DNA of 64,000 nt. Source: Mesorhizobium sp. RMAD-H1 (lineage in GTDB: Bacteria > Pseudomonadota > Alphaproteobacteria > Rhizobiales > Rhizobiaceae). The translations under genes and the position numbers were made by a program. This document shows positions 1 through 64,000 of the stretch, one piece after another. The notes under the pieces are model-generated. The model worked only from the letters and a program-made list of their open reading frames with translations. It ran no database searches and was not told the origin of the DNA. The stretch spans positions 124,001 to 188,000 of the forward strand of contig NZ_JACHWN010000009.1 of NCBI RefSeq assembly GCF_014191375.1, written 5' to 3'. Within the stretch, counting starts at the first letter, position 1; each line of letters begins with the position of its first letter.

Positions 1-141
1 TGCGCGCCGCATTACGGCATGGGCATGGTCGCGCTCATCGAGGTGGGGACGCCGGACAATCTCGAAGCAGCCAAGGCGGTGAAACATCCGGGCAAGGCAA
101 AAACCGTTTTTGCCGAGTTGCTGGGACAGGTCGCCAATTAA
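1..141 (+). CDS. C-terminal fragment of an unidentified protein
   Basis: An open frame enters from the window edge and ends at TAA 139–141, giving the last 46 residues of a protein. The tail reads like a compact cytosolic domain (HYGMGMVALIEVG near its start) and ends ELLGQVAN. I do not recognise the family from so short a piece. It runs towards ubiX, and a strong hairpin follows 27 bases after the stop. Confidence 0.6.
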   Translation, partial: CAPHYGMGMVALIEVGTPDNLEAAKAVKHPGKAKTVFAELLGQVAN

Positions 142-168
142 GAGGCAAGCGGCGTCGGCGCGAATTCC

Positions 169-207
169 GAAGCGGGTTTGCGCTGACGCAAGGAAAGAGC
201 CCGCTTC
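169..207. terminator. Nested hairpin after the first gene, with an inner TTGCG-N4-CGCAA palindrome
   Basis: An outer perfect 8-bp stem (GAAGCGGG 169–176, CCCGCTTC 200–207) encloses an inner TTGCG-CTGA-CGCAA palindrome at 178–191. Its position between convergent genes fits a terminator, though no U-run follows. The inner palindrome has the same half-sites as the element between ubiD and ubiT, so a CRP/FNR-type binding site is an alternative reading. Confidence 0.4.
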
Positions 208-391
208 CGGGTGAGGGTAATGCCAGAACGGCTCCGAGGCTCCGGCCGCATGCCGGTGCCGGACAGATCGGCAAAGAAAGTCCAATGACGGCGTTTCGCA
301 TCCCGCATCCCGCAGCAGTGCTGATCTCCAGCTTGCGCCTGTGATCTTGATGGATTTCGAGGGCTAAATTACCAGTCCTCGGACGCAGGAT

Positions 392-964
392 TTAACATCT
401 TCCCCCATCCCACGCCGTCGCTGTCGCCGGTGCGATATGAAGCAGATCGACGGCGCGGCGGGCGATCTGCCTGATGATTTCGTCAATGTCCCTGGGCTTC
501 AGGTAGAAGGCGGGGACGGGCGGCATGACGATGGCGCCCATCTCGGTCACCGCCGTCATCGTCCGCAGATGGCCCAGATGCAGCGGCGTCTCGCGGGCGA
601 TCAGAATGAGCGGGCGGCGCTCCTTCAGATGCACATCCGCCGCCCGCACCAGAAGATTATCGGACAGCGAGTGGGCGATGGCCGAGAGCGTGCGCATGGA
701 GCAGGGCGCGACGATCATGCCGTGGGTCGGGTTGGAGCCGGAGGCGATGGTTGCGCCGATATCGGCGGGATCGTGGCGGCGGATGGGCAGGGCGCTGATT
801 TCGGCGAGGGCGTGGGGGCCGAGTTCCTCGGCGATCGTGCGTTCGGCGGCGTTCGAGATGACGAGATCGACGGATGCGCCGAGATTGAGCAACGTCCAGA
901 CGATCTCGACCCCGATGGCCGCGCCAGAAGCGCCGCTGATGCCGACGACGATGCGGGCGGTCAT
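392..964 (-). CDS. ubiX: Flavin prenyltransferase UbiX
   Basis: 190 aa, normal for UbiX/Pad1. The N-terminal flavin-binding motif GISGASG is at residues 8–14. The VAPCSMRTLSAIA segment and the RETPLHLGHLRTM segment, which contribute to the dimethylallyl-phosphate and FMN sites in the family, are present. The enzyme makes prenylated FMN, the cofactor UbiD needs to decarboxylate the 4-hydroxybenzoate-derived ubiquinone precursor. It lies downstream of ubiD on the same strand, separated by 235 bp that hold a palindromic repeat, so the two are probably co-transcribed. No good Shine–Dalgarno precedes the ATG. Confidence 0.95.
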   Translation of the reverse strand: MTARIVVGISGASGAAIGVEIVWTLLNLGASVDLVISNAAERTIAEELGPHALAEISALPIRRHDPADIGATIASGSNPTHGMIVAPCSMRTLSAIAHSLSDNLLVRAADVHLKERRPLILIARETPLHLGHLRTMTAVTEMGAIVMPPVPAFYLKPRDIDEIIRQIARRAVDLLHIAPATATAWDGGRC

Positions 965-1011
965 TTGAGGCTCGGAGTGTTTCGGGCTTCAGAGGGAAAT
1001 GCCGGCGTGGG

Positions 1012-1190
1012 GGAACCCCCCTCTGTCCTGCCGGACATCTCCCCCGCAAGGGGGGAGATCACGCCTTCATCAATGTTCCGTGCCAATCGCAAACGTCGCA
1101 GAATGGGTGATGATCGTCGTGCAAGCCAATCTCCCCCCTTGCGGGGGAGATGCCCGGCAGGGCAGAGGGGGGTGCCTCGGAGGGCACCTT
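1012..1190. repeat. Inverted pair of GC-rich intergenic repeats between ubiD and ubiX
   Basis: Two arms of about 46 bp, roughly 1015–1060 and 1128–1173, are near-perfect reverse complements. Each arm itself contains the small hairpin CTCCCCC..GGGGGAG. This is the pattern of small palindromic intergenic elements common in Hyphomicrobiales. It occupies the spacer inside a same-strand gene pair and could shape mRNA stability between ubiD and ubiX. Confidence 0.75.
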
Positions 1191-1199
1191 GCGTTTCCA

Positions 1200-2699
1200 T
1201 CAAAATAGTAATGACCACAGCGCATCGACCTTCTTGATAACATCGGCAGACATAACAAGCGGCTTGCCCCATTCGCGTGTCGTCTCGCTGCCGATCTTGG
1301 TGGTGGCGTCGATGCCGAGCTTGCCGCCGAGGCCGGGTTCCGGCGAGGCGAAGTCGAGATAGTCGATGGGCGTGCGCTCCATCAGCATCAGATCGCGCGA
1401 CGGGTCGGCGCGGGTGGAGACGGCCCAGAGGATGTCCGCGCCGCTTCTCACATCGATGTCGTCATCGACGACGACAATGCCCTTGGTGTAGCTGAATTGC
1501 GGCAGCATGCCCCATAGCCCCGCCATCACCCGGCGCGCCTGGCCGGGATAGCGCTTCCTGATCGACACCACCGCCAGCCGGTAGGAGCAGGCGTCGGGCG
1601 GGAAGTGAATATCGGCGATTTCGGGCATCTGCTGGCGGATGAGCGGCACGGCGAGATGGTTCATCGCCTCGCCGATGACAGACGGCTCGTCGGGTGGCCG
1701 GCCGGTGAAGGTGGAGACATAGAGCGGGTTCTCGCGCGTTGTGATGGCCGTCACACGCATGATTGGGAAGCGCTCCACCTGGTTGTAATAGCCGGTATGG
1801 TCGCCATAAGGGCCTTCAGGGGCGGTTTGCGTCGCCGAGACCCAGCCTTCTATGACGATCTCGGCATCGGCAGGCGCCATCAGCGGCACGGTGACGGCAG
1901 GCGCAATGCGCGGGCGCTCGCCGCGAAGGAGGCCGGCAAAGCTCATCTCCGACAGGGTTTCGGGCAGCGGCAGCGTGGCGGCGAGCATGGTGGCGGGGTC
2001 CGCGCCGATGGCGATGGCAACGGGCATGTCCTCGCCGCGCTGGCTCCAGGCGCGGTGATGCGCCGCGCCGCCGCGATGCGCAAGCCAGCGCATGATGAGC
2101 CGGCCCCGGTCGAGCACCTGCAGGCGATAGACACCCATGTTGAGCCGGGCGACATCGGAGGCTTCCGTATCCGGTGGCCGGGTGATGACCTGCGGCCAGG
2201 TGATGAGCGGCGCGGGCTCGCCCGGCCAGCAGGTCTGGATCGGGAGATGGGTGAGATCGGCATCTGCTCCCCGGCGGACCACCGCCTGCACCGGTGGGCG
2301 CGCCACGGTTTGTGCGCGCGTCCGCAAGGCGGCCTTGAGCATGGGGAGCCGGTTCATGGCATCACGCAGGCCATTGACGGGTTGCGGTCCGCGCAGCGCG
2401 GCGAGCGCCTCGCCCAGCACGGGCAGGTTTTCAGGCGTGACGCCGAGGCCCGCGGCGACACGGCGGATCGTGCCGAAGAGATTGACCACCACGGGCATGG
2501 CCGCCTCATTGCCTTGCGCATCGGCCGGATGGTCGAACTGCAGGGCCGGCCCGCCGCGCTTCAAGACGCGGCGATGCACCTCGGTCATTTCGTGGACGAG
2601 CGAAACCGGCGTTTCGATGCGGGCGAGATCCTCCTCGCTCGCCAGGTGCTCGAGAAAGTCGCGCAGGCTTCTGAAAGGGGGCAGATCGCGGAAAGGCAT
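1200..2699 (-). CDS. ubiD: 4-hydroxy-3-polyprenylbenzoate decarboxylase UbiD
   Basis: 499 aa, matching the usual UbiD length of about 490–500. The start at 2699 is chosen because GAGGAG lies just upstream and the product begins MPFRDLPPFRSLRDFLEHL, the family N-terminus; an in-frame extension to 2816 would run through the divergent promoter. Conserved UbiD segments include EGPYGDHTGYYN and the C-terminal KIGSETTREWGKP. The enzyme removes the ring carboxylate during ubiquinone synthesis using prenyl-FMN made by UbiX, encoded just downstream. It is divergent from ubiT. Confidence 0.95.
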   Translation of the reverse strand: MPFRDLPPFRSLRDFLEHLASEEDLARIETPVSLVHEMTEVHRRVLKRGGPALQFDHPADAQGNEAAMPVVVNLFGTIRRVAAGLGVTPENLPVLGEALAALRGPQPVNGLRDAMNRLPMLKAALRTRAQTVARPPVQAVVRRGADADLTHLPIQTCWPGEPAPLITWPQVITRPPDTEASDVARLNMGVYRLQVLDRGRLIMRWLAHRGGAAHHRAWSQRGEDMPVAIAIGADPATMLAATLPLPETLSEMSFAGLLRGERPRIAPAVTVPLMAPADAEIVIEGWVSATQTAPEGPYGDHTGYYNQVERFPIMRVTAITTRENPLYVSTFTGRPPDEPSVIGEAMNHLAVPLIRQQMPEIADIHFPPDACSYRLAVVSIRKRYPGQARRVMAGLWGMLPQFSYTKGIVVVDDDIDVRSGADILWAVSTRADPSRDLMLMERTPIDYLDFASPEPGLGGKLGIDATTKIGSETTREWGKPLVMSADVIKKVDALWSLLF

Positions 2700-2743
2700 G
2701 GATTTCTCCTCAGGCGGGTTCCATGCCCGTCCCGCCCGTTCGA

Positions 2744-2767
2744 CGTCTTTGCGCTGGCGCAAAGACG
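2744..2767. promoter_or_regulatory. Perfect 11-bp inverted repeat between ubiD and ubiT; candidate CRP/FNR-family operator
   Basis: CGTCTTTGCGC (2744–2754) is followed by 2 nt and then its exact reverse complement GCGCAAAGACG (2757–2767). The core fits TTGC-N6-GCAA (2749–2762), within the TTG(A/C)-N6-(T/G)CAA pattern of FixK/FNR-like regulators. The 97-bp divergent promoter region serves ubiD and the ubiTUV genes, which are the genes of oxygen-independent ubiquinone synthesis. Control by oxygen or nitrogen oxides is inferred. Confidence 0.6.
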
Positions 2768-2796
2768 AAGGCGCTTTTCCCTGCTTTCTGCCCGTC

Positions 2797-3345
2797 ATGA
2801 CCGATAGATCCGCCAAGCCCGTCCTTCCCGGAGCGTTCCGGCTTCTTCTCGCGCCTCTGCCTCTCGCTCCCCTCCAATTTGCCCTTCAGCGGCTGGTGAC
2901 AAGCGTAGGGCAGCGCAACCCCGGCCTTTTCACCCGGCTCGGCAAGCAGGGGGAAAGGGTCTTCCTCGTCGACCCGACGGATATTCCCTTCGTTTTCCGG
3001 ATGATTCCCCGTCGCGATCAGCCGCGAATCACGGTGCTGCGCCGGGACGGCTTCGGCGCATGGGATGCGCGCATTGCCGGCACGCTCGCCGCGCTTCTCG
3101 GCATGATCCACGGCGCGGCGGACGGAGATGCGCTCTTCTTCTCCCGCGACGTCATCATCGAGGGCGACACGGAGGCGGTGCTGGCTTTGCGCAACGCGCT
3201 GGACGATGCCGAGATCGATCTCGTTGCGGAGATGGCGGCGATGTTCGGCGTGAGGGGAGAGGGGGTGGAGCGGATCGCCAGAAGCCTGGTGCCGGCGGCG
3301 TCCCGCCTGACCGGACTTACATTGACGCGTTGGGACAGGAGTTGA
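2797..3345 (+). CDS. ubiT: UbiT, SCP2-domain ubiquinone biosynthesis accessory factor
   Basis: 182 aa, starting at ATG 2797 (MTDRSAKPVLPG). The protein is a single SCP2 lipid-binding domain with the N-terminal hydrophobic segment LLAPLPLAPLQFALQRLV and the core LFFSRDVIIEGDTEAVLALRN typical of UbiT. In E. coli UbiT works with UbiU and UbiV in oxygen-independent ubiquinone synthesis, probably by presenting the isoprenoid intermediate. Here ubiU follows after 3 bp, so translation is probably coupled. Confidence 0.9.
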   Translation: MTDRSAKPVLPGAFRLLLAPLPLAPLQFALQRLVTSVGQRNPGLFTRLGKQGERVFLVDPTDIPFVFRMIPRRDQPRITVLRRDGFGAWDARIAGTLAALLGMIHGAADGDALFFSRDVIIEGDTEAVLALRNALDDAEIDLVAEMAAMFGVRGEGVERIARSLVPAASRLTGLTLTRWDRS

Positions 3346-3348
3346 GAC

Positions 3349-4344
3349 ATGCAGGAGACCCGAGACCTGGAACTCGTCTGCCCGGCGGGCACGCCCGCGG
3401 CGTTGCGCGCTGCCGTGGATGCCGGAGCGGACAGCGTCTATTGCGGGTTCAGCGACGAGACCAATGCGCGCAATTTTCCCGGCCTCAACTTCACGCCGGA
3501 AGAGCTCGTGGAGGGGGTGCGCTATGCCCATGCCGGCGGCGCGCGCGTTCTCGTCGCCATCAACACCTTCCCCCGGGCCGGCGCAGCCGATGTCTGGCAC
3601 CGGGCCATCGGCCATGCGGCGCGGGCAGGGGCGGACGCCGTCATCCTCGCTGATATCGGGCTGCTTGCCTATGCCAGGGAGAAGCATCCCGGCTTGAGAC
3701 GGCATCTCTCCGTGCAGGCCGCGGCGGCGAATGCCGATGCGATCCGCTTCTATGTGGAAGAGTTCGGCGTCAGACGGGTGGTGCTGCCGCGCGTGCTCAC
3801 CGTCGCGGAGATCGCGGCGATCAACCGGGAGGTGACTTGCGAGACGGAGGTCTTCGTGTTCGGCGGCCTGTGCGTGATGGCGGAGGGGCGGTGTTCGCTC
3901 TCCTCCTATGCCACCGGCAAGTCGCCCAACATGAACGGGGTGTGCTCGCCCGCGAGCCATGTGCAATACCGCGAGGAGGAGGGCGAGCTTGTCTCCCGGC
4001 TGGGCGAATTCACCATCGATCGTGTTCCCAGGCATGCTCCGGCACCCTATCCGACGCTCTGCAAGGGCTGTTTTTCTGCCGGCGATTACCGGGGGCATGT
4101 CTTTGAGGATCCGGTCAGTCTCGATGCAGCGACGCTCATCCCGCAGCTGCTGCAGGCCGGGGTCCGCGCGCTGAAGATCGAGGGGCGGCAGCGTAGCCGC
4201 TCCTATATCCGCGACGTGGTGGCAAGTTTCCGCCGGGCGGTCGATGTGCAGGCGGCGGGAGACCCCATTCCTGCCGGTGTGCTGCAGCATTTGAGCGAAG
4301 GCCAGACGACGACCGCCGGCGCCTATCGCAAGACATGGCGGTAA
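3349..4344 (+). CDS. ubiU: UbiU, U32-family subunit of the O2-independent ubiquinone hydroxylase
   Basis: 331 aa peptidase-U32-family protein. Cysteines at 175, 182, 199 and 238 keep the 7/17/39 spacing of the four [4Fe-4S] ligands described in E. coli UbiU. The surrounding motifs GGLCVMAEGRCSLSS, NGVCSPASHVQYR and LCKGCF are those of UbiU. It forms a heterodimer with UbiV that hydroxylates the quinone ring without oxygen. It sits between ubiT and ubiV in a tight operon. Confidence 0.95.
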   Translation: MQETRDLELVCPAGTPAALRAAVDAGADSVYCGFSDETNARNFPGLNFTPEELVEGVRYAHAGGARVLVAINTFPRAGAADVWHRAIGHAARAGADAVILADIGLLAYAREKHPGLRRHLSVQAAAANADAIRFYVEEFGVRRVVLPRVLTVAEIAAINREVTCETEVFVFGGLCVMAEGRCSLSSYATGKSPNMNGVCSPASHVQYREEEGELVSRLGEFTIDRVPRHAPAPYPTLCKGCFSAGDYRGHVFEDPVSLDAATLIPQLLQAGVRALKIEGRQRSRSYIRDVVASFRRAVDVQAAGDPIPAGVLQHLSEGQTTTAGAYRKTWR

Positions 4345-4373
4345 GCGGCGCGATGAGCAGGAAAGAAGACGAC

Positions 4374-5285
4374 ATGACGACGACACCCACTATCACGCTC
4401 GGGCCGTTGCTCTTCAACTGGAGCGCGGACCAGTGGAGCGATTACTACGCCCGCATCGCGGACGAGGCGCCGGTGGATCGCGTCTGCCTGGGGGAGGTCG
4501 TCTGTTCCAAGCGCCTGCCATTCTATATCGACCGGATACCCGAGGCCATCGAGCGGCTCGAGCGTGCGGGCAAGCAGGTGATCCTTTCCTCGCTGGCGCT
4601 CGTCACGCTGAAGCGCGAGCGGCAGATGTGTGTGGACCTTGCCGCCGATGACGGCATGGAAGTGGAGGTCAACGATTTGACCATGCTTGCGCACATGGAC
4701 CCCGGGCGGCATTTCACGGTGGGCCCGCTGGTGAACGTCTATAATGAAGGCACGCTTGCCTGGCTTGCGCAGCGCGGCGCCAGGCGGCTCTGCCTGCCTC
4801 CCGAACTGCCGCTTGCCTCCATCGAAATGCTCTCGCGGGCGGCCGCCGTAAACGACGTCGAGGCGGAGGTATGGGCCTTCGGCCGGGTGCCGCTCGCCAT
4901 CTCCGGGCGCTGCTATCACGCGCGGGTGCATGGCCTTGCCAAGGACAACTGCCAGTTCGTCTGCGGCAGGGATCCGGACGGGCTGGAGGTGGATACGCTG
5001 GACGGCGAAGCATTCCTCGCCGTCAATGGCGTACAGACGCTCTCCTCCACCTATTGCAGCCTGCTGGAAGATATCGGGCCGTTGCTCGCAGCCGGTGTGA
5101 CGTCATTCCGCCTCTCGCCGCATGGCGGCAAGATGGTTGCGGTGGCCGAGCTCTTCCGGCGCGTTCTCGATGCGCAAATGGACGGGCAGGAGGCTGGGCA
5201 CAGCCTTGCCGCCCTGCTGCCGGGCGCGGTGTTCTCGAACGGTTTTCTCAGAGGACGGTATGGCGCCGCTTATGAGCGGGCCTGA
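4374..5285 (+). CDS. ubiV: UbiV, U32-family partner of UbiU
   Basis: 303 aa from ATG 4374. Upstream in-frame ATGs at 4335 and 4353 are possible, but the family N-terminus (TLGPLLFNW) fits the 4374 start, which follows AGGAAAG. Cys180, Cys193 and Cys197, with Cys44 (or Cys38), match the [4Fe-4S] ligands of E. coli UbiV in number and C-terminal spacing. It is the UbiU partner in anaerobic ring hydroxylation and the last gene of ubiTUV. Confidence 0.94.
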   Translation: MTTTPTITLGPLLFNWSADQWSDYYARIADEAPVDRVCLGEVVCSKRLPFYIDRIPEAIERLERAGKQVILSSLALVTLKRERQMCVDLAADDGMEVEVNDLTMLAHMDPGRHFTVGPLVNVYNEGTLAWLAQRGARRLCLPPELPLASIEMLSRAAAVNDVEAEVWAFGRVPLAISGRCYHARVHGLAKDNCQFVCGRDPDGLEVDTLDGEAFLAVNGVQTLSSTYCSLLEDIGPLLAAGVTSFRLSPHGGKMVAVAELFRRVLDAQMDGQEAGHSLAALLPGAVFSNGFLRGRYGAAYERA

Positions 5286-5538
5286 GCGGAGGTCATTTCA
5301 GGTTTGCGCTGCTGTTGTGTGCAATCACGGCCTCATTCCTGGAGTGGAGGCCATTGCTGCATGCCGTTCAGGATCGTCACCGTGCGGGCATTCTGGCATA
5401 GACCACCACGAATTTGGCCGACCATCTCACGCGTAACAGGGACGCGCCCGGCGCGGTATAGCTTGGGATATTCCAACAGTTTTGCCGCCGCCTCTAAAAT
5501 GCCGCAAGTTGAGGAATTTTCGTGATAACGTCCCATTC

Positions 5539-6015
5539 ATGGCGACGGCTCATCTGATTCACGGCTATTTGGGATCCGGAAAAACTACATTTTCACGAGG
5601 CTTGGAGCATCAGACTCCCGCCATCCGCTTCACGCATGACGAGTGGATGCAGCGGCTCTATGGTAATGACCCGCCTGAACAACAATTTGCGGAATATGCC
5701 AAGCGCGTTTCCTCCCTTATGGAGGAATTATGGGTTCGATGTCTTCACATGAATGTGGATGTCATTCTCGACTTTGGATTTTGGTCGCGGGCGGAAAGAG
5801 ACCGTATTCGGTCGGTCATCACCGAGCTTGGGGCTGATTTCAGACTCTATCGTTTGACATGCCCCGACGAGATCGCATGGAAGCGCATTCAGGTTCGCAA
5901 TAACGCGCCGGATTGTAGTCTCTACATCGCGGCGAACACCTTCTCGGTGCTTAAAGCTCGTTTCGAGCCCCTTGATGAGGATGAGGCCAGGATCGAGATG
6001 CCGCAGAACTTTTGA
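5539..6015 (+). CDS. AAA_33-type P-loop ATPase/kinase
   Basis: 158 aa with an N-terminal Walker A GYLGSGKT (residues 9–16), a mid-protein DVILDFGFWSRAERDRIR segment and CPDEIAWKRIQVRN, as in zeta-toxin/chloramphenicol-phosphotransferase-like small P-loop kinases. The substrate is unknown. The start is ATG 5539; a longer frame begins at 5482, and no clear ribosome site decides between them. It is visibly AT-richer than the ubi genes and lies just left of the island attachment site beside an integrase relic, so it may belong to an older insertion. Confidence 0.7.
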   Translation: MATAHLIHGYLGSGKTTFSRGLEHQTPAIRFTHDEWMQRLYGNDPPEQQFAEYAKRVSSLMEELWVRCLHMNVDVILDFGFWSRAERDRIRSVITELGADFRLYRLTCPDEIAWKRIQVRNNAPDCSLYIAANTFSVLKARFEPLDEDEARIEMPQNF

Positions 6016-6019
6016 AACT

Positions 6020-6064
6020 GCAGGGCGAGTGGCAACTGCACCAGCTATCAGCGATGTCGGCTTG
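6020..6064 (+). pseudogene. Relic of the 3' end of a tyrosine-integrase gene next to attL
   Basis: In the frame that continues into the attachment core, this segment reads ATAPAISDVGLQVF. The same place in the intact integrase at the right end reads ATCVPVIRDVSLQVF. The differences are scattered substitutions rather than a break, as expected for a diverged homologous coding end. It suggests an earlier element used the same tRNA gene. Only about 15–20 codons are visible. Confidence 0.55.
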
Positions 6065-6127
6065 CAAGTCTTTGAAAGGATGGTGGGCGTGACAGGGATT
6101 GAACCTGTGACCCCTACGATGTCAACG
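6065..6127. repeat. attL: left copy of the 63-bp island attachment core
   Basis: This is a perfect 63-bp match to 29192–29254. It contains the 3' part of tRNA-Val (minus-strand sense), from the anticodon stem through the T arm and acceptor to the encoded CCA, plus 16 bp beyond it. The tRNA copy here lacks its 5' half and cannot be functional. It marks the left edge of the island. Confidence 0.95.
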
Positions 6128-6184
6128 CAAAGACTTCCAAGCAAAATCAACGACAAACGGTAGCAGGCTTCCGCAAATGTGTGC

Positions 6185-6216
6185 ACGCAACATCAATGGG
6201 TTAGCTGATGTTGCGT
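6185..6216. repeat. 11-bp inverted repeat over the start of the first island gene
   Basis: ACGCAACATCA (6185–6195) and its exact reverse complement TGATGTTGCGT (6206–6216) are separated by 10 nt. The right arm contains the ATG at 6208 of the HTH gene. A bound repressor, or the mRNA hairpin itself, would block expression. Confidence 0.6.
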
Positions 6217-6951
6217 ACCAACTGCGTTCTAGCAGAAAGCCACTTGAAAGGCCAGAGCGATCTCAAAGCCGATAAGACCGGAATATCTTCTCAGAGCGGG
6301 TCTGCCTCAGGAATTCGCATTCGTCGGAACTCCTTCAAAACCGGACGCTGTGAGGCGGTCTTCTGGCGGCGGACCTCGCGTCAAGATGTACAAACGATCG
6401 TCTTGGCGGCGAAACGCCTGGACCGGGCTCAGCGATCGCCGGGGAAGCGCAATGGCCCCCTGGGATCGGTGGCAATCGAGATACTGGAGCTTTTCGCGAA
6501 CCTCGTAAATTTCAAAACCGGCCGTCTTGAGCCCTCGATAGAGACCATTATGCGCTATTTGAAGCGCTCCAGAGATGCGGTCGTCCGAGCTCTCAGAGCG
6601 TTGCGAGCATATGGTTTCATTGACTGGTTGAGACGATATACACCCACTCTGCGGGAGGGGCGCGGCCCGCAGGTCCGGCAGGCAAGCAACGCATACCGTT
6701 TGATGCTTCCAGAACGCGCCAAGCGCTTTCTGGGGCGGTTCGCAACACCCTGTCCGTTGCCAGAAGATGCGGAGTATCAGCTTCAGGTTGGTGAAAGTGA
6801 GGTTCAAGCGCACAGGGCTAGCCTCAACGTGGAGCAAAGGGTGCTGTTCGATATTGGCGATACGCCGTTAGGGCACTCCCTCGCTCGGCTTGGAAAACTG
6901 ATCAAGGAACGTGAGTCCGCCAAGCAGAAGGAATTCCGTACTATTCTATAA
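6208..6951 (+). CDS. Winged helix-turn-helix protein, replication-initiator-like
   Basis: 247 aa. The centre (about residues 85–150) holds GSVAIEILELFANLVNFKTG followed by SIETIMRYLKRSRDAVVRALRALRAYGFIDW, an HTH_36/winged-helix pattern common in plasmid and integrative-element replication or regulatory proteins. The N-terminal 65 residues are basic and featureless. It is the first gene inside the left attachment site, where a replication or excision factor would be expected. The precise role is not identifiable. The chosen ATG lies in an inverted-repeat arm and has no clear Shine–Dalgarno. Confidence 0.6.
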   Translation: MLRTNCVLAESHLKGQSDLKADKTGISSQSGSASGIRIRRNSFKTGRCEAVFWRRTSRQDVQTIVLAAKRLDRAQRSPGKRNGPLGSVAIEILELFANLVNFKTGRLEPSIETIMRYLKRSRDAVVRALRALRAYGFIDWLRRYTPTLREGRGPQVRQASNAYRLMLPERAKRFLGRFATPCPLPEDAEYQLQVGESEVQAHRASLNVEQRVLFDIGDTPLGHSLARLGKLIKERESAKQKEFRTIL

Positions 6952-7152
6952 ACGTTAGTGCAGCCGCTCCTGGACCGATATGGTTTGGCACCTTCCGACT
7001 GCTATCCCCTGAGACATCAGGGCGATCCAGCTTGTTTTGGCTTTGCCTTTACGAGCTTCTGAAGCGCAAAGCTCCTCCCGCCGACACGCGCGCCCGTCAT
7101 AGCTCGCGCAGGGTTGACTATGATTAGGTGCCATACTATATGGCGACGTATG

Positions 7153-7677
7153 ATGACACTCGAGCAAAAGCACTTGGCTTTACTGGATGAGGCGCAACGC
7201 CGTGGATTATCCGAAATGGATAACATGCGGCTCTGCTTCGAAGTTTTGGCGCTGGCCAATGCGATCGACCGGGCTTGCGCTTCGCGCCTCGCACCACATC
7301 ACCTATCGGAAGGCAAATTCGTGCTGCTATTTTTGCTGCGCGATCGGCCGGAAGGGCTTGCGCCGCATGAACTGGCCGATCGGGCCGGGGTCACGCGTGC
7401 CACGATTACCGGTCTGCTTGATGGCTTGGAGCGCGACGGTTTTCTTGACCGGCATCGAGACAAGGAAGATCGGCGCAAGGTGTCCGTGCGCCTGACGGTG
7501 AAAGGGCAGGGGGTGGCGCGTGGTTTATTCGAGGAGCATAGCCAATGGATTGGCTCGCTCTTCGCGGGATTCAACCAGGACGAACGCGACGCGCTCAGCA
7601 CCCTGTTACGGCGGGTGTGGCGCAACATTGAGATTCCGGCGGAGGACAGCGCGGCCGTCGCTGCCCATTCTCTATGA
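7153..7677 (+). CDS. MarR-family transcriptional regulator
   Basis: 174 aa winged-helix regulator. The segment LAPHELADRAGVTRATITGLLDGLERDGFLDRH (helix-turn-helix) followed by KEDRRKVSVRLTVKGQ (wing) is diagnostic of MarR. ATGs at 7150 and 7153 are adjacent; a longer in-frame start at 7114 exists. It overlaps the next gene by 4 bp and so probably controls the three-gene cassette that follows. Confidence 0.85.
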   Translation: MTLEQKHLALLDEAQRRGLSEMDNMRLCFEVLALANAIDRACASRLAPHHLSEGKFVLLFLLRDRPEGLAPHELADRAGVTRATITGLLDGLERDGFLDRHRDKEDRRKVSVRLTVKGQGVARGLFEEHSQWIGSLFAGFNQDERDALSTLLRRVWRNIEIPAEDSAAVAAHSL

Positions 7678-8450
7678 GTGCTGGCGGGTTGCAAAAGCGT
7701 GTCGCAGATGTTGAACCGTCGCGCCTCGCGCTGCTTAATTCCGGCATTATCGAAGCCTCTACTCTGGCCGAGTGCCTGGCTGTGGACTTCGCTGCGCTGA
7801 TGCATGCCGTCCTCCCTGAAATTGGGGACGATGCCATCGCAACGATGCGGCAAGCGGCGGGCGAGGGCATAACGCGACGCATGGCGCTGGCTGCACGCCT
7901 GATCCATCAAAGGCACGATATTGCCGTTTTGAGCAAGCTACGCAGCCATGCCTCCGATACGGTGCGCGGTTGGGCTTGCTTCGTCGTTGGCGCAGCACAG
8001 GAGCATACACTTTCCCAACGCTTACCCCTGATCCGGCCACTCGCTGACGACCGTCATTTCGGGGTACGAGAATGGTCGTGGATGGCCGTGCGGCCACACA
8101 TAGCCGCTGATCTTGAAGACGCCATAGCGCAGCTCTCCCAATGGTCGGTCAATTCATCGGAACGGCTGCGGCGCTTCGCCAGTGAAGCAACCCGGCCGCG
8201 CGGCGTATGGTGCGCCCACATCTGGCCGCTGCGGCAAATCCCTGAGAAGGCGCTGCCCATCCTCGAACCACTCCGTGCCGATCCGGCGCCTTACGTCCAA
8301 GACTCCGTTGGCAATTGGCTGAACGATGCCAGCAAGGACCGTCCAGACTGGGTCGCGGAGCTCTGCGCGCGGTGGTCGGCAGAGAGCGTCACGCCTGCAA
8401 CCTCCCGAATCTGCAAACACGCCTTGCGGTCGATCAACCGCAAGAGATGA
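7674..8450 (+). CDS. HEAT-repeat DNA alkylation repair-like protein (AlkD/AlkC-like)
   Basis: 258 aa, all-helical HEAT-type protein. Features seen in DNA-alkylation-repair-like proteins include the SDTVRGWACFVVGAA and FGVREWSWMAVRPHI repeats and the C-terminal PYVQDSVGNWLNDASKDRPDWV, ending in SRICKHALRSI. Family members excise alkylated bases; activity here is inferred. The start codon overlaps the MarR stop (ATGA), so the two are translationally coupled. Confidence 0.7.
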   Translation: MSAGGLQKRVADVEPSRLALLNSGIIEASTLAECLAVDFAALMHAVLPEIGDDAIATMRQAAGEGITRRMALAARLIHQRHDIAVLSKLRSHASDTVRGWACFVVGAAQEHTLSQRLPLIRPLADDRHFGVREWSWMAVRPHIAADLEDAIAQLSQWSVNSSERLRRFASEATRPRGVWCAHIWPLRQIPEKALPILEPLRADPAPYVQDSVGNWLNDASKDRPDWVAELCARWSAESVTPATSRICKHALRSINRKR

Positions 8451-8471
8451 CATCTGAAAGGAAACGAAAAC

Positions 8472-8810
8472 ATGGCGCATTATCTGGCCGAACTTTACAG
8501 CCCGAAATCCGCATGGCTGGCGCTTGACCAAGCCGGCCGCCGCAAGTTTTTCGAGACCATAAGCTCCGGCATGGCCGGCCTTTTGGCCCTCGGAGTGGAG
8601 CCAATTGCGTTGGGAGAGACGGATGCCACGACACTTCGTGCTGCCACCCAACAGTTTTTTGCGATCTGGCGCGCGCCTGACGAGGCGTCCATGAACGCAT
8701 TGGTATCGGGCATAGCGGCTTCAGGCTGGCATGACTATTTCGAGACGGTCAATGCGGTCGGCGCCGGCGTCGATCTGAATGACCACCTCGCGCAGCTCGC
8801 GGCGCTTTAG
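8472..8810 (+). CDS. DUF6616-like small protein
   Basis: 112 aa soluble protein, MAHYLAELYSPKSAWLALD at the start, with conserved Trp and Phe positions. It resembles the DUF6616 family of small uncharacterised proteins. It is preceded by GAAAGGAAACG and lies 21 bp after the alkylation-repair-like gene, so it is probably the third gene of the MarR cassette. No function can be assigned. Confidence 0.65.
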   Translation: MAHYLAELYSPKSAWLALDQAGRRKFFETISSGMAGLLALGVEPIALGETDATTLRAATQQFFAIWRAPDEASMNALVSGIAASGWHDYFETVNAVGAGVDLNDHLAQLAAL

Positions 8811-8965
8811 TCCATACCAAATTTCCGCTGCATTGACTGATCCAGGAATCGATATTTCCCCGGCAGCGCTACGAAGCACTATGAATTTGGCGGCGATACC
8901 GAATCCCGACCGCCAAATCCTTTTCAGAATCCGCGCTATGGCTAGGGAGGCTAGTAGCAACAGTC

Positions 8966-9493
8966 TCACGGCTTCCTGGCAGCCCGGCTTCTCTCGTAAT
9001 GGCGTCGGGCCTTCTCCCGGTTCCCGCAGATATCCATCGCACACCACTGGCGATTTTTCCTTGGGCTTTCATCCACGAACAGCCATCCGCAATCGTGGCC
9101 CGAGCACATCCTAATGCGGCTGCGTTCATTCGGGTCGAGCAGCAAGGAAACGGCAGAGAGCGCTATCCGGGGTGTGAACTTCGAGCGGGCAAAGGGATCG
9201 ATCTCGGCAAGCAGCCGATTGACGGCCTGGATATCCGGCTCGGTCCCTTTTGGTCGAATGAAAACGCCTCTGACATAGGCCCGGAGGGCAAGGAGGTCGT
9301 TGAGCGGCTCGGGTTTCAGTGCCTCCTCAATTCCGGCCGCTCGCGCCCATACTTCGACATCACCCCATTGGTTGAGCTTTTCATGTTTGACGGCATTGTC
9401 GACCGTCCAATCCGCCGTGTTGGCGAAATCGAGCGCTAACCGCCCGCCAATCAGCCGCACTCGTGTTCCATCGCGATATCTCATGGCCTCCAT
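8966..9493 (-). CDS. CGNR zinc-finger (ABATE-domain) regulator
   Basis: 175 aa. The N-terminal ABATE-like domain begins with RLIGGRLALDFANTADW. The C-terminal zinc-binding segment contains RMCSGHDCGWLFVDES followed by QWCAMDICGNREKARRHYER, with the Cys pairs and the CGNR signature. These proteins are regarded as stress-associated transcription regulators. It is divergent from the alpha/beta hydrolase with two palindromes between them, which suggests it regulates that gene. ATGs at 9493 and 9484 are both possible. Confidence 0.88.
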   Translation of the reverse strand: MEAMRYRDGTRVRLIGGRLALDFANTADWTVDNAVKHEKLNQWGDVEVWARAAGIEEALKPEPLNDLLALRAYVRGVFIRPKGTEPDIQAVNRLLAEIDPFARSKFTPRIALSAVSLLLDPNERSRIRMCSGHDCGWLFVDESPRKNRQWCAMDICGNREKARRHYERSRAARKP

Positions 9494-9495
9494 AT

Positions 9496-9550
9496 AACCC
9501 CTCTAGGGGTTGACGATCAATGGCGTCAATTCTAACCTGTTAATAGGTTA
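9496..9550. promoter_or_regulatory. Two palindromes in the CGNR/hydrolase divergent promoter
   Basis: AACCCCT-CT-AGGGGTT (9496–9511) and TAACCT-N6-AGGTTA (9533–9550) are perfect inverted repeats in an 83-bp divergent region. The half-sites are related (AACC/GGTT), as expected for two operators of one regulator. Assignment to the neighbouring CGNR protein is inferred. Confidence 0.5.
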
Positions 9551-9576
9551 TATCTTCAGCATGTGCGGAGTGGAGA

Positions 9577-10473
9577 ATGCTTACGGACCGAAAGACGAAA
9601 TGCATGCGTATCAGGTCGAATGGGGTTGAACTGTTTTACAGGGAAGCCGGCTCGCCGGATGGCCCAACAATCGTCCTGCTTCATGGCTATCCTAGTTCGT
9701 CTTTCACGTTTCGGAACATTGTCGAGCCTTTGGCGGAGACTACTCACGTGCTGGCCTTCGACATGCCCGGCTTTGGTCTTTCCGAAGCGCCCCCCGAGGG
9801 CTGTATCACGTTTGCCTGGATCGCGCGGACGCTTGAGCAAGCGCTGATGGAAATGGGGGTGTCGTCCTACTATCTGTATATGCACGATTGGGGCACCATT
9901 GTTGGATACATGATGGCTCTTTCAGCTCCATCGAAGGTGCTGGGCATAATCCTCCAGAATGGCGCTGCGCATGCTGAGGGTCATGGATTAAGCTGGGACG
10001 CGGCGAAAGCCTTCTGGGCTGCGCCCACCGCTGAAAACCGCGCGAGCCTCGGTGAATGGATGAATTTCGAAGGCGTTCGCAACGAGTATTGTGGTGGTCT
10101 TCCCGAAAGTGGCGTAGCTCTTCTATCGCCTGAATGCTGGCACTACGATTGGGAACGCTTATCGCGACCAGGCGTGATCGAGCGCATGTTCGCGCTGTTT
10201 TGCGATGTAAAGAGCCATTTCGAGAACTTCTCCGCCATTTCCGATTTTCACAAGCGGCGCCAGCCCCCCTGCCTGATCCTGTGGGGCAGGCACGACACCT
10301 TTTTCGAAATGGAAGAAATTTGTGCTTACCAGCGAGAGCTGAACTTCGTCGAAGCACATATTCTCGATGGAGGGCATTTCCTCCTTGAGTCTCACCATCA
10401 AGAGTGCGCTGCTCTGATAAAGCGCTTCATAGGTGGCAGCTATGATGGTGCAAATTGCGGACAGAGCGGTTAG
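9577..10473 (+). CDS. Alpha/beta hydrolase, epoxide-hydrolase/haloalkane-dehalogenase type
   Basis: 298 aa. HGYPSSS forms the oxyanion region (about residues 36–42). The nucleophile elbow MHDWGT places Asp104 as nucleophile, typical of epoxide hydrolases and haloalkane dehalogenases rather than esterases. LILWGRHDTFFE and DGGHFLLE supply the acid and His. There is no signal peptide. The substrate is unknown. It stands alone and divergent from the CGNR regulator. Confidence 0.8.
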   Translation: MLTDRKTKCMRIRSNGVELFYREAGSPDGPTIVLLHGYPSSSFTFRNIVEPLAETTHVLAFDMPGFGLSEAPPEGCITFAWIARTLEQALMEMGVSSYYLYMHDWGTIVGYMMALSAPSKVLGIILQNGAAHAEGHGLSWDAAKAFWAAPTAENRASLGEWMNFEGVRNEYCGGLPESGVALLSPECWHYDWERLSRPGVIERMFALFCDVKSHFENFSAISDFHKRRQPPCLILWGRHDTFFEMEEICAYQRELNFVEAHILDGGHFLLESHHQECAALIKRFIGGSYDGANCGQSG

Positions 10474-10575
10474 GAGCGCATCATTGAATAGGTAGAGAGG
10501 GCGCGAGCAGTCCCATAACAGCGGGCCTCGAAGCAGCCGTGCCAACCCATATCACTCCGCCACCCCACCCCCCCG

Positions 10576-10600
10576 CCCTTCCCCGCGAAACGGGGAAGGG
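10576..10600. terminator. Strong hairpin after the hydrolase gene
   Basis: A perfect 10-bp stem CCCTTCCCCG/CGGGGAAGGG has a 5-nt loop. It lies about 100 bp after the hydrolase stop; there is no U-run, so termination is only probable. Confidence 0.4.
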
Positions 10601-10896
10601 AGCCGTTCGCCACGTGGCAGGGGTGCATACCGGCGGGCTTTGCCCTTGTTCTGCCCCCATGCCTTGAGCGTCGATCGCTCCATCCACGTCAAGGGTCCGC
10701 TCCGCCGGCATCCTCGCCCGTTCGGTGCTCGCCTCCGGCTGCGCTCCGCATGCGGCCTCCGGTGCCGCCCTTGACCCGGATTCCGCTTTGTCAGCGAATT
10801 GGATTGTGCAATCCAAATACTCTCTGTCGCCGTGTCAATACTTGTCAGAATAATATGGACACCTATTGACAAGTCATTGATTTTAAGAAGGATTTC

Positions 10897-10925
10897 TTGA
10901 CTACACTTCGCGGTGCTTCCATAAT
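10897..10925 (+). promoter_or_regulatory. Sigma-70-type promoter for the virB5 operon
   Basis: TTGACT (10897–10902), a 17-bp spacer and CATAAT (10920–10925) fit the alphaproteobacterial vegetative consensus. The inverted repeats at 10833–10873 lie just upstream and could be operator sites. Confidence 0.5.
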
Positions 10926-10961
10926 CATGGCTATATGTTGGACATTTACTTGGGGGCACCG

Positions 10962-11162
10962 ATGGATATGCATTTCATCGTCATGGCCGCCTCTGCGGAG
11001 CCGCAGGGCTGGCGCTTTTACGCAGGCATGGACGAAGGCAAGCACCCGATTTGGGGGGAGCCGGCCAGCGCCATCCATTTCCCGACTTTTCAGCAAGCCT
11101 GTCGCATGGGCGGTGCGCAGATTTGCGCGTCTATCACCCACCAACAGGAGGCAATCCAATGA
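10962..11162 (+). CDS. Small hypothetical protein preceding virB5
   Basis: 66 aa from ATG 10962 (GGGGG upstream); an in-frame ATG at 10935 would add nine residues. It is soluble, with no signal peptide (MDMHFIVMAASAEPQGWRF at the N-terminus). It overlaps the virB5 start by 4 bp (ATGA), which supports real translation. The family is not recognised. Confidence 0.5.
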   Translation: MDMHFIVMAASAEPQGWRFYAGMDEGKHPIWGEPASAIHFPTFQQACRMGGAQICASITHQQEAIQ

Positions 11163-11851
11163 AAAAGCTGGTTCTGGTGGCGGCGACGGCCGCCTTCCTT
11201 GGTGTTTCGGCCCCGGCCATGTCGTCGGGTATCCCGGTGTTCGACGGCACCCGTGCTGCTGACTTCATCCAGCAAATGGTGAAGGTGAAAGAGCAGATTG
11301 ACGTGGCCCGCAATCAGCTCGCCGAGGCGCAGCGCATGTACGAGTCCGTCACAGGTGTGCGCGGCCTGGGCGACGTGCTGCGCAACCCGCAGCTTCGGCA
11401 GTTCCTGCCCGACGAACTGAAATCGGTCTACGACTCGGCCAATGGCGGCGGCTACGCCGGCATTTCCGGCTCGCTTAAGGACATTCTGAACGCTGAGAAG
11501 CTGGCCGGTTCTGTGGAGGATGGGCTGCGTCTAATCCAAGAACGGAGCCTGAACAGTGCCGCGACCGACAAGGCCATGGGCCTTCGGGCTTATGAGGGAG
11601 CGCAAGCCCGCCTCAACCAGATCGAGGCCCTGATGGACCAGATCGGCAAGACGCAGGATCAGAAGGCCATTTCGGAGTTGCAGGCCCGTATCGCGGGCGA
11701 GCAAGCGACGATCCAGAACGAAATGACCAAGCTCCAGATGATCGCGCACCTGCGCAACGCGGAGCAGGCTCTTGTTGCCGAGCAGAAGCGGGCCTTGAAC
11801 CAAAAAATTTTGAGCAGCCAGAACCAAGGAATGCCGGAGATCAAGCGATGA
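11159..11851 (+). CDS. virB5: VirB5/TraC-family type IV secretion protein
   Basis: 230 aa with an AGGAGG ribosome site. A signal peptide (MKKLVLVAATAAFLGVSAPAMS) is followed by IPVFDGTRAADFIQQM and long coiled helices such as KEQIDVARNQLAEAQRMY, then C-terminal helices (EQALVAEQKRALNQKIL), the profile of P-type VirB5 minor pilus proteins. It acts in the periplasm at the pilus tip. It is coupled to the gene before and to eexN after by ATGA overlaps. Other T4SS genes are missing nearby. Confidence 0.88.
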   Translation: MKKLVLVAATAAFLGVSAPAMSSGIPVFDGTRAADFIQQMVKVKEQIDVARNQLAEAQRMYESVTGVRGLGDVLRNPQLRQFLPDELKSVYDSANGGGYAGISGSLKDILNAEKLAGSVEDGLRLIQERSLNSAATDKAMGLRAYEGAQARLNQIEALMDQIGKTQDQKAISELQARIAGEQATIQNEMTKLQMIAHLRNAEQALVAEQKRALNQKILSSQNQGMPEIKR

Positions 11852-12096
11852 AACGAATGACCGTAGTTGTGCTGCTGGCGGCGACCCTAGCCGGCTGCAA
11901 AGACGAGCCGGCGCGGGACGTTCAGTACTTCCTCGATCATTCCGACGAGCGCGCTGCAAAACTGGTCGAGTGCGAGAACAACCCGGGTGAAAAAGCCATC
12001 GCCGCCAACTGCATCAATGCCGGCGAGGCTGACCGTAAGGCAAGGGCGCGGAGCCAGCAGATGCCAAAGGTTCCAGACCTGACGCGAGGCCAATAG
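11848..12096 (+). CDS. eexN: EexN-type entry-exclusion lipoprotein
   Basis: 82 aa. It has a lipoprotein signal MKRMTVVVLLAATLAGC with the lipobox LAGC, then a short polar domain (VQYFLDHSDERAAKLVECENNPG) with Cys residues, as in EexN proteins that block redundant conjugative transfer into the same cell. It overlaps virB5 by 4 bp and precedes virB6, a common T4SS order. It would protect the host against a related incoming element if expressed. Confidence 0.82.
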   Translation: MKRMTVVVLLAATLAGCKDEPARDVQYFLDHSDERAAKLVECENNPGEKAIAANCINAGEADRKARARSQQMPKVPDLTRGQ

Positions 12097-12105
12097 GGAG
12101 GAAAC

Positions 12106-13134
12106 ATGAGCTTTCAGCTAATGGGACCTATCTTCACTCAAGTAGATGGCGTCACCCAAACCTTCATTACGGACATTTCGTCCAAGGCGATTGCCGCGAT
12201 AACGCCCGTGGCGTCCGTGGGCCTGACCCTCAGTTTCATTGCCTACGGGCTGCTCATCATTCGCGGCGCGGTCGATATGCCAGTGGCCGAATTTCTGAAC
12301 CGCTGCCTGCGGGTCGGCATCATTGTGTCGATTGCGCTTGCCGGCGGGCTATATCAGTCGGACATTGCAGAAGCGATCATATCGACGCCGGATGCCTTGG
12401 CAACAGCGCTGATCAGCGATCCGACGAGTGGGAACTCTGCCGCTCAACTTGTCGATCGGGCGGCTGAAAAGGGCTTTAGCTACGCAGGCGAGGCGTTCGA
12501 TAAAGCTAGCCTTTTCTCGGCTGAGGGGCTCGCCTATGTCGCCATATGGGTCATCATCCTCCTCTCAACGGCGGCGCTGACTGCTATCGGTGGCGCGTTC
12601 ATTCTGCTGGCGAAAATTGCCTTGGCCCTGCTGGCCGGTCTCGGGCCGCTATTCATCATCGCTCTATTGTTCCAGCCCACCCAACGCTTCTTTGAACTGT
12701 GGGCCGGGCAGGTTCTGAATTACGGCCTGCTGGTCGTCATCTTCTCCGCCGTATTCGGGTTCATGATGGACCTCTACGGCGGCTATATGGACGGTGCGAC
12801 CCTAGACGGAATTCAGAATGTTTCGTGGACGGTCGGCGGCGCCGCAATGATCTCCGTAGCGTGCCTCGTCGTTCTCCTGCAATTGCCGAGCATGGCGAGC
12901 GGTTTGGCCGGCGGCGTGGGCTTGGGCTATCTGTACGAGCTGCGGGCGATCCGTGGCGGCGCAGGCAGCGCCTATCGCGGCGGCCGTGCTGCTGTTCGCG
13001 GCGCGATGGCCACTCCGCGCGTCACTGCTAATGCAGCCCGTGGCGCGACCCGCATGGCAACCACCGCTGCGACTGGTGCGGCCGGTGTAGCCAGAGCTGC
13101 CGCCGGCTATTTCCGCGGCCGCAAGGCAGGATGA
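12106..13134 (+). CDS. virB6: VirB6/TrbL-family T4SS inner-membrane protein
   Basis: 342 aa behind a GGAGG site. Several hydrophobic helices are visible, among them ASVGLTLSFIAYGLLIIRGA, IILLSTAALTAIGGAFILL, IALALLAGLGPLFIIALLF and YGLLVVIFSAVFGFMM. The conserved VirB6 segment FFELWAGQVLNYGLL is present, and the tail is Arg/Ala-rich and cytosolic. VirB6 is the polytopic channel component of T4SSs. It ends the three-gene T4SS fragment: virB1–4 and virB7–11 are absent from the window. Confidence 0.88.
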   Translation: MSFQLMGPIFTQVDGVTQTFITDISSKAIAAITPVASVGLTLSFIAYGLLIIRGAVDMPVAEFLNRCLRVGIIVSIALAGGLYQSDIAEAIISTPDALATALISDPTSGNSAAQLVDRAAEKGFSYAGEAFDKASLFSAEGLAYVAIWVIILLSTAALTAIGGAFILLAKIALALLAGLGPLFIIALLFQPTQRFFELWAGQVLNYGLLVVIFSAVFGFMMDLYGGYMDGATLDGIQNVSWTVGGAAMISVACLVVLLQLPSMASGLAGGVGLGYLYELRAIRGGAGSAYRGGRAAVRGAMATPRVTANAARGATRMATTAATGAAGVARAAAGYFRGRKAG

Positions 13135-13138
13135 CCGT

Positions 13139-13490
13139 AGAAATGCATCATTTCCGCAGCATCCCTGCATCAAACCTGCACCATCGAAGTCTCGCGCAGC
13201 ATCATCGGCGCATCAGATGTGCATCACACCTGCATCACATTTGCACAATGCCGATGATCTGCGCTCATCGGAGCAGTTTGGACCCTCTGGATGGCCTTAA
13301 ATGGCCATCCCTTAGCCCTTAACAGGGCTATACACAATACGCACCTTGCGGTGCAGTGTAACCGTTTGATTTATAAAACTTTTCACAAAGTGCATCATTT
13401 TCGGCTGTAGTGCTCACGCACTACAAACCAGCTGGAAACCCGCAGAAATTCTGGCCTCGATGCACTACGTGACGCACTACAGGAGGCACC
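13139..13490. other. Dense repeat region: heptamer array plus inverted repeats; candidate operator and oriT/oriV
   Basis: No gene is supported in this 358-bp gap. Apart from the heptamer array (separate entry) it holds CCGATGA/TCATCGG (13251–13271), GGATGGCC/GGCCATCC (13289–13310), AGCCCT/AGGGCT (13314–13329), TGTAGTGC-TCAC-GCACTACA (13406–13425) and two further direct GCACTAC copies (13462–13468, 13474–13480). The density and the mobilisation-like gene downstream fit an origin of transfer or replication. Confidence 0.6.
13144..13248. repeat. Nine TGCATCA-type heptamers at an 11-bp period
   Basis: Block 1 has copies at 13144, 13155 (CGCAGCA), 13166 and 13177 (TGCACCA). Block 2 has copies at 13198 (AGCATCA), 13209 (CGCATCA), 13220, 13231 and 13242 (TGCACAA). 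Spacing is exactly 11 bp within each block; the blocks are 21 bp apart. A lone copy lies at 13391. TGCATCA is the reverse complement of the TGATGCA repeated before the xis–int operon. Confidence 0.85.
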
Positions 13491-13492
13491 GT

Positions 13493-13861
13493 ATGTTGGG
13501 GAACCCCCTGACGCTCCGGCTCAGCCCGGAAAAACACCTGCAATACGAGGATGAGGCCGCCCGGCGCGGCAAGCCCCTTGGCACCTATTTACGCGAACGC
13601 CTCGAAGCAGGCGATGCCGTACATGACGAGCTGGCCGCTATCCGCCGGGAGCTGTTTGGCCTGCATCGAGCAATTGATGACCTAGTCAACGAAGGCCTGA
13701 GGACGGTCGAAAAGAGAAGCGGCGGTACAACACCGCTCATGCTGGAAATTCTCCTTTTGCTCCGTGCTGTCGCCGGCATGGACAAACTCACGATGGTCAA
13801 AGGAGAGTTGAGACGCCTCGGCTACATGCCGTGGAACAAGGAGGAGGATCAGAGTGCCTAA
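13493..13861 (+). CDS. Mobilisation-accessory-like (MobC/RHH-type) DNA-binding protein
   Basis: 122 aa; AGGAGG at 13481–13486 fixes the ATG at 13493. The N-terminus NPLTLRLSPEKHLQYEDEAARRGKPLGTYLRERLEAG has the strand–helix–helix look of a ribbon-helix-helix, as in plasmid mobilisation accessory proteins. The C-terminal half is helical. It follows a repeat-rich, possibly oriT, region. Its stop overlaps the next gene start by 8 bp. No relaxase is nearby, so the partner may be in trans or lost. Confidence 0.55.
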   Translation: MLGNPLTLRLSPEKHLQYEDEAARRGKPLGTYLRERLEAGDAVHDELAAIRRELFGLHRAIDDLVNEGLRTVEKRSGGTTPLMLEILLLLRAVAGMDKLTMVKGELRRLGYMPWNKEEDQSA

Positions 13862-14225
13862 GCAAACCGTCATCATCAAGGCGGTCATCAGTCCATCTCT
13901 CAAGGCCGAATTCAAGGAAACAGTACAGCGGAAAGATCGGGTATTGAGTCAGGTCCTACGTGATCTCATCCGTGAGTATGTCTGGCGGTCGTCGAAGCGG
14001 GGGTTACCAGTGCCGGGAAAGGAATATGCTCGCCCACATGGTGACCTCATCCGGGCGGTTATTGATCCGGCTTTGAAGGAGAATTTCGAGAACGCAGCAA
14101 AGCGAAATGGCCAGCTTCCGAGCCGTGCCCTCCGTGGCCTAATCCGAGAGTACGTGCAGCGGCATGCAAAGGGCGAAATCTGGGAGCCGGGGCAGGAAAT
14201 CAAGCGTCAGATGTGGGCGAAATAG
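13854..14225 (+). CDS. Tandem ribbon-helix-helix protein (two fused RHH repeats)
   Basis: 123 aa from GTG 13854, behind GGAGGAGG. Residues about 7–45 (VISPSLKAEFKE...LSQVLRDLIREYV) and 66–105 (VIDPALKENFEN...PSRALRGLIREYV) are two copies of one RHH unit, each with a strand and two helices. The second copy ends GEIWEPGQEIKRQM, close to GELWDPGLEAKRRL of the single-RHH protein at 27640–27858. A fused pseudo-dimer of DNA-binding domains is inferred. It is probably a regulator acting at the heptamer arrays. Confidence 0.7.
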   Translation: MPKQTVIIKAVISPSLKAEFKETVQRKDRVLSQVLRDLIREYVWRSSKRGLPVPGKEYARPHGDLIRAVIDPALKENFENAAKRNGQLPSRALRGLIREYVQRHAKGEIWEPGQEIKRQMWAK

Positions 14226-14234
14226 GAGCACAGG

Positions 14235-14516
14235 ATGTCTGATCGAGCTGAGCAAATCAAAGTAGCTTTCAGTGGTCTAAATCGATCGTTCCAGATCGGG
14301 TGTGCAGTGCTTTTTGCCTGCATGGGCGGGATGTTACTTGCTACCCTCATTCTGCAGGCGCCAGACCTGCTGAAAAGCTTGCTCTACGGCGAAAAGTCGG
14401 CCGTCCGGACCATCATCGGCAGTATTGCTGGCGTGGGGCTGTGCTGGCTGCAATGGCGCTACCGTCATGTGGTTTATCCGCAGCTCCGGCGCGAGGTGCG
14501 CCAGAAAGCTATATGA
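14235..14516 (+). CDS. Small two-helix membrane protein
   Basis: 93 aa with AGGAG upstream. Hydrophobic segments CAVLFACMGGMLLATLILQA and TIIGSIAGVGLCWLQW predict two membrane helices, with short basic ends. The family is not recognised. It lies 9 bp after the tandem RHH gene and is probably co-transcribed with it. Confidence 0.6.
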   Translation: MSDRAEQIKVAFSGLNRSFQIGCAVLFACMGGMLLATLILQAPDLLKSLLYGEKSAVRTIIGSIAGVGLCWLQWRYRHVVYPQLRREVRQKAI

Positions 14517-14546
14517 GCGATACCGAGGAATGCGAGGATACGACGC

Positions 14547-14987
14547 GTGCAAATTCTGTTTCGTCCTTTCCATGCTGATGATCTCCCCGAACTTCGCACT
14601 TGGTTCGAAGATGCTGAGGTGGCGCGACGTCTATCCTTTCCGACCGATGAATGGTTCGCTTACGTGACGGCGGGCGAGACCGCCTCCTGCTGGGCGGCGA
14701 CTGGTGCCGATGACCGAATGATCGGACAACTGCAGATCGACCGAGAGGATTCGAGGCTGGGATACCTGGAGTTCGTAGTGCGCCCCGATCTTCAAGGGCG
14801 CGGCACAGGAACCGCAATGCTGAGAGGTTTTCTGGCTGGCCTTGGACAGGCCTATACCGCCCTTGAAGCTCGCATCGAGGCGGACAATTCGGTAAGCATC
14901 GCTTGTTGTCGTCGTTGTGGTTTCACAATGTTGCCTGAACGGGATGCAGACGGCTTCGCTCGGGCCATTTACCGGATGACACCATAA
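14547..14987 (+). CDS. GNAT-family N-acetyltransferase
   Basis: 146 aa from GTG 14547. The GNAT core is clear: LGYLEFVVRPDLQGRGTGTAMLRGFL contains the acetyl-CoA-binding R-x2-G-x-G-type motif, followed by ARIEADNSVSIACCRRCGFTML, the classic beta-6/alpha-4 end of the fold. The substrate is unknown. It is 30 bp after the small membrane protein and may be cargo. Confidence 0.85.
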   Translation: MQILFRPFHADDLPELRTWFEDAEVARRLSFPTDEWFAYVTAGETASCWAATGADDRMIGQLQIDREDSRLGYLEFVVRPDLQGRGTGTAMLRGFLAGLGQAYTALEARIEADNSVSIACCRRCGFTMLPERDADGFARAIYRMTP

Positions 14988-15039
14988 GCAGCTGAAACGG
15001 CTTCATGATTGCCGATTTCACATGGTGAGCTAGCAGGGT

Positions 15040-15243
15040 TTATCTGCTATTCTGGACCTCTCGGCGGACGCGCTCCTTATAAGCTTCTATCAGGTCGCCG
15101 ATTTCCATCTCACCCACGATGACACGCTCCATCTGAGTGACAACCCAGGGGTCGGGTTCCAATCCTTCAAGTCGCTGGCTTGCAAACGCGTTTTCCGCAG
15201 CTCGACGGAGCTCTGCGATTTCCTGAGCAGTGAGCTTTGCCAT
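15040..15243 (-). CDS. Orphan VbhA-like antitoxin (Fic inhibitor)
   Basis: 67 aa from ATG 15243. The inhibitory motif of Fic antitoxins, (S/T)-x3-E-(G/N), is present as SQRLEG (Ser22, Glu26, Gly27) in a helical context, and the C-terminal helices VTQMERVIVGEMEIGDLIEAYKERV match the VbhA family. VbhA blocks the AMP-transferase VbhT, often a T4SS-linked toxin. No Fic gene (HxFx(D/E)GNGR) is seen on either side, so it is an orphan, perhaps protecting against a related element. Confidence 0.75.
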   Translation of the reverse strand: MAKLTAQEIAELRRAAENAFASQRLEGLEPDPWVVTQMERVIVGEMEIGDLIEAYKERVRREVQNSR

Positions 15244-15722
15244 TTTAGATCCTATCGTTATGCCCTGCCTGCGCGGCCGCTTGGAACCACAACGCCATTT
15301 TCCCGGCTCGAATCTCCGTAATGTCTCTATGAGCTTCGGGACCACATTGACGGGAAGTCAGTGACGGGTGTGTGGCCTAAACCAGATTGACGCTTCTGGA
15401 CAGAGGACCGGGAAAGCAACCATACCGTACGCATTTCAATTACTCACGTGCGTCTAAATCTGTCCCGGCGGGCCGGGGACAAGAAAGGGGGGAGCTACTT
15501 ATACCAATACCCTCTCTAGCTCTCCATTCCGATCTTCAGGCCTGCCGTATTCCGTGTAACGCTCTCTCAACACTGATTCGAACGTATTGTCGGAATACGG
15601 CACCCACGCAGGGCAAATAAAGAACGGCATAAAACGTGCCATAGGCTCGTAAAGTGTATCTTTACGGGTTACACCCTGTCGGCTACGGTAGGACGACGCG
15701 AGAGGGCAACTAGAAGTACAAG
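15244..15722. other. Non-coding region upstream of the R-M operon, rich in inverted repeats
   Basis: I see no supported gene; a 47-codon minus-strand frame (15499–15642) has no ribosome site. Inverted repeats are CCGTATTCCG (15545–15554) with CGGAATACGG (15591–15600), and CGTAAAG-TGTAT-CTTTACG (15648–15666). No HigB-like toxin precedes the HigA-like gene. Confidence 0.6.
15648..15666. promoter_or_regulatory. Candidate operator for the HigA-like regulator
   Basis: A perfect 7-bp inverted repeat CGTAAAG-N5-CTTTACG lies 57 bp before the regulator start codon, the usual size and place for an XRE dimer site. Assignment is by position only. Confidence 0.45.
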
Positions 15723-16043
15723 ATGACTGATGAGGCCGACCCTCGGCTGAAACCCGCCCATCCAGGCGCCTTTGTGAAGCATGAGGTGCTGCAGCCTCTC
15801 GGCCTTTCCGTGACGGAAGCGGCAACCGTGCTCGGCGTCACGCGGCCCGCGCTGTCGGCGCTCCTGAACGAGCGCGCGCAACTATCGCCCGAAATGGCGA
15901 TCCGGATCGAGAAAGCGTTCGGCGTCTCAATGGAGACGCTGATGCGCATGCAGAACAGCTACGACATTGCGCAGGCCCGCAAGCGGGAAGCGGAAATCAA
16001 AGTCGAGCGATACACGGGAATGACGACGAAGGGGAAGGCATGA
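15723..16043 (+). CDS. HigA-like XRE regulator heading the type III R-M operon
   Basis: 106 aa. HPGAFVKHEVLQPLGLSVTEAATVLGVTRPALSALLNERAQLSPEMAIRIEKAFGVS is the HigA-family helix-turn-helix. The C-terminus KREAEIKVERY is usual for that family. There is no HigB toxin gene upstream or downstream. Instead its stop overlaps the methyltransferase start by 4 bp (ATGA), so it behaves by position like a controller protein of the restriction–modification operon. Confidence 0.85.
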   Translation: MTDEADPRLKPAHPGAFVKHEVLQPLGLSVTEAATVLGVTRPALSALLNERAQLSPEMAIRIEKAFGVSMETLMRMQNSYDIAQARKREAEIKVERYTGMTTKGKA

Positions 16044-17830
16044 CGGAGCTGAGTTTCAAGGGCAAGGAGTTTGTCTATAATCACCATTTGGCGGTGCCCT
16101 TCCGTCCGCTTGTGCCTGACGAAACCAAGGGCATCGGCCCTGTCGCGCTGGACGGCAACCTCATCATCCACGGCGACAATCTGCATGCGCTGAAGGCGCT
16201 GCTCCCGCTCTACGCGGGCAAGGTGGACTGCATCTTTATCGACCCGCCCTACAACACCGGCAACGAGGGCTGGTGCTACAACGACAACGTCAACGCTCCG
16301 ATGATTAAGGAGTGGCTGGAATCCAACCCTATCGGCATCGAAGACGGCCTGCGCCATGACAAATGGTGCGCCATGATGTGGCCTCGCTTGCGCCTTCTGC
16401 ACGAACTCCTTTCGGATCGTGGCAGTATTTGGATCACGCTGGATGATAATGAAGTTCATCGGGCTCGATCTTTGCTAGACGAAATCTTTGGTGAAGAAAA
16501 TTTTGTAACGTGTATCGCTTGGCAAAAAATTTATACTGTTAAGAATTCGTCTAAATATTTTAGTGGCATGCATGATCACATTATTGTTTATGCCAAGAAG
16601 AAGGATAGCTGGGTCTTAAATCTCATTCCTCGTGACGAAGAGTCTGACTATTCAAATCCGGACAATGATCCCCGAGGGGATTGGGCTACCAACGCTGTTC
16701 AGGCGAGAAACCCGTACTCAGAGGGGAAGTATGAGATTGTTTCCCCCAAGGGGCGAAAGTTCACGCCCCCAGCAGGCACTTACTGGCGAGTTAGTAAAGA
16801 TACGTTTGAGGCGCTGGATAAGGATAATAGAATTTGGTGGGGTGCGAATGGCGATAGTATTCCTCGCATCAAGAAGTTTTTGTCTGAAGCTAAAGATGGA
16901 ATAGTTCCCGCGACTATTTGGTTTCATGGCGAAAGTGGAACCAATGGTGGAGCAAAGGAATATTTAAGAGAAATATTTTCTGATGAAGACGATGTTTTCA
17001 TTACGCCAAAACCCGTAAAACTATTAAATCGCATATTCTCCATAGCCACATCGAGGGATGCCATAATATTAGATTCGTTTGCTGGATCAGGAACGACGGG
17101 GCATGCAGTCCTCGAAGCCAACAAGCGCGACGGCGGCAACCGCCGCTTCATTCTCGTGGAAATGGAAGACTATGCCGACCGACTGACGGCGGAGCGCGTT
17201 CGTCGCGTCATCAACGGCTATGACTTCAAGGGCACACAAAAGACCGAACTTCTGCGCGAGCGGTTGAACTGGCGTTCAATCAGCAATGCGGCAGATTTGG
17301 TGCATAAGGTCGAGGCTATCGAGAACCTGCACAGCCACGAATACGACCGCATCAAGAAGGAAGTGAAGGACGGAGAATTGATCGTCACCGGCGAAAAGAC
17401 GGTGGCGGAGCGCGCCGAGGGGCTTGGGGGCACCTTTACCTATTGCACGCTCGGTGATCCCGTGGAGCTGGACAAGGTGCTCAGCGGCGAAACCCTGCCG
17501 CCCTATGCCGGTCTCGGCGCGGCGCTGTTCCACATGGCAACCAACCATGCGCTCGACCCCGCCGCCGTGCGCGAAGATGATTTCTATCTCGGCGCGACGG
17601 AAGGCCAGCACGTCTGGCTGATCTACAAGCCCGATCTCGACTGGCTGAAGTCGCCGGAGGCCGCGCTGACGCTGGCGCGCGCCAAGGCATTCGCTGCCGC
17701 CGATCCGGACAAGCGGCATCTTGTCTTCGCCCCGGCGCGGTTCGTGAGCCAGAAGATGCTGGCGGAGCAGAACATTCCCGTGGAGTTCGTGCCGCTGCCC
17801 TTCGCGCTTTACCGGATAGATCGGAGCTGA
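16040..17830 (+). CDS. mod: Type III restriction–modification DNA N6-adenine methyltransferase (Mod)
   Basis: 596 aa. The catalytic motif DPPY is at residues 68–71 (FIDPPYNTG) and the SAM motif FAGSG at about 346–350, the motif IV-before-I order of beta-class methyltransferases. Mod also supplies target recognition to the Res subunit. The central part, roughly 16,480–17,095, is strikingly AT-rich against GC-rich ends and covers the target-recognition region, implying a recombinational domain swap. It is coupled to the HigA-like gene (4-bp overlap) and lies 4 bp before res. Confidence 0.93.
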   Translation: MTELSFKGKEFVYNHHLAVPFRPLVPDETKGIGPVALDGNLIIHGDNLHALKALLPLYAGKVDCIFIDPPYNTGNEGWCYNDNVNAPMIKEWLESNPIGIEDGLRHDKWCAMMWPRLRLLHELLSDRGSIWITLDDNEVHRARSLLDEIFGEENFVTCIAWQKIYTVKNSSKYFSGMHDHIIVYAKKKDSWVLNLIPRDEESDYSNPDNDPRGDWATNAVQARNPYSEGKYEIVSPKGRKFTPPAGTYWRVSKDTFEALDKDNRIWWGANGDSIPRIKKFLSEAKDGIVPATIWFHGESGTNGGAKEYLREIFSDEDDVFITPKPVKLLNRIFSIATSRDAIILDSFAGSGTTGHAVLEANKRDGGNRRFILVEMEDYADRLTAERVRRVINGYDFKGTQKTELLRERLNWRSISNAADLVHKVEAIENLHSHEYDRIKKEVKDGELIVTGEKTVAERAEGLGGTFTYCTLGDPVELDKVLSGETLPPYAGLGAALFHMATNHALDPAAVREDDFYLGATEGQHVWLIYKPDLDWLKSPEAALTLARAKAFAAADPDKRHLVFAPARFVSQKMLAEQNIPVEFVPLPFALYRIDRS

Positions 17831-17834
17831 CGCC

Positions 17835-20426
17835 GTGTTTCGCCAGCTCGATTATCAGGACCGCGTACTGTCCACGCTCGACGCCTATCTGGACCTCCTG
17901 AAGGAAAAGAAGGCGCGTGCCGACAAGGTGGCGGCGCTCGCCGCGCAGGACCCGGACCTTGGCATCGCCATTCCGGATTTCTCGAAGGAGGCTTGGGAAG
18001 CCATGAAGGCGGCGGGCAAGCTGCCCGCATCCCGCGCGGCCATTCCGTTTTCGCCCCGCGTGGACGGTTGCGGACGCCCCGTGCCCAACGCGGTGCTGAA
18101 GGTGCCAACCGGCGGGGGCAAGACCTGGCTTGCCGTCTCTGCCGTGTCGCGGGTGATGGGCCGCTATCTCGACCGCAATACCGGATTTGTGCTGTGGATC
18201 GTGCCGAACGAAGCGATCTACACGCAAACGCTGAAGCACCTGAAGGACCGCCAGCATCCCTACCGTCAGGCGCTCGACCGCGCGGCGGCAGGCCGCGTGA
18301 AGATCATGGAGAAGACCGACAGGCTCGACGCGCGGGACGTGGAAACGAACCTCTGCGTCATGCTGCTGATGCTGCAATCCGCGAACCGCGAGACGCAGGA
18401 TTCCCTGAAAATGTTTCAGGATCGCGGCGACGTGCATGGGTTCTTCCCGCCTGAAGGGGAGCAACAAGCCCACAAGGCAGCGATAGAGCTGACCCCGAAC
18501 CTTGCGGCCTATACGGGCATGTTTCCGATGGTGAAGGACTCCCTCGGGAACGCCCTTCGTGTCATCCGGCCCGTGGTCGTGATGGACGAAGGCCACAGGG
18601 CGATCTCCGATCTCGCCTTCAGCACGCTCTACGGCTTCAACCCGTGTTTCGTGCTGGAGCTGACGGCAACGCCGCAGGACGTTCAGCCGCGCGGCGGTCG
18701 CAATCCGCGCGAAGGCCGCTACGCCAATGTGCTCGTTGAAGTGACCGGGCGCGAGCTGGACCGCGAAGGCATGATCAAGATGCCGCTCAACCTCGACCCC
18801 CGGCAGGGCAACGACTGGAAAGCGACGCTCAACGCGGCGCTTGCCAAGCTCAACACCCTCGATGCGGAGGCCCGCAAGCTCCGCGCCGATACCGGGCGCT
18901 ATATTCGACCGATCATGCTGATCCAGGTCGAGCGCACGGGTGCGGACCAGCGCGAAAGCGGGCACATCCACGCCGAGGACGTGAAGGACTGGCTCCTGAC
19001 GGCGGGCTTCTATCAGGCGGAAATCGCGATCAAAACCGCGCAGCAAAACGATCTCAGCGATCCGGAAAATCAGGACCTGCTATCTCCGACCAATCGGGTA
19101 CGGGCGATCATCACGAAGCAGGCGCTGCAAGAAGGCTGGGATTGCCCCTTCGCCTATGTGCTGTGCAGCCTCGCGGCCAGCGCCAACCTCAAGGCTATGA
19201 CGCAGCTTGTTGGCCGCATCCTTCGGCAACCCGGCGCGCTCAAGACGGGCGTCGAAGCGCTCGATGAATGCCACGTCATCACGCATCACGCCGATACCGC
19301 TACTGTCGTCGGCGCGATCAAGGATGGCCTCGAACAGGACGGCCTTGGCGATCTTGTCCTGCGCGTCACGCAGGATGACAAGAGCGCATCGGGCAAGGCG
19401 ACGCGGACGATCAAACGCCGCCCCGCCTTCGCCAGCACGGAGATCTACCTGCCCAAGGTGATGGTGGTGAAGGACGGTGAAGCGCGCGAGCTGGACTATG
19501 AAACCGATGTGCTCGCGGCGATAGACTGGCGCGGCTTCGACCCCAAGGAAATTGCCAAACGCATTCCCGAGAACGCACAGGCGGCGGAAAGCCAGCTTCA
19601 GCGGATCAGGCTTGCCGAGGACGGCGACGAACTCTTTGTCGGCGAAACGGTTGCCGCCAATACCGAGATTCTTGCCTTCGATCCGGCACATGCGGTGCGG
19701 ATGATTTCCGACATCGTGCCCAACCCCTTTGTCGGGCGCGAGATTGTCGGCGCAACGCTCGCCGCCCTGCGAGCGCGGGGCTTCGATGATGCGAAGCTCG
19801 GCCTACTCGCCAGCCTCATCGTGGAGGAATTGCGCAAGGGCCTCGATGCGGCACGAAATACCCGCGCCGAAGCCCTGTTCAAGGCGGAGGTCGCGGCGGG
19901 GCGTATCCAGTTCCGCCTGCGGCTCGATGGCCGCAACTGGCGGATGCCCTTCAGCATCGAAACGACGGAACCGGAGAACGCGCGCCAGCTTCTCAACCGG
20001 GCGGGCGGTCCGCTCGAAAAGAGCCTGTTCGCTCCGGTCTATGAGAACGAGCTGAACGGCGACGAGCGGGATGTCGCCGTCTATCTCGACGGCGAAAAGA
20101 CACTCGCCTGGTGGCACCGAAACGTCGCGCGGACGCAGTACGGTATTCAGGGATGGAAGAAGGCCAAAATCTATCCGGACTTCATCTTTGCCGTGCAGCG
20201 CCAAGGCGAGGCCAAGCGGATCACCGTGCTCGAAACGAAGGGTGATCAGCTCGACAATCTCGACACGGCCTACAAGCGCGAAGCGCTGGCGTTTCTCTCG
20301 GAACATTTCCAGTGGGACGAGGCAACGCCAGTCGGCGAGCTGGAGCTGGTCAACAACGGTGAGACCGTGGAAGGTACTTTGATCCTCATGAGCGAATGGA
20401 AGGCGAAGCTGCCGGCATATCTTTAA
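17835..20426 (+). CDS. res: Type III restriction endonuclease subunit (Res)
   Basis: 863 aa from GTG 17835, 4 bp after mod. SF2 helicase motifs are PTGGGKT (91–97), DEGH (251–254), TATP (277–280) and QLVGRILR (457–464). The C-terminal PD-(D/E)xK nuclease is visible as YPDF (from about 780) and LETKG (from 799). Res translocates or slides and cleaves between two unmethylated head-to-head sites. All motifs are intact, so the system is probably active. Confidence 0.93.
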   Translation: MFRQLDYQDRVLSTLDAYLDLLKEKKARADKVAALAAQDPDLGIAIPDFSKEAWEAMKAAGKLPASRAAIPFSPRVDGCGRPVPNAVLKVPTGGGKTWLAVSAVSRVMGRYLDRNTGFVLWIVPNEAIYTQTLKHLKDRQHPYRQALDRAAAGRVKIMEKTDRLDARDVETNLCVMLLMLQSANRETQDSLKMFQDRGDVHGFFPPEGEQQAHKAAIELTPNLAAYTGMFPMVKDSLGNALRVIRPVVVMDEGHRAISDLAFSTLYGFNPCFVLELTATPQDVQPRGGRNPREGRYANVLVEVTGRELDREGMIKMPLNLDPRQGNDWKATLNAALAKLNTLDAEARKLRADTGRYIRPIMLIQVERTGADQRESGHIHAEDVKDWLLTAGFYQAEIAIKTAQQNDLSDPENQDLLSPTNRVRAIITKQALQEGWDCPFAYVLCSLAASANLKAMTQLVGRILRQPGALKTGVEALDECHVITHHADTATVVGAIKDGLEQDGLGDLVLRVTQDDKSASGKATRTIKRRPAFASTEIYLPKVMVVKDGEARELDYETDVLAAIDWRGFDPKEIAKRIPENAQAAESQLQRIRLAEDGDELFVGETVAANTEILAFDPAHAVRMISDIVPNPFVGREIVGATLAALRARGFDDAKLGLLASLIVEELRKGLDAARNTRAEALFKAEVAAGRIQFRLRLDGRNWRMPFSIETTEPENARQLLNRAGGPLEKSLFAPVYENELNGDERDVAVYLDGEKTLAWWHRNVARTQYGIQGWKKAKIYPDFIFAVQRQGEAKRITVLETKGDQLDNLDTAYKREALAFLSEHFQWDEATPVGELELVNNGETVEGTLILMSEWKAKLPAYL

Positions 20427-20449
20427 AGGGGCATACTTGAGGGGGGCGT

Positions 20450-20665
20450 ATGGAATTCGATCCGGCATTGTCATTCTCGGACAACTTGGCGCGTTTTCGG
20501 GCCGAAGCTGAGGGCATTGACGCTGAGTGCGCGCGCATTCTTTTCGACAAACTGGCCGTGCTCATGCGCGACGGCGATGCGACACGCACGCGTCAAGCTG
20601 TTCAAGAGTTCAATCAGGCCGTACTCGTCGCACTCGACGGCCTGCCGGAAGGGCCTGCGGCATGA
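20450..20665 (+). CDS. Small hypothetical protein in the R-M operon
   Basis: 71 aa from ATG 20450 behind GAGGGGGG. It is helical and acidic (MEFDPALSFSDNLARFRAEA at the start). The family is not recognised. Its stop overlaps the ATPase start by 4 bp (ATGA) and it starts 23 bp after res, so it sits firmly in the same operon and may be an adaptor between the restriction enzyme and the ATPase. Confidence 0.6.
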   Translation: MEFDPALSFSDNLARFRAEAEGIDAECARILFDKLAVLMRDGDATRTRQAVQEFNQAVLVALDGLPEGPAA

Positions 20666-23160
20666 GTCGGTACTTTCTCGCCTCCGCCGCCATTGAAGGC
20701 TTTCGCGGCATCAACAATGACGGTGACCCGCTCGTGCTGAAGTTCAAGCACGATGCCGTCAATTCCGTGCACGCCCCTAACGGCGTCGGCAAAAGCTCGA
20801 TCTTTGAAGCCCTGCATTTCGCCTTGCATGGCACAGTTCCGCGCCTCGAAAACATGCAGGACGCCGAGCAGGGTGGCAGCTACATCGTTAACAAGTTCCA
20901 TCCCGCGCAACAAGCGACGGTCGCTCTCGTTTTCAAGAGCGACGACGGCACGCCCGATGTCTCGATCACCGTCACGCGGACAGCTGCAGGCCACAGAGTC
21001 GTCACGTCTCCTTCCGGCCACGCCGATCCGGAGGGCTTCCTTGCCAATCTTTGCGAAGATTTCGTGCTGGTCGATTACCCGCGCTTTGCGTCCCTCGTGG
21101 ACTGCTCGGCACTAGAGCGCGGGCGCTCTTTTGCCACGCTGGTAGGCATGAGCCGGTATTCCCAGCTCCGGCAGGCGCTAGACGGAGCCAAGAACACCCG
21201 TAACATCAACAGCGATCTTGGGCTGTCGGCGCTTGATACCGAAGTCACCGCCGAAAACCGGGCGTTGGCGGCGGTGGAGCAACGTATCCTTACCGCGCAT
21301 CAGGAAGTGACCGGCGCGGCTGGCGGCCAGATGACGGATACTGCCGCCTTGAAAGCGCAGGTGACGGCGGGGCTGGCGGGTATTGCGCTCTTCGCGCCGT
21401 TGCTCGCCAACACGACAGTGATGGACCTCGATTTCGACGCCGCTGAAAAGATCGTCGATCAGGAGGAAGGAGGAGCCGCCCGTAAAACCCTCGACGAGCT
21501 GAATACCGCCGCTGCGACTCTGAACGGCTTAGCCGTGTCGGCTGCGGAGCTTTCAGAGATTGACGCTCTGGTGTCGGCGGCGAAAGCGCGCGACGAGGCG
21601 ATGCGCAAAGTCGGCGCGGCCAGTCTGCACGCCTTGCTGAAAGACGCGCTCGCAGTCGTGAGCAGTGCGGACTGGCATGATCCGAAGGTCTGTCCCGTTT
21701 GCGAGAAGGCAGGCGACGGACCGCTACAGGATCAACTGAAAACGAAGATCGCGCTTTACGATGAGGCCGATCAGTTCGACGCGGAGTTGAAACGGCATGT
21801 GCAGAGCGCAGGATGCGTCGGCAAGCTCCGGCAGCTTGAAGAGCAGGCGCGTCTTGGCATTGCGGATGCTGATCGCATCGCACCGGTCCTGACTTTGACC
21901 GCGCGCCAGTCGTCGATTTCAACGGCGGACTTGGAACGCGCGAAGGACGCGCTTGCCGCGCTCGAAACGAAGCGCGTTGAAGTTCTCACGGCGGTCAATG
22001 CCGAGATTGCGACGCTGCAAGCCAGCTTGCCGCCGTCGCTGGTCGCCGTCACCCGCACCCTTGGACAGGCCAAGCAATTCCGCGACGCCATGAACGAATA
22101 CGAGCGCGCGCTTCCCGCGCTCGCCGCGAAACGTGCTCGGCTCGCCAAACTCAATCGCTGGAAGGCCTTCATCACGAATGTCGCCCAGCAGTTTGCGACT
22201 GCCGAAAGTGCTCTAGCCAACGCGCGGATTGCGGACATTCAAACCACTTGCCAGCAGCTTTTCGGCGATCTGGTGCGTGGCGGCCCCAATGTGCAGCCGA
22301 CGCTAAACCGCGCACACAATACCGAGCAGGTGGATTTGAAGCTCGCCGATTTCTTCGGCCTAGCAAATCAAAGTGCGCGCGCACTCTTGTCGGAGAGTTA
22401 CCGGAACGCCGTCGCCGCCTCTATTTTCATGGCAGCGGCCACACGGCACCAAGGTATACCGCGCTTCATGGTTCTAGACGATGTGACTTCTAGCTTCGAT
22501 GCCGGACACCAGTTCAGCCTGATGGATACAATCCGGACGAAGCTGCGCTACGGCGCACCTAACGGCCTGCCCGGCGGTCTGCAATTCATCATTCTCAGCC
22601 ACGACACGAGCTTGGAGAAGTATTTTGACAGGCTTAACGGCACTACCGAGTGGAATCACCAGAAGTTGCAAGGCATGCCGCCCCGTGGTCGGCTCATGAT
22701 TGCCGCGCAGCAGGCCGACCGCCTCAAGGTGCAGGCCGAACAATACCTGAATGCAGGACAGATAGATATTGGGGAGCCGTTCGTCCGCCAGTATCTTGAG
22801 TACAAGCTGGGCCAGATCGTCACCCGATTAGAGATACCCGTGCCGCCCGACTACGCGACACGGGGCGATAAGCGCACCCTGTCCACCTATATAGATGCGA
22901 TTACGGCGGCGGTTGATCTCTATCAGGCAGCGGGACGCTGCATTCTGTCTTCCCAACAGGTCGCTGATCTCCAGAACCACCACATGCCGTCGATCATGGC
23001 GAACTATGTCAGCCATTATGAAACAGGCGCGGGGAATCCGTTCAATGCCTATGCCCTGCTCGGCGTGTTACAAAGTGTGGACGCGCTTGCGGATTGTTTC
23101 TGTTGGACCGATCCTACCAACAACCGGCGCAGGTATTACCGGCGGCTTGATCGACGATGA
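20662..23160 (+). CDS. Rad50/SMC-like ATPase with a CxxC hook, linked to type III R-M
   Basis: 832 aa. The N-terminal Walker A APNGVGKSS is at 38–46, and the Walker B region FMVLDDVTSSFDAGH at about 602–616. Between them are long helical arms interrupted by CPVC (about 344–347), a possible zinc hook as in Rad50/RloC. ILSHDTSLEKYF resembles the switch/H-loop of ABC-type ATPases. The roughly 190 residues after the ATPase have no motif I recognise. It is translationally coupled to the small gene upstream, making a HigA–Mod–Res–small–ATPase operon. A role in phage defence is inferred. Confidence 0.75.
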   Translation: MSRYFLASAAIEGFRGINNDGDPLVLKFKHDAVNSVHAPNGVGKSSIFEALHFALHGTVPRLENMQDAEQGGSYIVNKFHPAQQATVALVFKSDDGTPDVSITVTRTAAGHRVVTSPSGHADPEGFLANLCEDFVLVDYPRFASLVDCSALERGRSFATLVGMSRYSQLRQALDGAKNTRNINSDLGLSALDTEVTAENRALAAVEQRILTAHQEVTGAAGGQMTDTAALKAQVTAGLAGIALFAPLLANTTVMDLDFDAAEKIVDQEEGGAARKTLDELNTAAATLNGLAVSAAELSEIDALVSAAKARDEAMRKVGAASLHALLKDALAVVSSADWHDPKVCPVCEKAGDGPLQDQLKTKIALYDEADQFDAELKRHVQSAGCVGKLRQLEEQARLGIADADRIAPVLTLTARQSSISTADLERAKDALAALETKRVEVLTAVNAEIATLQASLPPSLVAVTRTLGQAKQFRDAMNEYERALPALAAKRARLAKLNRWKAFITNVAQQFATAESALANARIADIQTTCQQLFGDLVRGGPNVQPTLNRAHNTEQVDLKLADFFGLANQSARALLSESYRNAVAASIFMAAATRHQGIPRFMVLDDVTSSFDAGHQFSLMDTIRTKLRYGAPNGLPGGLQFIILSHDTSLEKYFDRLNGTTEWNHQKLQGMPPRGRLMIAAQQADRLKVQAEQYLNAGQIDIGEPFVRQYLEYKLGQIVTRLEIPVPPDYATRGDKRTLSTYIDAITAAVDLYQAAGRCILSSQQVADLQNHHMPSIMANYVSHYETGAGNPFNAYALLGVLQSVDALADCFCWTDPTNNRRRYYRRLDRR

Positions 23161-23194
23161 TCGTTGAGTGATTTACCTGTCGCAAAAATCCTAA

Positions 23195-23300
23195 AACCTG
23201 CAACGTCTCTCAATGGTCCTGAAATGGCGGGAAATCTCGCGTCTTGGATGTTGCAGGTTATAGATGCGGGTGAGAGAATAGTTGCACAATAATCTGCAAC
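23195..23300. repeat. res-like repeat cluster before the serine recombinase
   Basis: AACCTGCAAC (23195–23204) is an exact inverted repeat of GTTGCAGGTT (23250–23259). Further partial copies are GTTGCA (23281–23286) and CTGCAAC (23294–23300), the last just before the ribosome site. The arrangement fits the multi-subsite res of resolvases and would also let the recombinase repress itself. Confidence 0.6.
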
Positions 23301-23310
23301 AGGAGTGGAT

Positions 23311-23934
23311 ATGGACCAGAGAATCGATCCGAGGACTCACGACGGACGGATACTGATCGGGTATGCCCGTGTGTCGACGGACGATCAGGACCTAAGCAAT
23401 CAGCGAGATGATCTGATCGCGGCAGGCTGTTCCAGAATCTTCGCCGAAAAGATCACAGGTGCTCGGCGTGATCGTCCGGAGCTTGAGCGGATGCTTGACC
23501 ACTTGCGTCCGGGGGATGTGGTGACGGTTACGCGGCTTGATCGCCTGGCCCGCAGCACGCGTGACCTGCTGGAGATTGCTGAGCTGTTGCAGGCCAAGAG
23601 CGCGGGGCTGCGCAGCCTCGCCGAGCCTTGGGCAGACACCACGACGCCGGCGGGCCGAATGGTGCTGACCGTTTTTGCGGGTATCGCGGAATTCGAGCGT
23701 AGTCTGATCGTGGAGCGAACCAGAAGAGGGCGCGTCGCGGCCAAGATGCGGGGTGTGCGGTTCGGTCCTCAGCCCAGCTTATCGGGCGCTCAGATTGAGC
23801 ATGCACGGCATTTGATCGACGCCGAAGGCAGGACCGTGAACGAGGTGGCCGCGCTGTTGAATGTGCATCGCACGACACTCTACCGGGCCCTTGTAAAGGA
23901 TCAAGGCAAGCAGCGCCGAATTGACGTCCGGTAA
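23311..23934 (+). CDS. Serine recombinase (resolvase/invertase family)
   Basis: 207 aa from ATG 23311 (AGGAG at 23301–23305; a GTG at 23305 is in frame). The catalytic Ser22 is in YARVSTDDQD; the conserved DRLARSTRDLLEI, AEFERSLIVERTRRG (E helix) and C-terminal HTH EVAALLNVHRTTLYRAL are complete. Length and layout are those of Tn3-type resolvases and Pin-type invertases. No transposase is nearby, so it may resolve island multimers or be a transposon remnant. Confidence 0.92.
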   Translation: MDQRIDPRTHDGRILIGYARVSTDDQDLSNQRDDLIAAGCSRIFAEKITGARRDRPELERMLDHLRPGDVVTVTRLDRLARSTRDLLEIAELLQAKSAGLRSLAEPWADTTTPAGRMVLTVFAGIAEFERSLIVERTRRGRVAAKMRGVRFGPQPSLSGAQIEHARHLIDAEGRTVNEVAALLNVHRTTLYRALVKDQGKQRRIDVR

Positions 23935-23966
23935 CAAGAAGAGCTAAAGTTGTGATCACGAAGAAG

Positions 23967-23996
23967 AAACCCCAGAGGTTGCCGCCTCTGGGGTTT
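23967..23996. terminator. Terminator after the serine recombinase
   Basis: A perfect 12-bp stem AAACCCCAGAGG/CCTCTGGGGTTT with a 6-nt loop lies 32 bp after the stop codon; U-rich flanks occur on both sides. Confidence 0.75.
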
Positions 23997-24453
23997 CGGA
24001 TTCTCTCAACTGAGACAGCAGCGAGAGAACCGCGTCCTCATAGTGTACCGGTCTTCCCGACCACCTCGCAACATCTGTCCCACCGAGAGAATCCCTATGG
24101 CCGCCACCGTGTGGCGTGGAACGTGGCCGGAGGGGTTGGATTCGAGAGCTTGTTACCCTCCTGGCCGTGGCGGTCGGACCGAACGGGGAGTCCTCACATA
24201 CGGTCCAGCGTGCGACGCGCGTCCAAGGCTTGCTAGAGTCGCGATCTGGCAGCACTGCATCGAGGGTAACGGGTATCCACCAACGGCCACCTCGTAAAAG
24301 ACGGCGCGGCGGCTCGGCTTTATGCGGGAGTCAAAGCAGTGCAGCAGCATGTGGCGTGTCTCTCCGGCGCGTGAGGGGGGCAAGATCGGGCCACCGGTCT
24401 ACCGATAGCGGAGAGCAAGGCGGACCATCCTGAAGCCATCGGCGGAAGGAGGG

Positions 24454-24490
24454 CGAGCCTGTCTTGGAGCGCAGCGGAAAGACAGGCTCG
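24454..24490. terminator. 12-bp hairpin of unknown purpose
   Basis: CGAGCCTGTCTT (24454–24465) and AAGACAGGCTCG (24479–24490) are exact reverse complements with a 13-nt loop. There is no gene immediately upstream on either strand and no long U-run. Confidence 0.4.
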
Positions 24491-24781
24491 TTCCAGTATC
24501 TATCCGCTTGAACTACTAGGCCGTGAACCTATACATGCCACCGGCTGAGATGGGGTGGGAAGCGGAATGACGGTTTTTCGTTTCACGACCCGGCAAGGCA
24601 GACGTCGCTGCGACGGACGGCCCGGGACACGGTGCGGGACGAGAGTTTGTTGACCACTGGATCGCCACGCTGCAGGGCGTGAAACGTGCCAGCCGGCCAG
24701 TTGCTTCACGGGGACCGCTACCTTTAAGACGGCTGACGGCCCTGCTGGTTAAGCGGCCCCGCAGGCAGAAGGGCGGAGTGA

Positions 24782-25255
24782 TCAAAGCCAGCGGCGAACC
24801 TCGGCCTTGTAGCGGCGGTAGTCGTCGCCGAACTTCGCTTCGAGATAGCGCTCCTCGCGGGCGATCACCTGCGTCTGGATCGCGATCAGCACCAACGGGA
24901 GCAAGGCGAAGGCGATCGGCCCGTCGAAGCCGATCGCAAGGCCGGCATAGATAAGCGCCATGCCGAGATACATGGGATTGCGGGTCCATCGATAAGGACC
25001 GGTCGTCGCGATGAGGGTCGTTGGCCGCGACGGCGGAACGTTGGTGCCCAGCCGCCGGAACAGCCCCGCCGCCGCAAGCATCACCGCCGCGCCGGCAACG
25101 AACAGCAGCGCGCCTGCTGCGACCAGCAACCGGCAGTCGATGCCGAAAGAGCGCAGGGTGACGAACCGCTCGATCCCTAGCCCCAAGAGCAGCGCTCCCA
25201 GATAGACGAAGGGGGGAGGGAAACGCACACCCGCGCTGTCCGGTTCGACGGCCAT
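24782..25255 (-). CDS. Isoprenylcysteine carboxyl methyltransferase-family (ICMT/PEMT-like) membrane protein
   Basis: 157 aa with four or five hydrophobic helices (for example VYLGALLLGLGIERF and LLVAAGALLFVAGAAVML). The family signature TGPYRWTRNPMYLGMALIYAG and the C-terminal EERYLEAKFGDDYRRYKAEV are present. Bacterial members are integral-membrane, SAM-dependent methyltransferase-like proteins, mostly of unknown substrate. It lies 21 bp downstream of the oxidoreductase gene in the same operon. Confidence 0.8.
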   Translation of the reverse strand: MAVEPDSAGVRFPPPFVYLGALLLGLGIERFVTLRSFGIDCRLLVAAGALLFVAGAAVMLAAAGLFRRLGTNVPPSRPTTLIATTGPYRWTRNPMYLGMALIYAGLAIGFDGPIAFALLPLVLIAIQTQVIAREERYLEAKFGDDYRRYKAEVRRWL

Positions 25256-25276
25256 GCTTGTCTCCAGTCCGTGTTC

Positions 25277-26290
25277 TCAGGCCAGCATCGACTGCTGGGC
25301 GAAGATACCCGCCATCGCGCCGTGCGATGAAGCCAGGGTGACCGATGGCGGCGTAATAGGGTTGGCGAGGTCGCCGGCGGCGTAGATGCCAGGCATGCTT
25401 GTTTCGCGGCGCTCGTTGACCTTGAGGATGACGCCGAGGGGCGTATCGACCGTGGCGAGGCCCAGTGATTCATGCAGGCTTGCAGACGGCTTGTTGCGCG
25501 GATGCGCGAACAGGATGTCGACCGCTACGTCAGGGCCGGTATCGAGCTTGACGGTGGCGTTATGGCCCCCGTGATGGGCGATCTCGACGATCCGGCCATC
25601 GACGATGGGCGTGTTGCGACGCGCCAGATCGGTTCGGATATCGGGCGAAATGTCGTGACCATCGGCGAAGACCGTCAACCTGTCGGTCCAATCGTGGAAC
25701 AGCCTGACCTGGTTGTGCGACTGCGGACCGGACCAGACGAGGCCCCAATGCTGGCCGGCGACTTCAAAGCCGTCGCAATAGGGGCAAGGCACGATGGACT
25801 TGCCCCAGCCTTCGGCAAAGCCCGGAACATCAGGCATCTGGTCGACGACGCCGTAGCTTAGGATCAGGCGGCGCGCGCCAAGGATTTCGTTATCGTCAGT
25901 GACGACGCTGAAATTGTCGATTGCGCCAGACACGCTCTCGGCCCGGGCATTGACCAGCCGGATCGTGGGATAGCGCGTCAGCTGCTGCCGCGCCTCGGCC
26001 AGGATGTCCAACGGCGGCTTGTGATCGTGGCCGAGCAGGCCATGCGAGTGGCCGGCGAAGCGGTTTCGCGGGAGGCCGGTATCGAGAACGGTGACCTTGC
26101 GGCGGGCACGGCCGAGCTGCAGCGCGGCGGCGAGACCGGCAAAACTTCCGCCGATAATGATGACGTCATCCATGGTGACTGGCTCCCTGTTCTGGATGGA
26201 TGGGGACGGGCTGGCTTCGGCAGTGGGGTGAGCGCGAACGGCGCCGAGAGCGGAAACTGCGGCCAGCTTCAGCAAAGTTCGTCGTTGCAT
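25277..26290 (-). CDS. Thioredoxin-reductase-like FAD/NAD(P) oxidoreductase
   Basis: 337 aa if started at ATG 26290; an internal ATG at 26173, with AGGGAG upstream, gives the 298-aa cytosolic form starting MDDVIIIGGSFAG. Motifs are the FAD GGSFAGLAAA, the redox-site-like CPYCDGFE and the C-terminal GIYAAGDLA. The long form adds a Tat-like leader (RRTLLKLAAVSALGA). In place of a canonical second GxGxxG nucleotide site I see only WSGPQSHNQVRL. It is divergent from a TetR gene that probably controls it. Confidence 0.82.
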   Translation of the reverse strand: MQRRTLLKLAAVSALGAVRAHPTAEASPSPSIQNREPVTMDDVIIIGGSFAGLAAALQLGRARRKVTVLDTGLPRNRFAGHSHGLLGHDHKPPLDILAEARQQLTRYPTIRLVNARAESVSGAIDNFSVVTDDNEILGARRLILSYGVVDQMPDVPGFAEGWGKSIVPCPYCDGFEVAGQHWGLVWSGPQSHNQVRLFHDWTDRLTVFADGHDISPDIRTDLARRNTPIVDGRIVEIAHHGGHNATVKLDTGPDVAVDILFAHPRNKPSASLHESLGLATVDTPLGVILKVNERRETSMPGIYAAGDLANPITPPSVTLASSHGAMAGIFAQQSMLA

Positions 26291-26401
26291 CGTCTCTGTG
26301 TCCTAGGTCGCCGACATCGTCAGACAACGCTCTTGCATATTTTCGAAACTGCGTGGTATCGTAATTCAGGAGTTAGGATACTGTCAAGGACTGTAATTAT
26401 C

Positions 26402-27049
26402 GTGAGCGAAAATAGTCGAAGCCGGAGAGGCCGGCCCGCCAACGAGGCGCTTGGCCAAACCATTGTCGACACCGCGGGCGAACTCTTTGCGGAATTGGGT
26501 TTTCAGGCGACGACGTTGGACAAGGTCGCCCAGCGAGCGAAGATATCGAAGCTCAGCATCTACAGGCACTTCGAGAACAAGGAGGCGCTGTTCGGCGCGG
26601 CCTTTGCGGCCCGCTGTCAGCAGTTGATCCCACAGGCGCTTTTCGAAGGCGTCGACGGCTCGGCCGAGGATCAGCTTATGGCGGTGGGATCATCACTGCT
26701 TCGCACGCTGCTGCGCCCGGACGTCCGCAACGTCGAAGCCATGGTCATGGCCGATACGCCGAACCAAAAGTCGTTGAGCAAGGTCCATTACGAAGCCGGC
26801 CCCGCCCATATCGTTGCCCAAATCGAGGCCTTGCTGCGTCAGCTGCACGCGAAGGCGGTCCTGAACGTGCCCGATCCTCTCCGGTCCGCCCGCCTGTTTG
26901 CCGCGCTTTTCAAAGGATCGGATCTTCTGATGATCTCGCGCTTTGATGAGGCGAGAGCAGAGAACGACAACGAAATCGAATCCTATTGCCGGTCGGCCGT
27001 CGCCATGTTCATCGCCGCGCACGGTGGCAACGACCACGCGGGCGGATAG
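26402..27049 (+). CDS. TetR-family transcriptional regulator
   Basis: 215 aa from GTG 26402. RRGRPANEALGQTIVDTAGELFAELGF begins the TetR DNA-binding domain, and TTLDKVAQRAKISKLSIYRHFENKEALFGAAF is its HTH. The remainder is a helical ligand-binding domain. It is divergent from the oxidoreductase–methyltransferase pair with a 111-bp AT-rich intergenic region, the usual setting for a local repressor. The ligand is unknown. Confidence 0.88.
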   Translation: MSENSRSRRGRPANEALGQTIVDTAGELFAELGFQATTLDKVAQRAKISKLSIYRHFENKEALFGAAFAARCQQLIPQALFEGVDGSAEDQLMAVGSSLLRTLLRPDVRNVEAMVMADTPNQKSLSKVHYEAGPAHIVAQIEALLRQLHAKAVLNVPDPLRSARLFAALFKGSDLLMISRFDEARAENDNEIESYCRSAVAMFIAAHGGNDHAGG

Positions 27050-27178
27050 ATTGATCGACTTCCCCATCGATGTCCCCGCCGACCAGCTGGGCCAGGCAGC
27101 CCCGATCAACCACCCCGCGCCTCCCGCTCTAATGGAGAAGCTAGCTCTAACGTTCCGCAATGTCTGCTCTCAGGATGA

Positions 27179-27373
27179 TCATCCAAGGGCCTGGATGGCT
27201 GGGATGGGTCGAATTGCGACCTCCCCAACGTCGAGAATCAATGTCTCGAACGGATTGTGCCGACTTACGGCAATGATTCAGCTCGCCTCATTGCGGCTTT
27301 GGCTTCGGGCTTATCACTCTACGACGTCGTCACGCACCTGTTCGCAGACCCGCTAGAGGTTCCTTTCGCGTGA
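27179..27373 (+). pseudogene. Possible C-terminal gene fragment
   Basis: A 64-codon open stretch between stops has protein-like composition, containing NVENQCLERIVPTYGNDSAR and LIAALASGLSLYDVVTHLF, but no start codon with a ribosome site. It could be the remaining end of a deleted gene. The family is not recognised. Confidence 0.35.
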
Positions 27374-27452
27374 GGAAAGCCCGTTTTTCGGATCGTCCGG
27401 CTGAGGTGATTCGCCCAATGCGAGAGCAGCCGTCATAGTGCGGACGGAAGGA

Positions 27453-27503
27453 TGATGCTGAGTTGATGCAAACATAATGCAAATTTGATGCATTAATGAT
27501 GCA
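27453..27503. repeat. Five TGATGCA-type heptamers at an exact 11-bp period
   Basis: Copies start at 27453 (TGATGCT), 27464, 27475 (TAATGCA), 27486 and 27497, each exactly 11 bp after the last, so all face the same side of the helix. They lie 137–187 bp upstream of the RHH gene start. The heptamer is the reverse complement of the one at 13144–13248. Confidence 0.88.
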
Positions 27504-27639
27504 AGTATTTGAAATTATTTGACTTATATTGCTTCTCTCGCTTTGTTCATGTGGCACAGAGTAATCCCAATTGCACCGCGTGAAGGCGATCTGCCGCAAT
27601 GTGGGGCTCGGTTATTTATATGCGAGATGAGGTGTACCC

Positions 27640-27858
27640 TTGAACGAAAGGACAGATGCGGTTCATGCGAGAGTTGAGCCGGAGCTAAAGCAGGCATTCA
27701 ATCGAGCTGCAGTAGCGCTCGATCGTAGTTTGAGCCAACTGCTTCGAGACCTGATTCGAGAATACGTCCATCGATACCAGCGCGGAGAGCTGTGGGATCC
27801 TGGACTTGAAGCCAAGCGACGGCTGCTAGACGAGTGTGCAGCGGGAGGTGAGCGATGA
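27640..27858 (+). CDS. Ribbon-helix-helix regulator at the head of the xis–int operon
   Basis: 72 aa from TTG 27640 (GAGG upstream; no in-frame ATG fits). VHARVEPELKQAFNRAAVALDRSLSQLLRDLIREYVHRYQ is a single RHH unit, strongly similar to both repeats of the tandem protein at 13854–14225, and the tail GELWDPGLEAKRRLL is shared. It overlaps xis by 4 bp (ATGA). The upstream heptamer array makes autoregulation likely. Confidence 0.7.
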   Translation: MNERTDAVHARVEPELKQAFNRAAVALDRSLSQLLRDLIREYVHRYQRGELWDPGLEAKRRLLDECAAGGER

Positions 27859-28045
27859 CAGCATCTCCCACGCGATTACCTCTCCTGCTCACCGAGTGCG
27901 AAGCAGCGGAAAAGCTTCGTATCTCCGTTGACACCTTGCGGCGCATTAGGAAGCGCGGTGAGATCGCCGCGAGACGAATCGGCGGTCGGTGGCGGTACAC
28001 GGACGAGGACATATTGGAATATCAGGAAGGCCAGAAGGTTGCAGC

Positions 28046-29282
<1,237 letters not shown>

Positions 29283-29377
29283 ATCCGACGAGGGCGCATA
29301 CACCACATCGGCATGCGCCCGTCAATGCCTGATTTCAAACTTGCGCCGGTTTTTCGTCTGCTACCGGCGGATGCCGG

Positions 29378-29740
29378 TCAGGCGGCAACCAGCATCTTCT
29401 CGATCTCGTTGACGAGATCGCGCAAATGGAACGGCTTTGACAGGACTTTCGCATCCCGCGGCGCGTTCGAATCGGGATTGAGCGCCACCGCGGCAAAGCC
29501 GGTGATGAACATGACCTTGAGGTCGGGATCGATCTCGGTGGCGCGGCGGGCCAGCTCGATACCGTCCATCTCCGGCATGACGATATCGGTCAGAAGCAGC
29601 GAAAAGGGCTCTTCCCTGAGCCGCTCGTAGGCGCTGGCGCCATTGTCGAAATGGGTTACGTGATAGCCCGCCTTCTCAAGTGCTTTCACGAGAAAGCGGC
29701 GCATATCATTATCATCTTCCGCAAGAAGGATTCTTTTCAT
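29378..29740 (-). CDS. cpdR: CpdR-like single-domain response regulator
   Basis: 120 aa from ATG 29740 (GGAG upstream). It is a lone receiver domain: acidic Asp9/Asp10, phosphoacceptor Asp52 in LLLTDIVMPEMDG, and KPF near the C-terminus. It ends in Ala-Ala, as CpdR does. In Caulobacter and rhizobia CpdR, controlled by the CckA–ChpT relay, delivers substrates such as CtrA to ClpXP. Its gene ends 95 bp from the tRNA-Val gene. Confidence 0.88.
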   Translation of the reverse strand: MKRILLAEDDNDMRRFLVKALEKAGYHVTHFDNGASAYERLREEPFSLLLTDIVMPEMDGIELARRATEIDPDLKVMFITGFAAVALNPDSNAPRDAKVLSKPFHLRDLVNEIEKMLVAA

Positions 29741-30032
29741 TGCTCCGTCCGAAATTTCCGGCCGCGCGGCCGCTTGCCAATCCAAGGCGCGGCGGGCGAC
29801 TCAACCCATTTCAAGAAACGCCTCTTTGGTAAATATCGGATGAATGCAGGTGTTGACAATAGAGGCGGCGCGGTCGCCTGTCGGTCACATTGACGAGAAC
29901 GGTACGGGAGACCCCGGTGCGAGGGCTGGACAGCATGCGGTTCTGCTGGCACTTTCTCTCCATGGCGTGCCGTTTGACGCACGGCCTTCATTGCAATGCC
30001 TGGGACGATGATCGAGGGACGATAGTGGGCTG

Positions 30033-30923
30033 ATGACGGTGGAGTGCGAATTTTCCCTGGTGCCGCCGCACGAGATCCGTGCCCCGGCGGAGCAGCGCAT
30101 TCCCTTCGTGTTCGATTCGCCGCATAGCGGGCGTTATTATCCCCCCCGTTTCCTTGCCTCCTCCAGGCTCGATCCCCATGCGATCCGGCGGTCTGAGGAT
30201 TGCTATGTCGAGGAGCTGTTCGGCGGCGCCGTAGCGCTCGGAGCGCCGATGCTGCTGGCGCATTTCCCGCGCGCCTATCTCGACGTCAACCGCGAGCCCT
30301 ATGAGCTCGATCCCCGCATGTTCGCCGAGCCGCTGCCGCCTTATGCCAATGCCCAGTCGGCGCGGGTGGCGGGCGGGCTCGGCACGGTGCCGCGCCTGGT
30401 CGGCGAGGGACAGGACATCTATCCCGGCAAATTGCCGCTCGCGGAAGCGCTGGAGCGGATCGAGAGGCTCTACAAGCCTTATCACGCCGTTTTGAGCCGG
30501 CTTACCGCCGATACGCACCGCCGCTTTGGCTATTGCGTGCTGATCGACTGCCATTCCATGCCGGCGGGAATCCGGGTGGGGGATGGTATCGGACGACCGG
30601 ACTTCATCGTCGGTGACCGGTTCGGCATGTCATGCAGCAGTGCGCTTTCGGCAACGGCAATCGAGCTTCTGCGCGACATGGGCTATGCGGTTGCGCACAA
30701 CAAACCCTATGCGGGCGGCTATATCACCGAACATTACGGCCGGCCGGCGAAGGGCTTCCACACGCTGCAGATCGAGGTCAATCGGGGCCTCTACCTCAAC
30801 GAGCGCACATTCGAGAAACACTCCGGCTTCGACCGGCTCCGCAAAGATCTCGATCTCTTTCTGGCGGATCTGTCGTCATTGCCGGACTATCATTTCGGCC
30901 TGCCGCCGCTTGCCGCGGAATAG
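30033..30923 (+). CDS. N-formylglutamate amidohydrolase
   Basis: 296 aa. VFDSPHSGRYYPP near the N-terminus, AYLDVNREPYELDPRMF, LIDCHSMP and LQIEVNRGLYLNE are hallmarks of the N-formylglutamate amidohydrolase family. The enzyme hydrolyses N-formyl-L-glutamate to glutamate and formate, the last step of one histidine-degradation route. No other hut genes are adjacent, so its role may be different. The start at ATG 30033 lacks a strong ribosome site. Confidence 0.88.
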   Translation: MTVECEFSLVPPHEIRAPAEQRIPFVFDSPHSGRYYPPRFLASSRLDPHAIRRSEDCYVEELFGGAVALGAPMLLAHFPRAYLDVNREPYELDPRMFAEPLPPYANAQSARVAGGLGTVPRLVGEGQDIYPGKLPLAEALERIERLYKPYHAVLSRLTADTHRRFGYCVLIDCHSMPAGIRVGDGIGRPDFIVGDRFGMSCSSALSATAIELLRDMGYAVAHNKPYAGGYITEHYGRPAKGFHTLQIEVNRGLYLNERTFEKHSGFDRLRKDLDLFLADLSSLPDYHFGLPPLAAE

Positions 30924-31013
30924 GCCATCGCAACCCCATTTCGTTTTCCGGAACATTGCTGTAATCACGGCGCGGCGCATCGCCCGTGCCGCGGCAGGCG
31001 CCGTGAAGCGGAC

Positions 31014-31090
31014 AAAAAAAGACCGCCCGTAGGCGGCCGAAGTCTAGGGAGGAAACGCCCAAGGAGGGCATAGACAGGAAGCCCTGTCTG
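31014..31090 (-). ncRNA. mmgR: MmgR/suhB-type (alpha-r8) small RNA
   Basis: About 77 nt, the length of MmgR. Features on the minus strand are a 5' hairpin AGACAGG-4 nt-CCTGTCT, a second hairpin GCCC-TCCTT-GGGC, the single-stranded anti-Shine–Dalgarno motif TTTCCTCCCT, and a terminator stem GGCCGCC-TACG-GGCGGTC followed by T7 (31014–31020). A promoter CTTGACG (31120–31126), 17 bp, TAAAGT (31097–31102) is well placed. Rfam's suhB RNA is named for this location beside an inositol-monophosphatase-family gene; MmgR affects polyhydroxybutyrate storage in Sinorhizobium. Confidence 0.87.
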
Positions 31091-31096
31091 ATGGTT

Positions 31097-31126
31097 ACTT
31101 TATGCTGCGATGCACAAAGCGTCAAG
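31097..31126 (-). promoter_or_regulatory. mmgR promoter
   Basis: The minus-strand -35 box CTTGACG and -10 box TAAAGT are 17 bp apart, close to the alphaproteobacterial CTTGAC-N17 consensus. Start of transcription is expected near 31090. Confidence 0.7.
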
Positions 31127-31232
31127 CTAAAAACGTGATAATTTGTGCATTGTCTGCATGTGATTAAATTCAGGGCAATCCTTGCAGCATTTGCCTCGAT
31201 TGCAGTCTTTCACAGCGGGTCAGGAGGCCGTT

Positions 31233-32024
31233 TTGGTCGTCGAAAAGTCATTTCTTGTGCAGATCGCCGAGGCCGCGGCTGCCGAAACCCTTCCGCGGTT
31301 CCGCAGTCCGGTATCGGTCGACAATAAATATGCGGTCGGATTCGACCCGGTGACGGAGGCCGACCGCGAGGCGGAGCGGGCGATCCGTCGCGTCATCCGC
31401 AGCGCCTATCCTGATCACGGCATTCTGGGGGAGGAGCATGGGGCGGAAAATCTCGATCACAGCCATGTCTGGGTGATCGATCCGATCGACGGCACGCGCG
31501 CCTTCATTTCCGGCCTGCCTGTCTGGGGCACCCTGGTAGGGCTGACGATCGACGGCAAGGCGGAAGCGGGACTGATGTCGCAGCCATTTACCGGAGAGTT
31601 TTTCTATTGCGATGGCGATGGCGCGTTCTACGAACGCCTTTGCGATGGCGAGCAGGGAAAGCCGCGGCGCCTGAAGACGCGGGACACAGTGTCGCTTGCC
31701 GATGCCACGCTGTTCACCACCACGCCGGCTCTCTACAAGGAGGCCAAACGCCTCGCCTATGACCGGCTGGAGGCGGTGGTGCGCCTGCCGCGTTACGGGG
31801 TGGATTGCTATGCCTTCGCGATGGTGGCGGCAGGCTTTGCCGATATAGCCGTCGAGACGGGCCTGCAGCCCTATGACATCGTGGCGCTGATCCCGATCAT
31901 CGAGAAGGCCGGCGGCGTGGTGACGCGCTGGGATGGCGGCCCGGCGGAGAAGGGGGGCGACGTCATTGCCGCCGCCACGCCGGAACTGCACAAGGCGGCG
32001 CTCGACCTCCTCAATGCGGGCTGA
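31233..32024 (+). CDS. hisN: Inositol-monophosphatase-family phosphatase, histidinol-phosphatase HisN type
   Basis: 263 aa from TTG 31233, chosen because AGGAGG sits at 31222–31227; a longer TTG frame starts at 31182. Metal-binding motifs are GEEHG (66–70) and DPIDGTRAF (83–91), plus the late GLQPYDIVALIPIIEKAGG. The context ENLDHSHVWVIDPIDGT is close to HisN, which dephosphorylates L-histidinol phosphate, but a SuhB-like inositol phosphatase cannot be excluded. It is tail-to-tail with the hydrolase gene. Confidence 0.8.
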   Translation: MVVEKSFLVQIAEAAAAETLPRFRSPVSVDNKYAVGFDPVTEADREAERAIRRVIRSAYPDHGILGEEHGAENLDHSHVWVIDPIDGTRAFISGLPVWGTLVGLTIDGKAEAGLMSQPFTGEFFYCDGDGAFYERLCDGEQGKPRRLKTRDTVSLADATLFTTTPALYKEAKRLAYDRLEAVVRLPRYGVDCYAFAMVAAGFADIAVETGLQPYDIVALIPIIEKAGGVVTRWDGGPAEKGGDVIAAATPELHKAALDLLNAG

Positions 32025-33020
32025 TCAAAGCTGAATGCTCTCGGCCGGTTCGATGGCCGCCGTCATTGCGGGTTCCTGCGAACCCGGTACGAAGGCGTCG
32101 AAGGCGGCGAGCAGCTGCTCGCGGTAGAAATCGGCTTCCTGCAGGATTTCATGGCGCGCGCCGTCGATGGTCAGGAGCACGCCATTGCGGAAACGCGTGG
32201 CGAAGCGTTCTATGGCCGGGGTCGAGACGACGCTGTCGGCGCCGGCGGCGACGATCAGCGTGGGAATGGTTATGCCGGCAATGAAATCGGGGTCGTGCAC
32301 CCGGTCTATGGCGCGCAATGCCGCGGAAACCCAGCGCACCGTCGGCCCGCCCAGCCCGAGCTGCGGCTGGTTGCGCAGGATTTCGGCATTGCGCATGTAG
32401 CGGGCGGGATCGCTGGTCAGCAGATTACCGGCAAAGGGCCTGCCGCCGGCCTGGTATCGGCCGTTTACCGCGTATCGCCGGCCCAGTCCGATCAGGCTAA
32501 GTGTCCGGGTGACGAAACGGATGCATCTGATGGCGGCGGGAGAACGGGGAAGGCCGAGCAGCGGGGCGACCAGCACCATGCGGCGCACGCGGTTGGCGAG
32601 CACGGGGGTTGCAAGCAGTGAGACGAGCCCGCCGGCCGAATGGGCAAGGATATAGAATGGCGGCGGACAATCCGGCAGGACGAGATCGCGGAAGAGCTGA
32701 TCAAGGTCCGAGACATAGTCATCGAAGCGGTCCACATGGCCGCGCATGGCGTCGCGGACCATGCGGCTCGAGCCGCCCTGTCCGCGCCAGTCGAAGCATA
32801 CGGTGGTGAAGCCGCGTCCGGCCAGATCGGCGATGGTCTCGAAATATTTCTCGATGCATTCATTGCGGCCGTGCAGCAGGAGAACGGTGCCCTGCAATGG
32901 GCGGCCGGCAGCTTGCGTGACGGCATAGCGCAATTTCTTGCCGTCGCGCATCTCCAGCATGCCGGAGCGGGTGCCGTCGGGGATCTGGTTGGTGTCGGTT
33001 TCGAAGAGAAGATCAGCCAT
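32025..33020 (-). CDS. Alpha/beta hydrolase, lysophospholipase/monoglyceride-lipase type
   Basis: 331 aa from ATG 33020. The fold is shown by VLLLHGRNECIEKYFETI (the H-G-x-x-E region of PldB-like lipases), CFDWRGQGGS, the nucleophile elbow ILAHSAGGLVS, ADSVVSTPA for the acid and GARHEILQE for the His. PldB-type lysophospholipases and monoglyceride lipases share these. There is no signal peptide. Its stop abuts the hisN stop. Confidence 0.82.
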   Translation of the reverse strand: MADLLFETDTNQIPDGTRSGMLEMRDGKKLRYAVTQAAGRPLQGTVLLLHGRNECIEKYFETIADLAGRGFTTVCFDWRGQGGSSRMVRDAMRGHVDRFDDYVSDLDQLFRDLVLPDCPPPFYILAHSAGGLVSLLATPVLANRVRRMVLVAPLLGLPRSPAAIRCIRFVTRTLSLIGLGRRYAVNGRYQAGGRPFAGNLLTSDPARYMRNAEILRNQPQLGLGGPTVRWVSAALRAIDRVHDPDFIAGITIPTLIVAAGADSVVSTPAIERFATRFRNGVLLTIDGARHEILQEADFYREQLLAAFDAFVPGSQEPAMTAAIEPAESIQL

Positions 33021-33126
33021 GCGGCCCTGGCCACGACGTCCCGGATTGACACGATCGCCCATCGATAGGCCGCGCTACGGGAAAGGTCAAATGACAATGA
33101 GCCGATAAACGGCTGTGGAAGACGTG

Positions 33127-33157
33127 AGCCGGAAGTTCCACGATGGAACTTCCGGCT
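33127..33157. terminator. 13-bp perfect hairpin after the periplasmic-protein gene
   Basis: AGCCGGAAGTTCC (33127–33139), loop ACGAT, GGAACTTCCGGCT (33145–33157). It lies 46 bp past the minus-strand stop at 33204. No long U-run is seen. Confidence 0.55.
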
Positions 33158-33203
33158 GACCTGCCGTCTGGAAGGGACGTTACATCCGGCAGGCCGTTTG
33201 ATG

Positions 33204-33650
33204 TTACGGATTGATTTCGATGGTCAGCCCGGTGCGGCGCGGGCCGCCGGCGCGCTGCTCGTCGAGGATGCGGCCGTTGCGGGCGTCTACGATCAGGATC
33301 ACGCGGCGGCCGTTCGGCCGGGTGGCGCGGACGAAATAGCGGCCGCGGCGCAGATCGATATCGCCGACCGCATAGCCGCGGCGCTCCAGCGTCCTGGCGA
33401 CGCGGCGGGGGCTCATGACTTCATCGCGATAGCGGTCGCGGTCCCGGTCCCGCCAGTCGCGATCCCGTCTCCAGTCGTGATCACGGCGTTCCATCTCGTA
33501 GACGCGCGGCGGCGGAGGGGCGTCGCGATAATAATCGTCATCCCAGCCCTGAGCCAGAATGATATGTGGCTGCTCGGCGGCGAAGACGGGAGCGGAAACG
33601 CCGATTGCGAGCGTTGCGGTAGCGGCGATGGCCAGGATAGCCTTCTTCAT
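33204..33650 (-). CDS. Secreted PepSY-like protein with an Arg/Asp-rich linker
   Basis: 148 aa from ATG 33650. The signal peptide MKKAILAIAATATLAIGVSAPVFA is followed by a highly charged linker of repeated RD/WRD units (about 60–90) and a C-terminal PepSY-like module (SPRRVARTLERRGYAVGDIDL then GRYFVRATRPNGRRVILIVD). It should be periplasmic. Such proteins often modulate proteases or sensors, but no function is proven. Confidence 0.65.
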   Translation of the reverse strand: MKKAILAIAATATLAIGVSAPVFAAEQPHIILAQGWDDDYYRDAPPPPRVYEMERRDHDWRRDRDWRDRDRDRYRDEVMSPRRVARTLERRGYAVGDIDLRRGRYFVRATRPNGRRVILIVDARNGRILDEQRAGGPRRTGLTIEINP

Positions 33651-33999
33651 TGACCTGTTCCTTTTAAGTGCCGGAAACCCCTCCGGACATGATGGGAGAT
33701 TAAGCCCCACAAGCTGAATAAACGCCGAAAGCGGCGTTCATCTGGCGTTCAGCGATGCCCACAGCAAAATTCACGCCGTCATGCGGGTGTGTGTGCGCCA
33801 TTCCCTTGAAATCATGAAATTACGTTACCAAATCATGGGCTGCAGCCGCCATAAGGGGCTGCTGGCCCAAGAGAATTTGCCGATGAACGGGAATTCTCAG
33901 ATTTTGAATGCGCATCGGGCTTTCCAAAAATCGATATCGATTTTCGGGCCGATGCCGGGGGCTAAAACGCAAATTGTCGCTCTGAAGGAGGGCTTAACC
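33651..33999. other. Divergent upstream region of the periplasmic protein and hsp20 genes
   Basis: It holds a hairpin AACGCCG-AAAG-CGGCGTT near 33722–33740, a CTTGAAA box (33805–33811) that could be a heat-shock sigma-32-type -35 element, and the structured hsp20 leader. Confidence 0.5.
33900..33999 (+). promoter_or_regulatory. ROSE-like RNA thermometer in the hsp20 leader
   Basis: Just before the start codon, TCGCTCT-GA-AGGAGG puts a U(U/C)GCU element opposite the Shine–Dalgarno with a G·G mismatch, the conserved feature of ROSE thermometers of rhizobial small heat-shock genes. Upstream is a further palindrome around ATCGATATCGAT (33932–33943). Temperature-dependent opening of the ribosome site is inferred. 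Confidence 0.55.
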
Positions 34000-34470
34000 A
34001 TGCGTCACGTTGATTTTTCACCGCTCTATCGTTCCACCGTCGGCTTTGACCGGCTTTTCACCATGCTTGATTCGCTCGCGCAGCCTGAAGGCGCGCAGAC
34101 CTATCCGCCCTATAATATCGAGCGGACGGGCGAGAATGCCTATCGCATCACGATGGCCGTTGCCGGTTTCTCGGAGGACGAGATCGAGATCGAGGCGCAC
34201 CGCAACCAGCTGACCATCAAAGGCCAGAAGGCCGAAGAAAATGCCGGCAAGGACACCGAAGTGCTCTATCGCGGCATCGCGTCGCGTGCCTTTGAGCGTC
34301 GCTTCCAGCTCGCCGACTTCGTCGAGGTCAGCGGTGCCAGCCTGAAGAACGGGCTGCTGCATATCGATCTGAAGCGCGAGATTCCTGAGAATCTGAAGCC
34401 GCGCAAGATCGCCGTGGCGGCCGTTTCTTCCGAGAAAGCCAAGCAGATCGAGACCAAGGCCGCGGAATAA
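34000..34470 (+). CDS. Small heat-shock protein Hsp20 (IbpA-like)
   Basis: 156 aa from ATG 34000, AGGAGG at 33986–33991. The N-terminus DFSPLYRSTVGFDRLFTMLD and the alpha-crystallin domain YPPYNIERTGENAYRITMAVAGF ... RGIASRAFERRFQLADFVEV ... ASLKNGLLHIDLKREIPE are those of class A rhizobial sHsps. It forms oligomers that hold unfolded proteins. It is monocistronic, ending at a strong terminator, and is probably heat-controlled by its leader. Confidence 0.95.
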   Translation: MRHVDFSPLYRSTVGFDRLFTMLDSLAQPEGAQTYPPYNIERTGENAYRITMAVAGFSEDEIEIEAHRNQLTIKGQKAEENAGKDTEVLYRGIASRAFERRFQLADFVEVSGASLKNGLLHIDLKREIPENLKPRKIAVAAVSSEKAKQIETKAAE

Positions 34471-34493
34471 TCGTTTCTACTCTCAGATATGAG

Positions 34494-34518
34494 AACGGCG
34501 CCTTCGGGCGCCGTTTTT
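34494..34518. terminator. Intrinsic terminator between hsp20 and ltaE
   Basis: A 9-bp stem AACGGCGCC-TTCG-GGCGCCGTT with a UUCG tetraloop is followed by a T run. The two genes converge here, so it may serve both. Confidence 0.88.
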
Positions 34519-34520
34519 GT

Positions 34521-35570
34521 TCAGGCGATCAGTTCGCCGAACCTGTCCACTTCTTCTTCCGAAGTGGCGAAACTCGTCACGAAGCGGGTAAAAATCTCTC
34601 CCTCCTCGACGCGGTCCATCTCAGAATGCGGCGGGTTCCAGTCGTAGAAGACGGCTCCCTCGAGATGCAGCTTCTCACTGACACTCTTCTTCATGATGGC
34701 GAAGACTTCGTTTGCCTGCGGAGCCCAGGCCAGGCGGATGCGCTCGGATGCGCGTATGTGGCCGGCGAGCCGTGCCGCCATCGCGTTGGCGTGGGTGGCG
34801 AGCTCGAGCCAGAGATCGCCATCAAGATAGGCGTCGAACTGGGCGGCGATGAAGCGGGTCTTGGAGAAAAGCTGCGCGGCGCGCTTGCGGATGAATGGCA
34901 GGTCCTTGGCATGTGAGGGGTCCATGAACACCAGCGCCTCGGCGCACCAGCAGCCATTCTTGGTGCCGCCGAAGGAGACGATGTCCACGCCTTGCCGCCA
35001 GGTCATGTCCGCCGGCGAGACCCCCAGCGAAACGAGCGCATTGGCGAAGCGCGCGCCATCCATGTGCAAGGGCAGGCCGTGGTCGCGGCAAATGGCGGAG
35101 ATGCCGGCAATATCAGCCAGGCTGTAGAGCGTGCCGACTTCGGTGGCCTGGGTAATGGAGACCGCCATCGGCTGGCCGGCATGGATGAAAGCCGGGTTGA
35201 AGCGCTTCAGTTCCCGTTTCAGATTGACGGGATCAATGCGCCCGAGCGGGCCGTCTACCGGATGCAGGCGCGCGCCGCCGGTGAAATATTCGGGGGCGCC
35301 GCATTCATCCTCGATGGCGTGGGCCTCGCGATGGCAGAAGGAGACGCCGCCCGGACGGTTGACGCTCGCTAGCGCCAGGGAATTGGCCGCGGTGCCGGTT
35401 GCCACGAAGAACACGGCGACCTCGCGCTCGAAGATCTCATTGAAGCGCTTTTCCACGGCACGGTCGAGATCGCTTGCGCCATAGGAGGCGGCAAAACCGC
35501 CTGCATGGCGGGTCAGGCTCTCGGCGATTTTGGGATGGGCACCCGCCCAGTTATCGGATGCGAAATTCAT
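34521..35570 (-). CDS. ltaE: Low-specificity threonine aldolase
   Basis: 349 aa PLP-dependent fold-type I enzyme. MNFASDNWAGAHPKIAESL and FVATGTAANSLAL begin the family; SFGGTKNG contains the PLP lysine (Lys204) and LHMDGARFANALVSL the Asp that contacts the pyridine ring. The enzyme splits L-threonine or allo-threonine into glycine and acetaldehyde; beta-eliminating relatives exist. It converges on hsp20 over a shared terminator. Confidence 0.88.
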   Translation of the reverse strand: MNFASDNWAGAHPKIAESLTRHAGGFAASYGASDLDRAVEKRFNEIFEREVAVFFVATGTAANSLALASVNRPGGVSFCHREAHAIEDECGAPEYFTGGARLHPVDGPLGRIDPVNLKRELKRFNPAFIHAGQPMAVSITQATEVGTLYSLADIAGISAICRDHGLPLHMDGARFANALVSLGVSPADMTWRQGVDIVSFGGTKNGCWCAEALVFMDPSHAKDLPFIRKRAAQLFSKTRFIAAQFDAYLDGDLWLELATHANAMAARLAGHIRASERIRLAWAPQANEVFAIMKKSVSEKLHLEGAVFYDWNPPHSEMDRVEEGEIFTRFVTSFATSEEEVDRFGELIA

Positions 35571-36142
35571 TCGGTTTCTCCGGATGGCACGTCACGCGGC
35601 CCTTCTTGCACTGCCCCGTGGGCACCTGTCCATAGGAAAGCCGGACCATGCATTCTTCGCATCACGGCGAATGTGCATCGCAAATTGCCTAGAGAATCCC
35701 GCTAGAAAAATGCATAATTTCCCGTGAAAACCCCTATGAGGACAACTTCCGGAACGCGGTTTGTCAAATCACGCAACATTCTTTCGGATAGGGCGATTTT
35801 ATTTTGCTTTTCCATCTTGTGGTGGGGCATAATTTCTGTCATAGAATATAGGACAGCAATGCTGTCATATTTAACCGACTTAATCTCGGATGGAGGTGCA
35901 TAGCCGTCTCTGTCCGGGTTTTGTCGCGGGCAGGTCTGCAGGGCGGACAGGCTGGACGGATGATGGTCCGGCGCCGCCTTGCTGGCGCAAAAGCGCAGAG
36001 AATGCGGGTGAAAGCCACATATCGCCCGCTTCGCAAATGCTCTTGCAGTATATGCCGCATGGACCGCAGGGTGGAATCGACCATATTCCCCCTGATAAGT
36101 AATGACCGCCCCTGAAGGGGCTTGATACAGGAGGAAATGACG
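35571..36142. other. Upstream region of gltB and ltaE
   Basis: No gene is supported over about 570 bp. It contains the palindrome GACAGC-AAT-GCTGTC (35851–35864) with an extra CTGTCATA copy at 35836, and a hairpin GCCCCT-GA-AGGGGC (36108–36121) directly before the gltB ribosome site that could modulate its translation. Confidence 0.5.
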
Positions 36143-39100
36143 ATGACGGAATTGACGCCATCTGTAACGACTGAGCTTGGCCAGGGCGTGCAGAACCGCG
36201 CGGTCAAAACCGCGAAAACGTCACGAACTCCGAAAAAAACAATTCCCACGGGCCTTCCGGCACGCCAGGGGCTTTACGATCCGCGCAACGAGCACGATGC
36301 GTGCGGCGTGGGCTTCATCGCGCATATGAAGGGCGTGAAGTCGCATCAGGTGGTCAATGACGGTCTTCTGATGCTGGAAAATCTCACCCATCGCGGCGCG
36401 GTGGGCGCGGATCCACTGATGGGGGATGGCGCGGGCATACTGGTGCAGATCCCCGACCGCTTCTTCCGCGAGGAAATGGCGGTGCAAGGCGTCGAGCTGC
36501 CGCCCGCCGGGCAATATGCCGTGGGCTATCTCTTCATGCCGCAGGATGCGGAGCTGCGTGGGCATATCGAAACGGTGATCGAGGAAGTGATCGCGGCCGA
36601 AGGCCAGACGCTCATCGGTTTTCGCGATGTTCCGGTCGACAACTCGTCGCTGTCCAAGGCTCCGCATATCGCTGCGACCGAACCCTGTCACCGGCAGGTC
36701 TTCATCGGCCGCAGTCCCAACATTGCGACCGACGATGATTTCGAGCGCCGCCTGTTCGTGCTGCGCAAGGTCATCTCCAACCGCATCTACCAGGAGACGG
36801 ACGGGCGCGACAACGGCTTCTACATCGTGTCGATGTCGTCACGCACCATCGTCTACAAGGGCATGTTCCTGGCCTATCAGGTCGGCGCCTATTACAAGGA
36901 CCTGAAGGATCCGCGCTTCGAGAGCGCGGTGGCACTGGTGCACCAGCGCTTTTCGACCAACACCTTCCCGTCCTGGAAGCTTGCGCACCCCTACCGCATG
37001 GTCGCGCACAATGGCGAGATCAACACGCTGCGCGGCAACGTGAACTGGATGGCGGCGCGGCAGGCCTCGGTCGATTCCGAGCTTTTCGGCAACGACATCT
37101 CCAAGCTGTGGCCGATCTCCTATGAAGGGCAGTCGGATACGGCCTGCTTCGACAACGCGCTGGAATTCCTGTTCCAGGGCGGCTATCCGCTGGCGCATGC
37201 CATGATGATGCTGATCCCCGAGGCATGGTCGGGCAACAAGCTGATGAGCGAGGAGCGCAAGGCGTTCTACGAATATCACGCGGCGCTGATGGAGCCTTGG
37301 GATGGCCCAGCGGCCGTCGCCTTCACCGATGGCCGGCAGATCGGCGCCACGCTCGACCGCAACGGCCTGCGGCCGGCCCGCTACATCGTCACCGACGACG
37401 ATTTCGTCATCATGGCGTCGGAAGCGGGCGTCCTGCCGGTCGACGAAAAGAAGATCGTCAAGAAGTGGCGTCTGCAGCCGGGTCGCATGCTGCTCATAGA
37501 CATGGAAGAGGGGCGCATCGTCTCGGATGAGGAGATCAAGTCCGAGATCGCCCAGCGTCACCCCTACAAGCAGTGGCTGAAAAACACGCAGCTCATCCTG
37601 GAGGATCTGAGCCCGGTGGAGCCGCGCGCCCTGCGCAAGGATGTGAGTCTCCTCGACAGGCAGCAGACCTTCGGCTACACGCAGGAGGACACAAAGATCC
37701 TCATGGCGCCGATGGCGACCACGGGGCAGGAGGCCATCGGCTCGATGGGCACCGACACGCCGATTTCGGCGATGTCGGACAAGTCGAAGCTGCTCTACAC
37801 CTATTTCAAGCAGAATTTCGCGCAGGTGACGAACCCGCCCATCGATCCGATCCGCGAGGAGCTGGTGATGAGCCTCGTCTCGTTCATCGGCCCGCGCCCG
37901 AACATTTTCGATCTGGTGGGTACCTCGCGGCGCAAGCGCCTCGAAGTGCGCCAGCCGATCCTGACCAATGGCGATCTCGAAAAGATCCGCTCCATCGGCC
38001 ATACCGAGGACCGGTTCGACACCAAGACGCTCGACATCACCTATAATACGGGCGAGGGCCCGGCGGGCATGCATGGCGCGATCGAGCGCCTTTGCGACCG
38101 CGCGGAAGCGGCGGTTCACGGCGGCTACAACATCATCATCCTGTCGGACCGCCAGGTCGGGCCGGACCGCATCCCGATCCCGGCGCTGCTGGCGACGGCG
38201 GCGGTTCACCATCACCTGATCCGCAAGGGCCTGAGGACTTCGGTCGGTCTCGTGGTGGAATCGGGCGAGCCGCGCGAGGTGCATCATTTCTGCTGCCTGG
38301 CGGGCTATGGCGCCGAGGCGATCAACCCCTATCTCGCCTTCGATACGCTGCTCGACATGCACCGGCGCCGCGAGTTTCCGCCGGAGGTCGACGCGCATGA
38401 GGTCGTCTATCGCTACATCAAGTCGATCGGCAAGGGCATCCTCAAGGTCATGTCCAAGATGGGCATCTCGACCTACCAGTCCTATTGCGGAGCGCAGATC
38501 TTCGATGCGGTCGGGCTGAAGTCGGCGTTCGTCGACAAGTTCTTCTTCGGTACGGCGACCACGATCGAGGGCGTCGGGCTGGAGGAGATCGCCGAGGAGA
38601 CGGTGCGCCGTCATACCGATGCGTTCAGCAACGACCCGGTCCTCCTGACCTCGCTCGATGTCGGCGGCGAATACGCCTACCGTATACGCGGAGAAGCCCA
38701 TCAGTGGACGCCCGATGCTGTGGCCAAGCTGCAGCATGCAGTGCGCACGGAAAATCCGAAGACGTTCAAGGAATATTCCGATCTGATCAACGGCCGGTCG
38801 GCAATGGCGAAGACCATCCGCGGCCTGTTCCACATCAAGTCCGCCGAGGAGCGCGGGCGGAAGCCCGTGCCGCTGGAGGAGGTGGAGCCGGCGAAGGAGA
38901 TCGTCAAGCGCTTCTCGACCGGGGCGATGTCATTCGGCTCGATCTCCAGAGAAGCGCATACGACGCTCGCCATCGCCATGAACCAGATTGGCGGCAAGTC
39001 GAACACCGGCGAGGGCGGCGAGGAGCCGGACCGTTTCTATCCGCTGCCCAACGGCAAGCCGAACCCCGAGCGCTCCGCGATCAAGCAGGTGGCGTCGGGC

Positions 39101-40888
39101 CGTTTCGGCGTGACGACGGAATATCTCGTCAACTCCGACGTGATGCAGATCAAGGTGGCGCAGGGGGCGAAGCCCGGCGAGGGCGGCCAGCTGCCCGGCC
39201 ACAAGGTGGATGCGACCATCGCCAAGACGCGTCACTCGACGCCGGGCGTCGGCCTTATCTCGCCGCCGCCGCACCATGACATCTACTCCATCGAGGATCT
39301 GGCGCAGCTCATCTATGACCTGAAGAACGTCAATCCGGCGGCGGATGTCTCCGTCAAGCTGGTGTCGGAAGTGGGCGTAGGCACGGTCGCGGCGGGGGTC
39401 GCCAAGGCGCGCGCCGACCACATCACCATCGCCGGTTATGATGGCGGCACGGGCGCTTCGCCGCTCACCTCGCTGAAACATGCCGGCTCACCATGGGAGA
39501 TGGGGCTTGCCGAAACGCACCAGACGCTGGTGCTGAACGGCCTGCGTTCGCGCGTGGCATTGCAGGTCGATGGCGGGCTTCGCACGGGCCGCGACGTCAT
39601 CATCGGCGCGCTGCTGGGTGCGGATGAGTTCGGCTTCTCCACCGCGCCGCTCATCGCGGCGGGCTGCATCATGATGCGCAAATGCCATCTGAACACCTGC
39701 CCCGTGGGTGTTGCGACGCAGGACCCGGTCTTGCGCAAGCGCTTCAAGGGTACGCCGGAGCATGTCATCAACTTCTTCTTCTATCTGGCGGAAGAGGTGC
39801 GCGCGTTCCTGGCGGAGATGGGCTACACCAGGCTCGAAGAGATCATCGGCGAGACCGATCTTCTTGAAAAGCAGGGGATGATCGACCATTGGAAGGCGCG
39901 CGGCCTCGATTTCAGCCGCATCTTCTACAAGCCGGAAGCGCCCAAGGATAAAATCCGCTGGACCGAGCGCCAGCATCATCCGATCGAGGACGTGCTCGAC
40001 CGCAAGCTGATCGAGCTCGCGAAGCCGGCGCTCGAGAACAGGACGCCTGTCAAGATCGATCTGCCGATCAAGAATGTGGACCGTTCGGTGGGCGCGATGC
40101 TCTCCGGCGAGGTGGCCAAGCGCTATCGCCACAAGGGGCTTCCGGAGGACACGATCTCCATCACGCTGCGCGGTACGGCCGGGCAGTCCTTCGGGGCGTT
40201 CCTGGCGCATGGCATCTCGATTGATCTCATCGGCGACGGCAATGATTATGTCGGCAAGGGGCTGTCGGGCGGCATCATCACCATCCGCCCGCCGGAAGAC
40301 GCGAAAATCGTCGCGGCGGAATCGATCATTGCCGGCAACACCGCGCTCTATGGCGCGGTCGAGGGGGAGGCCTATTTCAGCGGCGTCGTCGGCGAGCGCT
40401 TCGCCGTGCGCAATTCCGGCGCGGTGGCGGTGGTCGAGGGCGTGGGCGACCATGGCTGCGAGTATATGACCGGCGGCGTGGTGGTTGTCATCGGCCAGAC
40501 GGGCCGCAACTTCGCGGCGGGCATGTCCGGCGGCGTCGCCTATGTGCTCGACGAAGCGGGTGATTTCGCGCAGCGCTGCAACATGGCGATGGTCGAGCTG
40601 GAGCCGGTGCCGGAAGAGGACGACATCCTCGAAAAGCTGCACCATCACGGCGGCGATCTTATGCACAAGGGCCGGGTCGACGTTTCAGCCAATATGACGC
40701 ATCATGACGAGGAGCGTCTGGTCCAGCTGATCTCGAACCATCTGCACTATACGGGTTCCGCGCGCGCCAAGGACATTCTCGACAATTGGGAAACCTACCG
40801 CCCGAAATTCGTGAAGGTCATGCCGGTGGAATACCGCCGCGCGCTCGAGGAAATGGAGCGCATGCGGGTCGGCATCGCAGCGGAGTAA
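36143..40888 (+). CDS. gltB: Glutamate synthase (NADPH) large subunit
   Basis: 1581 aa from ATG 36143 (AGGAGG at 36129–36134). After a 53-residue propeptide, Cys54 (DACGVGF) becomes the N-terminal nucleophile of the class II glutaminase domain. The central and FMN synthase domains follow, with the [3Fe-4S] cysteines 1175, 1181 and 1186 ([13 protein letters not shown]), and a C-terminal GxGxG beta-helix. Ammonia from glutamine is channelled to 2-oxoglutarate with electrons from GltD. gltD follows after 128 bp. Confidence 0.97.
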
Positions 40889-41016
40889 TCATCAATACAC
40901 GCGTGTCCGTGAAGCCCGGCTTCGGCCGGCTTCCGGCGCGGGAGTTCAAAACCGCCGGTTCGCCGCCATTCGAAGCGGGAACCGCGCGACCTCGACAGCG
41001 AGGGGAGAAAAGGTTC

Positions 41017-42471
41017 ATGGGTAAGGTTACAGGTTTTCTGGAAATCGACCGGCAGGTGGCGAAGTATCAGCCGGCCTCCGACCGCATCCGGCATTTTCGC
41101 GAGTTCACCATTCCGATGACGGATGGCGAGGTGCGCAAGCAGGCGGCGCGATGCATGGATTGTGGCATTCCCTATTGCCACGGGCCGACGGGCTGCCCCG
41201 TTCACAACCAGATCCCGGATTGGAACGACCTCGTCTATAATGACAATTGGGAGGAGGCGATCCGCAACCTCCACTCGACCAACAACTTCCCGGAATTCAC
41301 CGGCCGCATCTGCCCCGCGCCCTGCGAGGAGGCCTGCACGCTGAACCTGGAAGACGTGCCTGTTACCATCAAGACGATCGAGCAGGCGATCGCCGACAAG
41401 GCTTATGAGATGGGCTATGTCGTGCCGCAGCCTTCGGCGGTCAAGACGGGCAGACAAGTCGCGATCATCGGCTCCGGTCCGGCGGGTCTGGCGGCGGCGC
41501 AGCAGCTTGGCCGCGCGGGACACGAGGTGCATGTCTATGAGCGCGAAAGCCGTCCCGGCGGCCTGCTGCGCTACGGCATTCCCGATTTCAAGATGGAGAA
41601 GCATTATATCGACCGGCGCGTGGCGCAGATGCAGGGCGAGGGCGTCACCTTCTTCTGCGGCGTCAATGTGGGCGTCGACAAGCCGATCAGGGAACTCATC
41701 GATGGATATGATGCGGTTCTCTATTGCGGCGGCTCGGAGACGCCGCGTCCGGCGGGCATTCCCGGCGCGGATCTCGAGGGCGTTCACAATGCGATGAACT
41801 ATCTCGTCCAGCAGAACCGCCGCATCGGGCGCGAGAACATCGACTCGGTCGCATGGCCCTCCGCGCCGATCCTCGCGGGCGGCAAGCACGTCGTCGTGGT
41901 CGGCGGCGGCGACACGGCGTCTGACTGCGTGGGAACGGCGTTCCGGCAGGGCGCGGTGAAGGTGACCCAGCTCGATATCCGCCCGCAGCCGCCGGAGAAG
42001 GAAGACAAGCTCACCGTCTGGCCCTACTGGGCAACCAAGATGCGCGTTTCCTCAAGCCAGGCGGAAGGGGCGGAGCGCGAGTTTCAGGTGGCGACGCTCG
42101 AATTCATCGGCGAGGAGGGCAGGCTCACCCATGTGCGGTGCTGCGAGGTCGACGAGCGCCGCAAGCCGATCGAAGGCACGGAATTCTTCATCAAGGCGGA
42201 TCTAGCCTTCATCGCGATCGGTTTTTCCGGTCCGCTTGAGGACGCCTTGGTGAAGGAACTGGACGGCGAACTGAAAATCTCCACCGACCGGCGCGGAAAC
42301 CGCTCGGTGGAGGCAAATGACCGCGATTATCGCACCAGCGTCGACAAGGTGTTTGCGGCAGGCGACGTGCGCCGCGGTCAGTCGCTGGTGGTCTGGGCGA
42401 TCCGCGAAGGCCGCCAGGCCGCGCGCGCCGTGGACGAATATCTGATGGGCTCTTCCGTCCTGCCACGGTAA
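41017..42471 (+). CDS. gltD: Glutamate synthase small subunit
   Basis: 484 aa from ATG 41017 (GAGGGGAG upstream). N-terminal cysteine clusters [15 protein letters not shown] and [12 protein letters not shown] bind the [4Fe-4S] centres; [13 protein letters not shown] is the FAD site and [12 protein letters not shown] the NADPH site. It oxidises NADPH and passes electrons to GltB for glutamate synthesis. It is co-directional with gltB and followed by a hairpin. Confidence 0.96.
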
Positions 42472-42486
42472 GTGGCCGGGAGCGCC

Positions 42487-42511
42487 GCACCCGCTCATGC
42501 GGAGCGGGTGC
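42487..42511. terminator. Hairpin terminator between gltD and the DUF459 gene
   Basis: A 9-bp stem GCACCCGCT/AGCGGGTGC with a 7-nt loop lies between convergent genes, 15 bp after the gltD stop. Confidence 0.65.
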
Positions 42512-42520
42512 CTGGGTCCC

Positions 42521-43789
42521 CTATCGGGGCGTGGTGCCGGTTGTGGTGTTGTCCGTCGGGACCGGCTGTTTTGCCGTCAGCGTCGGCTTGCGCGGCCAGG
42601 TGAAATCGTCGGCGCGTCCAGGCTGAGGCTTCGCCGCGACACCGTCGATGACGAGAAGATCGCGGGCGGATTTGATCGGGGCGGGCGTCTTGCCGAGCTG
42701 GGCCCCGAGCAATTCGTTGCTGCCTTCCAGATCCAGATCCCTGAGGCTGACCGGCGCGATGCGGTCGATCTTCGCCGGGATCTTGGCTGTCTCAGGCTGA
42801 GGCTGCGGGAGATCGTCGGGCTTTGCCGTGGCATCCGGCGACAGGGCACCGCCCAACATCTGCCGCAGCGGCTTTTCGGCATAGAAGGCGAGCTTGCGTT
42901 TGCCGGCCTGCGTGATGTTGATGCCGTCATTGGCGCGCAGCCGCGCCGTCTGGCCATTGATGTCGAAACCTGACAAGGCGAAGTTGCCGGATTCATCGAC
43001 AAAGCCGTCCCAGACATCTGCGAAGCTGCCTCCGGCCTTTTCGGTGGCGTTCCGGTAGATCTCGTTAAAGGCGAGAATGTCCTGCGACATGCCGCGCGGC
43101 TTGAAAGGCGGCTGGCCGACCCAGACGAGAGGATAGCCTGCTTTCCTGATCGTATTGACGAAATTGTCGACCCGCCTGGTGTATTCCGTGGTCCAATCAG
43201 GGGTACGCGCATCATAGGATGCGCCTTTCATCGTGATCGGCTGGCGGTCATTGGCGCCGATCATGACGACGACGGCTGCCGGCTTCTCTTCGTCGAGAAT
43301 GCCGTTGATATTGGCCTGCCAATCGTAATGGTCGGTTCGCACGAAGCCCGATGAGCCGTTGGTCCGGCTCACCACGCGCACATTGGGGTTCTGCGCAAGC
43401 GCTTCCTCAAGGCCTTCGGCAAGGCCCCCACCGATGAAATCGCCGACCACCAGTACGATTTTCGCATCCGGCTTCTTTTCGACCGGCGGCGGTGCGGGAG
43501 GGCGCGACGGCGCATCTGCGACGACCGGCGCACGCGAACGCGTGGAGCCGCCGGAATCGGACTGGCGCCGGGAAGAGGGCTTTGAAGGCCGCATGGTCCT
43601 GCGGGGCGGCGGTTCGTAATAATAATAGTCGGGTGGCGCTTCCCGCCTGCCGAAGAGCATATCGAGCAGCGTCTTCGGCCTTCCTTGCGCCGCGGCATCA
43701 GGCACGATCGCGACAATGACCATGGCAGCCGCCGGCAAAAGTGCCAGCAGCTTTCCAAACGCTGCAGCCGGATTGGCAGTACGCTTCAC
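42521..43789 (-). CDS. DUF459 / SGNH-hydrolase-family periplasmic protein
   Basis: 422 aa with a signal peptide ([21 protein letters not shown]), a Tyr/Pro/Arg-rich linker, then a DUF459 SGNH-like domain: [16 protein letters not shown] (block I, Asp-containing variant of GDSL), [13 protein letters not shown] (block III) and [17 protein letters not shown] (block V region). The usual catalytic Ser of GDSL is not obvious in GDFIGG, so activity is uncertain. Family members are predicted to act on cell-envelope polymers. It converges on gltD. Confidence 0.78.
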
Positions 43790-43869
43790 ACCCGTTCCTC
43801 AAGCCAAAAGCCCTTCCACGCCATTTCAGCGCAGAAGAGCCTCTTTGTCACGCAATTCCGCAGACCGAC

Positions 43870-45108
43870 CTAGCGCCGGCGCAGGATCGAGAGCACTTCC
43901 TTGCTCGGATGCCCGTCCGGTTCAAGACCGTTGCGCTTCTGGAACGCCTCGATGGCCTTGCGCGAACTGGAGCCGATCTTGCCGTCGATATTGCCGTCAT
44001 AATAGCCCAGCACCTGAAGATGCTGCTGCAGTTCCTGCCGCTCCTGCATGGAGATCGGCGTGAAGGGGCGGTTCCAGTCCCGCACCAGACCGGGATAGCC
44101 GGCGATCCGGTCGGCCAGGAGCCCAACACCGAGCGCATATTTATCAGCATTGTTATAGCGCTTGAGGACGAAGAAGTTCTTGGTCATCAGGAAAGCCGGG
44201 CCCTGGCGGCCATCGGGCACCTTCAGTGTCGCCTTCTCCGATGGATAGGGGAAGGGCTTGCCATTTGCACGCACCACGCCCAGCCTCTCCCATTCGGCGA
44301 GCGTAAGGGAACCGGAGGGGAATTTGCGCCCGGCGGGCAGGACGACTTCGTAGCCCCAGGTCCGGCCCGGCTGCCAGCCATTCCGTTTCAGGAGATTGGC
44401 TGCCGTGGCCAGCGCATCCGGCACGGAGGTCCAGATATCGCGCCTGCCGTTCCCGTCCATGTCGACCGCATAGGCCTGGTAGCTGGTCGGGATGAACTGG
44501 GTATGGCCGAGGGCGCCTGCCCAGGAGCCGGTCAGATGGCTGCGATCGATATCACCGGTCTGCAGGATCTTCATAGCGGCGATCAGCTGCGTGCGGGCAT
44601 ATTTGGCGCGCGCCCTGTCGGCATAGGCGAGCGTCGCCAGCGACCGGATCGCATCGCGCATGACGTCGTCGCGCTTGAGGATCTCGCCGTAATTGGTTTC
44701 CATCGACCAGATGGCGAGCAGAATGCTGCGCTGAACGCCGAAGCTCTTCTCGATGCGCGCCAGCCATCCGTTCCACTGGCGGGCCATGGCCTGCCCGGTC
44801 GCAATCGAATGTTCGTTGACGCGATTATCGATATAGTCCCAGACCGGCGCGGTGAATTCCGGCTGATAACGGGCTTTCTGCAGCACTTCCGGATCGGGCG
44901 CGGTAACGCCGGCAAAAGCGCGATTGAAGGTTGTCGACGAAACGCCGCTTTTGAGGGCGACCGAGCGGAAATCGGCGATCCAGCGCTGGAACTTTGCGTC
45001 GGCAAACGCGTTGGCTGTCGTCAGTGCAGACAGCAATGCTGCAGTGGCAGCTATTTTCGCGAGCGTTTTTCCGATCCGCGCGATCGAAACGGGGCGCGTT
45101 CGAATCAT
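43870..45108 (-). CDS. Lytic murein transglycosylase (MltB/SLT_2 type) with a peptidoglycan-binding domain
   Basis: 412 aa from ATG 45108 (AAGGAG upstream). A signal peptide (to about ANAFA, residue 36) precedes the SLT_2 catalytic domain: Glu137 in IWSMETNYG, SWAGALGHTQFIPTSY, and DMDGNGRRDIW. The C-terminal PG_binding_1 domain is LQQHLQVLGYYDGNIDGKIG. It cleaves the glycan strand to 1,6-anhydro ends in the periplasm. It is divergent from galU. Confidence 0.93.
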   Translation of the reverse strand: MIRTRPVSIARIGKTLAKIAATAALLSALTTANAFADAKFQRWIADFRSVALKSGVSSTTFNRAFAGVTAPDPEVLQKARYQPEFTAPVWDYIDNRVNEHSIATGQAMARQWNGWLARIEKSFGVQRSILLAIWSMETNYGEILKRDDVMRDAIRSLATLAYADRARAKYARTQLIAAMKILQTGDIDRSHLTGSWAGALGHTQFIPTSYQAYAVDMDGNGRRDIWTSVPDALATAANLLKRNGWQPGRTWGYEVVLPAGRKFPSGSLTLAEWERLGVVRANGKPFPYPSEKATLKVPDGRQGPAFLMTKNFFVLKRYNNADKYALGVGLLADRIAGYPGLVRDWNRPFTPISMQERQELQQHLQVLGYYDGNIDGKIGSSSRKAIEAFQKRNGLEPDGHPSKEVLSILRRR

Positions 45109-45369
45109 GCTTTTCTCCTTGAAAGTCTGCAATCCCTTCCTGCAGACTGGAAAAGTACCCGTTTGAGGTTAGCATTTAGTTTACCATGCACCTGCCGTTC
45201 GCCAAGAGGTGGTCACCGGAGCGGATCAACCGGCATTTTACGCCGCGACACGCAACGTGATTGGCAATCCGGCTGCGTTAGGCATTTTTTCCGATGTTCA
45301 CGGCTATATTGCCATTATTGGCTGCAGCTGTAAGCCCTCATTGTTACCTTTGTGGAGTTGGAAAGAGGA

Positions 45370-46266
45370 ATGAGTTCAAAGAAAAAAATCCGCAAGGCCG
45401 TCTTCCCCGTGGCAGGTCTCGGAACCCGCTTTCTGCCAGCTACCAAATCCATACCAAAGGAAATGCTCCCCGTCGTCGACAAGCCGGTCATCCAGTATGT
45501 CGTGGATGAGGCGCGGGAGGCAGGGATCGAGCATCTGATTTTCGTCACCGGGCGCAGCAAGGCGGTGATCGAGGATTATTTCGATGCGCAGGTCGAGCTT
45601 TATTCGACGCTCGCCGAGCGCGGCAAGAACGAATTGCTTGACCATCTCCAGAGTATCCAGCCCCAGCCGGGGACGGCGAGCTTCACCCGCCAGCAAGTGC
45701 CGCTCGGTCTCGGCCATGCGGTGTGGTGCGCGCGCGAATTGGTGGGCGACGAGCCATTCGCTCTGCTTCTGCCCGATATGGTCATGCAGTCGAAAAGGGG
45801 CTGTCTGGCCGATATGGTGGAGCTCTACGAACAGAGCGGCGGCAATGTCATAGCCGTGCAGGAATGCGACCCGGCGGAAGCGCATAAATACGGCATCGTC
45901 GGGCGTGGCGAGCCGGTCGGCAAGGGGTTCAAGGTGACGAGCATGGTGGAGAAGCCCGCCAAGGGCACCGCACAGTCAAATCTTTACATCAACGGGCGCT
46001 ATATCCTGCAGCCGGAAATCTTCGAGATTCTCGCCGGACAGGAAAAGGGCTCAGGTGGCGAGATCCAGCTGACCGACGGGATGCTCAAACTGGCGGAGGA
46101 GCAACCCTTCTACGGCTACCATTATACCGGCCGGACCTTCGATTGCGGTTCGAAGGAGGGTTTCATCGAGGCCAATGTGGCTTTCGCGCTGTGGCGCAAG
46201 GATATCCGGCCGAATGTTGAACATTCCATCGGCGAACTGCTGCGCGTGATCAAGCCGGAGGATTGA
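45370..46266 (+). CDS. galU: UTP–glucose-1-phosphate uridylyltransferase
   Basis: 298 aa from ATG 45370. The nucleotidyltransferase motif [30 protein letters not shown] opens the protein; [16 protein letters not shown] and [10 protein letters not shown] follow as in bacterial GalU. It makes UDP-glucose for exopolysaccharide, LPS and cyclic glucans. It stands alone, divergent from the transglycosylase. Confidence 0.96.
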
Positions 46267-46274
46267 GGATACTC

Positions 46275-46410
46275 CGATATTCGTCATCCTCGGGCTCGTC
46301 CCGGGGATGTGCGACCATGGAGCGAGAGTGATACGACCATCCGCGATGGGATCATCAAGAAGCTCTGCCGCCGTAGATTCTCGCAACAGGCCCGAGAATG
46401 ACGAAAGCGG
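46275..46410. repeat. Palindromic intergenic repeat after galU
   Basis: The arm CGTCATCCTCGGGCT (from 46282) and the arm AGGCCCGAGAATGACG (to 46402) are imperfect reverse complements about 90 bp apart. The words TCGTCATCCTCGGGC are typical of repeats dispersed in alphaproteobacterial genomes. Confidence 0.6.
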
Positions 46411-46415
46411 AGAGA

Positions 46416-48125
46416 TTATCTCTGCAGCTTCACACCGAGATAGACGCTGTTCGAGGTATATTCGCGCGAGGCGACATCGCTTTTCATGAATTCATGGCGA
46501 TAGCTGCCATTGACGCCGACGAAGCGGTTGAACCAGTAGGTGGCGCCGAGTTCCGCGCCCAGGCCATAGTCCGTGCCCGATCCGTCGCGATTGTCGCGGA
46601 CGGTGACATCGAGCCCGGCGTCGAGCGTCAGGTTGGCGCGGATCAGGCGCTTGAGATCGAGATTGGCTAGGTAGAGGATGGAGCCGCTTTCACCGGGGGC
46701 GGTGCCGCCTTCGACGATCGTCTGTGCCGCCAATCTCACGTCGGTGCCGCGCTCGGGGGACCAGTTCATCGCCGCGTTGAGTGAAAGGCCGCCGATATCG
46801 CGAAGGCGCTCGTCCTCGATATTCTCGCGGAGATAGCCGAGCGCGAATTCGCCATTGAGCTTTTCGCCCATATCGACCAAGGCACCGGCGCGTGCGGCAA
46901 GCTGTGTGGCGCCACGCTCATAGCCGTTGCTGTCCTGCCTCTCATCATAGATGCGTCTGCCGACCTCGATTTCGGCGAATGGCCTGATCGCGGCGGAAAG
47001 CTGATAGCCCCCGCGCAGGGTGACGCTGACAAAGGTATTGTCGCGGTCCCTCTGGCTGACTTCGCCGCCCGTCGAAAGTTCCGCATCGCCATAGACGGAA
47101 CGCTCCACACGGCCTGTCACGCCGCCGAAGAGGAGTCCGACCTCGCGCTCGACGCCAAGGCTTCCATTGAGCGTCTGCACGATCGGGCGCTTCAGCGCGC
47201 CGGGAACGCCATAGGGATTGTTGGCGCTTTCGCGGCGAAGATGATAGCCGGCGCTGGAATTGACGGTCGTTTGGTCGCCGAGATCAAGCCGCAGGCCGCC
47301 TTCGATGTCGAGGCGCGGCTCGGAGACGTCCTGGCCGGAAATCGTCCTGGCCCAGCTGCCGGATGCATCAAGGGTGGCCTGATGCCGCGACCAGTCCGAC
47401 TGGGCATTGAGCCGCAGCGTGGTTTCGGACAGCATGGCGCTGGAACCAGTGGCGCTGTTGTCGGCATTGCTGGTACCGCGGATGCCCTGATCGAGGGATG
47501 GGCGCAGGAGAAAGGATCCGGCGCGCAGGCCGACCGGCGCGAACGGGTCCTCCTCCGACTGAGGGCGCGACCGGTTCTCGATCGGCGCTTGCCGCTCGTT
47601 TTCGGGCATGACGCGGCCGGTATCGTTCTCTTCCTCGCTGTTCACCGTGCCGGTGCGCAGATAATCAGCGGGAGCCGATTGGCCGGCATCCGCCTCGTCG
47701 GCCGTGCTGGCGGGGGCGCGTCTCGCCGGGTTCTCGGCGGGGATCGGTGGAGACGGCAGGCCCTCCGGCTCGATCGGCCGGCCCTGCAGCGTGTCATCGC
47801 TCAGACCGATCGAATCGTCTCCCCCCTCCGTGAACGCATCGCCGCCTTCGGTGTTCGCATCATCGGCGTCTTCGGAAAGGGCTCCCGAACTTGCCGGTTC
47901 GTAAGCCGGCGGGGCGGAGCGCCTCTGCTGCGATGACGCCGATAGAGGCGTTGCCGCCGATGTGCCAAGGATATCCTCCTGCACCGAGCCACGCAGGCTG
48001 ACATCCTGCGCCCGGGCGGGAATGCCCACCGCGCCGATGGCGACGCCGGCCAGGAGCAGCCCGGCAAGCCGGCGCTTGCGGGCGATACGCGGCTCGGTGC
48101 CGGGGGGCTTGGCGGCTTGATGCAT
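46416..48125 (-). CDS. Outer-membrane beta-barrel protein with a long disordered N-terminal region
   Basis: 569 aa. After a signal peptide (LAGLLLAGVAIGAVGIPARAQ), residues about 45–200 are low-complexity and acidic. From about 205 on, alternating beta strands (LRLNAQSDWSRHQATLDASG, LDLGDQTTVNSSAGYHLR) continue to the C-terminal strand NSVYLGVKLQR, typical of a rhizobial outer-membrane barrel (BBP2-like). Function is unknown. It is divergent from the KpsF/GutQ gene. Confidence 0.8.
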   Translation of the reverse strand: MHQAAKPPGTEPRIARKRRLAGLLLAGVAIGAVGIPARAQDVSLRGSVQEDILGTSAATPLSASSQQRRSAPPAYEPASSGALSEDADDANTEGGDAFTEGGDDSIGLSDDTLQGRPIEPEGLPSPPIPAENPARRAPASTADEADAGQSAPADYLRTGTVNSEEENDTGRVMPENERQAPIENRSRPQSEEDPFAPVGLRAGSFLLRPSLDQGIRGTSNADNSATGSSAMLSETTLRLNAQSDWSRHQATLDASGSWARTISGQDVSEPRLDIEGGLRLDLGDQTTVNSSAGYHLRRESANNPYGVPGALKRPIVQTLNGSLGVEREVGLLFGGVTGRVERSVYGDAELSTGGEVSQRDRDNTFVSVTLRGGYQLSAAIRPFAEIEVGRRIYDERQDSNGYERGATQLAARAGALVDMGEKLNGEFALGYLRENIEDERLRDIGGLSLNAAMNWSPERGTDVRLAAQTIVEGGTAPGESGSILYLANLDLKRLIRANLTLDAGLDVTVRDNRDGSGTDYGLGAELGATYWFNRFVGVNGSYRHEFMKSDVASREYTSNSVYLGVKLQR

Positions 48126-48278
48126 GATCTGGAATGGAACCGGGTTGCAACGTGGTTCACCGAACGTAAATCGACATGGTTAATGCTTGGTTTCTTTTGG
48201 GTTTGCGAAGCCGAGCTGCGGCGCTTGCCAGACAACAAAGATGGACAGATGTGCCGCAAAGCGCTAACGCTTTCGCCC

Positions 48279-49274
48279 ATGCAGGATGTCAAAGACAGAA
48301 AAGCGGATGCGCAGGCGGCACTCGAATCGGCCTTGCGCACCATCGTAACGGAAAAGGCCGGCCTGACCGCGCTGGAAGAAGCGCTGCAGAATGGTCTTGC
48401 AAAACCTTTTGCCGAGGCGGTGCAGCGCATCGCCCGCAGCACCGGCCGCGTCATCGTGACGGGTGTCGGCAAGAGCGGACATATCGGCACGAAAATCGCC
48501 GCGACGCTTGCTTCCACGGGGACGCCCGCCTTCTTCGTCCATTCGGCCGAGGCCAATCACGGCGATCTCGGCATGGTGGGCAGCAACGACATCATTCTTG
48601 CCCTCTCCTGGTCGGGCGAGACGGCGGAGCTGAAAGGCATCGTCAGCTATTCCCGGCGCTTCCGCATGCCGCTGATCGCGCTGACCTCGCGCGCGCACTC
48701 GACGCTGGGCCGCGAGGCCGACATCGTCCTTCTGCTGCCCAGGACCGACGAGGCCTGTCCGCACGGCCTGGCGCCGACCACCTCGACATTGATGCAGCTC
48801 GCCATGGGTGACGCGCTTGCCGTGGCGCTGCTGGAGGCGCGCGGTTTCACCGCCAGCGATTTCAGGACATTCCATCCTGGCGGATCGCTGGGGGCAAGCC
48901 TGACCCATGTGCGTGATATCATGCATCGTGGCGACGAGCTGCCGCTGGTGCCGCTCGGCACGTCCATGCCCGAAGCGATGCAGGTCCTCTCACACAAGCG
49001 CTTCGGCTGCGTCGGCGTCACCGACGGGGAGGGGAATCTTGTCGGTATCGTCACCGACGGCGATCTCGCCCGCAATCTTCACCGCAATCTCGGCGAACTG
49101 ACGGTCGATGACATCATGACGCGCGGGCCGAAGACGGTCGCCCCGCATCTGCTGGTCGGCGCGGCGATGAGCCTCCTCAACGAGCATAATATCAGCGCGC
49201 TCATCGTTACCGAGGAAAACCGCCCGGTAGGGCTCGTCCATTTCCACGATCTGCTGCGCATCGGCGTGGCTTGA
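48279..49274 (+). CDS. KpsF/GutQ-family arabinose-5-phosphate isomerase
   Basis: 331 aa from ATG 48279; ATG 48249 is an in-frame alternative and neither has a good ribosome site. The SIS domain contains VIVTGVGKSGHIGTKIAATLASTGTPAFF and LSWSGETAEL; two CBS domains follow (MPEAMQVLSHKRFGCVGVTD and DIMTRGPKTVAPHLLVGAAM). These enzymes convert ribulose-5-P to arabinose-5-P for Kdo and LPS synthesis. Confidence 0.92.
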   Translation: MQDVKDRKADAQAALESALRTIVTEKAGLTALEEALQNGLAKPFAEAVQRIARSTGRVIVTGVGKSGHIGTKIAATLASTGTPAFFVHSAEANHGDLGMVGSNDIILALSWSGETAELKGIVSYSRRFRMPLIALTSRAHSTLGREADIVLLLPRTDEACPHGLAPTTSTLMQLAMGDALAVALLEARGFTASDFRTFHPGGSLGASLTHVRDIMHRGDELPLVPLGTSMPEAMQVLSHKRFGCVGVTDGEGNLVGIVTDGDLARNLHRNLGELTVDDIMTRGPKTVAPHLLVGAAMSLLNEHNISALIVTEENRPVGLVHFHDLLRIGVA

Positions 49275-49362
49275 CGAGGCGGCAGGGCAATAAGGCAGCA
49301 GGGCATTATGGACTGCTGTCATAGACAACTGCCCTATTGCCCCACTGCCTTACTCCCTTGCC

Positions 49363-50427
49363 CTACACCCAGCCCTGCAGTTCGCGGCGCACCAGCGTCT
49401 CGATGACGCTCATGCCCTCGTCGGAATCATTGAGGCAGGGGATGTGGCTGAAGTTGACGCCGCCATGCTCATGGAAGCTCTCGGCGGCCTCGTTGCCGAT
49501 CTCGTCCAGCGTCTCCAGGCAGTCGGCGACGAAGCCCGGATTGAAGACGGCGATGGATTTGACGCCTTCCCTGGCGAGCCTTTCGATCGTCTCGTCGGTA
49601 TAGGGCTGGAGCCATTCTTCCGGGCCGAAGCGTGACTGGAAGCATGTGAGAAGCTTCCTTTCTTCCCAGCCCAGCCGCTCGCGCAAGAGGCGCGATGTCG
49701 TCATGCAGTGGTCCGGATAGGGGTCGCCGCGCTTGGCATAGCTCTGCGGAATGCCATGGTAGGAGGCGATTACGACCTCCGGCTCGAAAGAAAGCGTCGC
49801 CAGATGCTTCTCGATGGAGCGGGCGAGCGCCTCGATATAGGCGGGTTCGTCCTCATAGGAAGGGACCGTGCGCACCGCAGGCATGAAGCGCGTCTTCATC
49901 AGCGCCTCGAAGAACTTGTCGTTCACCGTGGCCGTGGTGGTGGCGGAATATTGCGGATAGAGCGGGAACATGACGATGCGCTGGCATCCCCCGTCCCGCA
50001 GGCGCGTCAGCACATCCTCGATCGAGGGCTGGCCATAGCGCATGGCCCAGTCGACGACGACATTGGGATAGTCCTTCAGCGTTTCCGCGAGCTTTTCGGC
50101 CTGCGAGCGGGTGAAGGTGCGCAGCGGCGATTCGTTCTTTTCCCTGTTCCAGATACGCTCGTAGTTCCGGCCCGATTTCTTCGGCCGGGTGTTGAGAACG
50201 ATGCCGTTGAGGATCGGATACCAGATGGCGCGCGGCCATTCGATGACGCGCCGGTCGGAGAGAAATTCCTTCAGATAGCGGCGCATGGAGGCGAAATCGG
50301 TGCCGTCCGGGGTGCCGAGATTGACGAGAAGCACGCCGACCTTGGGCTTGGCAACGGGTGGCTTGCCGGTCGGCAACGGTTCGGTTGTGGCTGCCTTTTT
50401 CGTCTTCGTTCTGCCCGTTGCACTCAT
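49363..50427 (-). CDS. hemH: Ferrochelatase
   Basis: 354 aa. GVLLVNLGTPDGTDFASMRRYLKEFLSDRRV, FPLYPQYSATTTATV and the metal-site His224 in ASYHGIPQSY are diagnostic; VFNPGFVADCLETLDEIG carries the conserved late Glu. The N-terminal 28 residues are an extra Thr/Lys/Pro-rich tail. It inserts Fe2+ into protoporphyrin IX at the inner membrane. Confidence 0.97.
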   Translation of the reverse strand: MSATGRTKTKKAATTEPLPTGKPPVAKPKVGVLLVNLGTPDGTDFASMRRYLKEFLSDRRVIEWPRAIWYPILNGIVLNTRPKKSGRNYERIWNREKNESPLRTFTRSQAEKLAETLKDYPNVVVDWAMRYGQPSIEDVLTRLRDGGCQRIVMFPLYPQYSATTTATVNDKFFEALMKTRFMPAVRTVPSYEDEPAYIEALARSIEKHLATLSFEPEVVIASYHGIPQSYAKRGDPYPDHCMTTSRLLRERLGWEERKLLTCFQSRFGPEEWLQPYTDETIERLAREGVKSIAVFNPGFVADCLETLDEIGNEAAESFHEHGGVNFSHIPCLNDSDEGMSVIETLVRRELQGWV

Positions 50428-50563
50428 TTTCAGTCTTTTTCTCCTCGGCGGCGATCAGCGCGCGGTTGAAACGCGTCCGAAAAGTAGAGTTTCCCGGTCG
50501 AATTTCAATGATGCGAAAGCGCGCAGGCGGGGTCAATCAATGCCGGCGCGCCTGGCGCTCTTC

Positions 50564-52480
50564 TCAGGCCGGAACGGACAGCTTTCCGCCCACGGGCAGG
50601 CGGCGGGGATGGTATTTCCGGTTGGCGTCCCGCAGCTTGCGCCATTGGGTCGGGTCGCCATAGAAGCCTGCCGCCAGGTCCCAATAGGTGTCGCCCGATT
50701 TGATGATGTAGGGTTCGCCAGCCGCCGGCTTCTGCGGCGCCGCGGCCTGCTTTTCCGCCGGTGCGGGCTTTGCCGGTTCAGCCGTCCCCGCCGGCGCTGC
50801 CGGCTTGGCGGTTTCGGCCGGCGCCGGTGTCTGGCCGGCCGGAGCCTCCGTCCCGCCGGTCATCATCTCGACGGCCTGGATGCGACCATCGGTATAGGGT
50901 TTGTAAGGCCGATTTTTCGCGAGATAGTCGGCTACGACCTCCTCGAGACCAGGTCCGTAATCATAGGCGTTCGTCGCGTTGGTCGCGAAGATCTTGTAGC
51001 CGTCGCCGCCGGCGCGCATGTAGTTGTTGGAGACCACCCCATAGGTCGCGGCGGGATCGATCGGCACCCATCCCCCCTGCGGATCCTTCACCATGACATC
51101 GGAAATGCGGTTGCCCGCCGGCTTGGACCGGTCGAAGGCGTATTTGAGGCCTGCCACCTGCGGAAAGCGGCCGGCGCCTTCTTCGACCTGGCCGACGCCG
51201 TTTTCAAGGGCTGCGATGACATCGGCTCCCTTGAGCTGGAAGGTGGAAAGCGTGTTCTGGAACGGCAGCACGGTCAGGACTTCGCCCATCGTCACCTCGC
51301 CCTGGTCGATGGAAGCGCGCAAGCCGCCGCCATTCATGATGGCGATCGTCATGCCCTGGTCCTTGGCGCGGTCGAGCATCGCGTCGGCGACAAGGTTGCC
51401 CATCGGACATTCCATTCCGCGGCAGGCCTCGCGCGATCCGTCGATGGCGGTTTCGGTCGAAGCCACCACCTTGTTCTTGAGTTCTTCCAGCGGCTTGGCC
51501 AGTTCCGCCACCCGGGCGGCAAAGGCTGCATCCGGCTGAACCGTGGAATCGAGAAGGATAGGATTGCCCTTGGCCGCGATAACATTTCCGGCATCATCGA
51601 ACGTTACCGCGAGATCGCCCAGATATTTGGAATAGGCATAGGCGGTGACGATCGGCACGTCCTTGCCCGCGGGGTTCCTGACGAGCGTGGGGTAGGGCCC
51701 TTCCGCCTTGGGATCCGTGTTGGAAAGCAGCGTATGGCTATGTCCGCCAACGATCACGTCTATACCCTCGACGGCCGCAGCAATCTGCTTGTCGCGGGGA
51801 TAGCCGACATGGGTGACGGCGATGATCTTGTTGACGCCCTGTTTTTCCAGATCGGCGACCGCGCCCTTGAGATAGGCGATTTCGTCCTGGAAATGAACGT
51901 CCGGACCGGGCGAGGAGGTCTCCTGCGTATCGGTCGCCAGGACGGAAACGATACCGATCTTCTGTCCGCCGATCTCCTTGACGATGTAAGGCTTGTATTT
52001 TCCGGCGATCGGCGATTTCGCGTCGGCAGTCACATTGCCGGAAATGACCGGGAATTTCACCTTGTCCAGAAAGGAAGCCAATCCTTCGGGACCGTCGTCG
52101 AACTCATGATTGCCCAGCGCCATCGCGTCGAAACCGATGCCGTTCATGAATTCCGCCGTATCGACACCCTTGTAGGTGGTATAGAAGAGCGAACCCTGAA
52201 ACTGGTCGCCGGCATCGACAACGAGAACGTTGCCGCCCTTCTGCGCAAGTGCCTGGCGCTGCCTGTCCATGGCAGCCTTGACGCGCGCAACCCCGCCGAA
52301 ACACTCGTTTTTCTGCTGCTCCTCGGCGGAACAGGTCGAATCATATTTGTTGATCGGCTCGACGCGCGAATGGAAGTCGTTGATGTGCAGGATGTTCAGC
52401 GTGTAGTCGGCGAAAGCCGTTCCCGCTGAAAACGCGAGGATGGAAGAACAGAGAATTGCACGGGTGAAGGGTCTGGACAT
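50564..52480 (-). CDS. Periplasmic 5'-nucleotidase (UshA-like) with a C-terminal LysM domain
   Basis: 638 aa. A signal peptide ends near GTAFA. The metallophosphatase domain has HINDFHSR, VDAGDQFQGS, GNHEFDDG and GGHSHTLL; the 5'-nucleotidase C-terminal domain has NGGGLRASIDQGEVT and SNNYMRAGGDGYKIF. A Pro/Ala-rich linker (about 540–585) leads to a LysM module (PYIIKSGDTYWDLAAGFYGD). Hydrolysis of extracellular nucleotides is expected; the LysM should hold the enzyme on peptidoglycan, an unusual addition. Confidence 0.9.
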   Translation of the reverse strand: MSRPFTRAILCSSILAFSAGTAFADYTLNILHINDFHSRVEPINKYDSTCSAEEQQKNECFGGVARVKAAMDRQRQALAQKGGNVLVVDAGDQFQGSLFYTTYKGVDTAEFMNGIGFDAMALGNHEFDDGPEGLASFLDKVKFPVISGNVTADAKSPIAGKYKPYIVKEIGGQKIGIVSVLATDTQETSSPGPDVHFQDEIAYLKGAVADLEKQGVNKIIAVTHVGYPRDKQIAAAVEGIDVIVGGHSHTLLSNTDPKAEGPYPTLVRNPAGKDVPIVTAYAYSKYLGDLAVTFDDAGNVIAAKGNPILLDSTVQPDAAFAARVAELAKPLEELKNKVVASTETAIDGSREACRGMECPMGNLVADAMLDRAKDQGMTIAIMNGGGLRASIDQGEVTMGEVLTVLPFQNTLSTFQLKGADVIAALENGVGQVEEGAGRFPQVAGLKYAFDRSKPAGNRISDVMVKDPQGGWVPIDPAATYGVVSNNYMRAGGDGYKIFATNATNAYDYGPGLEEVVADYLAKNRPYKPYTDGRIQAVEMMTGGTEAPAGQTPAPAETAKPAAPAGTAEPAKPAPAEKQAAAPQKPAAGEPYIIKSGDTYWDLAAGFYGDPTQWRKLRDANRKYHPRRLPVGGKLSVPA

Positions 52481-52609
52481 CTTGGCTTTGCTCCCTGCGG
52501 CCTGCCCATGGGAGCCGGGATCGTCCCACCTTGCTCAGGGATATGCAAGATGGAAAGCCGTCGTCCACAACCCGTGCGCTGCGGACGAACGGCGCCCCTC
52601 CTGCCGGCG

Positions 52610-52987
52610 TTAGCCGGCAGCCTTGCGGTTAAGCGTGAACTGCGAACCGGCGGAGGAGGTGCAGTTGAGCTGGGAAGGCGAAACCACCGCGCAGTTGACG
52701 CGCGACGTGGTGCCACGGACGAGCGAGCGCATGTCGATGGCGACGAGCTGCGGCGTCTCGTAACGATAATTGCCCTCGGCGAGCTTCTCGTTGGTGTCGG
52801 TCGTGCGGGTCACGAACACGCCGGAATTGAAGCTGGAGGTGATGCCGTTCGCATCGACCCAATTGCCCTCGATGCCGCCACCGCGCGCGACGACCGGGAC
52901 GTTGCCGCCGATGGGCCCTGCAGATTGGCAGGCGGCAAGCGCCGTGGATACCACTGCAAGCATTGCCGCTGGTCCGATGCGTTTCAT
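52610..52987 (-). CDS. omp10: Omp10-type outer-membrane lipoprotein
   Basis: 125 aa. A lipoprotein signal with lipobox LAAC (Cys20) is followed by IEGNWVDANGITSSFNSGVF, TRTTDTNEKLAEGNY and VNCAVVSPSQLNCTSSAGSQF, which closely follow the Brucella Omp10 pattern as I recall it. Omp10 is a small surface-exposed lipoprotein of Hyphomicrobiales and supports the taxonomic call. Confidence 0.88.
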   Translation of the reverse strand: MKRIGPAAMLAVVSTALAACQSAGPIGGNVPVVARGGGIEGNWVDANGITSSFNSGVFVTRTTDTNEKLAEGNYRYETPQLVAIDMRSLVRGTTSRVNCAVVSPSQLNCTSSAGSQFTLNRKAAG

Positions 52988-53100
52988 AGTCTGATCTCCT
53001 GTCAGTTTCTGACTTCCCCCTGTGATGTATCCAAATTTTCACGAAAACAAGCCCCACTCCGAGGCAGCGGGGGACAAGTGTTGCGTTTATGCCGCACATG

Positions 53101-53126
53101 AAAACGGCGCCCGAAGGCGCCGTGGA
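53101..53126 (-). terminator. Intrinsic terminator of the homospermidine synthase gene
   Basis: On the minus strand the stem ACGGCGCC-TTCG-GGCGCCGT is followed by TTTT. It lies 31 bp beyond the stop codon at 53154. Confidence 0.8.
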
Positions 53127-53153
53127 GGAAAGCGTGCCGCTGTCGCCGGGTTG

Positions 53154-54602
53154 CTACCAGCGCACCAGAACATTGCGGAACTGCCAGGGATCCTTCAGGT
53201 CGATATCTTCCTTGAAAAGGCCCGGCCGGCCGGCTAGCGGCGTCCAGTCGGTGTAATAACCCTTTACCGGACCGAGATAGGGGCGCTGGATCTCAAGGCA
53301 GCGCCGATAGTCCATCTCATCGGTTTCGACGATGCCGGCGTTCGGGTTTTCGAGCGCCCAGACCATGCCGGCCAGCACGGCGGAGGTCACCTGCAGGCCG
53401 GTCGCATTCTGGTACGGCGCAAGCTTGCGGGCTTCCTCGAGCGAGAGCTGCGAGCCATACCAGTAGGCGTTGAGGTCGTGCCCGTAAAGGAGCACGCCCA
53501 GTTCGTCGATGCCGTCGATCAGCTCGTTCTCGTCGAGCACATGCTGGACGGGCTGCGGCTTGCCGCCGGCGCCGAACATCTCGTCGAGCGAGAGCACGGC
53601 GTCGTTGGCCGGGTGATAGGCGTAGTGGCAGGTCGGGCGGTAGGTCACCTTGCCCTTCTTGTCGCGCACGGTGAAATAGTCGGCGATGGAAACGGACTCG
53701 TTATGGGTAACGAGTAAGCCATATTGTGGTCCCGGCGTCGGGCACCAGCTGCGCACGCGGGTATTGGCGCCGGGCTGTTCCAGGAAGATCGCGGCCTTGT
53801 TGCCCTTCTTCTGCTTGCGGGCGTTCTTTGGCATCCATTTCTCATGCGTGCCCCAGCCAAGCTCGGCCGGCTGCAGGCCTTCCGCAATGAAACCCTCGAC
53901 GGACCAGGTGTTCCAGAAGACGTTGAGCGGCTTTGGATGCCTGGTGCGCTGCGTATCGCGCTCGGCGATGTGGATGCCCTTGACGCCCACCTTCTTCATG
54001 AGCTTTGCCCAGCCATCGCGGTCGTCGGCGGCAGGTTCCGTGAAATCGAGCTTCATCTCGGTGGCGAGATCGACAAGCGCCTTCTTGACGAACCACGACA
54101 CCATGCCGGGATTGGCGCCGCAGCAGGAGACGGCGGTCGGGCCGCCCGGGTTCTTCCTCTTTTCGGCGCGCACCGTTTCGCGCAGCGCATAGTTGGTACG
54201 GGAGGCGTTGTCGGCCTTATCGTCGAAATAGAAGCCGAGCCAAGGCTCCACGACCGTATCGATATAAAGCGCGCCCTGCTGGCGGCAAAGCTTCATGAGA
54301 TCGAGGGACGAGGTATCGACCGAAAGGTTGACGCAGAAGGCCTGGCCGCCGCCCTCGGTAAGAAGGGGCACGAGAACCGATTTGTAATTGTCCCTGGTTA
54401 TGGCTTCCTGGATGAAACGGATGCCTTCCTTGTCGGCGATCTTCTTGTTCTCGTCGCTCGGGTCGATGATGACAAGCCGCGATTTGTCGAATTTGAAATG
54501 GCGCTCGATCAGTGGCAGGGTACCGCGCCCGATCGACCCAAAGCCGATCATGACAATAGGGCCGGTAATTTCACCGTAGATCGGCCATTTCGCTTTCGCC
54601 AT
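53154..54602 (-). CDS. hss: Homospermidine synthase
   Basis: 482 aa from ATG 54602 (GGAG upstream; an in-frame TTG lies at 54617). The N-terminal Rossmann motif PIVMIGFGSIGRGTLPLI, DTVVEPWLGFY, CCGANPGMVSWFVKKAL and TPGPQYGLLVTHNE are those of bacterial homospermidine synthase of the saccharopine-dehydrogenase-like family. It makes sym-homospermidine from putrescine with NAD+, the main polyamine route of many rhizobia. Confidence 0.95.
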   Translation of the reverse strand: MAKAKWPIYGEITGPIVMIGFGSIGRGTLPLIERHFKFDKSRLVIIDPSDENKKIADKEGIRFIQEAITRDNYKSVLVPLLTEGGGQAFCVNLSVDTSSLDLMKLCRQQGALYIDTVVEPWLGFYFDDKADNASRTNYALRETVRAEKRKNPGGPTAVSCCGANPGMVSWFVKKALVDLATEMKLDFTEPAADDRDGWAKLMKKVGVKGIHIAERDTQRTRHPKPLNVFWNTWSVEGFIAEGLQPAELGWGTHEKWMPKNARKQKKGNKAAIFLEQPGANTRVRSWCPTPGPQYGLLVTHNESVSIADYFTVRDKKGKVTYRPTCHYAYHPANDAVLSLDEMFGAGGKPQPVQHVLDENELIDGIDELGVLLYGHDLNAYWYGSQLSLEEARKLAPYQNATGLQVTSAVLAGMVWALENPNAGIVETDEMDYRRCLEIQRPYLGPVKGYYTDWTPLAGRPGLFKEDIDLKDPWQFRNVLVRW

Positions 54603-54732
54603 TTCCCGTTTCTCCAATCAGGGTTGTGTTCGGTGCAGTACGTTCCTTGTGGGGTTCGAATGATTACCCGATCCGGCTAAATCATAGATTACTGTCACAA
54701 TAAAGCGTTACCGTTGCGGATTACCTTGTAAA

Positions 54733-55392
54733 TCAAAGCAATCGCGCCCGGATGAGCCCGCGCAGCGAATTGCCGATGAGAATGTTCCTGGCGCTGCGCA
54801 GGTCGTCAACCGTCAATTCCGCTTCCGTGGTGACGCCATCATCGATCAGCTCCTCGCGCAAGATGCCCGGCAGCAGGCCGCAGCGCAGCGCCGGCGTGGC
54901 GCAGGACGCGCCGCCCCGATCCACGAAGATCGAGGTGATCGTCCCTTCGCAGACCTGCCCCTCGCCATTGAGCAGGATCACCTCGTCCACCTCGTCGGGA
55001 GCGAATTCCGCCCGCGCGGTTTCATATATCTGCCGCCGCGTGGTCTTGTGGCGGATGAGCGGGTCGTCGCGGTCGAGGCGGGTGCGGGCGACGGCGATCC
55101 GCCAGATCGTATCCGGCGGGAGGGGGGTGAAGGGCTGTGTCGTCACGTCGATGACGCCGTCGGGGTCGAGCGTGAGGCGAACGCGCAGGGCCTGGTCGCC
55201 CCGGGCTATTTCATCCAGCTTGCCGCGGACAAGGGGTTCATCAAGCGAGAAACCCAGCACGGCTGCGGAGCGTGCGAGCCGTGCCAGATGGCGCTTCAGC
55301 CGCAGGAAGCCGGAAAGCGGCTCCCAGCGCAGGGTTTCGATCAATTCGTAGTCGGGACCATCCCCGTCGCGAACCGGGCCTTCAGAAGACAT
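54733..55392 (-). CDS. pabC: Class IV aminotransferase, probable aminodeoxychorismate lyase
   Basis: 219 aa. Class IV features are IRHKTTRRQIYETA (PLP Lys of the HKTT motif), VDEVILLNGEGQVCEGTITSIFV and LRCGLLPGILREELI. Its start overlaps the end of pabB by 52 bp, so the two are translationally linked and the product most likely converts aminodeoxychorismate to p-aminobenzoate for folate. It is shorter than typical PabC, mainly at the N-terminus. Confidence 0.85.
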   Translation of the reverse strand: MSSEGPVRDGDGPDYELIETLRWEPLSGFLRLKRHLARLARSAAVLGFSLDEPLVRGKLDEIARGDQALRVRLTLDPDGVIDVTTQPFTPLPPDTIWRIAVARTRLDRDDPLIRHKTTRRQIYETARAEFAPDEVDEVILLNGEGQVCEGTITSIFVDRGGASCATPALRCGLLPGILREELIDDGVTTEAELTVDDLRSARNILIGNSLRGLIRARLL

Positions 55393-56513
55393 TCCTCATA
55401 CTCCGCCTCGGCGGTGGAATCGAAAACGATGCCGCCGCCGACGTTGAAAGTGGCATGACCGCCCGGATAAAGCGAGATGGTGCGGATGGCGACATTGAAG
55501 CGCATCCGCCCTTGAGGGCTGATCCAGCCGATGGAGCCGCAATAGACATCGCGCGGCACGCCTTCGAGTTCGCGCAGGATCTCCATGGCGCGGATCTTCG
55601 GCGCGCCCGTCACCGAGCCGCAGGGGAAGAGCGCCGCGAAGATATCCCTGAGCTTCAGGCCGGGGTTGAGGCGGGCGCGCACGCGGCTGATCATCTGATG
55701 CACGGTCGGATAACGCTCGACCTTGAAGAGTTCCGGCACATGAAGGGTCGAGGGTTCGCTGATCAGCGATATGTCGTTGCGCAGGAGATCGACGATCATG
55801 CGGTTTTCCGCCTGGCTCTTGGGATCGTTGATCAGGAAATCGCGTAGCCGGTCGTCCTCCTCCGGCGTTTTGCCCCGGGGCGTCGTGCCTTTCATGGGAT
55901 GGGTCTCGATCCAGCCGTCGGCATTCACGTCGAAGAACAGTTCGGGCGAGCGCGACAGGATGACGGGGCCGCCAAGCCTTGCAAAGGCGCCGTAGCGCAC
56001 GGGCTGGCGCACGGTGAGCGCGTCAAAGGCGGCGAGCGGGTCGCCTGACCAGCGCGCACGGACGGGAAAGGTCAGATTGCCCTGATAGCAATCACCCTCG
56101 CGCAGGTGGCGGTGCAACCGCGCGAACCGCTTCTGATATTTCTCGAAGTTCCAGGTGGCATGCGGACGAGTGAGAAAGGCGTTGTCCTGCGGCAGCGGAT
56201 CGCGCTCGGGAAGCGACCGGTCGGATGGGCCGTCGAAGACTCCAAGGCAGATGAGCGGCGCCCGCCGCTCCTCCGGCAACATCGGCTTGAGCTTGGGCTC
56301 GAGAAGATAACCCGCCTCATAGGAGAGATAGCCGGCAAGCCACTTTCCCTCCTCATGGGCGCGCTGCGCCGCGGCAAAGGCATCCTCGAAATCGGCGGGA
56401 TTCTCCGCGAGGATGATTTCGGAGGGTTCTGCGAACAGGACCTCCCGTTGCGCCTTGTCGTCCCGGAACAGGATGAAGGGGTCGGACGGGCCGAGCGGGT
56501 TCACGATATGCAT
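55341..56513 (-). CDS. pabB: Aminodeoxychorismate synthase component I
   Basis: 390 aa of the chorismate-binding family. THPMKGTTPRG carries the PIKGT-type lysine of PabB enzymes, followed by LIVDLLRNDI-like MIVDLLRNDISLI, FPCGSVTGAPKIRAMEIL and FNVGGGIVFDS. It aminates chorismate to aminodeoxychorismate using ammonia from a PabA partner, which is not encoded nearby. The N-terminal region is shorter than in E. coli PabB. Confidence 0.93.
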   Translation of the reverse strand: MHIVNPLGPSDPFILFRDDKAQREVLFAEPSEIILAENPADFEDAFAAAQRAHEEGKWLAGYLSYEAGYLLEPKLKPMLPEERRAPLICLGVFDGPSDRSLPERDPLPQDNAFLTRPHATWNFEKYQKRFARLHRHLREGDCYQGNLTFPVRARWSGDPLAAFDALTVRQPVRYGAFARLGGPVILSRSPELFFDVNADGWIETHPMKGTTPRGKTPEEDDRLRDFLINDPKSQAENRMIVDLLRNDISLISEPSTLHVPELFKVERYPTVHQMISRVRARLNPGLKLRDIFAALFPCGSVTGAPKIRAMEILRELEGVPRDVYCGSIGWISPQGRMRFNVAIRTISLYPGGHATFNVGGGIVFDSTAEAEYEECLLKARFATGMVPTTN

Positions 56514-56597
56514 ATCCTGTCGAAAAGACGAAAGCGGGCGGAATAGCCCGCTTTCGCTGCATTATACAGAATATGTGGCGCCATATGCCGGAGCAAA

Positions 56598-58478
56598 TCA
56601 GTCTTCCATGGCTTCCAGCTCATCGATGATGCCTTCGATGACCGAGAGGCCCTTCTGCCAGAAGCCCGGATCTGAGGCATCGAGCCCGAAGGGTGCCAGC
56701 AGCTCCTTGTGATGCTTGGTGCCGCCGGCCTTGAGAAGTTCGAAATATTTCTCCTGAAAGCCCTTCTCGGCGTTCTGGTAGACCGCGTAGAGCGAGTTCA
56801 CCAGACAGTCGCCGAATGCATAGGCATAGACGTAGAAAGGCGAATGGATGAAGTGCGGGATATAGGTCCAGAAGGTCTCGTAGCCCGGATTAAGGCGGAC
56901 GGCGGGCCCGAGGCTTTCCCTCTGCACCTCGAGCCAGATTTCGCCGATGCGCTCCGCGGTGAGCTCGCCATTGCGCCGTTCGGTGTGGACGCGCCGCTCG
57001 AACTGGTAGAAGGCGATCTGGCGCACCACCGTATTGATCATGTCCTCGGCCTTCTGCGCCAGCATCGCCTTGCGCTCGCGCTTGTCCTTCGTGCGCTCGA
57101 GCAGCGAGCGGAAGGTCAGCATCTCGCCGAAGACCGAGGCGGTTTCGGCAAGCGTCAGCGGCGTCGCCGCCATGAGCGCGCCCTGGCCGCCTGCCAGCAC
57201 CTGATGGACGCCGTGGCCCAGTTCGTGCGCGAGCGTCATCACGTCGCGCGGCTTGCCCATATAGTTGAGCAGGACGTAAGGGTGGACAGAGGGGACGGTC
57301 GGATGGGCGAAGGCGCCGGGCGCCTTGCCGGGCCTTGTCGGTGCGTCGATCCAGTTGCGATCGAAGAAATTGCGCGCGATATCCGCCATCTCCGGGGCAA
57401 AGCCGGCATAGGCCGACAGCACCGTCTCCTTCGCCTCGTTCCATGGGATAACGCTCTGCGGCGTCTCGGGAAGGGGTGCGTTGCGGTCCCAGTTTTCAAG
57501 GATGTCGAGCCCGAGCCATTTGGCCTTCATCGCGTAATAGCGGTGCGACAGGCGGGGGTAGGCGTCCTCCACGGCCTTCGCCAGCGCGTCGACCACCTCG
57601 CGCTCGACCCGATTGGCGAGATGGCGGGAATCCGCGATGTCCTTGAAGCCGCGCCAGCGGTCGGAAATCTCCTTGTCCTTGGCCAGCGTGTTGGTGACGA
57701 GCGTGAAGGTCCTCAGATTGGCCTTGAAGGTTTCGGCCAATGCCTGGGAAGCCTTCCTGCGTACGGCGCCGTCGGCATCCTGCAAGAGGTTGAGCGTGGG
57801 TTCGAGCGGCAGCTGCTCGCCGTCGACCGTGAAGCGCAATGCGGTCATCGTCTCGTCGAACAGCCGGTTCCACGCACCGCGCCCGGTGACGGATTTCTCG
57901 TGGAAGAGCTGCTCGATGCGATCCTCGAGCTGATAGGGCTTGTCCATCCGCAGATCGACGAGCCAGGGCCGGTAGTGGCCGATCGCCGGGTTGGCCTTCA
58001 TGGCGGTTTCCAGCACATCGTCTTCGATGTGGTTGAGTTCCAGGGCGAAGAAGATGAGATGCGCGCTGGCGTCCGTCATCTTCTCCTGCACGTCGCCATA
58101 GAACTTGGCCCGTTTGGGATCCGACGTATCGCCGGAATAAAGGAGGCCGGCATAGGAGAATATACGGCCCATCAGCTCTTCCAGCGCCTCATAGGCGGTG
58201 ATGGCGTTCGCCAGCTCGCCGCCATTCGGCTTGGCCGCCTCGGCAGCCAGCTTGCCTTTCCAGCGGTCCTCGAAGGCGATGGCGTCCCGTGATGCCTTTT
58301 CCATGTCGGCGGCCAGCTCGGGGGCATCCATGGAGGGGTAGAGGTCGCCCAGATTCCATTCCGGCAGATTGCCCAGATTGTCGGCCTCCGGCCCGGCCGC
58401 AATCCGGTCCGCCGGTGCATAATGGTGGGCCGAGTCCGGGGCCCTTTTTATAAGAGGTTTCTTAAATTCATATTCCAT
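56598..58478 (-). CDS. pepF: M3-family oligoendopeptidase F
   Basis: 626 aa. The zinc motif HELGH lies at about residue 416 (MTLAHELGHGVHQ), with the third ligand Glu in TLAETASVFGEML about 25 residues on. PYVLLNYMGKPRDV and HFIHSPFYVYAYAFGDCLV are conserved in PepF/M3B. It is a cytosolic peptidase of short peptides. It is monocistronic and divergent from the sigma-54 regulator. Confidence 0.95.
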   Translation of the reverse strand: MEYEFKKPLIKRAPDSAHHYAPADRIAAGPEADNLGNLPEWNLGDLYPSMDAPELAADMEKASRDAIAFEDRWKGKLAAEAAKPNGGELANAITAYEALEELMGRIFSYAGLLYSGDTSDPKRAKFYGDVQEKMTDASAHLIFFALELNHIEDDVLETAMKANPAIGHYRPWLVDLRMDKPYQLEDRIEQLFHEKSVTGRGAWNRLFDETMTALRFTVDGEQLPLEPTLNLLQDADGAVRRKASQALAETFKANLRTFTLVTNTLAKDKEISDRWRGFKDIADSRHLANRVEREVVDALAKAVEDAYPRLSHRYYAMKAKWLGLDILENWDRNAPLPETPQSVIPWNEAKETVLSAYAGFAPEMADIARNFFDRNWIDAPTRPGKAPGAFAHPTVPSVHPYVLLNYMGKPRDVMTLAHELGHGVHQVLAGGQGALMAATPLTLAETASVFGEMLTFRSLLERTKDKRERKAMLAQKAEDMINTVVRQIAFYQFERRVHTERRNGELTAERIGEIWLEVQRESLGPAVRLNPGYETFWTYIPHFIHSPFYVYAYAFGDCLVNSLYAVYQNAEKGFQEKYFELLKAGGTKHHKELLAPFGLDASDPGFWQKGLSVIEGIIDELEAMED

Positions 58479-58601
58479 ATTATGCTCCGCTTTCGGACGA
58501 TCTGCCGGGATACCGATCGTATTTTAATCAAATGCCGACGGTAAGTAGCGGCCTTTATTTAGAATCCTACGTCATCCTGATCCAGTTCAGATTTATCTCA
58601 G

Positions 58602-60179
58602 ATGAAAACATATTCGATGACCGGTCCCATTCTTATCGTTGACGACGATCCGGTCCAGCGCCGGCTGCTGGAAGCCGCCGTGCTTCGGATGGGGCATAGG
58701 ACGATTCTGGCCGATGGCGGCCATGCGGCGCTGAATCTCCTGCGCAACCGGAAAGAGATTTCGCTCGTCATTCTCGACCTGGTCATGCCCGACATGGATG
58801 GCTTCACCGTTCTCAGGCGGATGCGGGAGATGGGGGTAGCGGTTCCCGTCATCGTGCAGACGGCGCAGGGCGGCCTCGATACGGTCATCACGGCCATGCG
58901 GCTCGGCGCTTTCGATTTCGTGGTCAAACCCGTTTCGCCGGAGCGGCTGCAGGTTTCCGTGGCCAACGCGCTGAAGCTCGGAGCGCTGGAAGGGGAGATC
59001 AAGCGCATCCGGCACTCGGCCGAAGGCATGCTCACATTCCGCGACCTGGTCACGCGCAGCGAGGCGATGGAGCGGGTGATCAAGCTCGGCTGGAAAGCGG
59101 CGGCTTCGAACATCCCGATCCTCATCGAGGGTGAATCCGGCGTCGGCAAGGAAATGCTGGCGCGGGCGATCCAGGGCTCCGGCGAGCGGCGCGGCAAACC
59201 CTTCATCACCGTCAATTGCGGTGCCATTCCCGATAATCTGGCGGAGAGCATCCTGTTCGGCCACGAAAAGGGGTCGTTCACCGGCGCAACGGAGAAGCAT
59301 GTCGGCAAGTTCGTGGAAGCCGATGGCGGCACGCTGTTTCTGGACGAAGTGGGGGATCTGTCCCCCGACATCCAGGTCAAGCTCCTGCGCGCCGTGCAGG
59401 AGGGCGAGGTCGATCCCGTCGGTGCCAAGAAGCCGGTGACCGTCGACTTCCGGCTGATATCGGCGACCAACCGCAACCTCCTCGACCTGGTGAAGAACGG
59501 GCAGTTTCGCGAAGACCTGTTCTATCGCCTGCATGTCTTTCCGATTTCCCTGCCGCCCTTGCGCAAAAGGCGGGAGGATATCCCTGTGCTGGTGCGCCAT
59601 TTCCTGACGCGTTTTGCAGCCGAGGAGGGCCGGCCGCAGATCAAGGGCATCACGCCTTCCGCGCTCGCGCTGCTCGGCGCCTATGATTGGCCGGGCAATA
59701 TCAGGCAATTGGAAAACGCGGTCTTTCGCGCCGTGGTGCTGTGCGAAGGCACGGAACTGACGGTGGACGATTTCCCGCAGATCCAGGCGCTGGCGAGGGA
59801 CGTCATGCCCGACGGTGCGAGCGTGCCGCAGCTGGTGGCCGGCGGGAAGGGCGGGGACGCGGCGCAGCCGGATATGACCGTGTCGGAAGGCCAGATGATG
59901 TCGGACCGTTTCGGTCAGCTGCAGGGCATCGACGCAGAGGGGCAGGTGCGCTCGCTCGCCGAAATCGAGGAAACGATGATTCGTCTCGCCATTTCGCATT
60001 ATGGCGGTCAGATGAGCGAGGTGGCGCGACGTCTTGGCATCGGCCGCTCGACGCTTTATCGTAAGCTCAAGGATTATGGCATCGACGTCGTGGGAGGAGT
60101 GGCGACGGACAAGACGGATGGCGACAAGGGCGCGGGATTTTCCGATACTTCCCGTCCTCTTCGAAAATCAGCTCACTAA
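58602..60179 (+). CDS. Sigma-54-dependent response regulator (NtrC family)
   Basis: 525 aa. The receiver domain has phosphoacceptor Asp59 (VILDLVMPDMDG). The AAA+ domain has Walker A GESGVGKE (177–184), GSFTGA (224–229, in place of GAFTGA) and the Walker B LFLDEVGDL. A Fis-type HTH ends the conserved part (AISHYGGQMSEVARRLGIGRSTLYRKLKDYGI), followed by a polar tail of about 36 residues. It activates sigma-54 promoters. No kinase gene is adjacent. ATG 58617 is an alternative start. Confidence 0.93.
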   Translation: MKTYSMTGPILIVDDDPVQRRLLEAAVLRMGHRTILADGGHAALNLLRNRKEISLVILDLVMPDMDGFTVLRRMREMGVAVPVIVQTAQGGLDTVITAMRLGAFDFVVKPVSPERLQVSVANALKLGALEGEIKRIRHSAEGMLTFRDLVTRSEAMERVIKLGWKAAASNIPILIEGESGVGKEMLARAIQGSGERRGKPFITVNCGAIPDNLAESILFGHEKGSFTGATEKHVGKFVEADGGTLFLDEVGDLSPDIQVKLLRAVQEGEVDPVGAKKPVTVDFRLISATNRNLLDLVKNGQFREDLFYRLHVFPISLPPLRKRREDIPVLVRHFLTRFAAEEGRPQIKGITPSALALLGAYDWPGNIRQLENAVFRAVVLCEGTELTVDDFPQIQALARDVMPDGASVPQLVAGGKGGDAAQPDMTVSEGQMMSDRFGQLQGIDAEGQVRSLAEIEETMIRLAISHYGGQMSEVARRLGIGRSTLYRKLKDYGIDVVGGVATDKTDGDKGAGFSDTSRPLRKSAH

Positions 60180-60341
60180 GCCTGTTAACAAGCTGTTTAC
60201 CATGGCATTAGCCGCGTGGTTCGGTGTGCCCTTTTTGCCATTCTATAAACGTATTTGTTCTTCACTAAACGTCCATTAACCATTAAATCCGATAGTCGGA
60301 GCCTTCGGGGACTGCTTTAAACGGCAAGGCTGCATCAATTG

Positions 60342-62231
60342 ATGAACTGTATTTCGGCATTCAAAGCGATTTCTGCAGCGGCGCTGGCGCGCCGTCTTCT
60401 TTGGATTGCCCTGCTCGTCGCTGCTCCCCTCATCCTCGCCGCCTCCGACGCCGCGGCGGAAACCCGGACGCTGAAGGTCTATTTCGTCCACACAAAAGAG
60501 AGGGCGGAGATCACCTTCAAAAAGAACGGGCGCTATATCCCGAGCGGGCTTGCGCAGCTCAACCGCTTCCTGCGCGACTGGCGGCGCAACGAGCCGACCA
60601 AGATGGACCCCCGCCTGTTCGACCTCGTCTGGCAGGTTTATCAGGCCAGCGGTTCGCGTGACTATATCCATGTCGTTTCCGCCTATCGCTCGCCAGCCAC
60701 CAATTCCATGCTGCGCTCGCGCAGCCGCGGGGTTGCCAAGAAGAGCCAGCACATGCTCGGCAGGGCGATGGATTTCTATATCCCCGACGTGCCGCTGAAG
60801 AAGCTGCGCGCAATCGGCATGCGCTATCAGGCCGGCGGCGTGGGCTATTATCCGACATCGGGTTCGCCATTCGTACACATGGATGTGGGCAATGTCCGCC
60901 ACTGGCCGCGCATGAGCCGCAGGGAGCTGCTGGCGCTCTTCCCCGATGGCAAGACCCTGCATGTTCCGACCGACGGCAAGCCGTTGCCCGGCTATGAACA
61001 GGCGCTTGCCGCCTATGAAGCCCGCCAGGCGCGGGGCGGCTCGGTCGCGGTTGCGAGCGCGCCGCGCAAGAAGAGCAAGACCCTGTTCGCAGCCCTCTTC
61101 GGCGGTGGCGCGGACGAGGAAGAGGATACGAGCGAAGCCAGCGCGCCCGTCGCTGTGGCCTCGGCCGCCAGACCGTCGCGTGCCGTTCCCAGGGCCCCGG
61201 TCGCGGAGGAGGTGCCCGTCCGTGCGCCGGCGCCGCAGCCGCAGCCCGAGCCTCAACCCCAGCCGGCCACGATCGTCGCCGCCCTGCCACCGCGTGAAGT
61301 GCCGCGTCCGCTTGACGCGCCGCGCCCGGCGGCGGCACTGGCGGAAGGAACGCCCCAGCCAGAGGCGCAGGCGGCGCTTGCCTTTGCCGTGCCGGTGCCG
61401 GGGCGCAGGCCCGAGACCGCACTCGCCATGGTGACGCCTCCCGCGGATGTGCCCACGCCGCCGGCGAATGTTCCAGCCGGTGGTACGGATGCGGTCAATG
61501 CGGCCGTCGATGCCAATTCGGCAAGGATCGCCGATGCCGGTGTGCCAAGCCCCATGATGAACGGCTTCGTACCGGTTCCGCTGAGCAAGCCCAAGCACGT
61601 CGATCCCGGCCTGTTGCTGGCGGCTGCCGTCGTTCCCGAGCAGCGGCCTGAGACGGGCGCTGCCCTTGCCGCTGCCGAGGAAGCGCCGGCTGCCGTACCG
61701 GAGCCGAAGCGCGACGAGATCGCCGCCGTCGTGGAAGCGAACCTGGATACACCGGCCTTCCCGCTGCCGCAGAATGCGCCGCCGCGGAGCCCGCAGGTCG
61801 CGCTTGCCGATCCGAAGGAGCCGGGGACTTCGCCTGATATGGTTGCATCCGTATCGCCGGCCAGCATTTCTTCGCCGCGCAAGGTGCTGCTCGACGCCGC
61901 GGCCAAGGGCCAGCCCATCAATGCGATCGATACGGGCGTGCGGACCACGGCCAAAGGTGCCAAGCCGCATCCCGGTGCAACCAGGGAACCGGAAGCGATC
62001 GTGCAGCCGGCAAAGAGCGTCCCGCTGCCGCAGATGGCGCTCTCCAGCACCTCTGTCGCCCGTGCCGTACCGGCCACGAGCCCTGTCCTGCGCAACGATG
62101 CGCTGCGCACGGCACCGACGACGGTCTACACCGCCGGCTTCCAGCGCGAGCTGACGTCGGACAAAGCCAACAGATTTTCGGGCAGTGCGGTGACATTCCT
62201 GTCCATCGCCAAGTTCTCGGAGACGAATTAG
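60342..62231 (+). CDS. DUF882 (YcbK/MepK-like) murein peptidase with a long Pro/Ala-rich tail
   Basis: 629 aa. A signal peptide ends near ASDAAAE. The LAS-type zinc peptidase domain (about 40–200) shows SAYRSPATNSML, SQHMLGRAMDFY (S-x-H-x3-G-x-A-x-D) and FVHMDVGNVRHW (H-x-D). Such enzymes cut peptidoglycan cross-links. The remaining 400 or so residues are low-complexity, rich in Ala and Pro with no fold visible, and may span the periplasm. The ATG at 60342 has only a weak ribosome site. Confidence 0.85.
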   Translation: MNCISAFKAISAAALARRLLWIALLVAAPLILAASDAAAETRTLKVYFVHTKERAEITFKKNGRYIPSGLAQLNRFLRDWRRNEPTKMDPRLFDLVWQVYQASGSRDYIHVVSAYRSPATNSMLRSRSRGVAKKSQHMLGRAMDFYIPDVPLKKLRAIGMRYQAGGVGYYPTSGSPFVHMDVGNVRHWPRMSRRELLALFPDGKTLHVPTDGKPLPGYEQALAAYEARQARGGSVAVASAPRKKSKTLFAALFGGGADEEEDTSEASAPVAVASAARPSRAVPRAPVAEEVPVRAPAPQPQPEPQPQPATIVAALPPREVPRPLDAPRPAAALAEGTPQPEAQAALAFAVPVPGRRPETALAMVTPPADVPTPPANVPAGGTDAVNAAVDANSARIADAGVPSPMMNGFVPVPLSKPKHVDPGLLLAAAVVPEQRPETGAALAAAEEAPAAVPEPKRDEIAAVVEANLDTPAFPLPQNAPPRSPQVALADPKEPGTSPDMVASVSPASISSPRKVLLDAAAKGQPINAIDTGVRTTAKGAKPHPGATREPEAIVQPAKSVPLPQMALSSTSVARAVPATSPVLRNDALRTAPTTVYTAGFQRELTSDKANRFSGSAVTFLSIAKFSETN

Positions 62232-62258
62232 GGCGGTTTCGTCCGAGTGCGGAAAAAC

Positions 62259-62283
62259 AAAGGGGCCTGTGCGGCCCCTTTTT
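62259..62283. terminator. Intrinsic terminator between the DUF882 gene and eda
   Basis: AAAGGGGCC (62259–62267), loop TGTGC, GGCCCCTTT (62273–62281), with T-rich flanks on both strands. The genes converge here, so it can serve both. Confidence 0.85.
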
Positions 62284-62311
62284 CAGCTCGGCAGGAAAGC
62301 CAGTCGTTCGC

Positions 62312-62950
62312 TCAAGCCGACAGTTTGGATGCTTCCGAAGCAAGGGCGGTGATCTTTTGCCATTCGCCTGCCTCGACCAGTTCTTTCGGGGCAACCCATG
62401 ATCCGCCGACACAGACGACATTGGGCAGGGACAGATAGGTCCCGGCATTGGCGAGGCTGACGCCGCCCGTCGGGCAGAAGAAGGTTCCCGCGAGAGGCGA
62501 GGAAAGCGCCTTGAGGAAAGCCGCGCCGCCGGCCTGCTCGGCCGGGAAGAACTTGAGATAGGTATAGCCTTCCTCACGCATCACCATGATCTCGCTCGGC
62601 GTGATGGCGGCGGGCAGCAGCGGCACGTCGCTGCCGTTCGCCGCATCGCGGATCGCCTTGGTCGTGCCGGGGCTGACGATGAAGCGCGAGCCGGCCTTCG
62701 CAGCTTCTTCATACTGGCGCGCATCGAGGATGGTGCCGGCGCCGACAATGGCTTCCGGAACCTCTTGCGCCACGGCGCGGATGGCATCGAGCGCGGCCGG
62801 GGTGCGCAGGGTGATCTCGATGGCGGGCAGGCCGCCCGCCGCAAGAGCCCGGGCGAGGGGAACCGCATCGGCCACCCTGTCCACCAGCAGGACCGGGATG
62901 ACCGGCTGGCCCTTGAGGATCGGAAGCAGAAGGTCGGTTCTCTGGGCCAT
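62312..62950 (-). CDS. eda: 2-keto-3-deoxy-6-phosphogluconate aldolase
   Basis: 212 aa, the standard Eda length. Glu45 (AIEITLRT) and the Schiff-base Lys133 (TYLKFFPAE) are in place, with IVGAGTILD and FCPTGGVSL. It splits KDPG to pyruvate and glyceraldehyde-3-phosphate in the Entner–Doudoroff pathway. edd is not adjacent. Confidence 0.96.
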   Translation of the reverse strand: MAQRTDLLLPILKGQPVIPVLLVDRVADAVPLARALAAGGLPAIEITLRTPAALDAIRAVAQEVPEAIVGAGTILDARQYEEAAKAGSRFIVSPGTTKAIRDAANGSDVPLLPAAITPSEIMVMREEGYTYLKFFPAEQAGGAAFLKALSSPLAGTFFCPTGGVSLANAGTYLSLPNVVCVGGSWVAPKELVEAGEWQKITALASEASKLSA

Positions 62951-62987
62951 GGGCGTGTCTCCGGTTATGTTCCAACGTGCAGCCGAT

Positions 62988-63632
62988 TTAGCCCTGCGTC
63001 ATGGTTTTGTCCACCGCACTGTCGGCAGCCCGACTATCCGGGAGCAGGCGATCGCGATAAATCTTCCAGGCCTTCGCCATCTTCCGATCATAGGCGTATT
63101 GGCGGTAGAGCGGGCCATTGTAGCGGCGGGCGAAACCCGCCCAGTCGTGCCTGTTCAGCACTTCCACCAGGCCGGATTTCTCGATGAAACGCAGCATCAG
63201 GCGTATCTGCCCCGCTACCGAGCTGCGCGCCTCGGCGACGAGTGTATCGACACTGGGATAGCCCAGCCATTGCCAATGCGCGCCCATGACCTGCCCGAGG
63301 CCCCACGAGACGGATTCAAGCGCGGCGCGGCGGTCGAGCCGGATCGCGCGGTGGAGCAATTGCCAGCGCCCGGCCTGCGTTGCCGGGTTCTTGATGCCGC
63401 CGGCCTTCGGCGCGGCCAGTCCCTGCTGGCGTGCCTCGGCCTGCTTCTTGCCGGTGAGCCGCCGGTCGAAATAATGTCCCTCGAAACGGATCAGCGGTTC
63501 GTCGCGGCCGTCGACCTTCGCGGTGGTGCGCCCGCCGCATTCGACCTCCGCCACGGCGAGCAGGGCGGCGGGCTCGACGCCGGCGCGTTCCGCGGTGGCG
63601 ATGATCTCCTGGATTGTTTCCTTCTCGAACAT
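62988..63632 (-). CDS. N-acetylmuramidase-domain (endolysin-like) protein
   Basis: 214 aa from ATG 63632 (AAAGGA upstream). Conserved elements of the N-acetylmuramidase (DUF3380) family are LLAVAEVECGG with a likely catalytic Glu, LIRFEGHYFDRRL, SVSWGLGQVMGAHW and RRYNGPLYRQYAYDRKMAKAW. No signal peptide is present. The family is common in phage endolysins; no phage genes surround it, so it appears to be a domesticated single gene. Confidence 0.85.
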   Translation of the reverse strand: MFEKETIQEIIATAERAGVEPAALLAVAEVECGGRTTAKVDGRDEPLIRFEGHYFDRRLTGKKQAEARQQGLAAPKAGGIKNPATQAGRWQLLHRAIRLDRRAALESVSWGLGQVMGAHWQWLGYPSVDTLVAEARSSVAGQIRLMLRFIEKSGLVEVLNRHDWAGFARRYNGPLYRQYAYDRKMAKAWKIYRDRLLPDSRAADSAVDKTMTQG

Positions 63633-63745
63633 GCGGGTTTCCTTTCGCGGGCTTCGGTTTCCTGCCGCGATTGTCGCCCGGTCTTGCATCTGTTGGACAA
63701 AGGATCGCTTGAAATCCTCGGATGTCAGGATTAGTTCGATCGATC

Positions 63746-64000
63746 ATGACCAATGCACCCTTCACCGTCGCCGCCCTTTATCGTTTCGCGCGCCTGCCGC
63801 ACTACGAGATGCTGCGCGAGCCGCTGGCACAGCTTTGCTGCAATCTCGGCATCAAGGGAACGCTTCTGCTTGCCGCCGAAGGCATCAACGGCACGGTGGC
63901 GGGGAGTGCCGAAGCGATCGGGAGGCTGGTCGCGCGGATCGAGGCGGAACCGGAGCTCCAGGGGCTGGAGCTCAAATATTCCCATGCCGGCGAGATGCCG
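63746..64000 (+). CDS. trhO: tRNA uridine(34) hydroxylase TrhO, N-terminal part
   Basis: 85 codons are present before the window ends. MTNAPFTVAALYRFARLPHYEMLREPLAQLC and GIKGTLLLAAEGINGTVAGS match the N-terminal acylphosphatase-like domain of the YceA/TrhO rhodanese family, which installs 5-hydroxyuridine at position 34 of certain tRNAs using oxygen. The catalytic rhodanese domain would lie beyond the edge. Confidence 0.88.
   Translation, partial: MTNAPFTVAALYRFARLPHYEMLREPLAQLCCNLGIKGTLLLAAEGINGTVAGSAEAIGRLVARIEAEPELQGLELKYSHAGEMP

What the first reader, a model, noticed from the sequence alone, without database searches (positions are those of the whole stretch)
13144..27503. Two arrays of one heptamer at an exact 11-bp period, each beside RHH regulators of the same family
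TGATGCA-type heptamers occur as 4 + 5 copies at 13144–13248 (as TGCATCA) and as 5 copies at 27453–27503. Within every block the period is exactly 11 bp, one helical turn. The first array precedes a mobilisation-like gene and a tandem RHH gene; the second precedes the RHH–xis–int operon. The RHH units of the two operons are plainly related (LSQVLRDLIREYV against LSQLLRDLIREYV). A single RHH-based switch controlling both mobilisation and excision is inferred. Known RHH operator arrays such as those of the omega repressor use contiguous 7-bp heptads, so an 11-bp pitch would be a different architecture.
Basis: partly seen in the sequence, partly recalled or inferred. Interest (0 to 1): 0.85.

Follow-up and report, generated by a model that had tools for sequence, protein, structure and literature searches.

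The report
Island mimicking a helper plasmid's StbA-sites
A chromosomal island that carries only a few pieces of a DNA-export machine has, beside its predicted transfer origin and in front of its integrase genes, repeat arrays with the same motif and spacing as the StbA-binding arrays of the conjugative plasmid R388, so it likely hitch-hikes on R388-like plasmids and its arrays would be read by their StbA protein, not, as first thought, mainly by the island's own small regulators.

Summary
In detail: 4+5 and 5 TGATGCA-type heptamers lie at an exact 11-bp pitch, unmatched in shuffled sequence. The interpretation changes. The same heptamer at the same pitch forms the stbDRs of IncW plasmid R388, which bind StbA (published; not an RHH, by recall). 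The window holds a ~23-kb integrative mobilizable element, bounded by a 63-bp repeat in tRNA-Val, with R388-like virB5, eex, virB6, trwA and a predicted oriT. R388's relaxase, coupling protein, StbA and its other T4SS genes searched for are not in the island. Array 1 lies beside oriT, as in R388; array 2 precedes RHH–xis–int. Ten related elements from alpha- and betaproteobacteria all have an R388-type nic region and an 11-bp array (TGATGCA-type in 9), none a detectable StbA; further arrays precede rep-like and eex–virB6 genes. All 14 stbA upstream regions examined have 11-bp arrays, most with other heptamers, so the pitch is not a new RHH architecture. Most likely these are helper-type StbA sites in an SGI1-like hitch-hiker. 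Who reads them is untested: predicted RHH DNA-facing strands vary while the heptamer stays, and one element lacks the RHH at its usual place. An RHH reader is not excluded.

The parts
6065..6127 (.). attL: left copy of the 63-bp direct repeat
   Evidence: exact direct repeat of 29192-29254
6208..6951 (+). HTH_36 protein, weakly similar to the rep-like genes that stand behind arrays in related elements
   Evidence: HTH_36 E 2.4e-4, below cut-off; 28.75% over 80 aa to the L089 protein, E 1.7e-5; no array in front of it here
11159..11845 (+). virB5-like gene
   Evidence: 64.6% to R388 VirB5
11848..12096 (+). eex-like lipoprotein gene
   Evidence: 56% to R388 Eex
12106..13134 (+). virB6-like gene
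   Evidence: TrbL/VirB6 E 6.4e-47; 64% to R388 VirB6
13144..13183 (-). array 1, block a: 4 heptamers, 11-bp pitch
13198..13248 (-). array 1, block b: 5 heptamers, 11-bp pitch
13325..13345 (+). R388-type nic region (predicted oriT), 20 of 21 bases as in R388
13493..13861 (+). trwA-like relaxosome accessory gene (NikA-like by Pfam, below cut-off)
   Evidence: 51.7% to R388 TrwA
13854..14225 (+). tandem RHH protein
   Evidence: (RHH_9)
14235..14516 (+). small protein, membrane protein by eye, the conserved neighbour of the RHH gene
   Evidence: homologue in 10 of 10 elements
27453..27503 (+). array 2: 5 heptamers, 11-bp pitch
27640..27858 (+). single RHH protein
27855..28211 (+). predicted excisionase (HTH_17)
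28046..29257 (+). tyrosine integrase
   Evidence: Phage_integrase E 1.8e-15
29192..29254 (.). attR: right copy of the 63-bp repeat, overlapping the tRNA-Val gene
29208..29282 (-). tRNA-Val (gac), the integration site

Best explanation
The island is an integrated element that has an R388-like nic region (its predicted transfer origin) and R388-like VirB5, Eex, VirB6 and TrwA genes but none of the ten other R388 transfer genes that were searched for, and its two heptamer arrays match R388's StbA-binding repeats in motif and pitch, so it likely travels on R388-like conjugative plasmids and its arrays would be bound by the helper's StbA. Shown here: anatomy, att repeat, nic region, heptamer and pitch, conservation in ten elements, no detectable StbA in the stretches held of all ten. 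Published for R388: StbA binds stbDRs, lowers transfer, stabilises the plasmid and represses promoters, among them some with the same sites. Inferred: (1) array 1 puts the island's oriT, once excised, under helper StbA (plasmid-like positioning and transfer control); (2) array 2 makes RHH-xis-int part of the StbA regulon, silent while StbA is present and active in a burst in a cell where StbA has not yet built up, which would time integration or excision; (3) VirB5, Eex and VirB6 replace the helper's subunits, as SGI1's TraN, TraH and TraG do for IncC. The RHH proteins are taken to be local regulators or relaxosome partners; whether they also touch the arrays is open.
For: R388 carries the heptamer at 11-bp pitch in its stbDRs and at four further places; Guynet 2011 (PMC3098194, passages): two sets of five TTGCATCAT spaced by 2 nt, bound by StbA in gel shift, acting in cis on stability and transfer. 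Fernandez-Lopez 2014 (PMC3937220, passages): StbA represses its own promoter 50-fold, four leading-region promoters and, more weakly, the KorA-controlled T4SS promoters. Copy profile: 92 copies in 8 elements T92 G81 A69 T86 G91 C92 A75, 22 in R388 T21 G17 A18 T21 G21 C22 A19 (the scan model favours this consensus). nic region 1-3 of 21 bases from R388 in 10 of 10 elements. Array placed beside the nic region as in R388. None of VirB1-like, VirB2, VirB3, VirB4, VirB8, VirB9, VirB10, VirB11, TrwB, TrwC in the island at E 0.01. No StbA in 10 of 10 elements with 13 StbA queries (best E 0.067, outside the island), nor in the own genome with R388 StbA (best E 0.319). 11-bp arrays upstream of stbA in 14 of 14 regions examined. 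Among the best 40 of 1118 plasmid records, window VirB6 is closest to BPP5P1 (83%), then the IncW clade (62-64%), its near relatives (59-61%) and the B. multivorans plasmids (51%); the rest are at 36.5% or less. Helper-site mimicry has a precedent: SGI1 parS copies (PMC10954446, abstract).
Against: No StbA and no R388-type TrwB was found in this genome, so the supposed reader is absent now and something else must keep xis-int quiet. The genome does hold VirB4-type genes (35% to R388's), so another conjugation system is resident and could be the helper. StbA is a repressor, so helper sensing would work the opposite way to SGI1's activator. In R388 the repressor ArdK shares several StbA target promoters, so StbA may not be the only reader there. 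The RHH gene is the first gene of the int operon, as expected of an autorepressor, and 9 of 10 elements have an RHH of this family; the tenth has a weak RHH-like ORF (E 0.056). No binding data. No sigma-70-like promoter was found at either array, so an operator role is unproven.
Confidence: 0.55

Rival explanations
1. One reading: the island's RHH proteins are the readers. The tandem RHH (a fused pseudo-dimer) and the single RHH bind the 11-bp arrays, autorepress the int operon and control oriT, virB and rep genes as one regulon; the likeness to stbDRs reflects common descent of the DNA with a change of reader.
For: An RHH of this family is present in 9 of 10 elements with arrays and a weak RHH-like ORF in the tenth, StbA in none. 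Array 2 directly precedes an operon that starts with an RHH gene. In G634 an array heads the orf-virB5-eex-virB6-RHH-membrane-protein operon. Codon changes between window and Chelativorans J32 are few and mostly silent: 3 against 1 in the tandem RHH, 6 against 1 in the single RHH. RHH proteins can use 11-bp repeats (R1 ParR; PMC9426499 passage).
Against: The strands that would read bases differ (TVIIKAVI and DLIRAVI in the tandem protein, DAVHARV in the int-operon RHH, TVIRTVI in G687, KAFCHYGV in G634) while the heptamer stays TGRTGCA; the strand register is inferred by eye and the AlphaFold model failed. R388 has the same arrays and a known other reader. The G673 element has arrays but no RHH between its trwA remnant and the membrane-protein gene.
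Confidence: 0.3
2. The arrays are inherited leftovers: the oriT block including its stbDRs was taken from an IncW-like plasmid and the arrays have no present role in the island.
For: Array 1 has decayed copies (2 of 9 with two mismatches), and the island and its genome lack a detectable StbA.
Against: Array 2 and the arrays before eex-virB6 (L016, L017) and before HTH-rep genes (L088, L089, L120) are not beside oriT, so they were placed or kept there; the J32 copy of array 2 is 5 of 5 exact; the TGC core is kept in nearly all 92 copies.
Confidence: 0.1
3. Chance or simple tandem duplication.
For: Exact triple arrays do turn up in viral contigs (8 stretches in 2.9 million contigs; none with a match to the island or R388 queries at E 0.01 in the stretches held).
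Against: Shuffles give nothing comparable; the spacers differ between copies; same place beside the nic region in ten elements.
Confidence: 0.01

Closest known systems
stbDRs of IncW plasmid R388 and its StbA
   Same: Same heptamer (within TTGCATCAT), same 11-bp pitch, two neighbouring blocks beside the same type of nic region, further arrays elsewhere in the plasmid.
   Different: The island has no detectable StbA, StbB or StbC; array 2 stands before RHH-xis-int; array 1 lies between virB6 and oriT, not between oriT and stbA.
SGI1 and other IncC-dependent mobilizable islands (PMC5389848 and PMC10954446, abstracts)
   Same: Integrated, helper-dependent by content, carries its own versions of a few T4SS subunits, copies helper sites; in relatives, excision, replication and T4SS genes stand behind one kind of site.
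   Different: R388-type instead of IncC-type parts; the copied site belongs to a repressor/segregation protein, not to the activator AcaCD; alpha- and betaproteobacterial hosts.
ParR-parC of plasmid R1 (11-bp repeats; PMC9426499 passage) and omega repressor heptads (recalled)
   Same: RHH proteins on arrays of short direct repeats; R1 parC has 11-bp repeats.
   Different: ParM not looked for; the RHHs here are RHH_9-like; binding to the arrays not shown.
oriT-mimicking mobilizable islands and 'hitchers' (PMC11389934, passages)
   Same: oriT of a helper type without a complete conjugation machine.
   Different: Here the StbA-type array goes with the oriT and stands again at other promoters.

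Membership tests
stbDR-type StbA sites | 9-bp TTGCATCAT-like repeats separated by 2 nt (11-bp pitch) | tested here: met
stbDR-type StbA sites | lies beside the R388-type nic region | tested here: met
   array 1 only: 76 bp from the nic core; array 2 is not at oriT, as with the additional R388 arrays
stbDR-type StbA sites | bound by StbA | not testable with these tools
   needs gel shift
stbABC system | stbA, stbB and stbC encoded next to the repeats | tested here: not met
   no StbA in the island or genome, no StbB or StbC in the window; so it is not filed as an stb system, only as carrying stbDR-like sites
Integrative and mobilizable element | integrase and att repeats at a tRNA gene | tested here: met
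Integrative and mobilizable element | own oriT but no complete conjugation machine | tested here: met
   nic core 13325-13345; of ten further R388 transfer proteins only VirB11 matches in the window (E 0.006 at 5509-5769, outside the island); VirB7 not searched
Integrative and mobilizable element | excision and transfer with a helper | not testable with these tools
   needs mating
SGI1 family | AcaCD-controlled, IncC-type TraN/TraH/TraG | not tested
   parts present are R388-type; used only as a functional parallel
RHH operator array (ParR/parC, omega) | array of short direct repeats next to an RHH gene | tested here: met
   array 2 to RHH, 136 bp
RHH operator array (ParR/parC, omega) | the RHH reads the repeat | tested here: inconclusive
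   strand residues vary while the heptamer is constant; no usable structure

The most novel reading that the evidence does not exclude
These elements are a broad family of parasites of R388-type plasmids that copied the helper's StbA centromere/operator to at least four of their own control points (oriT, virB genes, rep-like genes, integrase), and their RHH proteins have evolved to compete with StbA for the same sites on both island and helper, so that the island senses a helper by repressor exchange and can unlock the helper's StbA-repressed transfer genes.
Probability: 0.15. Interest if true: 0.85.

Novelty: new variant of a known kind. Interest (0 to 1): 0.62.

Why it matters
R388 is a model for how plasmids balance vertical stability against transfer through StbA and its repeats. 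A family of mobilizable elements that carries those repeats without StbA would show that the StbA site itself is worth stealing, extend helper-site mimicry (known from SGI1 and IncC) to a repressor/segregation site, and give natural test objects for the open question of how this segregation protein works in trans. It also corrects the view that an 11-bp array beside RHH genes must be a new RHH operator architecture.

Tried and rejected
RHH as the sole explanation was weakened, not excluded: see rivals. On rechecking the G673 element, which I had first called RHH-free, proved to have a weak RHH_9-like ORF before its eex gene (E 0.056, below cut-off); I lowered the best explanation from 0.58 to 0.55 and raised the RHH rival from 0.27 to 0.30 for that. 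AlphaFold2 of the tandem RHH gave mean pLDDT 47 and was not used; no fold search was run. Sequence search of PDB with the tandem profile gave only weak hits (CopG-type, RelB, NikR and others, E 0.014 to 0.27). Two viral-contig RHH scans found no relative; the viral-contig pattern scan gave 8 stretches without related genes in the parts held. Class-wide pattern scan: 3 of 385 genomes matched, the own one and two single hits (G382, G541); the G541 flank was read and shows no island genes, the G382 flank was only scanned with the protein queries. Profile search with the tandem RHH in 268 genomes of the family of G587: 72 genomes matched, but only 4 above 50 bits (G587, G586, G687, G634); of the 26 weak matches given as loci none has a TGATGCA array within about 1.5 kb. 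In the same 268 genomes 12 matched TGRTGCA triples with up to 1 mismatch: 5 are elements of this kind (G586, G587, G634, G673, G687), 3 were inspected without finding island genes (G608, with only a RepA-like match; G680; G697), 4 were not inspected (G600, G694, G698, G800). The 14 stbA regions were picked by hand from the lists (332 records; 15 records) plus one plasmid; several are related, so 14 of 14 is not 14 independent cases, and the shuffles there keep base composition only. In 13 of these loci TGATGCA itself (3 or more copies, up to 1 mismatch) was found in 2, both IncW type. The Burkholderia multivorans array (ATAGGAC, 5 copies in one 11-bp register, at most 2 in 200 shuffles, motif chosen after the fact; as five consecutive slots it does not beat shuffles) is weaker evidence. 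StbA search in the genomes of L014-L017: two of four had a match, G587 (E 1.2e-8, a separate StbA-StbB-TrwB element, L090, with no TGATGCA array before its stbA) and G584 (E 0.016, not followed). Several loci are contig pieces of 6-20 kb, so absences there are absences from the stretch held.
Full report
Observation. Array 1 has nine copies in two blocks (13144, 13155, 13166, 13177; 13198, 13209, 13220, 13231, 13242), array 2 five copies (27453 to 27497); the pitch is exactly 11 bp inside every block and the two blocks of array 1 are 21 bp apart. Seven of the 14 copies are exact. In the 5.14-Mb genome the two exact TGATGCA-N4-TGATGCA pairs both lie in these arrays. Shuffled sequence gives nothing of the kind.

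What the island is. A 63-bp direct repeat at 6065-6127 and 29192-29254, the second copy overlapping the tRNA-Val gene and the 3' end of the integrase gene, bounds an element of about 23 kb. It carries virB5, eex and virB6 genes 65, 56 and 64% identical in protein to those of IncW plasmid R388, and a trwA gene 52% identical. Between array 1 and trwA lies a 21-base match (one mismatch) to the nic region of R388. Of R388's VirB1-like protein, VirB2, VirB3, VirB4, VirB8, VirB9, VirB10, VirB11, TrwB, TrwC, StbB and StbC, only VirB11 matches in the window (E 0.006, outside the island); VirB7 was not searched. StbA is not found in the window or in the genome (best E 0.32); R388-type TrwB is not found in the genome, while VirB4-type genes at 35% identity are, so some other conjugation system is resident. 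The right end is RHH-xis-int; cargo includes a type III restriction-modification pair and an SMC-like ATPase.

The arrays are stbDR-like. R388 has TGATGCA at 11-bp pitch in its stbDRs and at four further places. The R388 paper (PMC3098194, passages) describes two sets of five TTGCATCAT repeats spaced by two nucleotides next to oriT, bound by StbA in gel shift and needed in cis for its effects on stability and transfer. A second paper (PMC3937220, passages) reports that StbA represses its own promoter 50-fold, four leading-region promoters and, more weakly, the T4SS promoters, that another repressor, ArdK, shares several of these targets, and that such loops overshoot after transfer. From recall, StbA's DNA-binding domain is a helix-turn-helix; I did not find the structure paper, and Pfam has no match to StbA. 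In 14 of 14 intergenic regions upstream of stbA that I examined, 11 was the best period between 8 and 16 and beat all 60 composition shuffles, although most use another heptamer (regions chosen by hand, several related). So the 11-bp pitch is the habit of StbA sites, and this heptamer is the IncW version of them.

Relatives. Counting the window, VirB6 (in L015 in part) and the small neighbour protein are present in 10 of 10, an R388-type nic region (1 to 3 of 21 bases different) in 10 of 10, a TGATGCA-type 11-bp array in 9 of 10, an RHH of this family in 9 of 10 (tandem in 6, single in 3), StbA in 0 of 10, a TrwC-type relaxase in 1 of 10 (L088, 70%). Several loci are contig pieces, so absences apply to the stretch held. 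The tenth, B. multivorans, has a weaker 11-bp array of ATAGGAC next to its nic region. Elsewhere arrays also stand before eex-virB6 (L016, L017) and before a small HTH gene followed by a rep-like gene (L088, L089; in L120 the HTH gene is followed by another ORF). The array thus marks four kinds of place: oriT, T4SS-subunit genes, rep-like genes and the integrase operon.

Who reads them. For StbA: identity of the site, its place at oriT, and an element (L120) with arrays, nic region and neighbour-protein gene but no RHH between them; its trwA is a remnant, it may be decayed, and it has a weak RHH-like ORF before eex. For the RHHs: they are the regulator family shared by nearly all the elements, they head or end array-led operons, codon changes in them are few and mostly silent, and no StbA is at hand in this genome. 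Against the RHHs: the strand that reads DNA in RHH proteins varies strongly between elements with the same heptamer, and between the two RHHs of this island, while the helices (LSQVLRDLIREYV) hardly change. That argument is inferred from sequence only; the structure prediction failed. I give helper StbA the larger share.

Working model. Shown: an integrated element with an R388-type nic region, spare T4SS subunits, and StbA-type arrays at oriT and before the integrase operon. Inferred: an R388-like plasmid supplies relaxase, coupling protein and pore; its StbA binds array 1 (positioning and transfer control of the excised circle) and array 2 (repression of RHH-xis-int, with a burst when the element is in a cell without StbA). 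The spare VirB5, Eex and VirB6 may swap into the helper's pore, as TraN, TraH and TraG of SGI1 do for IncC (PMC5389848, abstract). SGI1 also carries copies of its helper's parS sites (PMC10954446, abstract), the nearest precedent for stealing a segregation site.

Novelty. Searches for StbA, stbDR, R388, IncW, TrwA, hitcher and mobilizable elements (listings read) showed no title or abstract describing such elements in the open-access library; subscription papers were not searchable. The review of hitchers (PMC11389934, passages) mentions R388 as a helper of RSF1010. I rate it a new variant of a known kind: a helper-dependent mobilizable element that mimics helper sites.

Noticed in passing
window 12106-13134 against L014 8253-9281: VirB6 of the island and of the Chelativorans J32 element differ in amino acid at 127 of 343 codons (ungapped comparison), while TrwA and the tandem RHH differ at one each: the virB-eex block seems to be swapped between elements, perhaps to change exclusion type.
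   Followed up: partly
window 14235-14516: A small protein, membrane protein by eye, follows the RHH gene and is also present in the element that lacks the RHH at that place (L120); it has no Pfam family above cut-off and may be a functional partner.
   Followed up: partly
window 6026-6127: The left att copy is preceded by a further stretch resembling the integrase C-terminus (34 aa, 79% identical including the repeat), suggesting an older element in the same tRNA-Val site.
   Followed up: no
window 16040-23160: Cargo: type III restriction-modification pair followed by an 877-aa AAA/SMC-like ATPase, possibly a defence module.
   Followed up: no
own genome, contigs C8 55125-57473 and C1 17189-18505: VirB4-type genes (35% to R388 VirB4): one or two other T4SS are resident and could serve as helper.
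   Followed up: no
L012 8375-8527 and L015 10711-10788: Short remnants of the C-terminal part of trwB lie behind the RHH and neighbour-protein genes, a trace of descent from a trwA-trwB operon.
   Followed up: no
L088 4609-7473: The G687 element carries its own TrwC-type relaxase (70% identical) but no TrwB was found in the fetched stretch.
   Followed up: no
L090: The Allopusillimonas soli genome also holds a separate StbA-StbB-TrwB-VirB10-VirB11 element, a candidate helper; no TGATGCA array was seen before its stbA.
   Followed up: partly
upstream of stbA in L039, L040, L042, L045, L047, L056: StbA plasmids seem to have 11-bp arrays with lineage-specific heptamers, often ending in GCA; this could be used to predict StbA specificity and incompatibility.
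   Followed up: partly
proteins P0004 and P0008: Two tandem-RHH relatives are filed under Escherichia coli in the protein collection, but a distant DNA search of 13100-14240 in the complete E. coli genomes found no match.
   Followed up: partly
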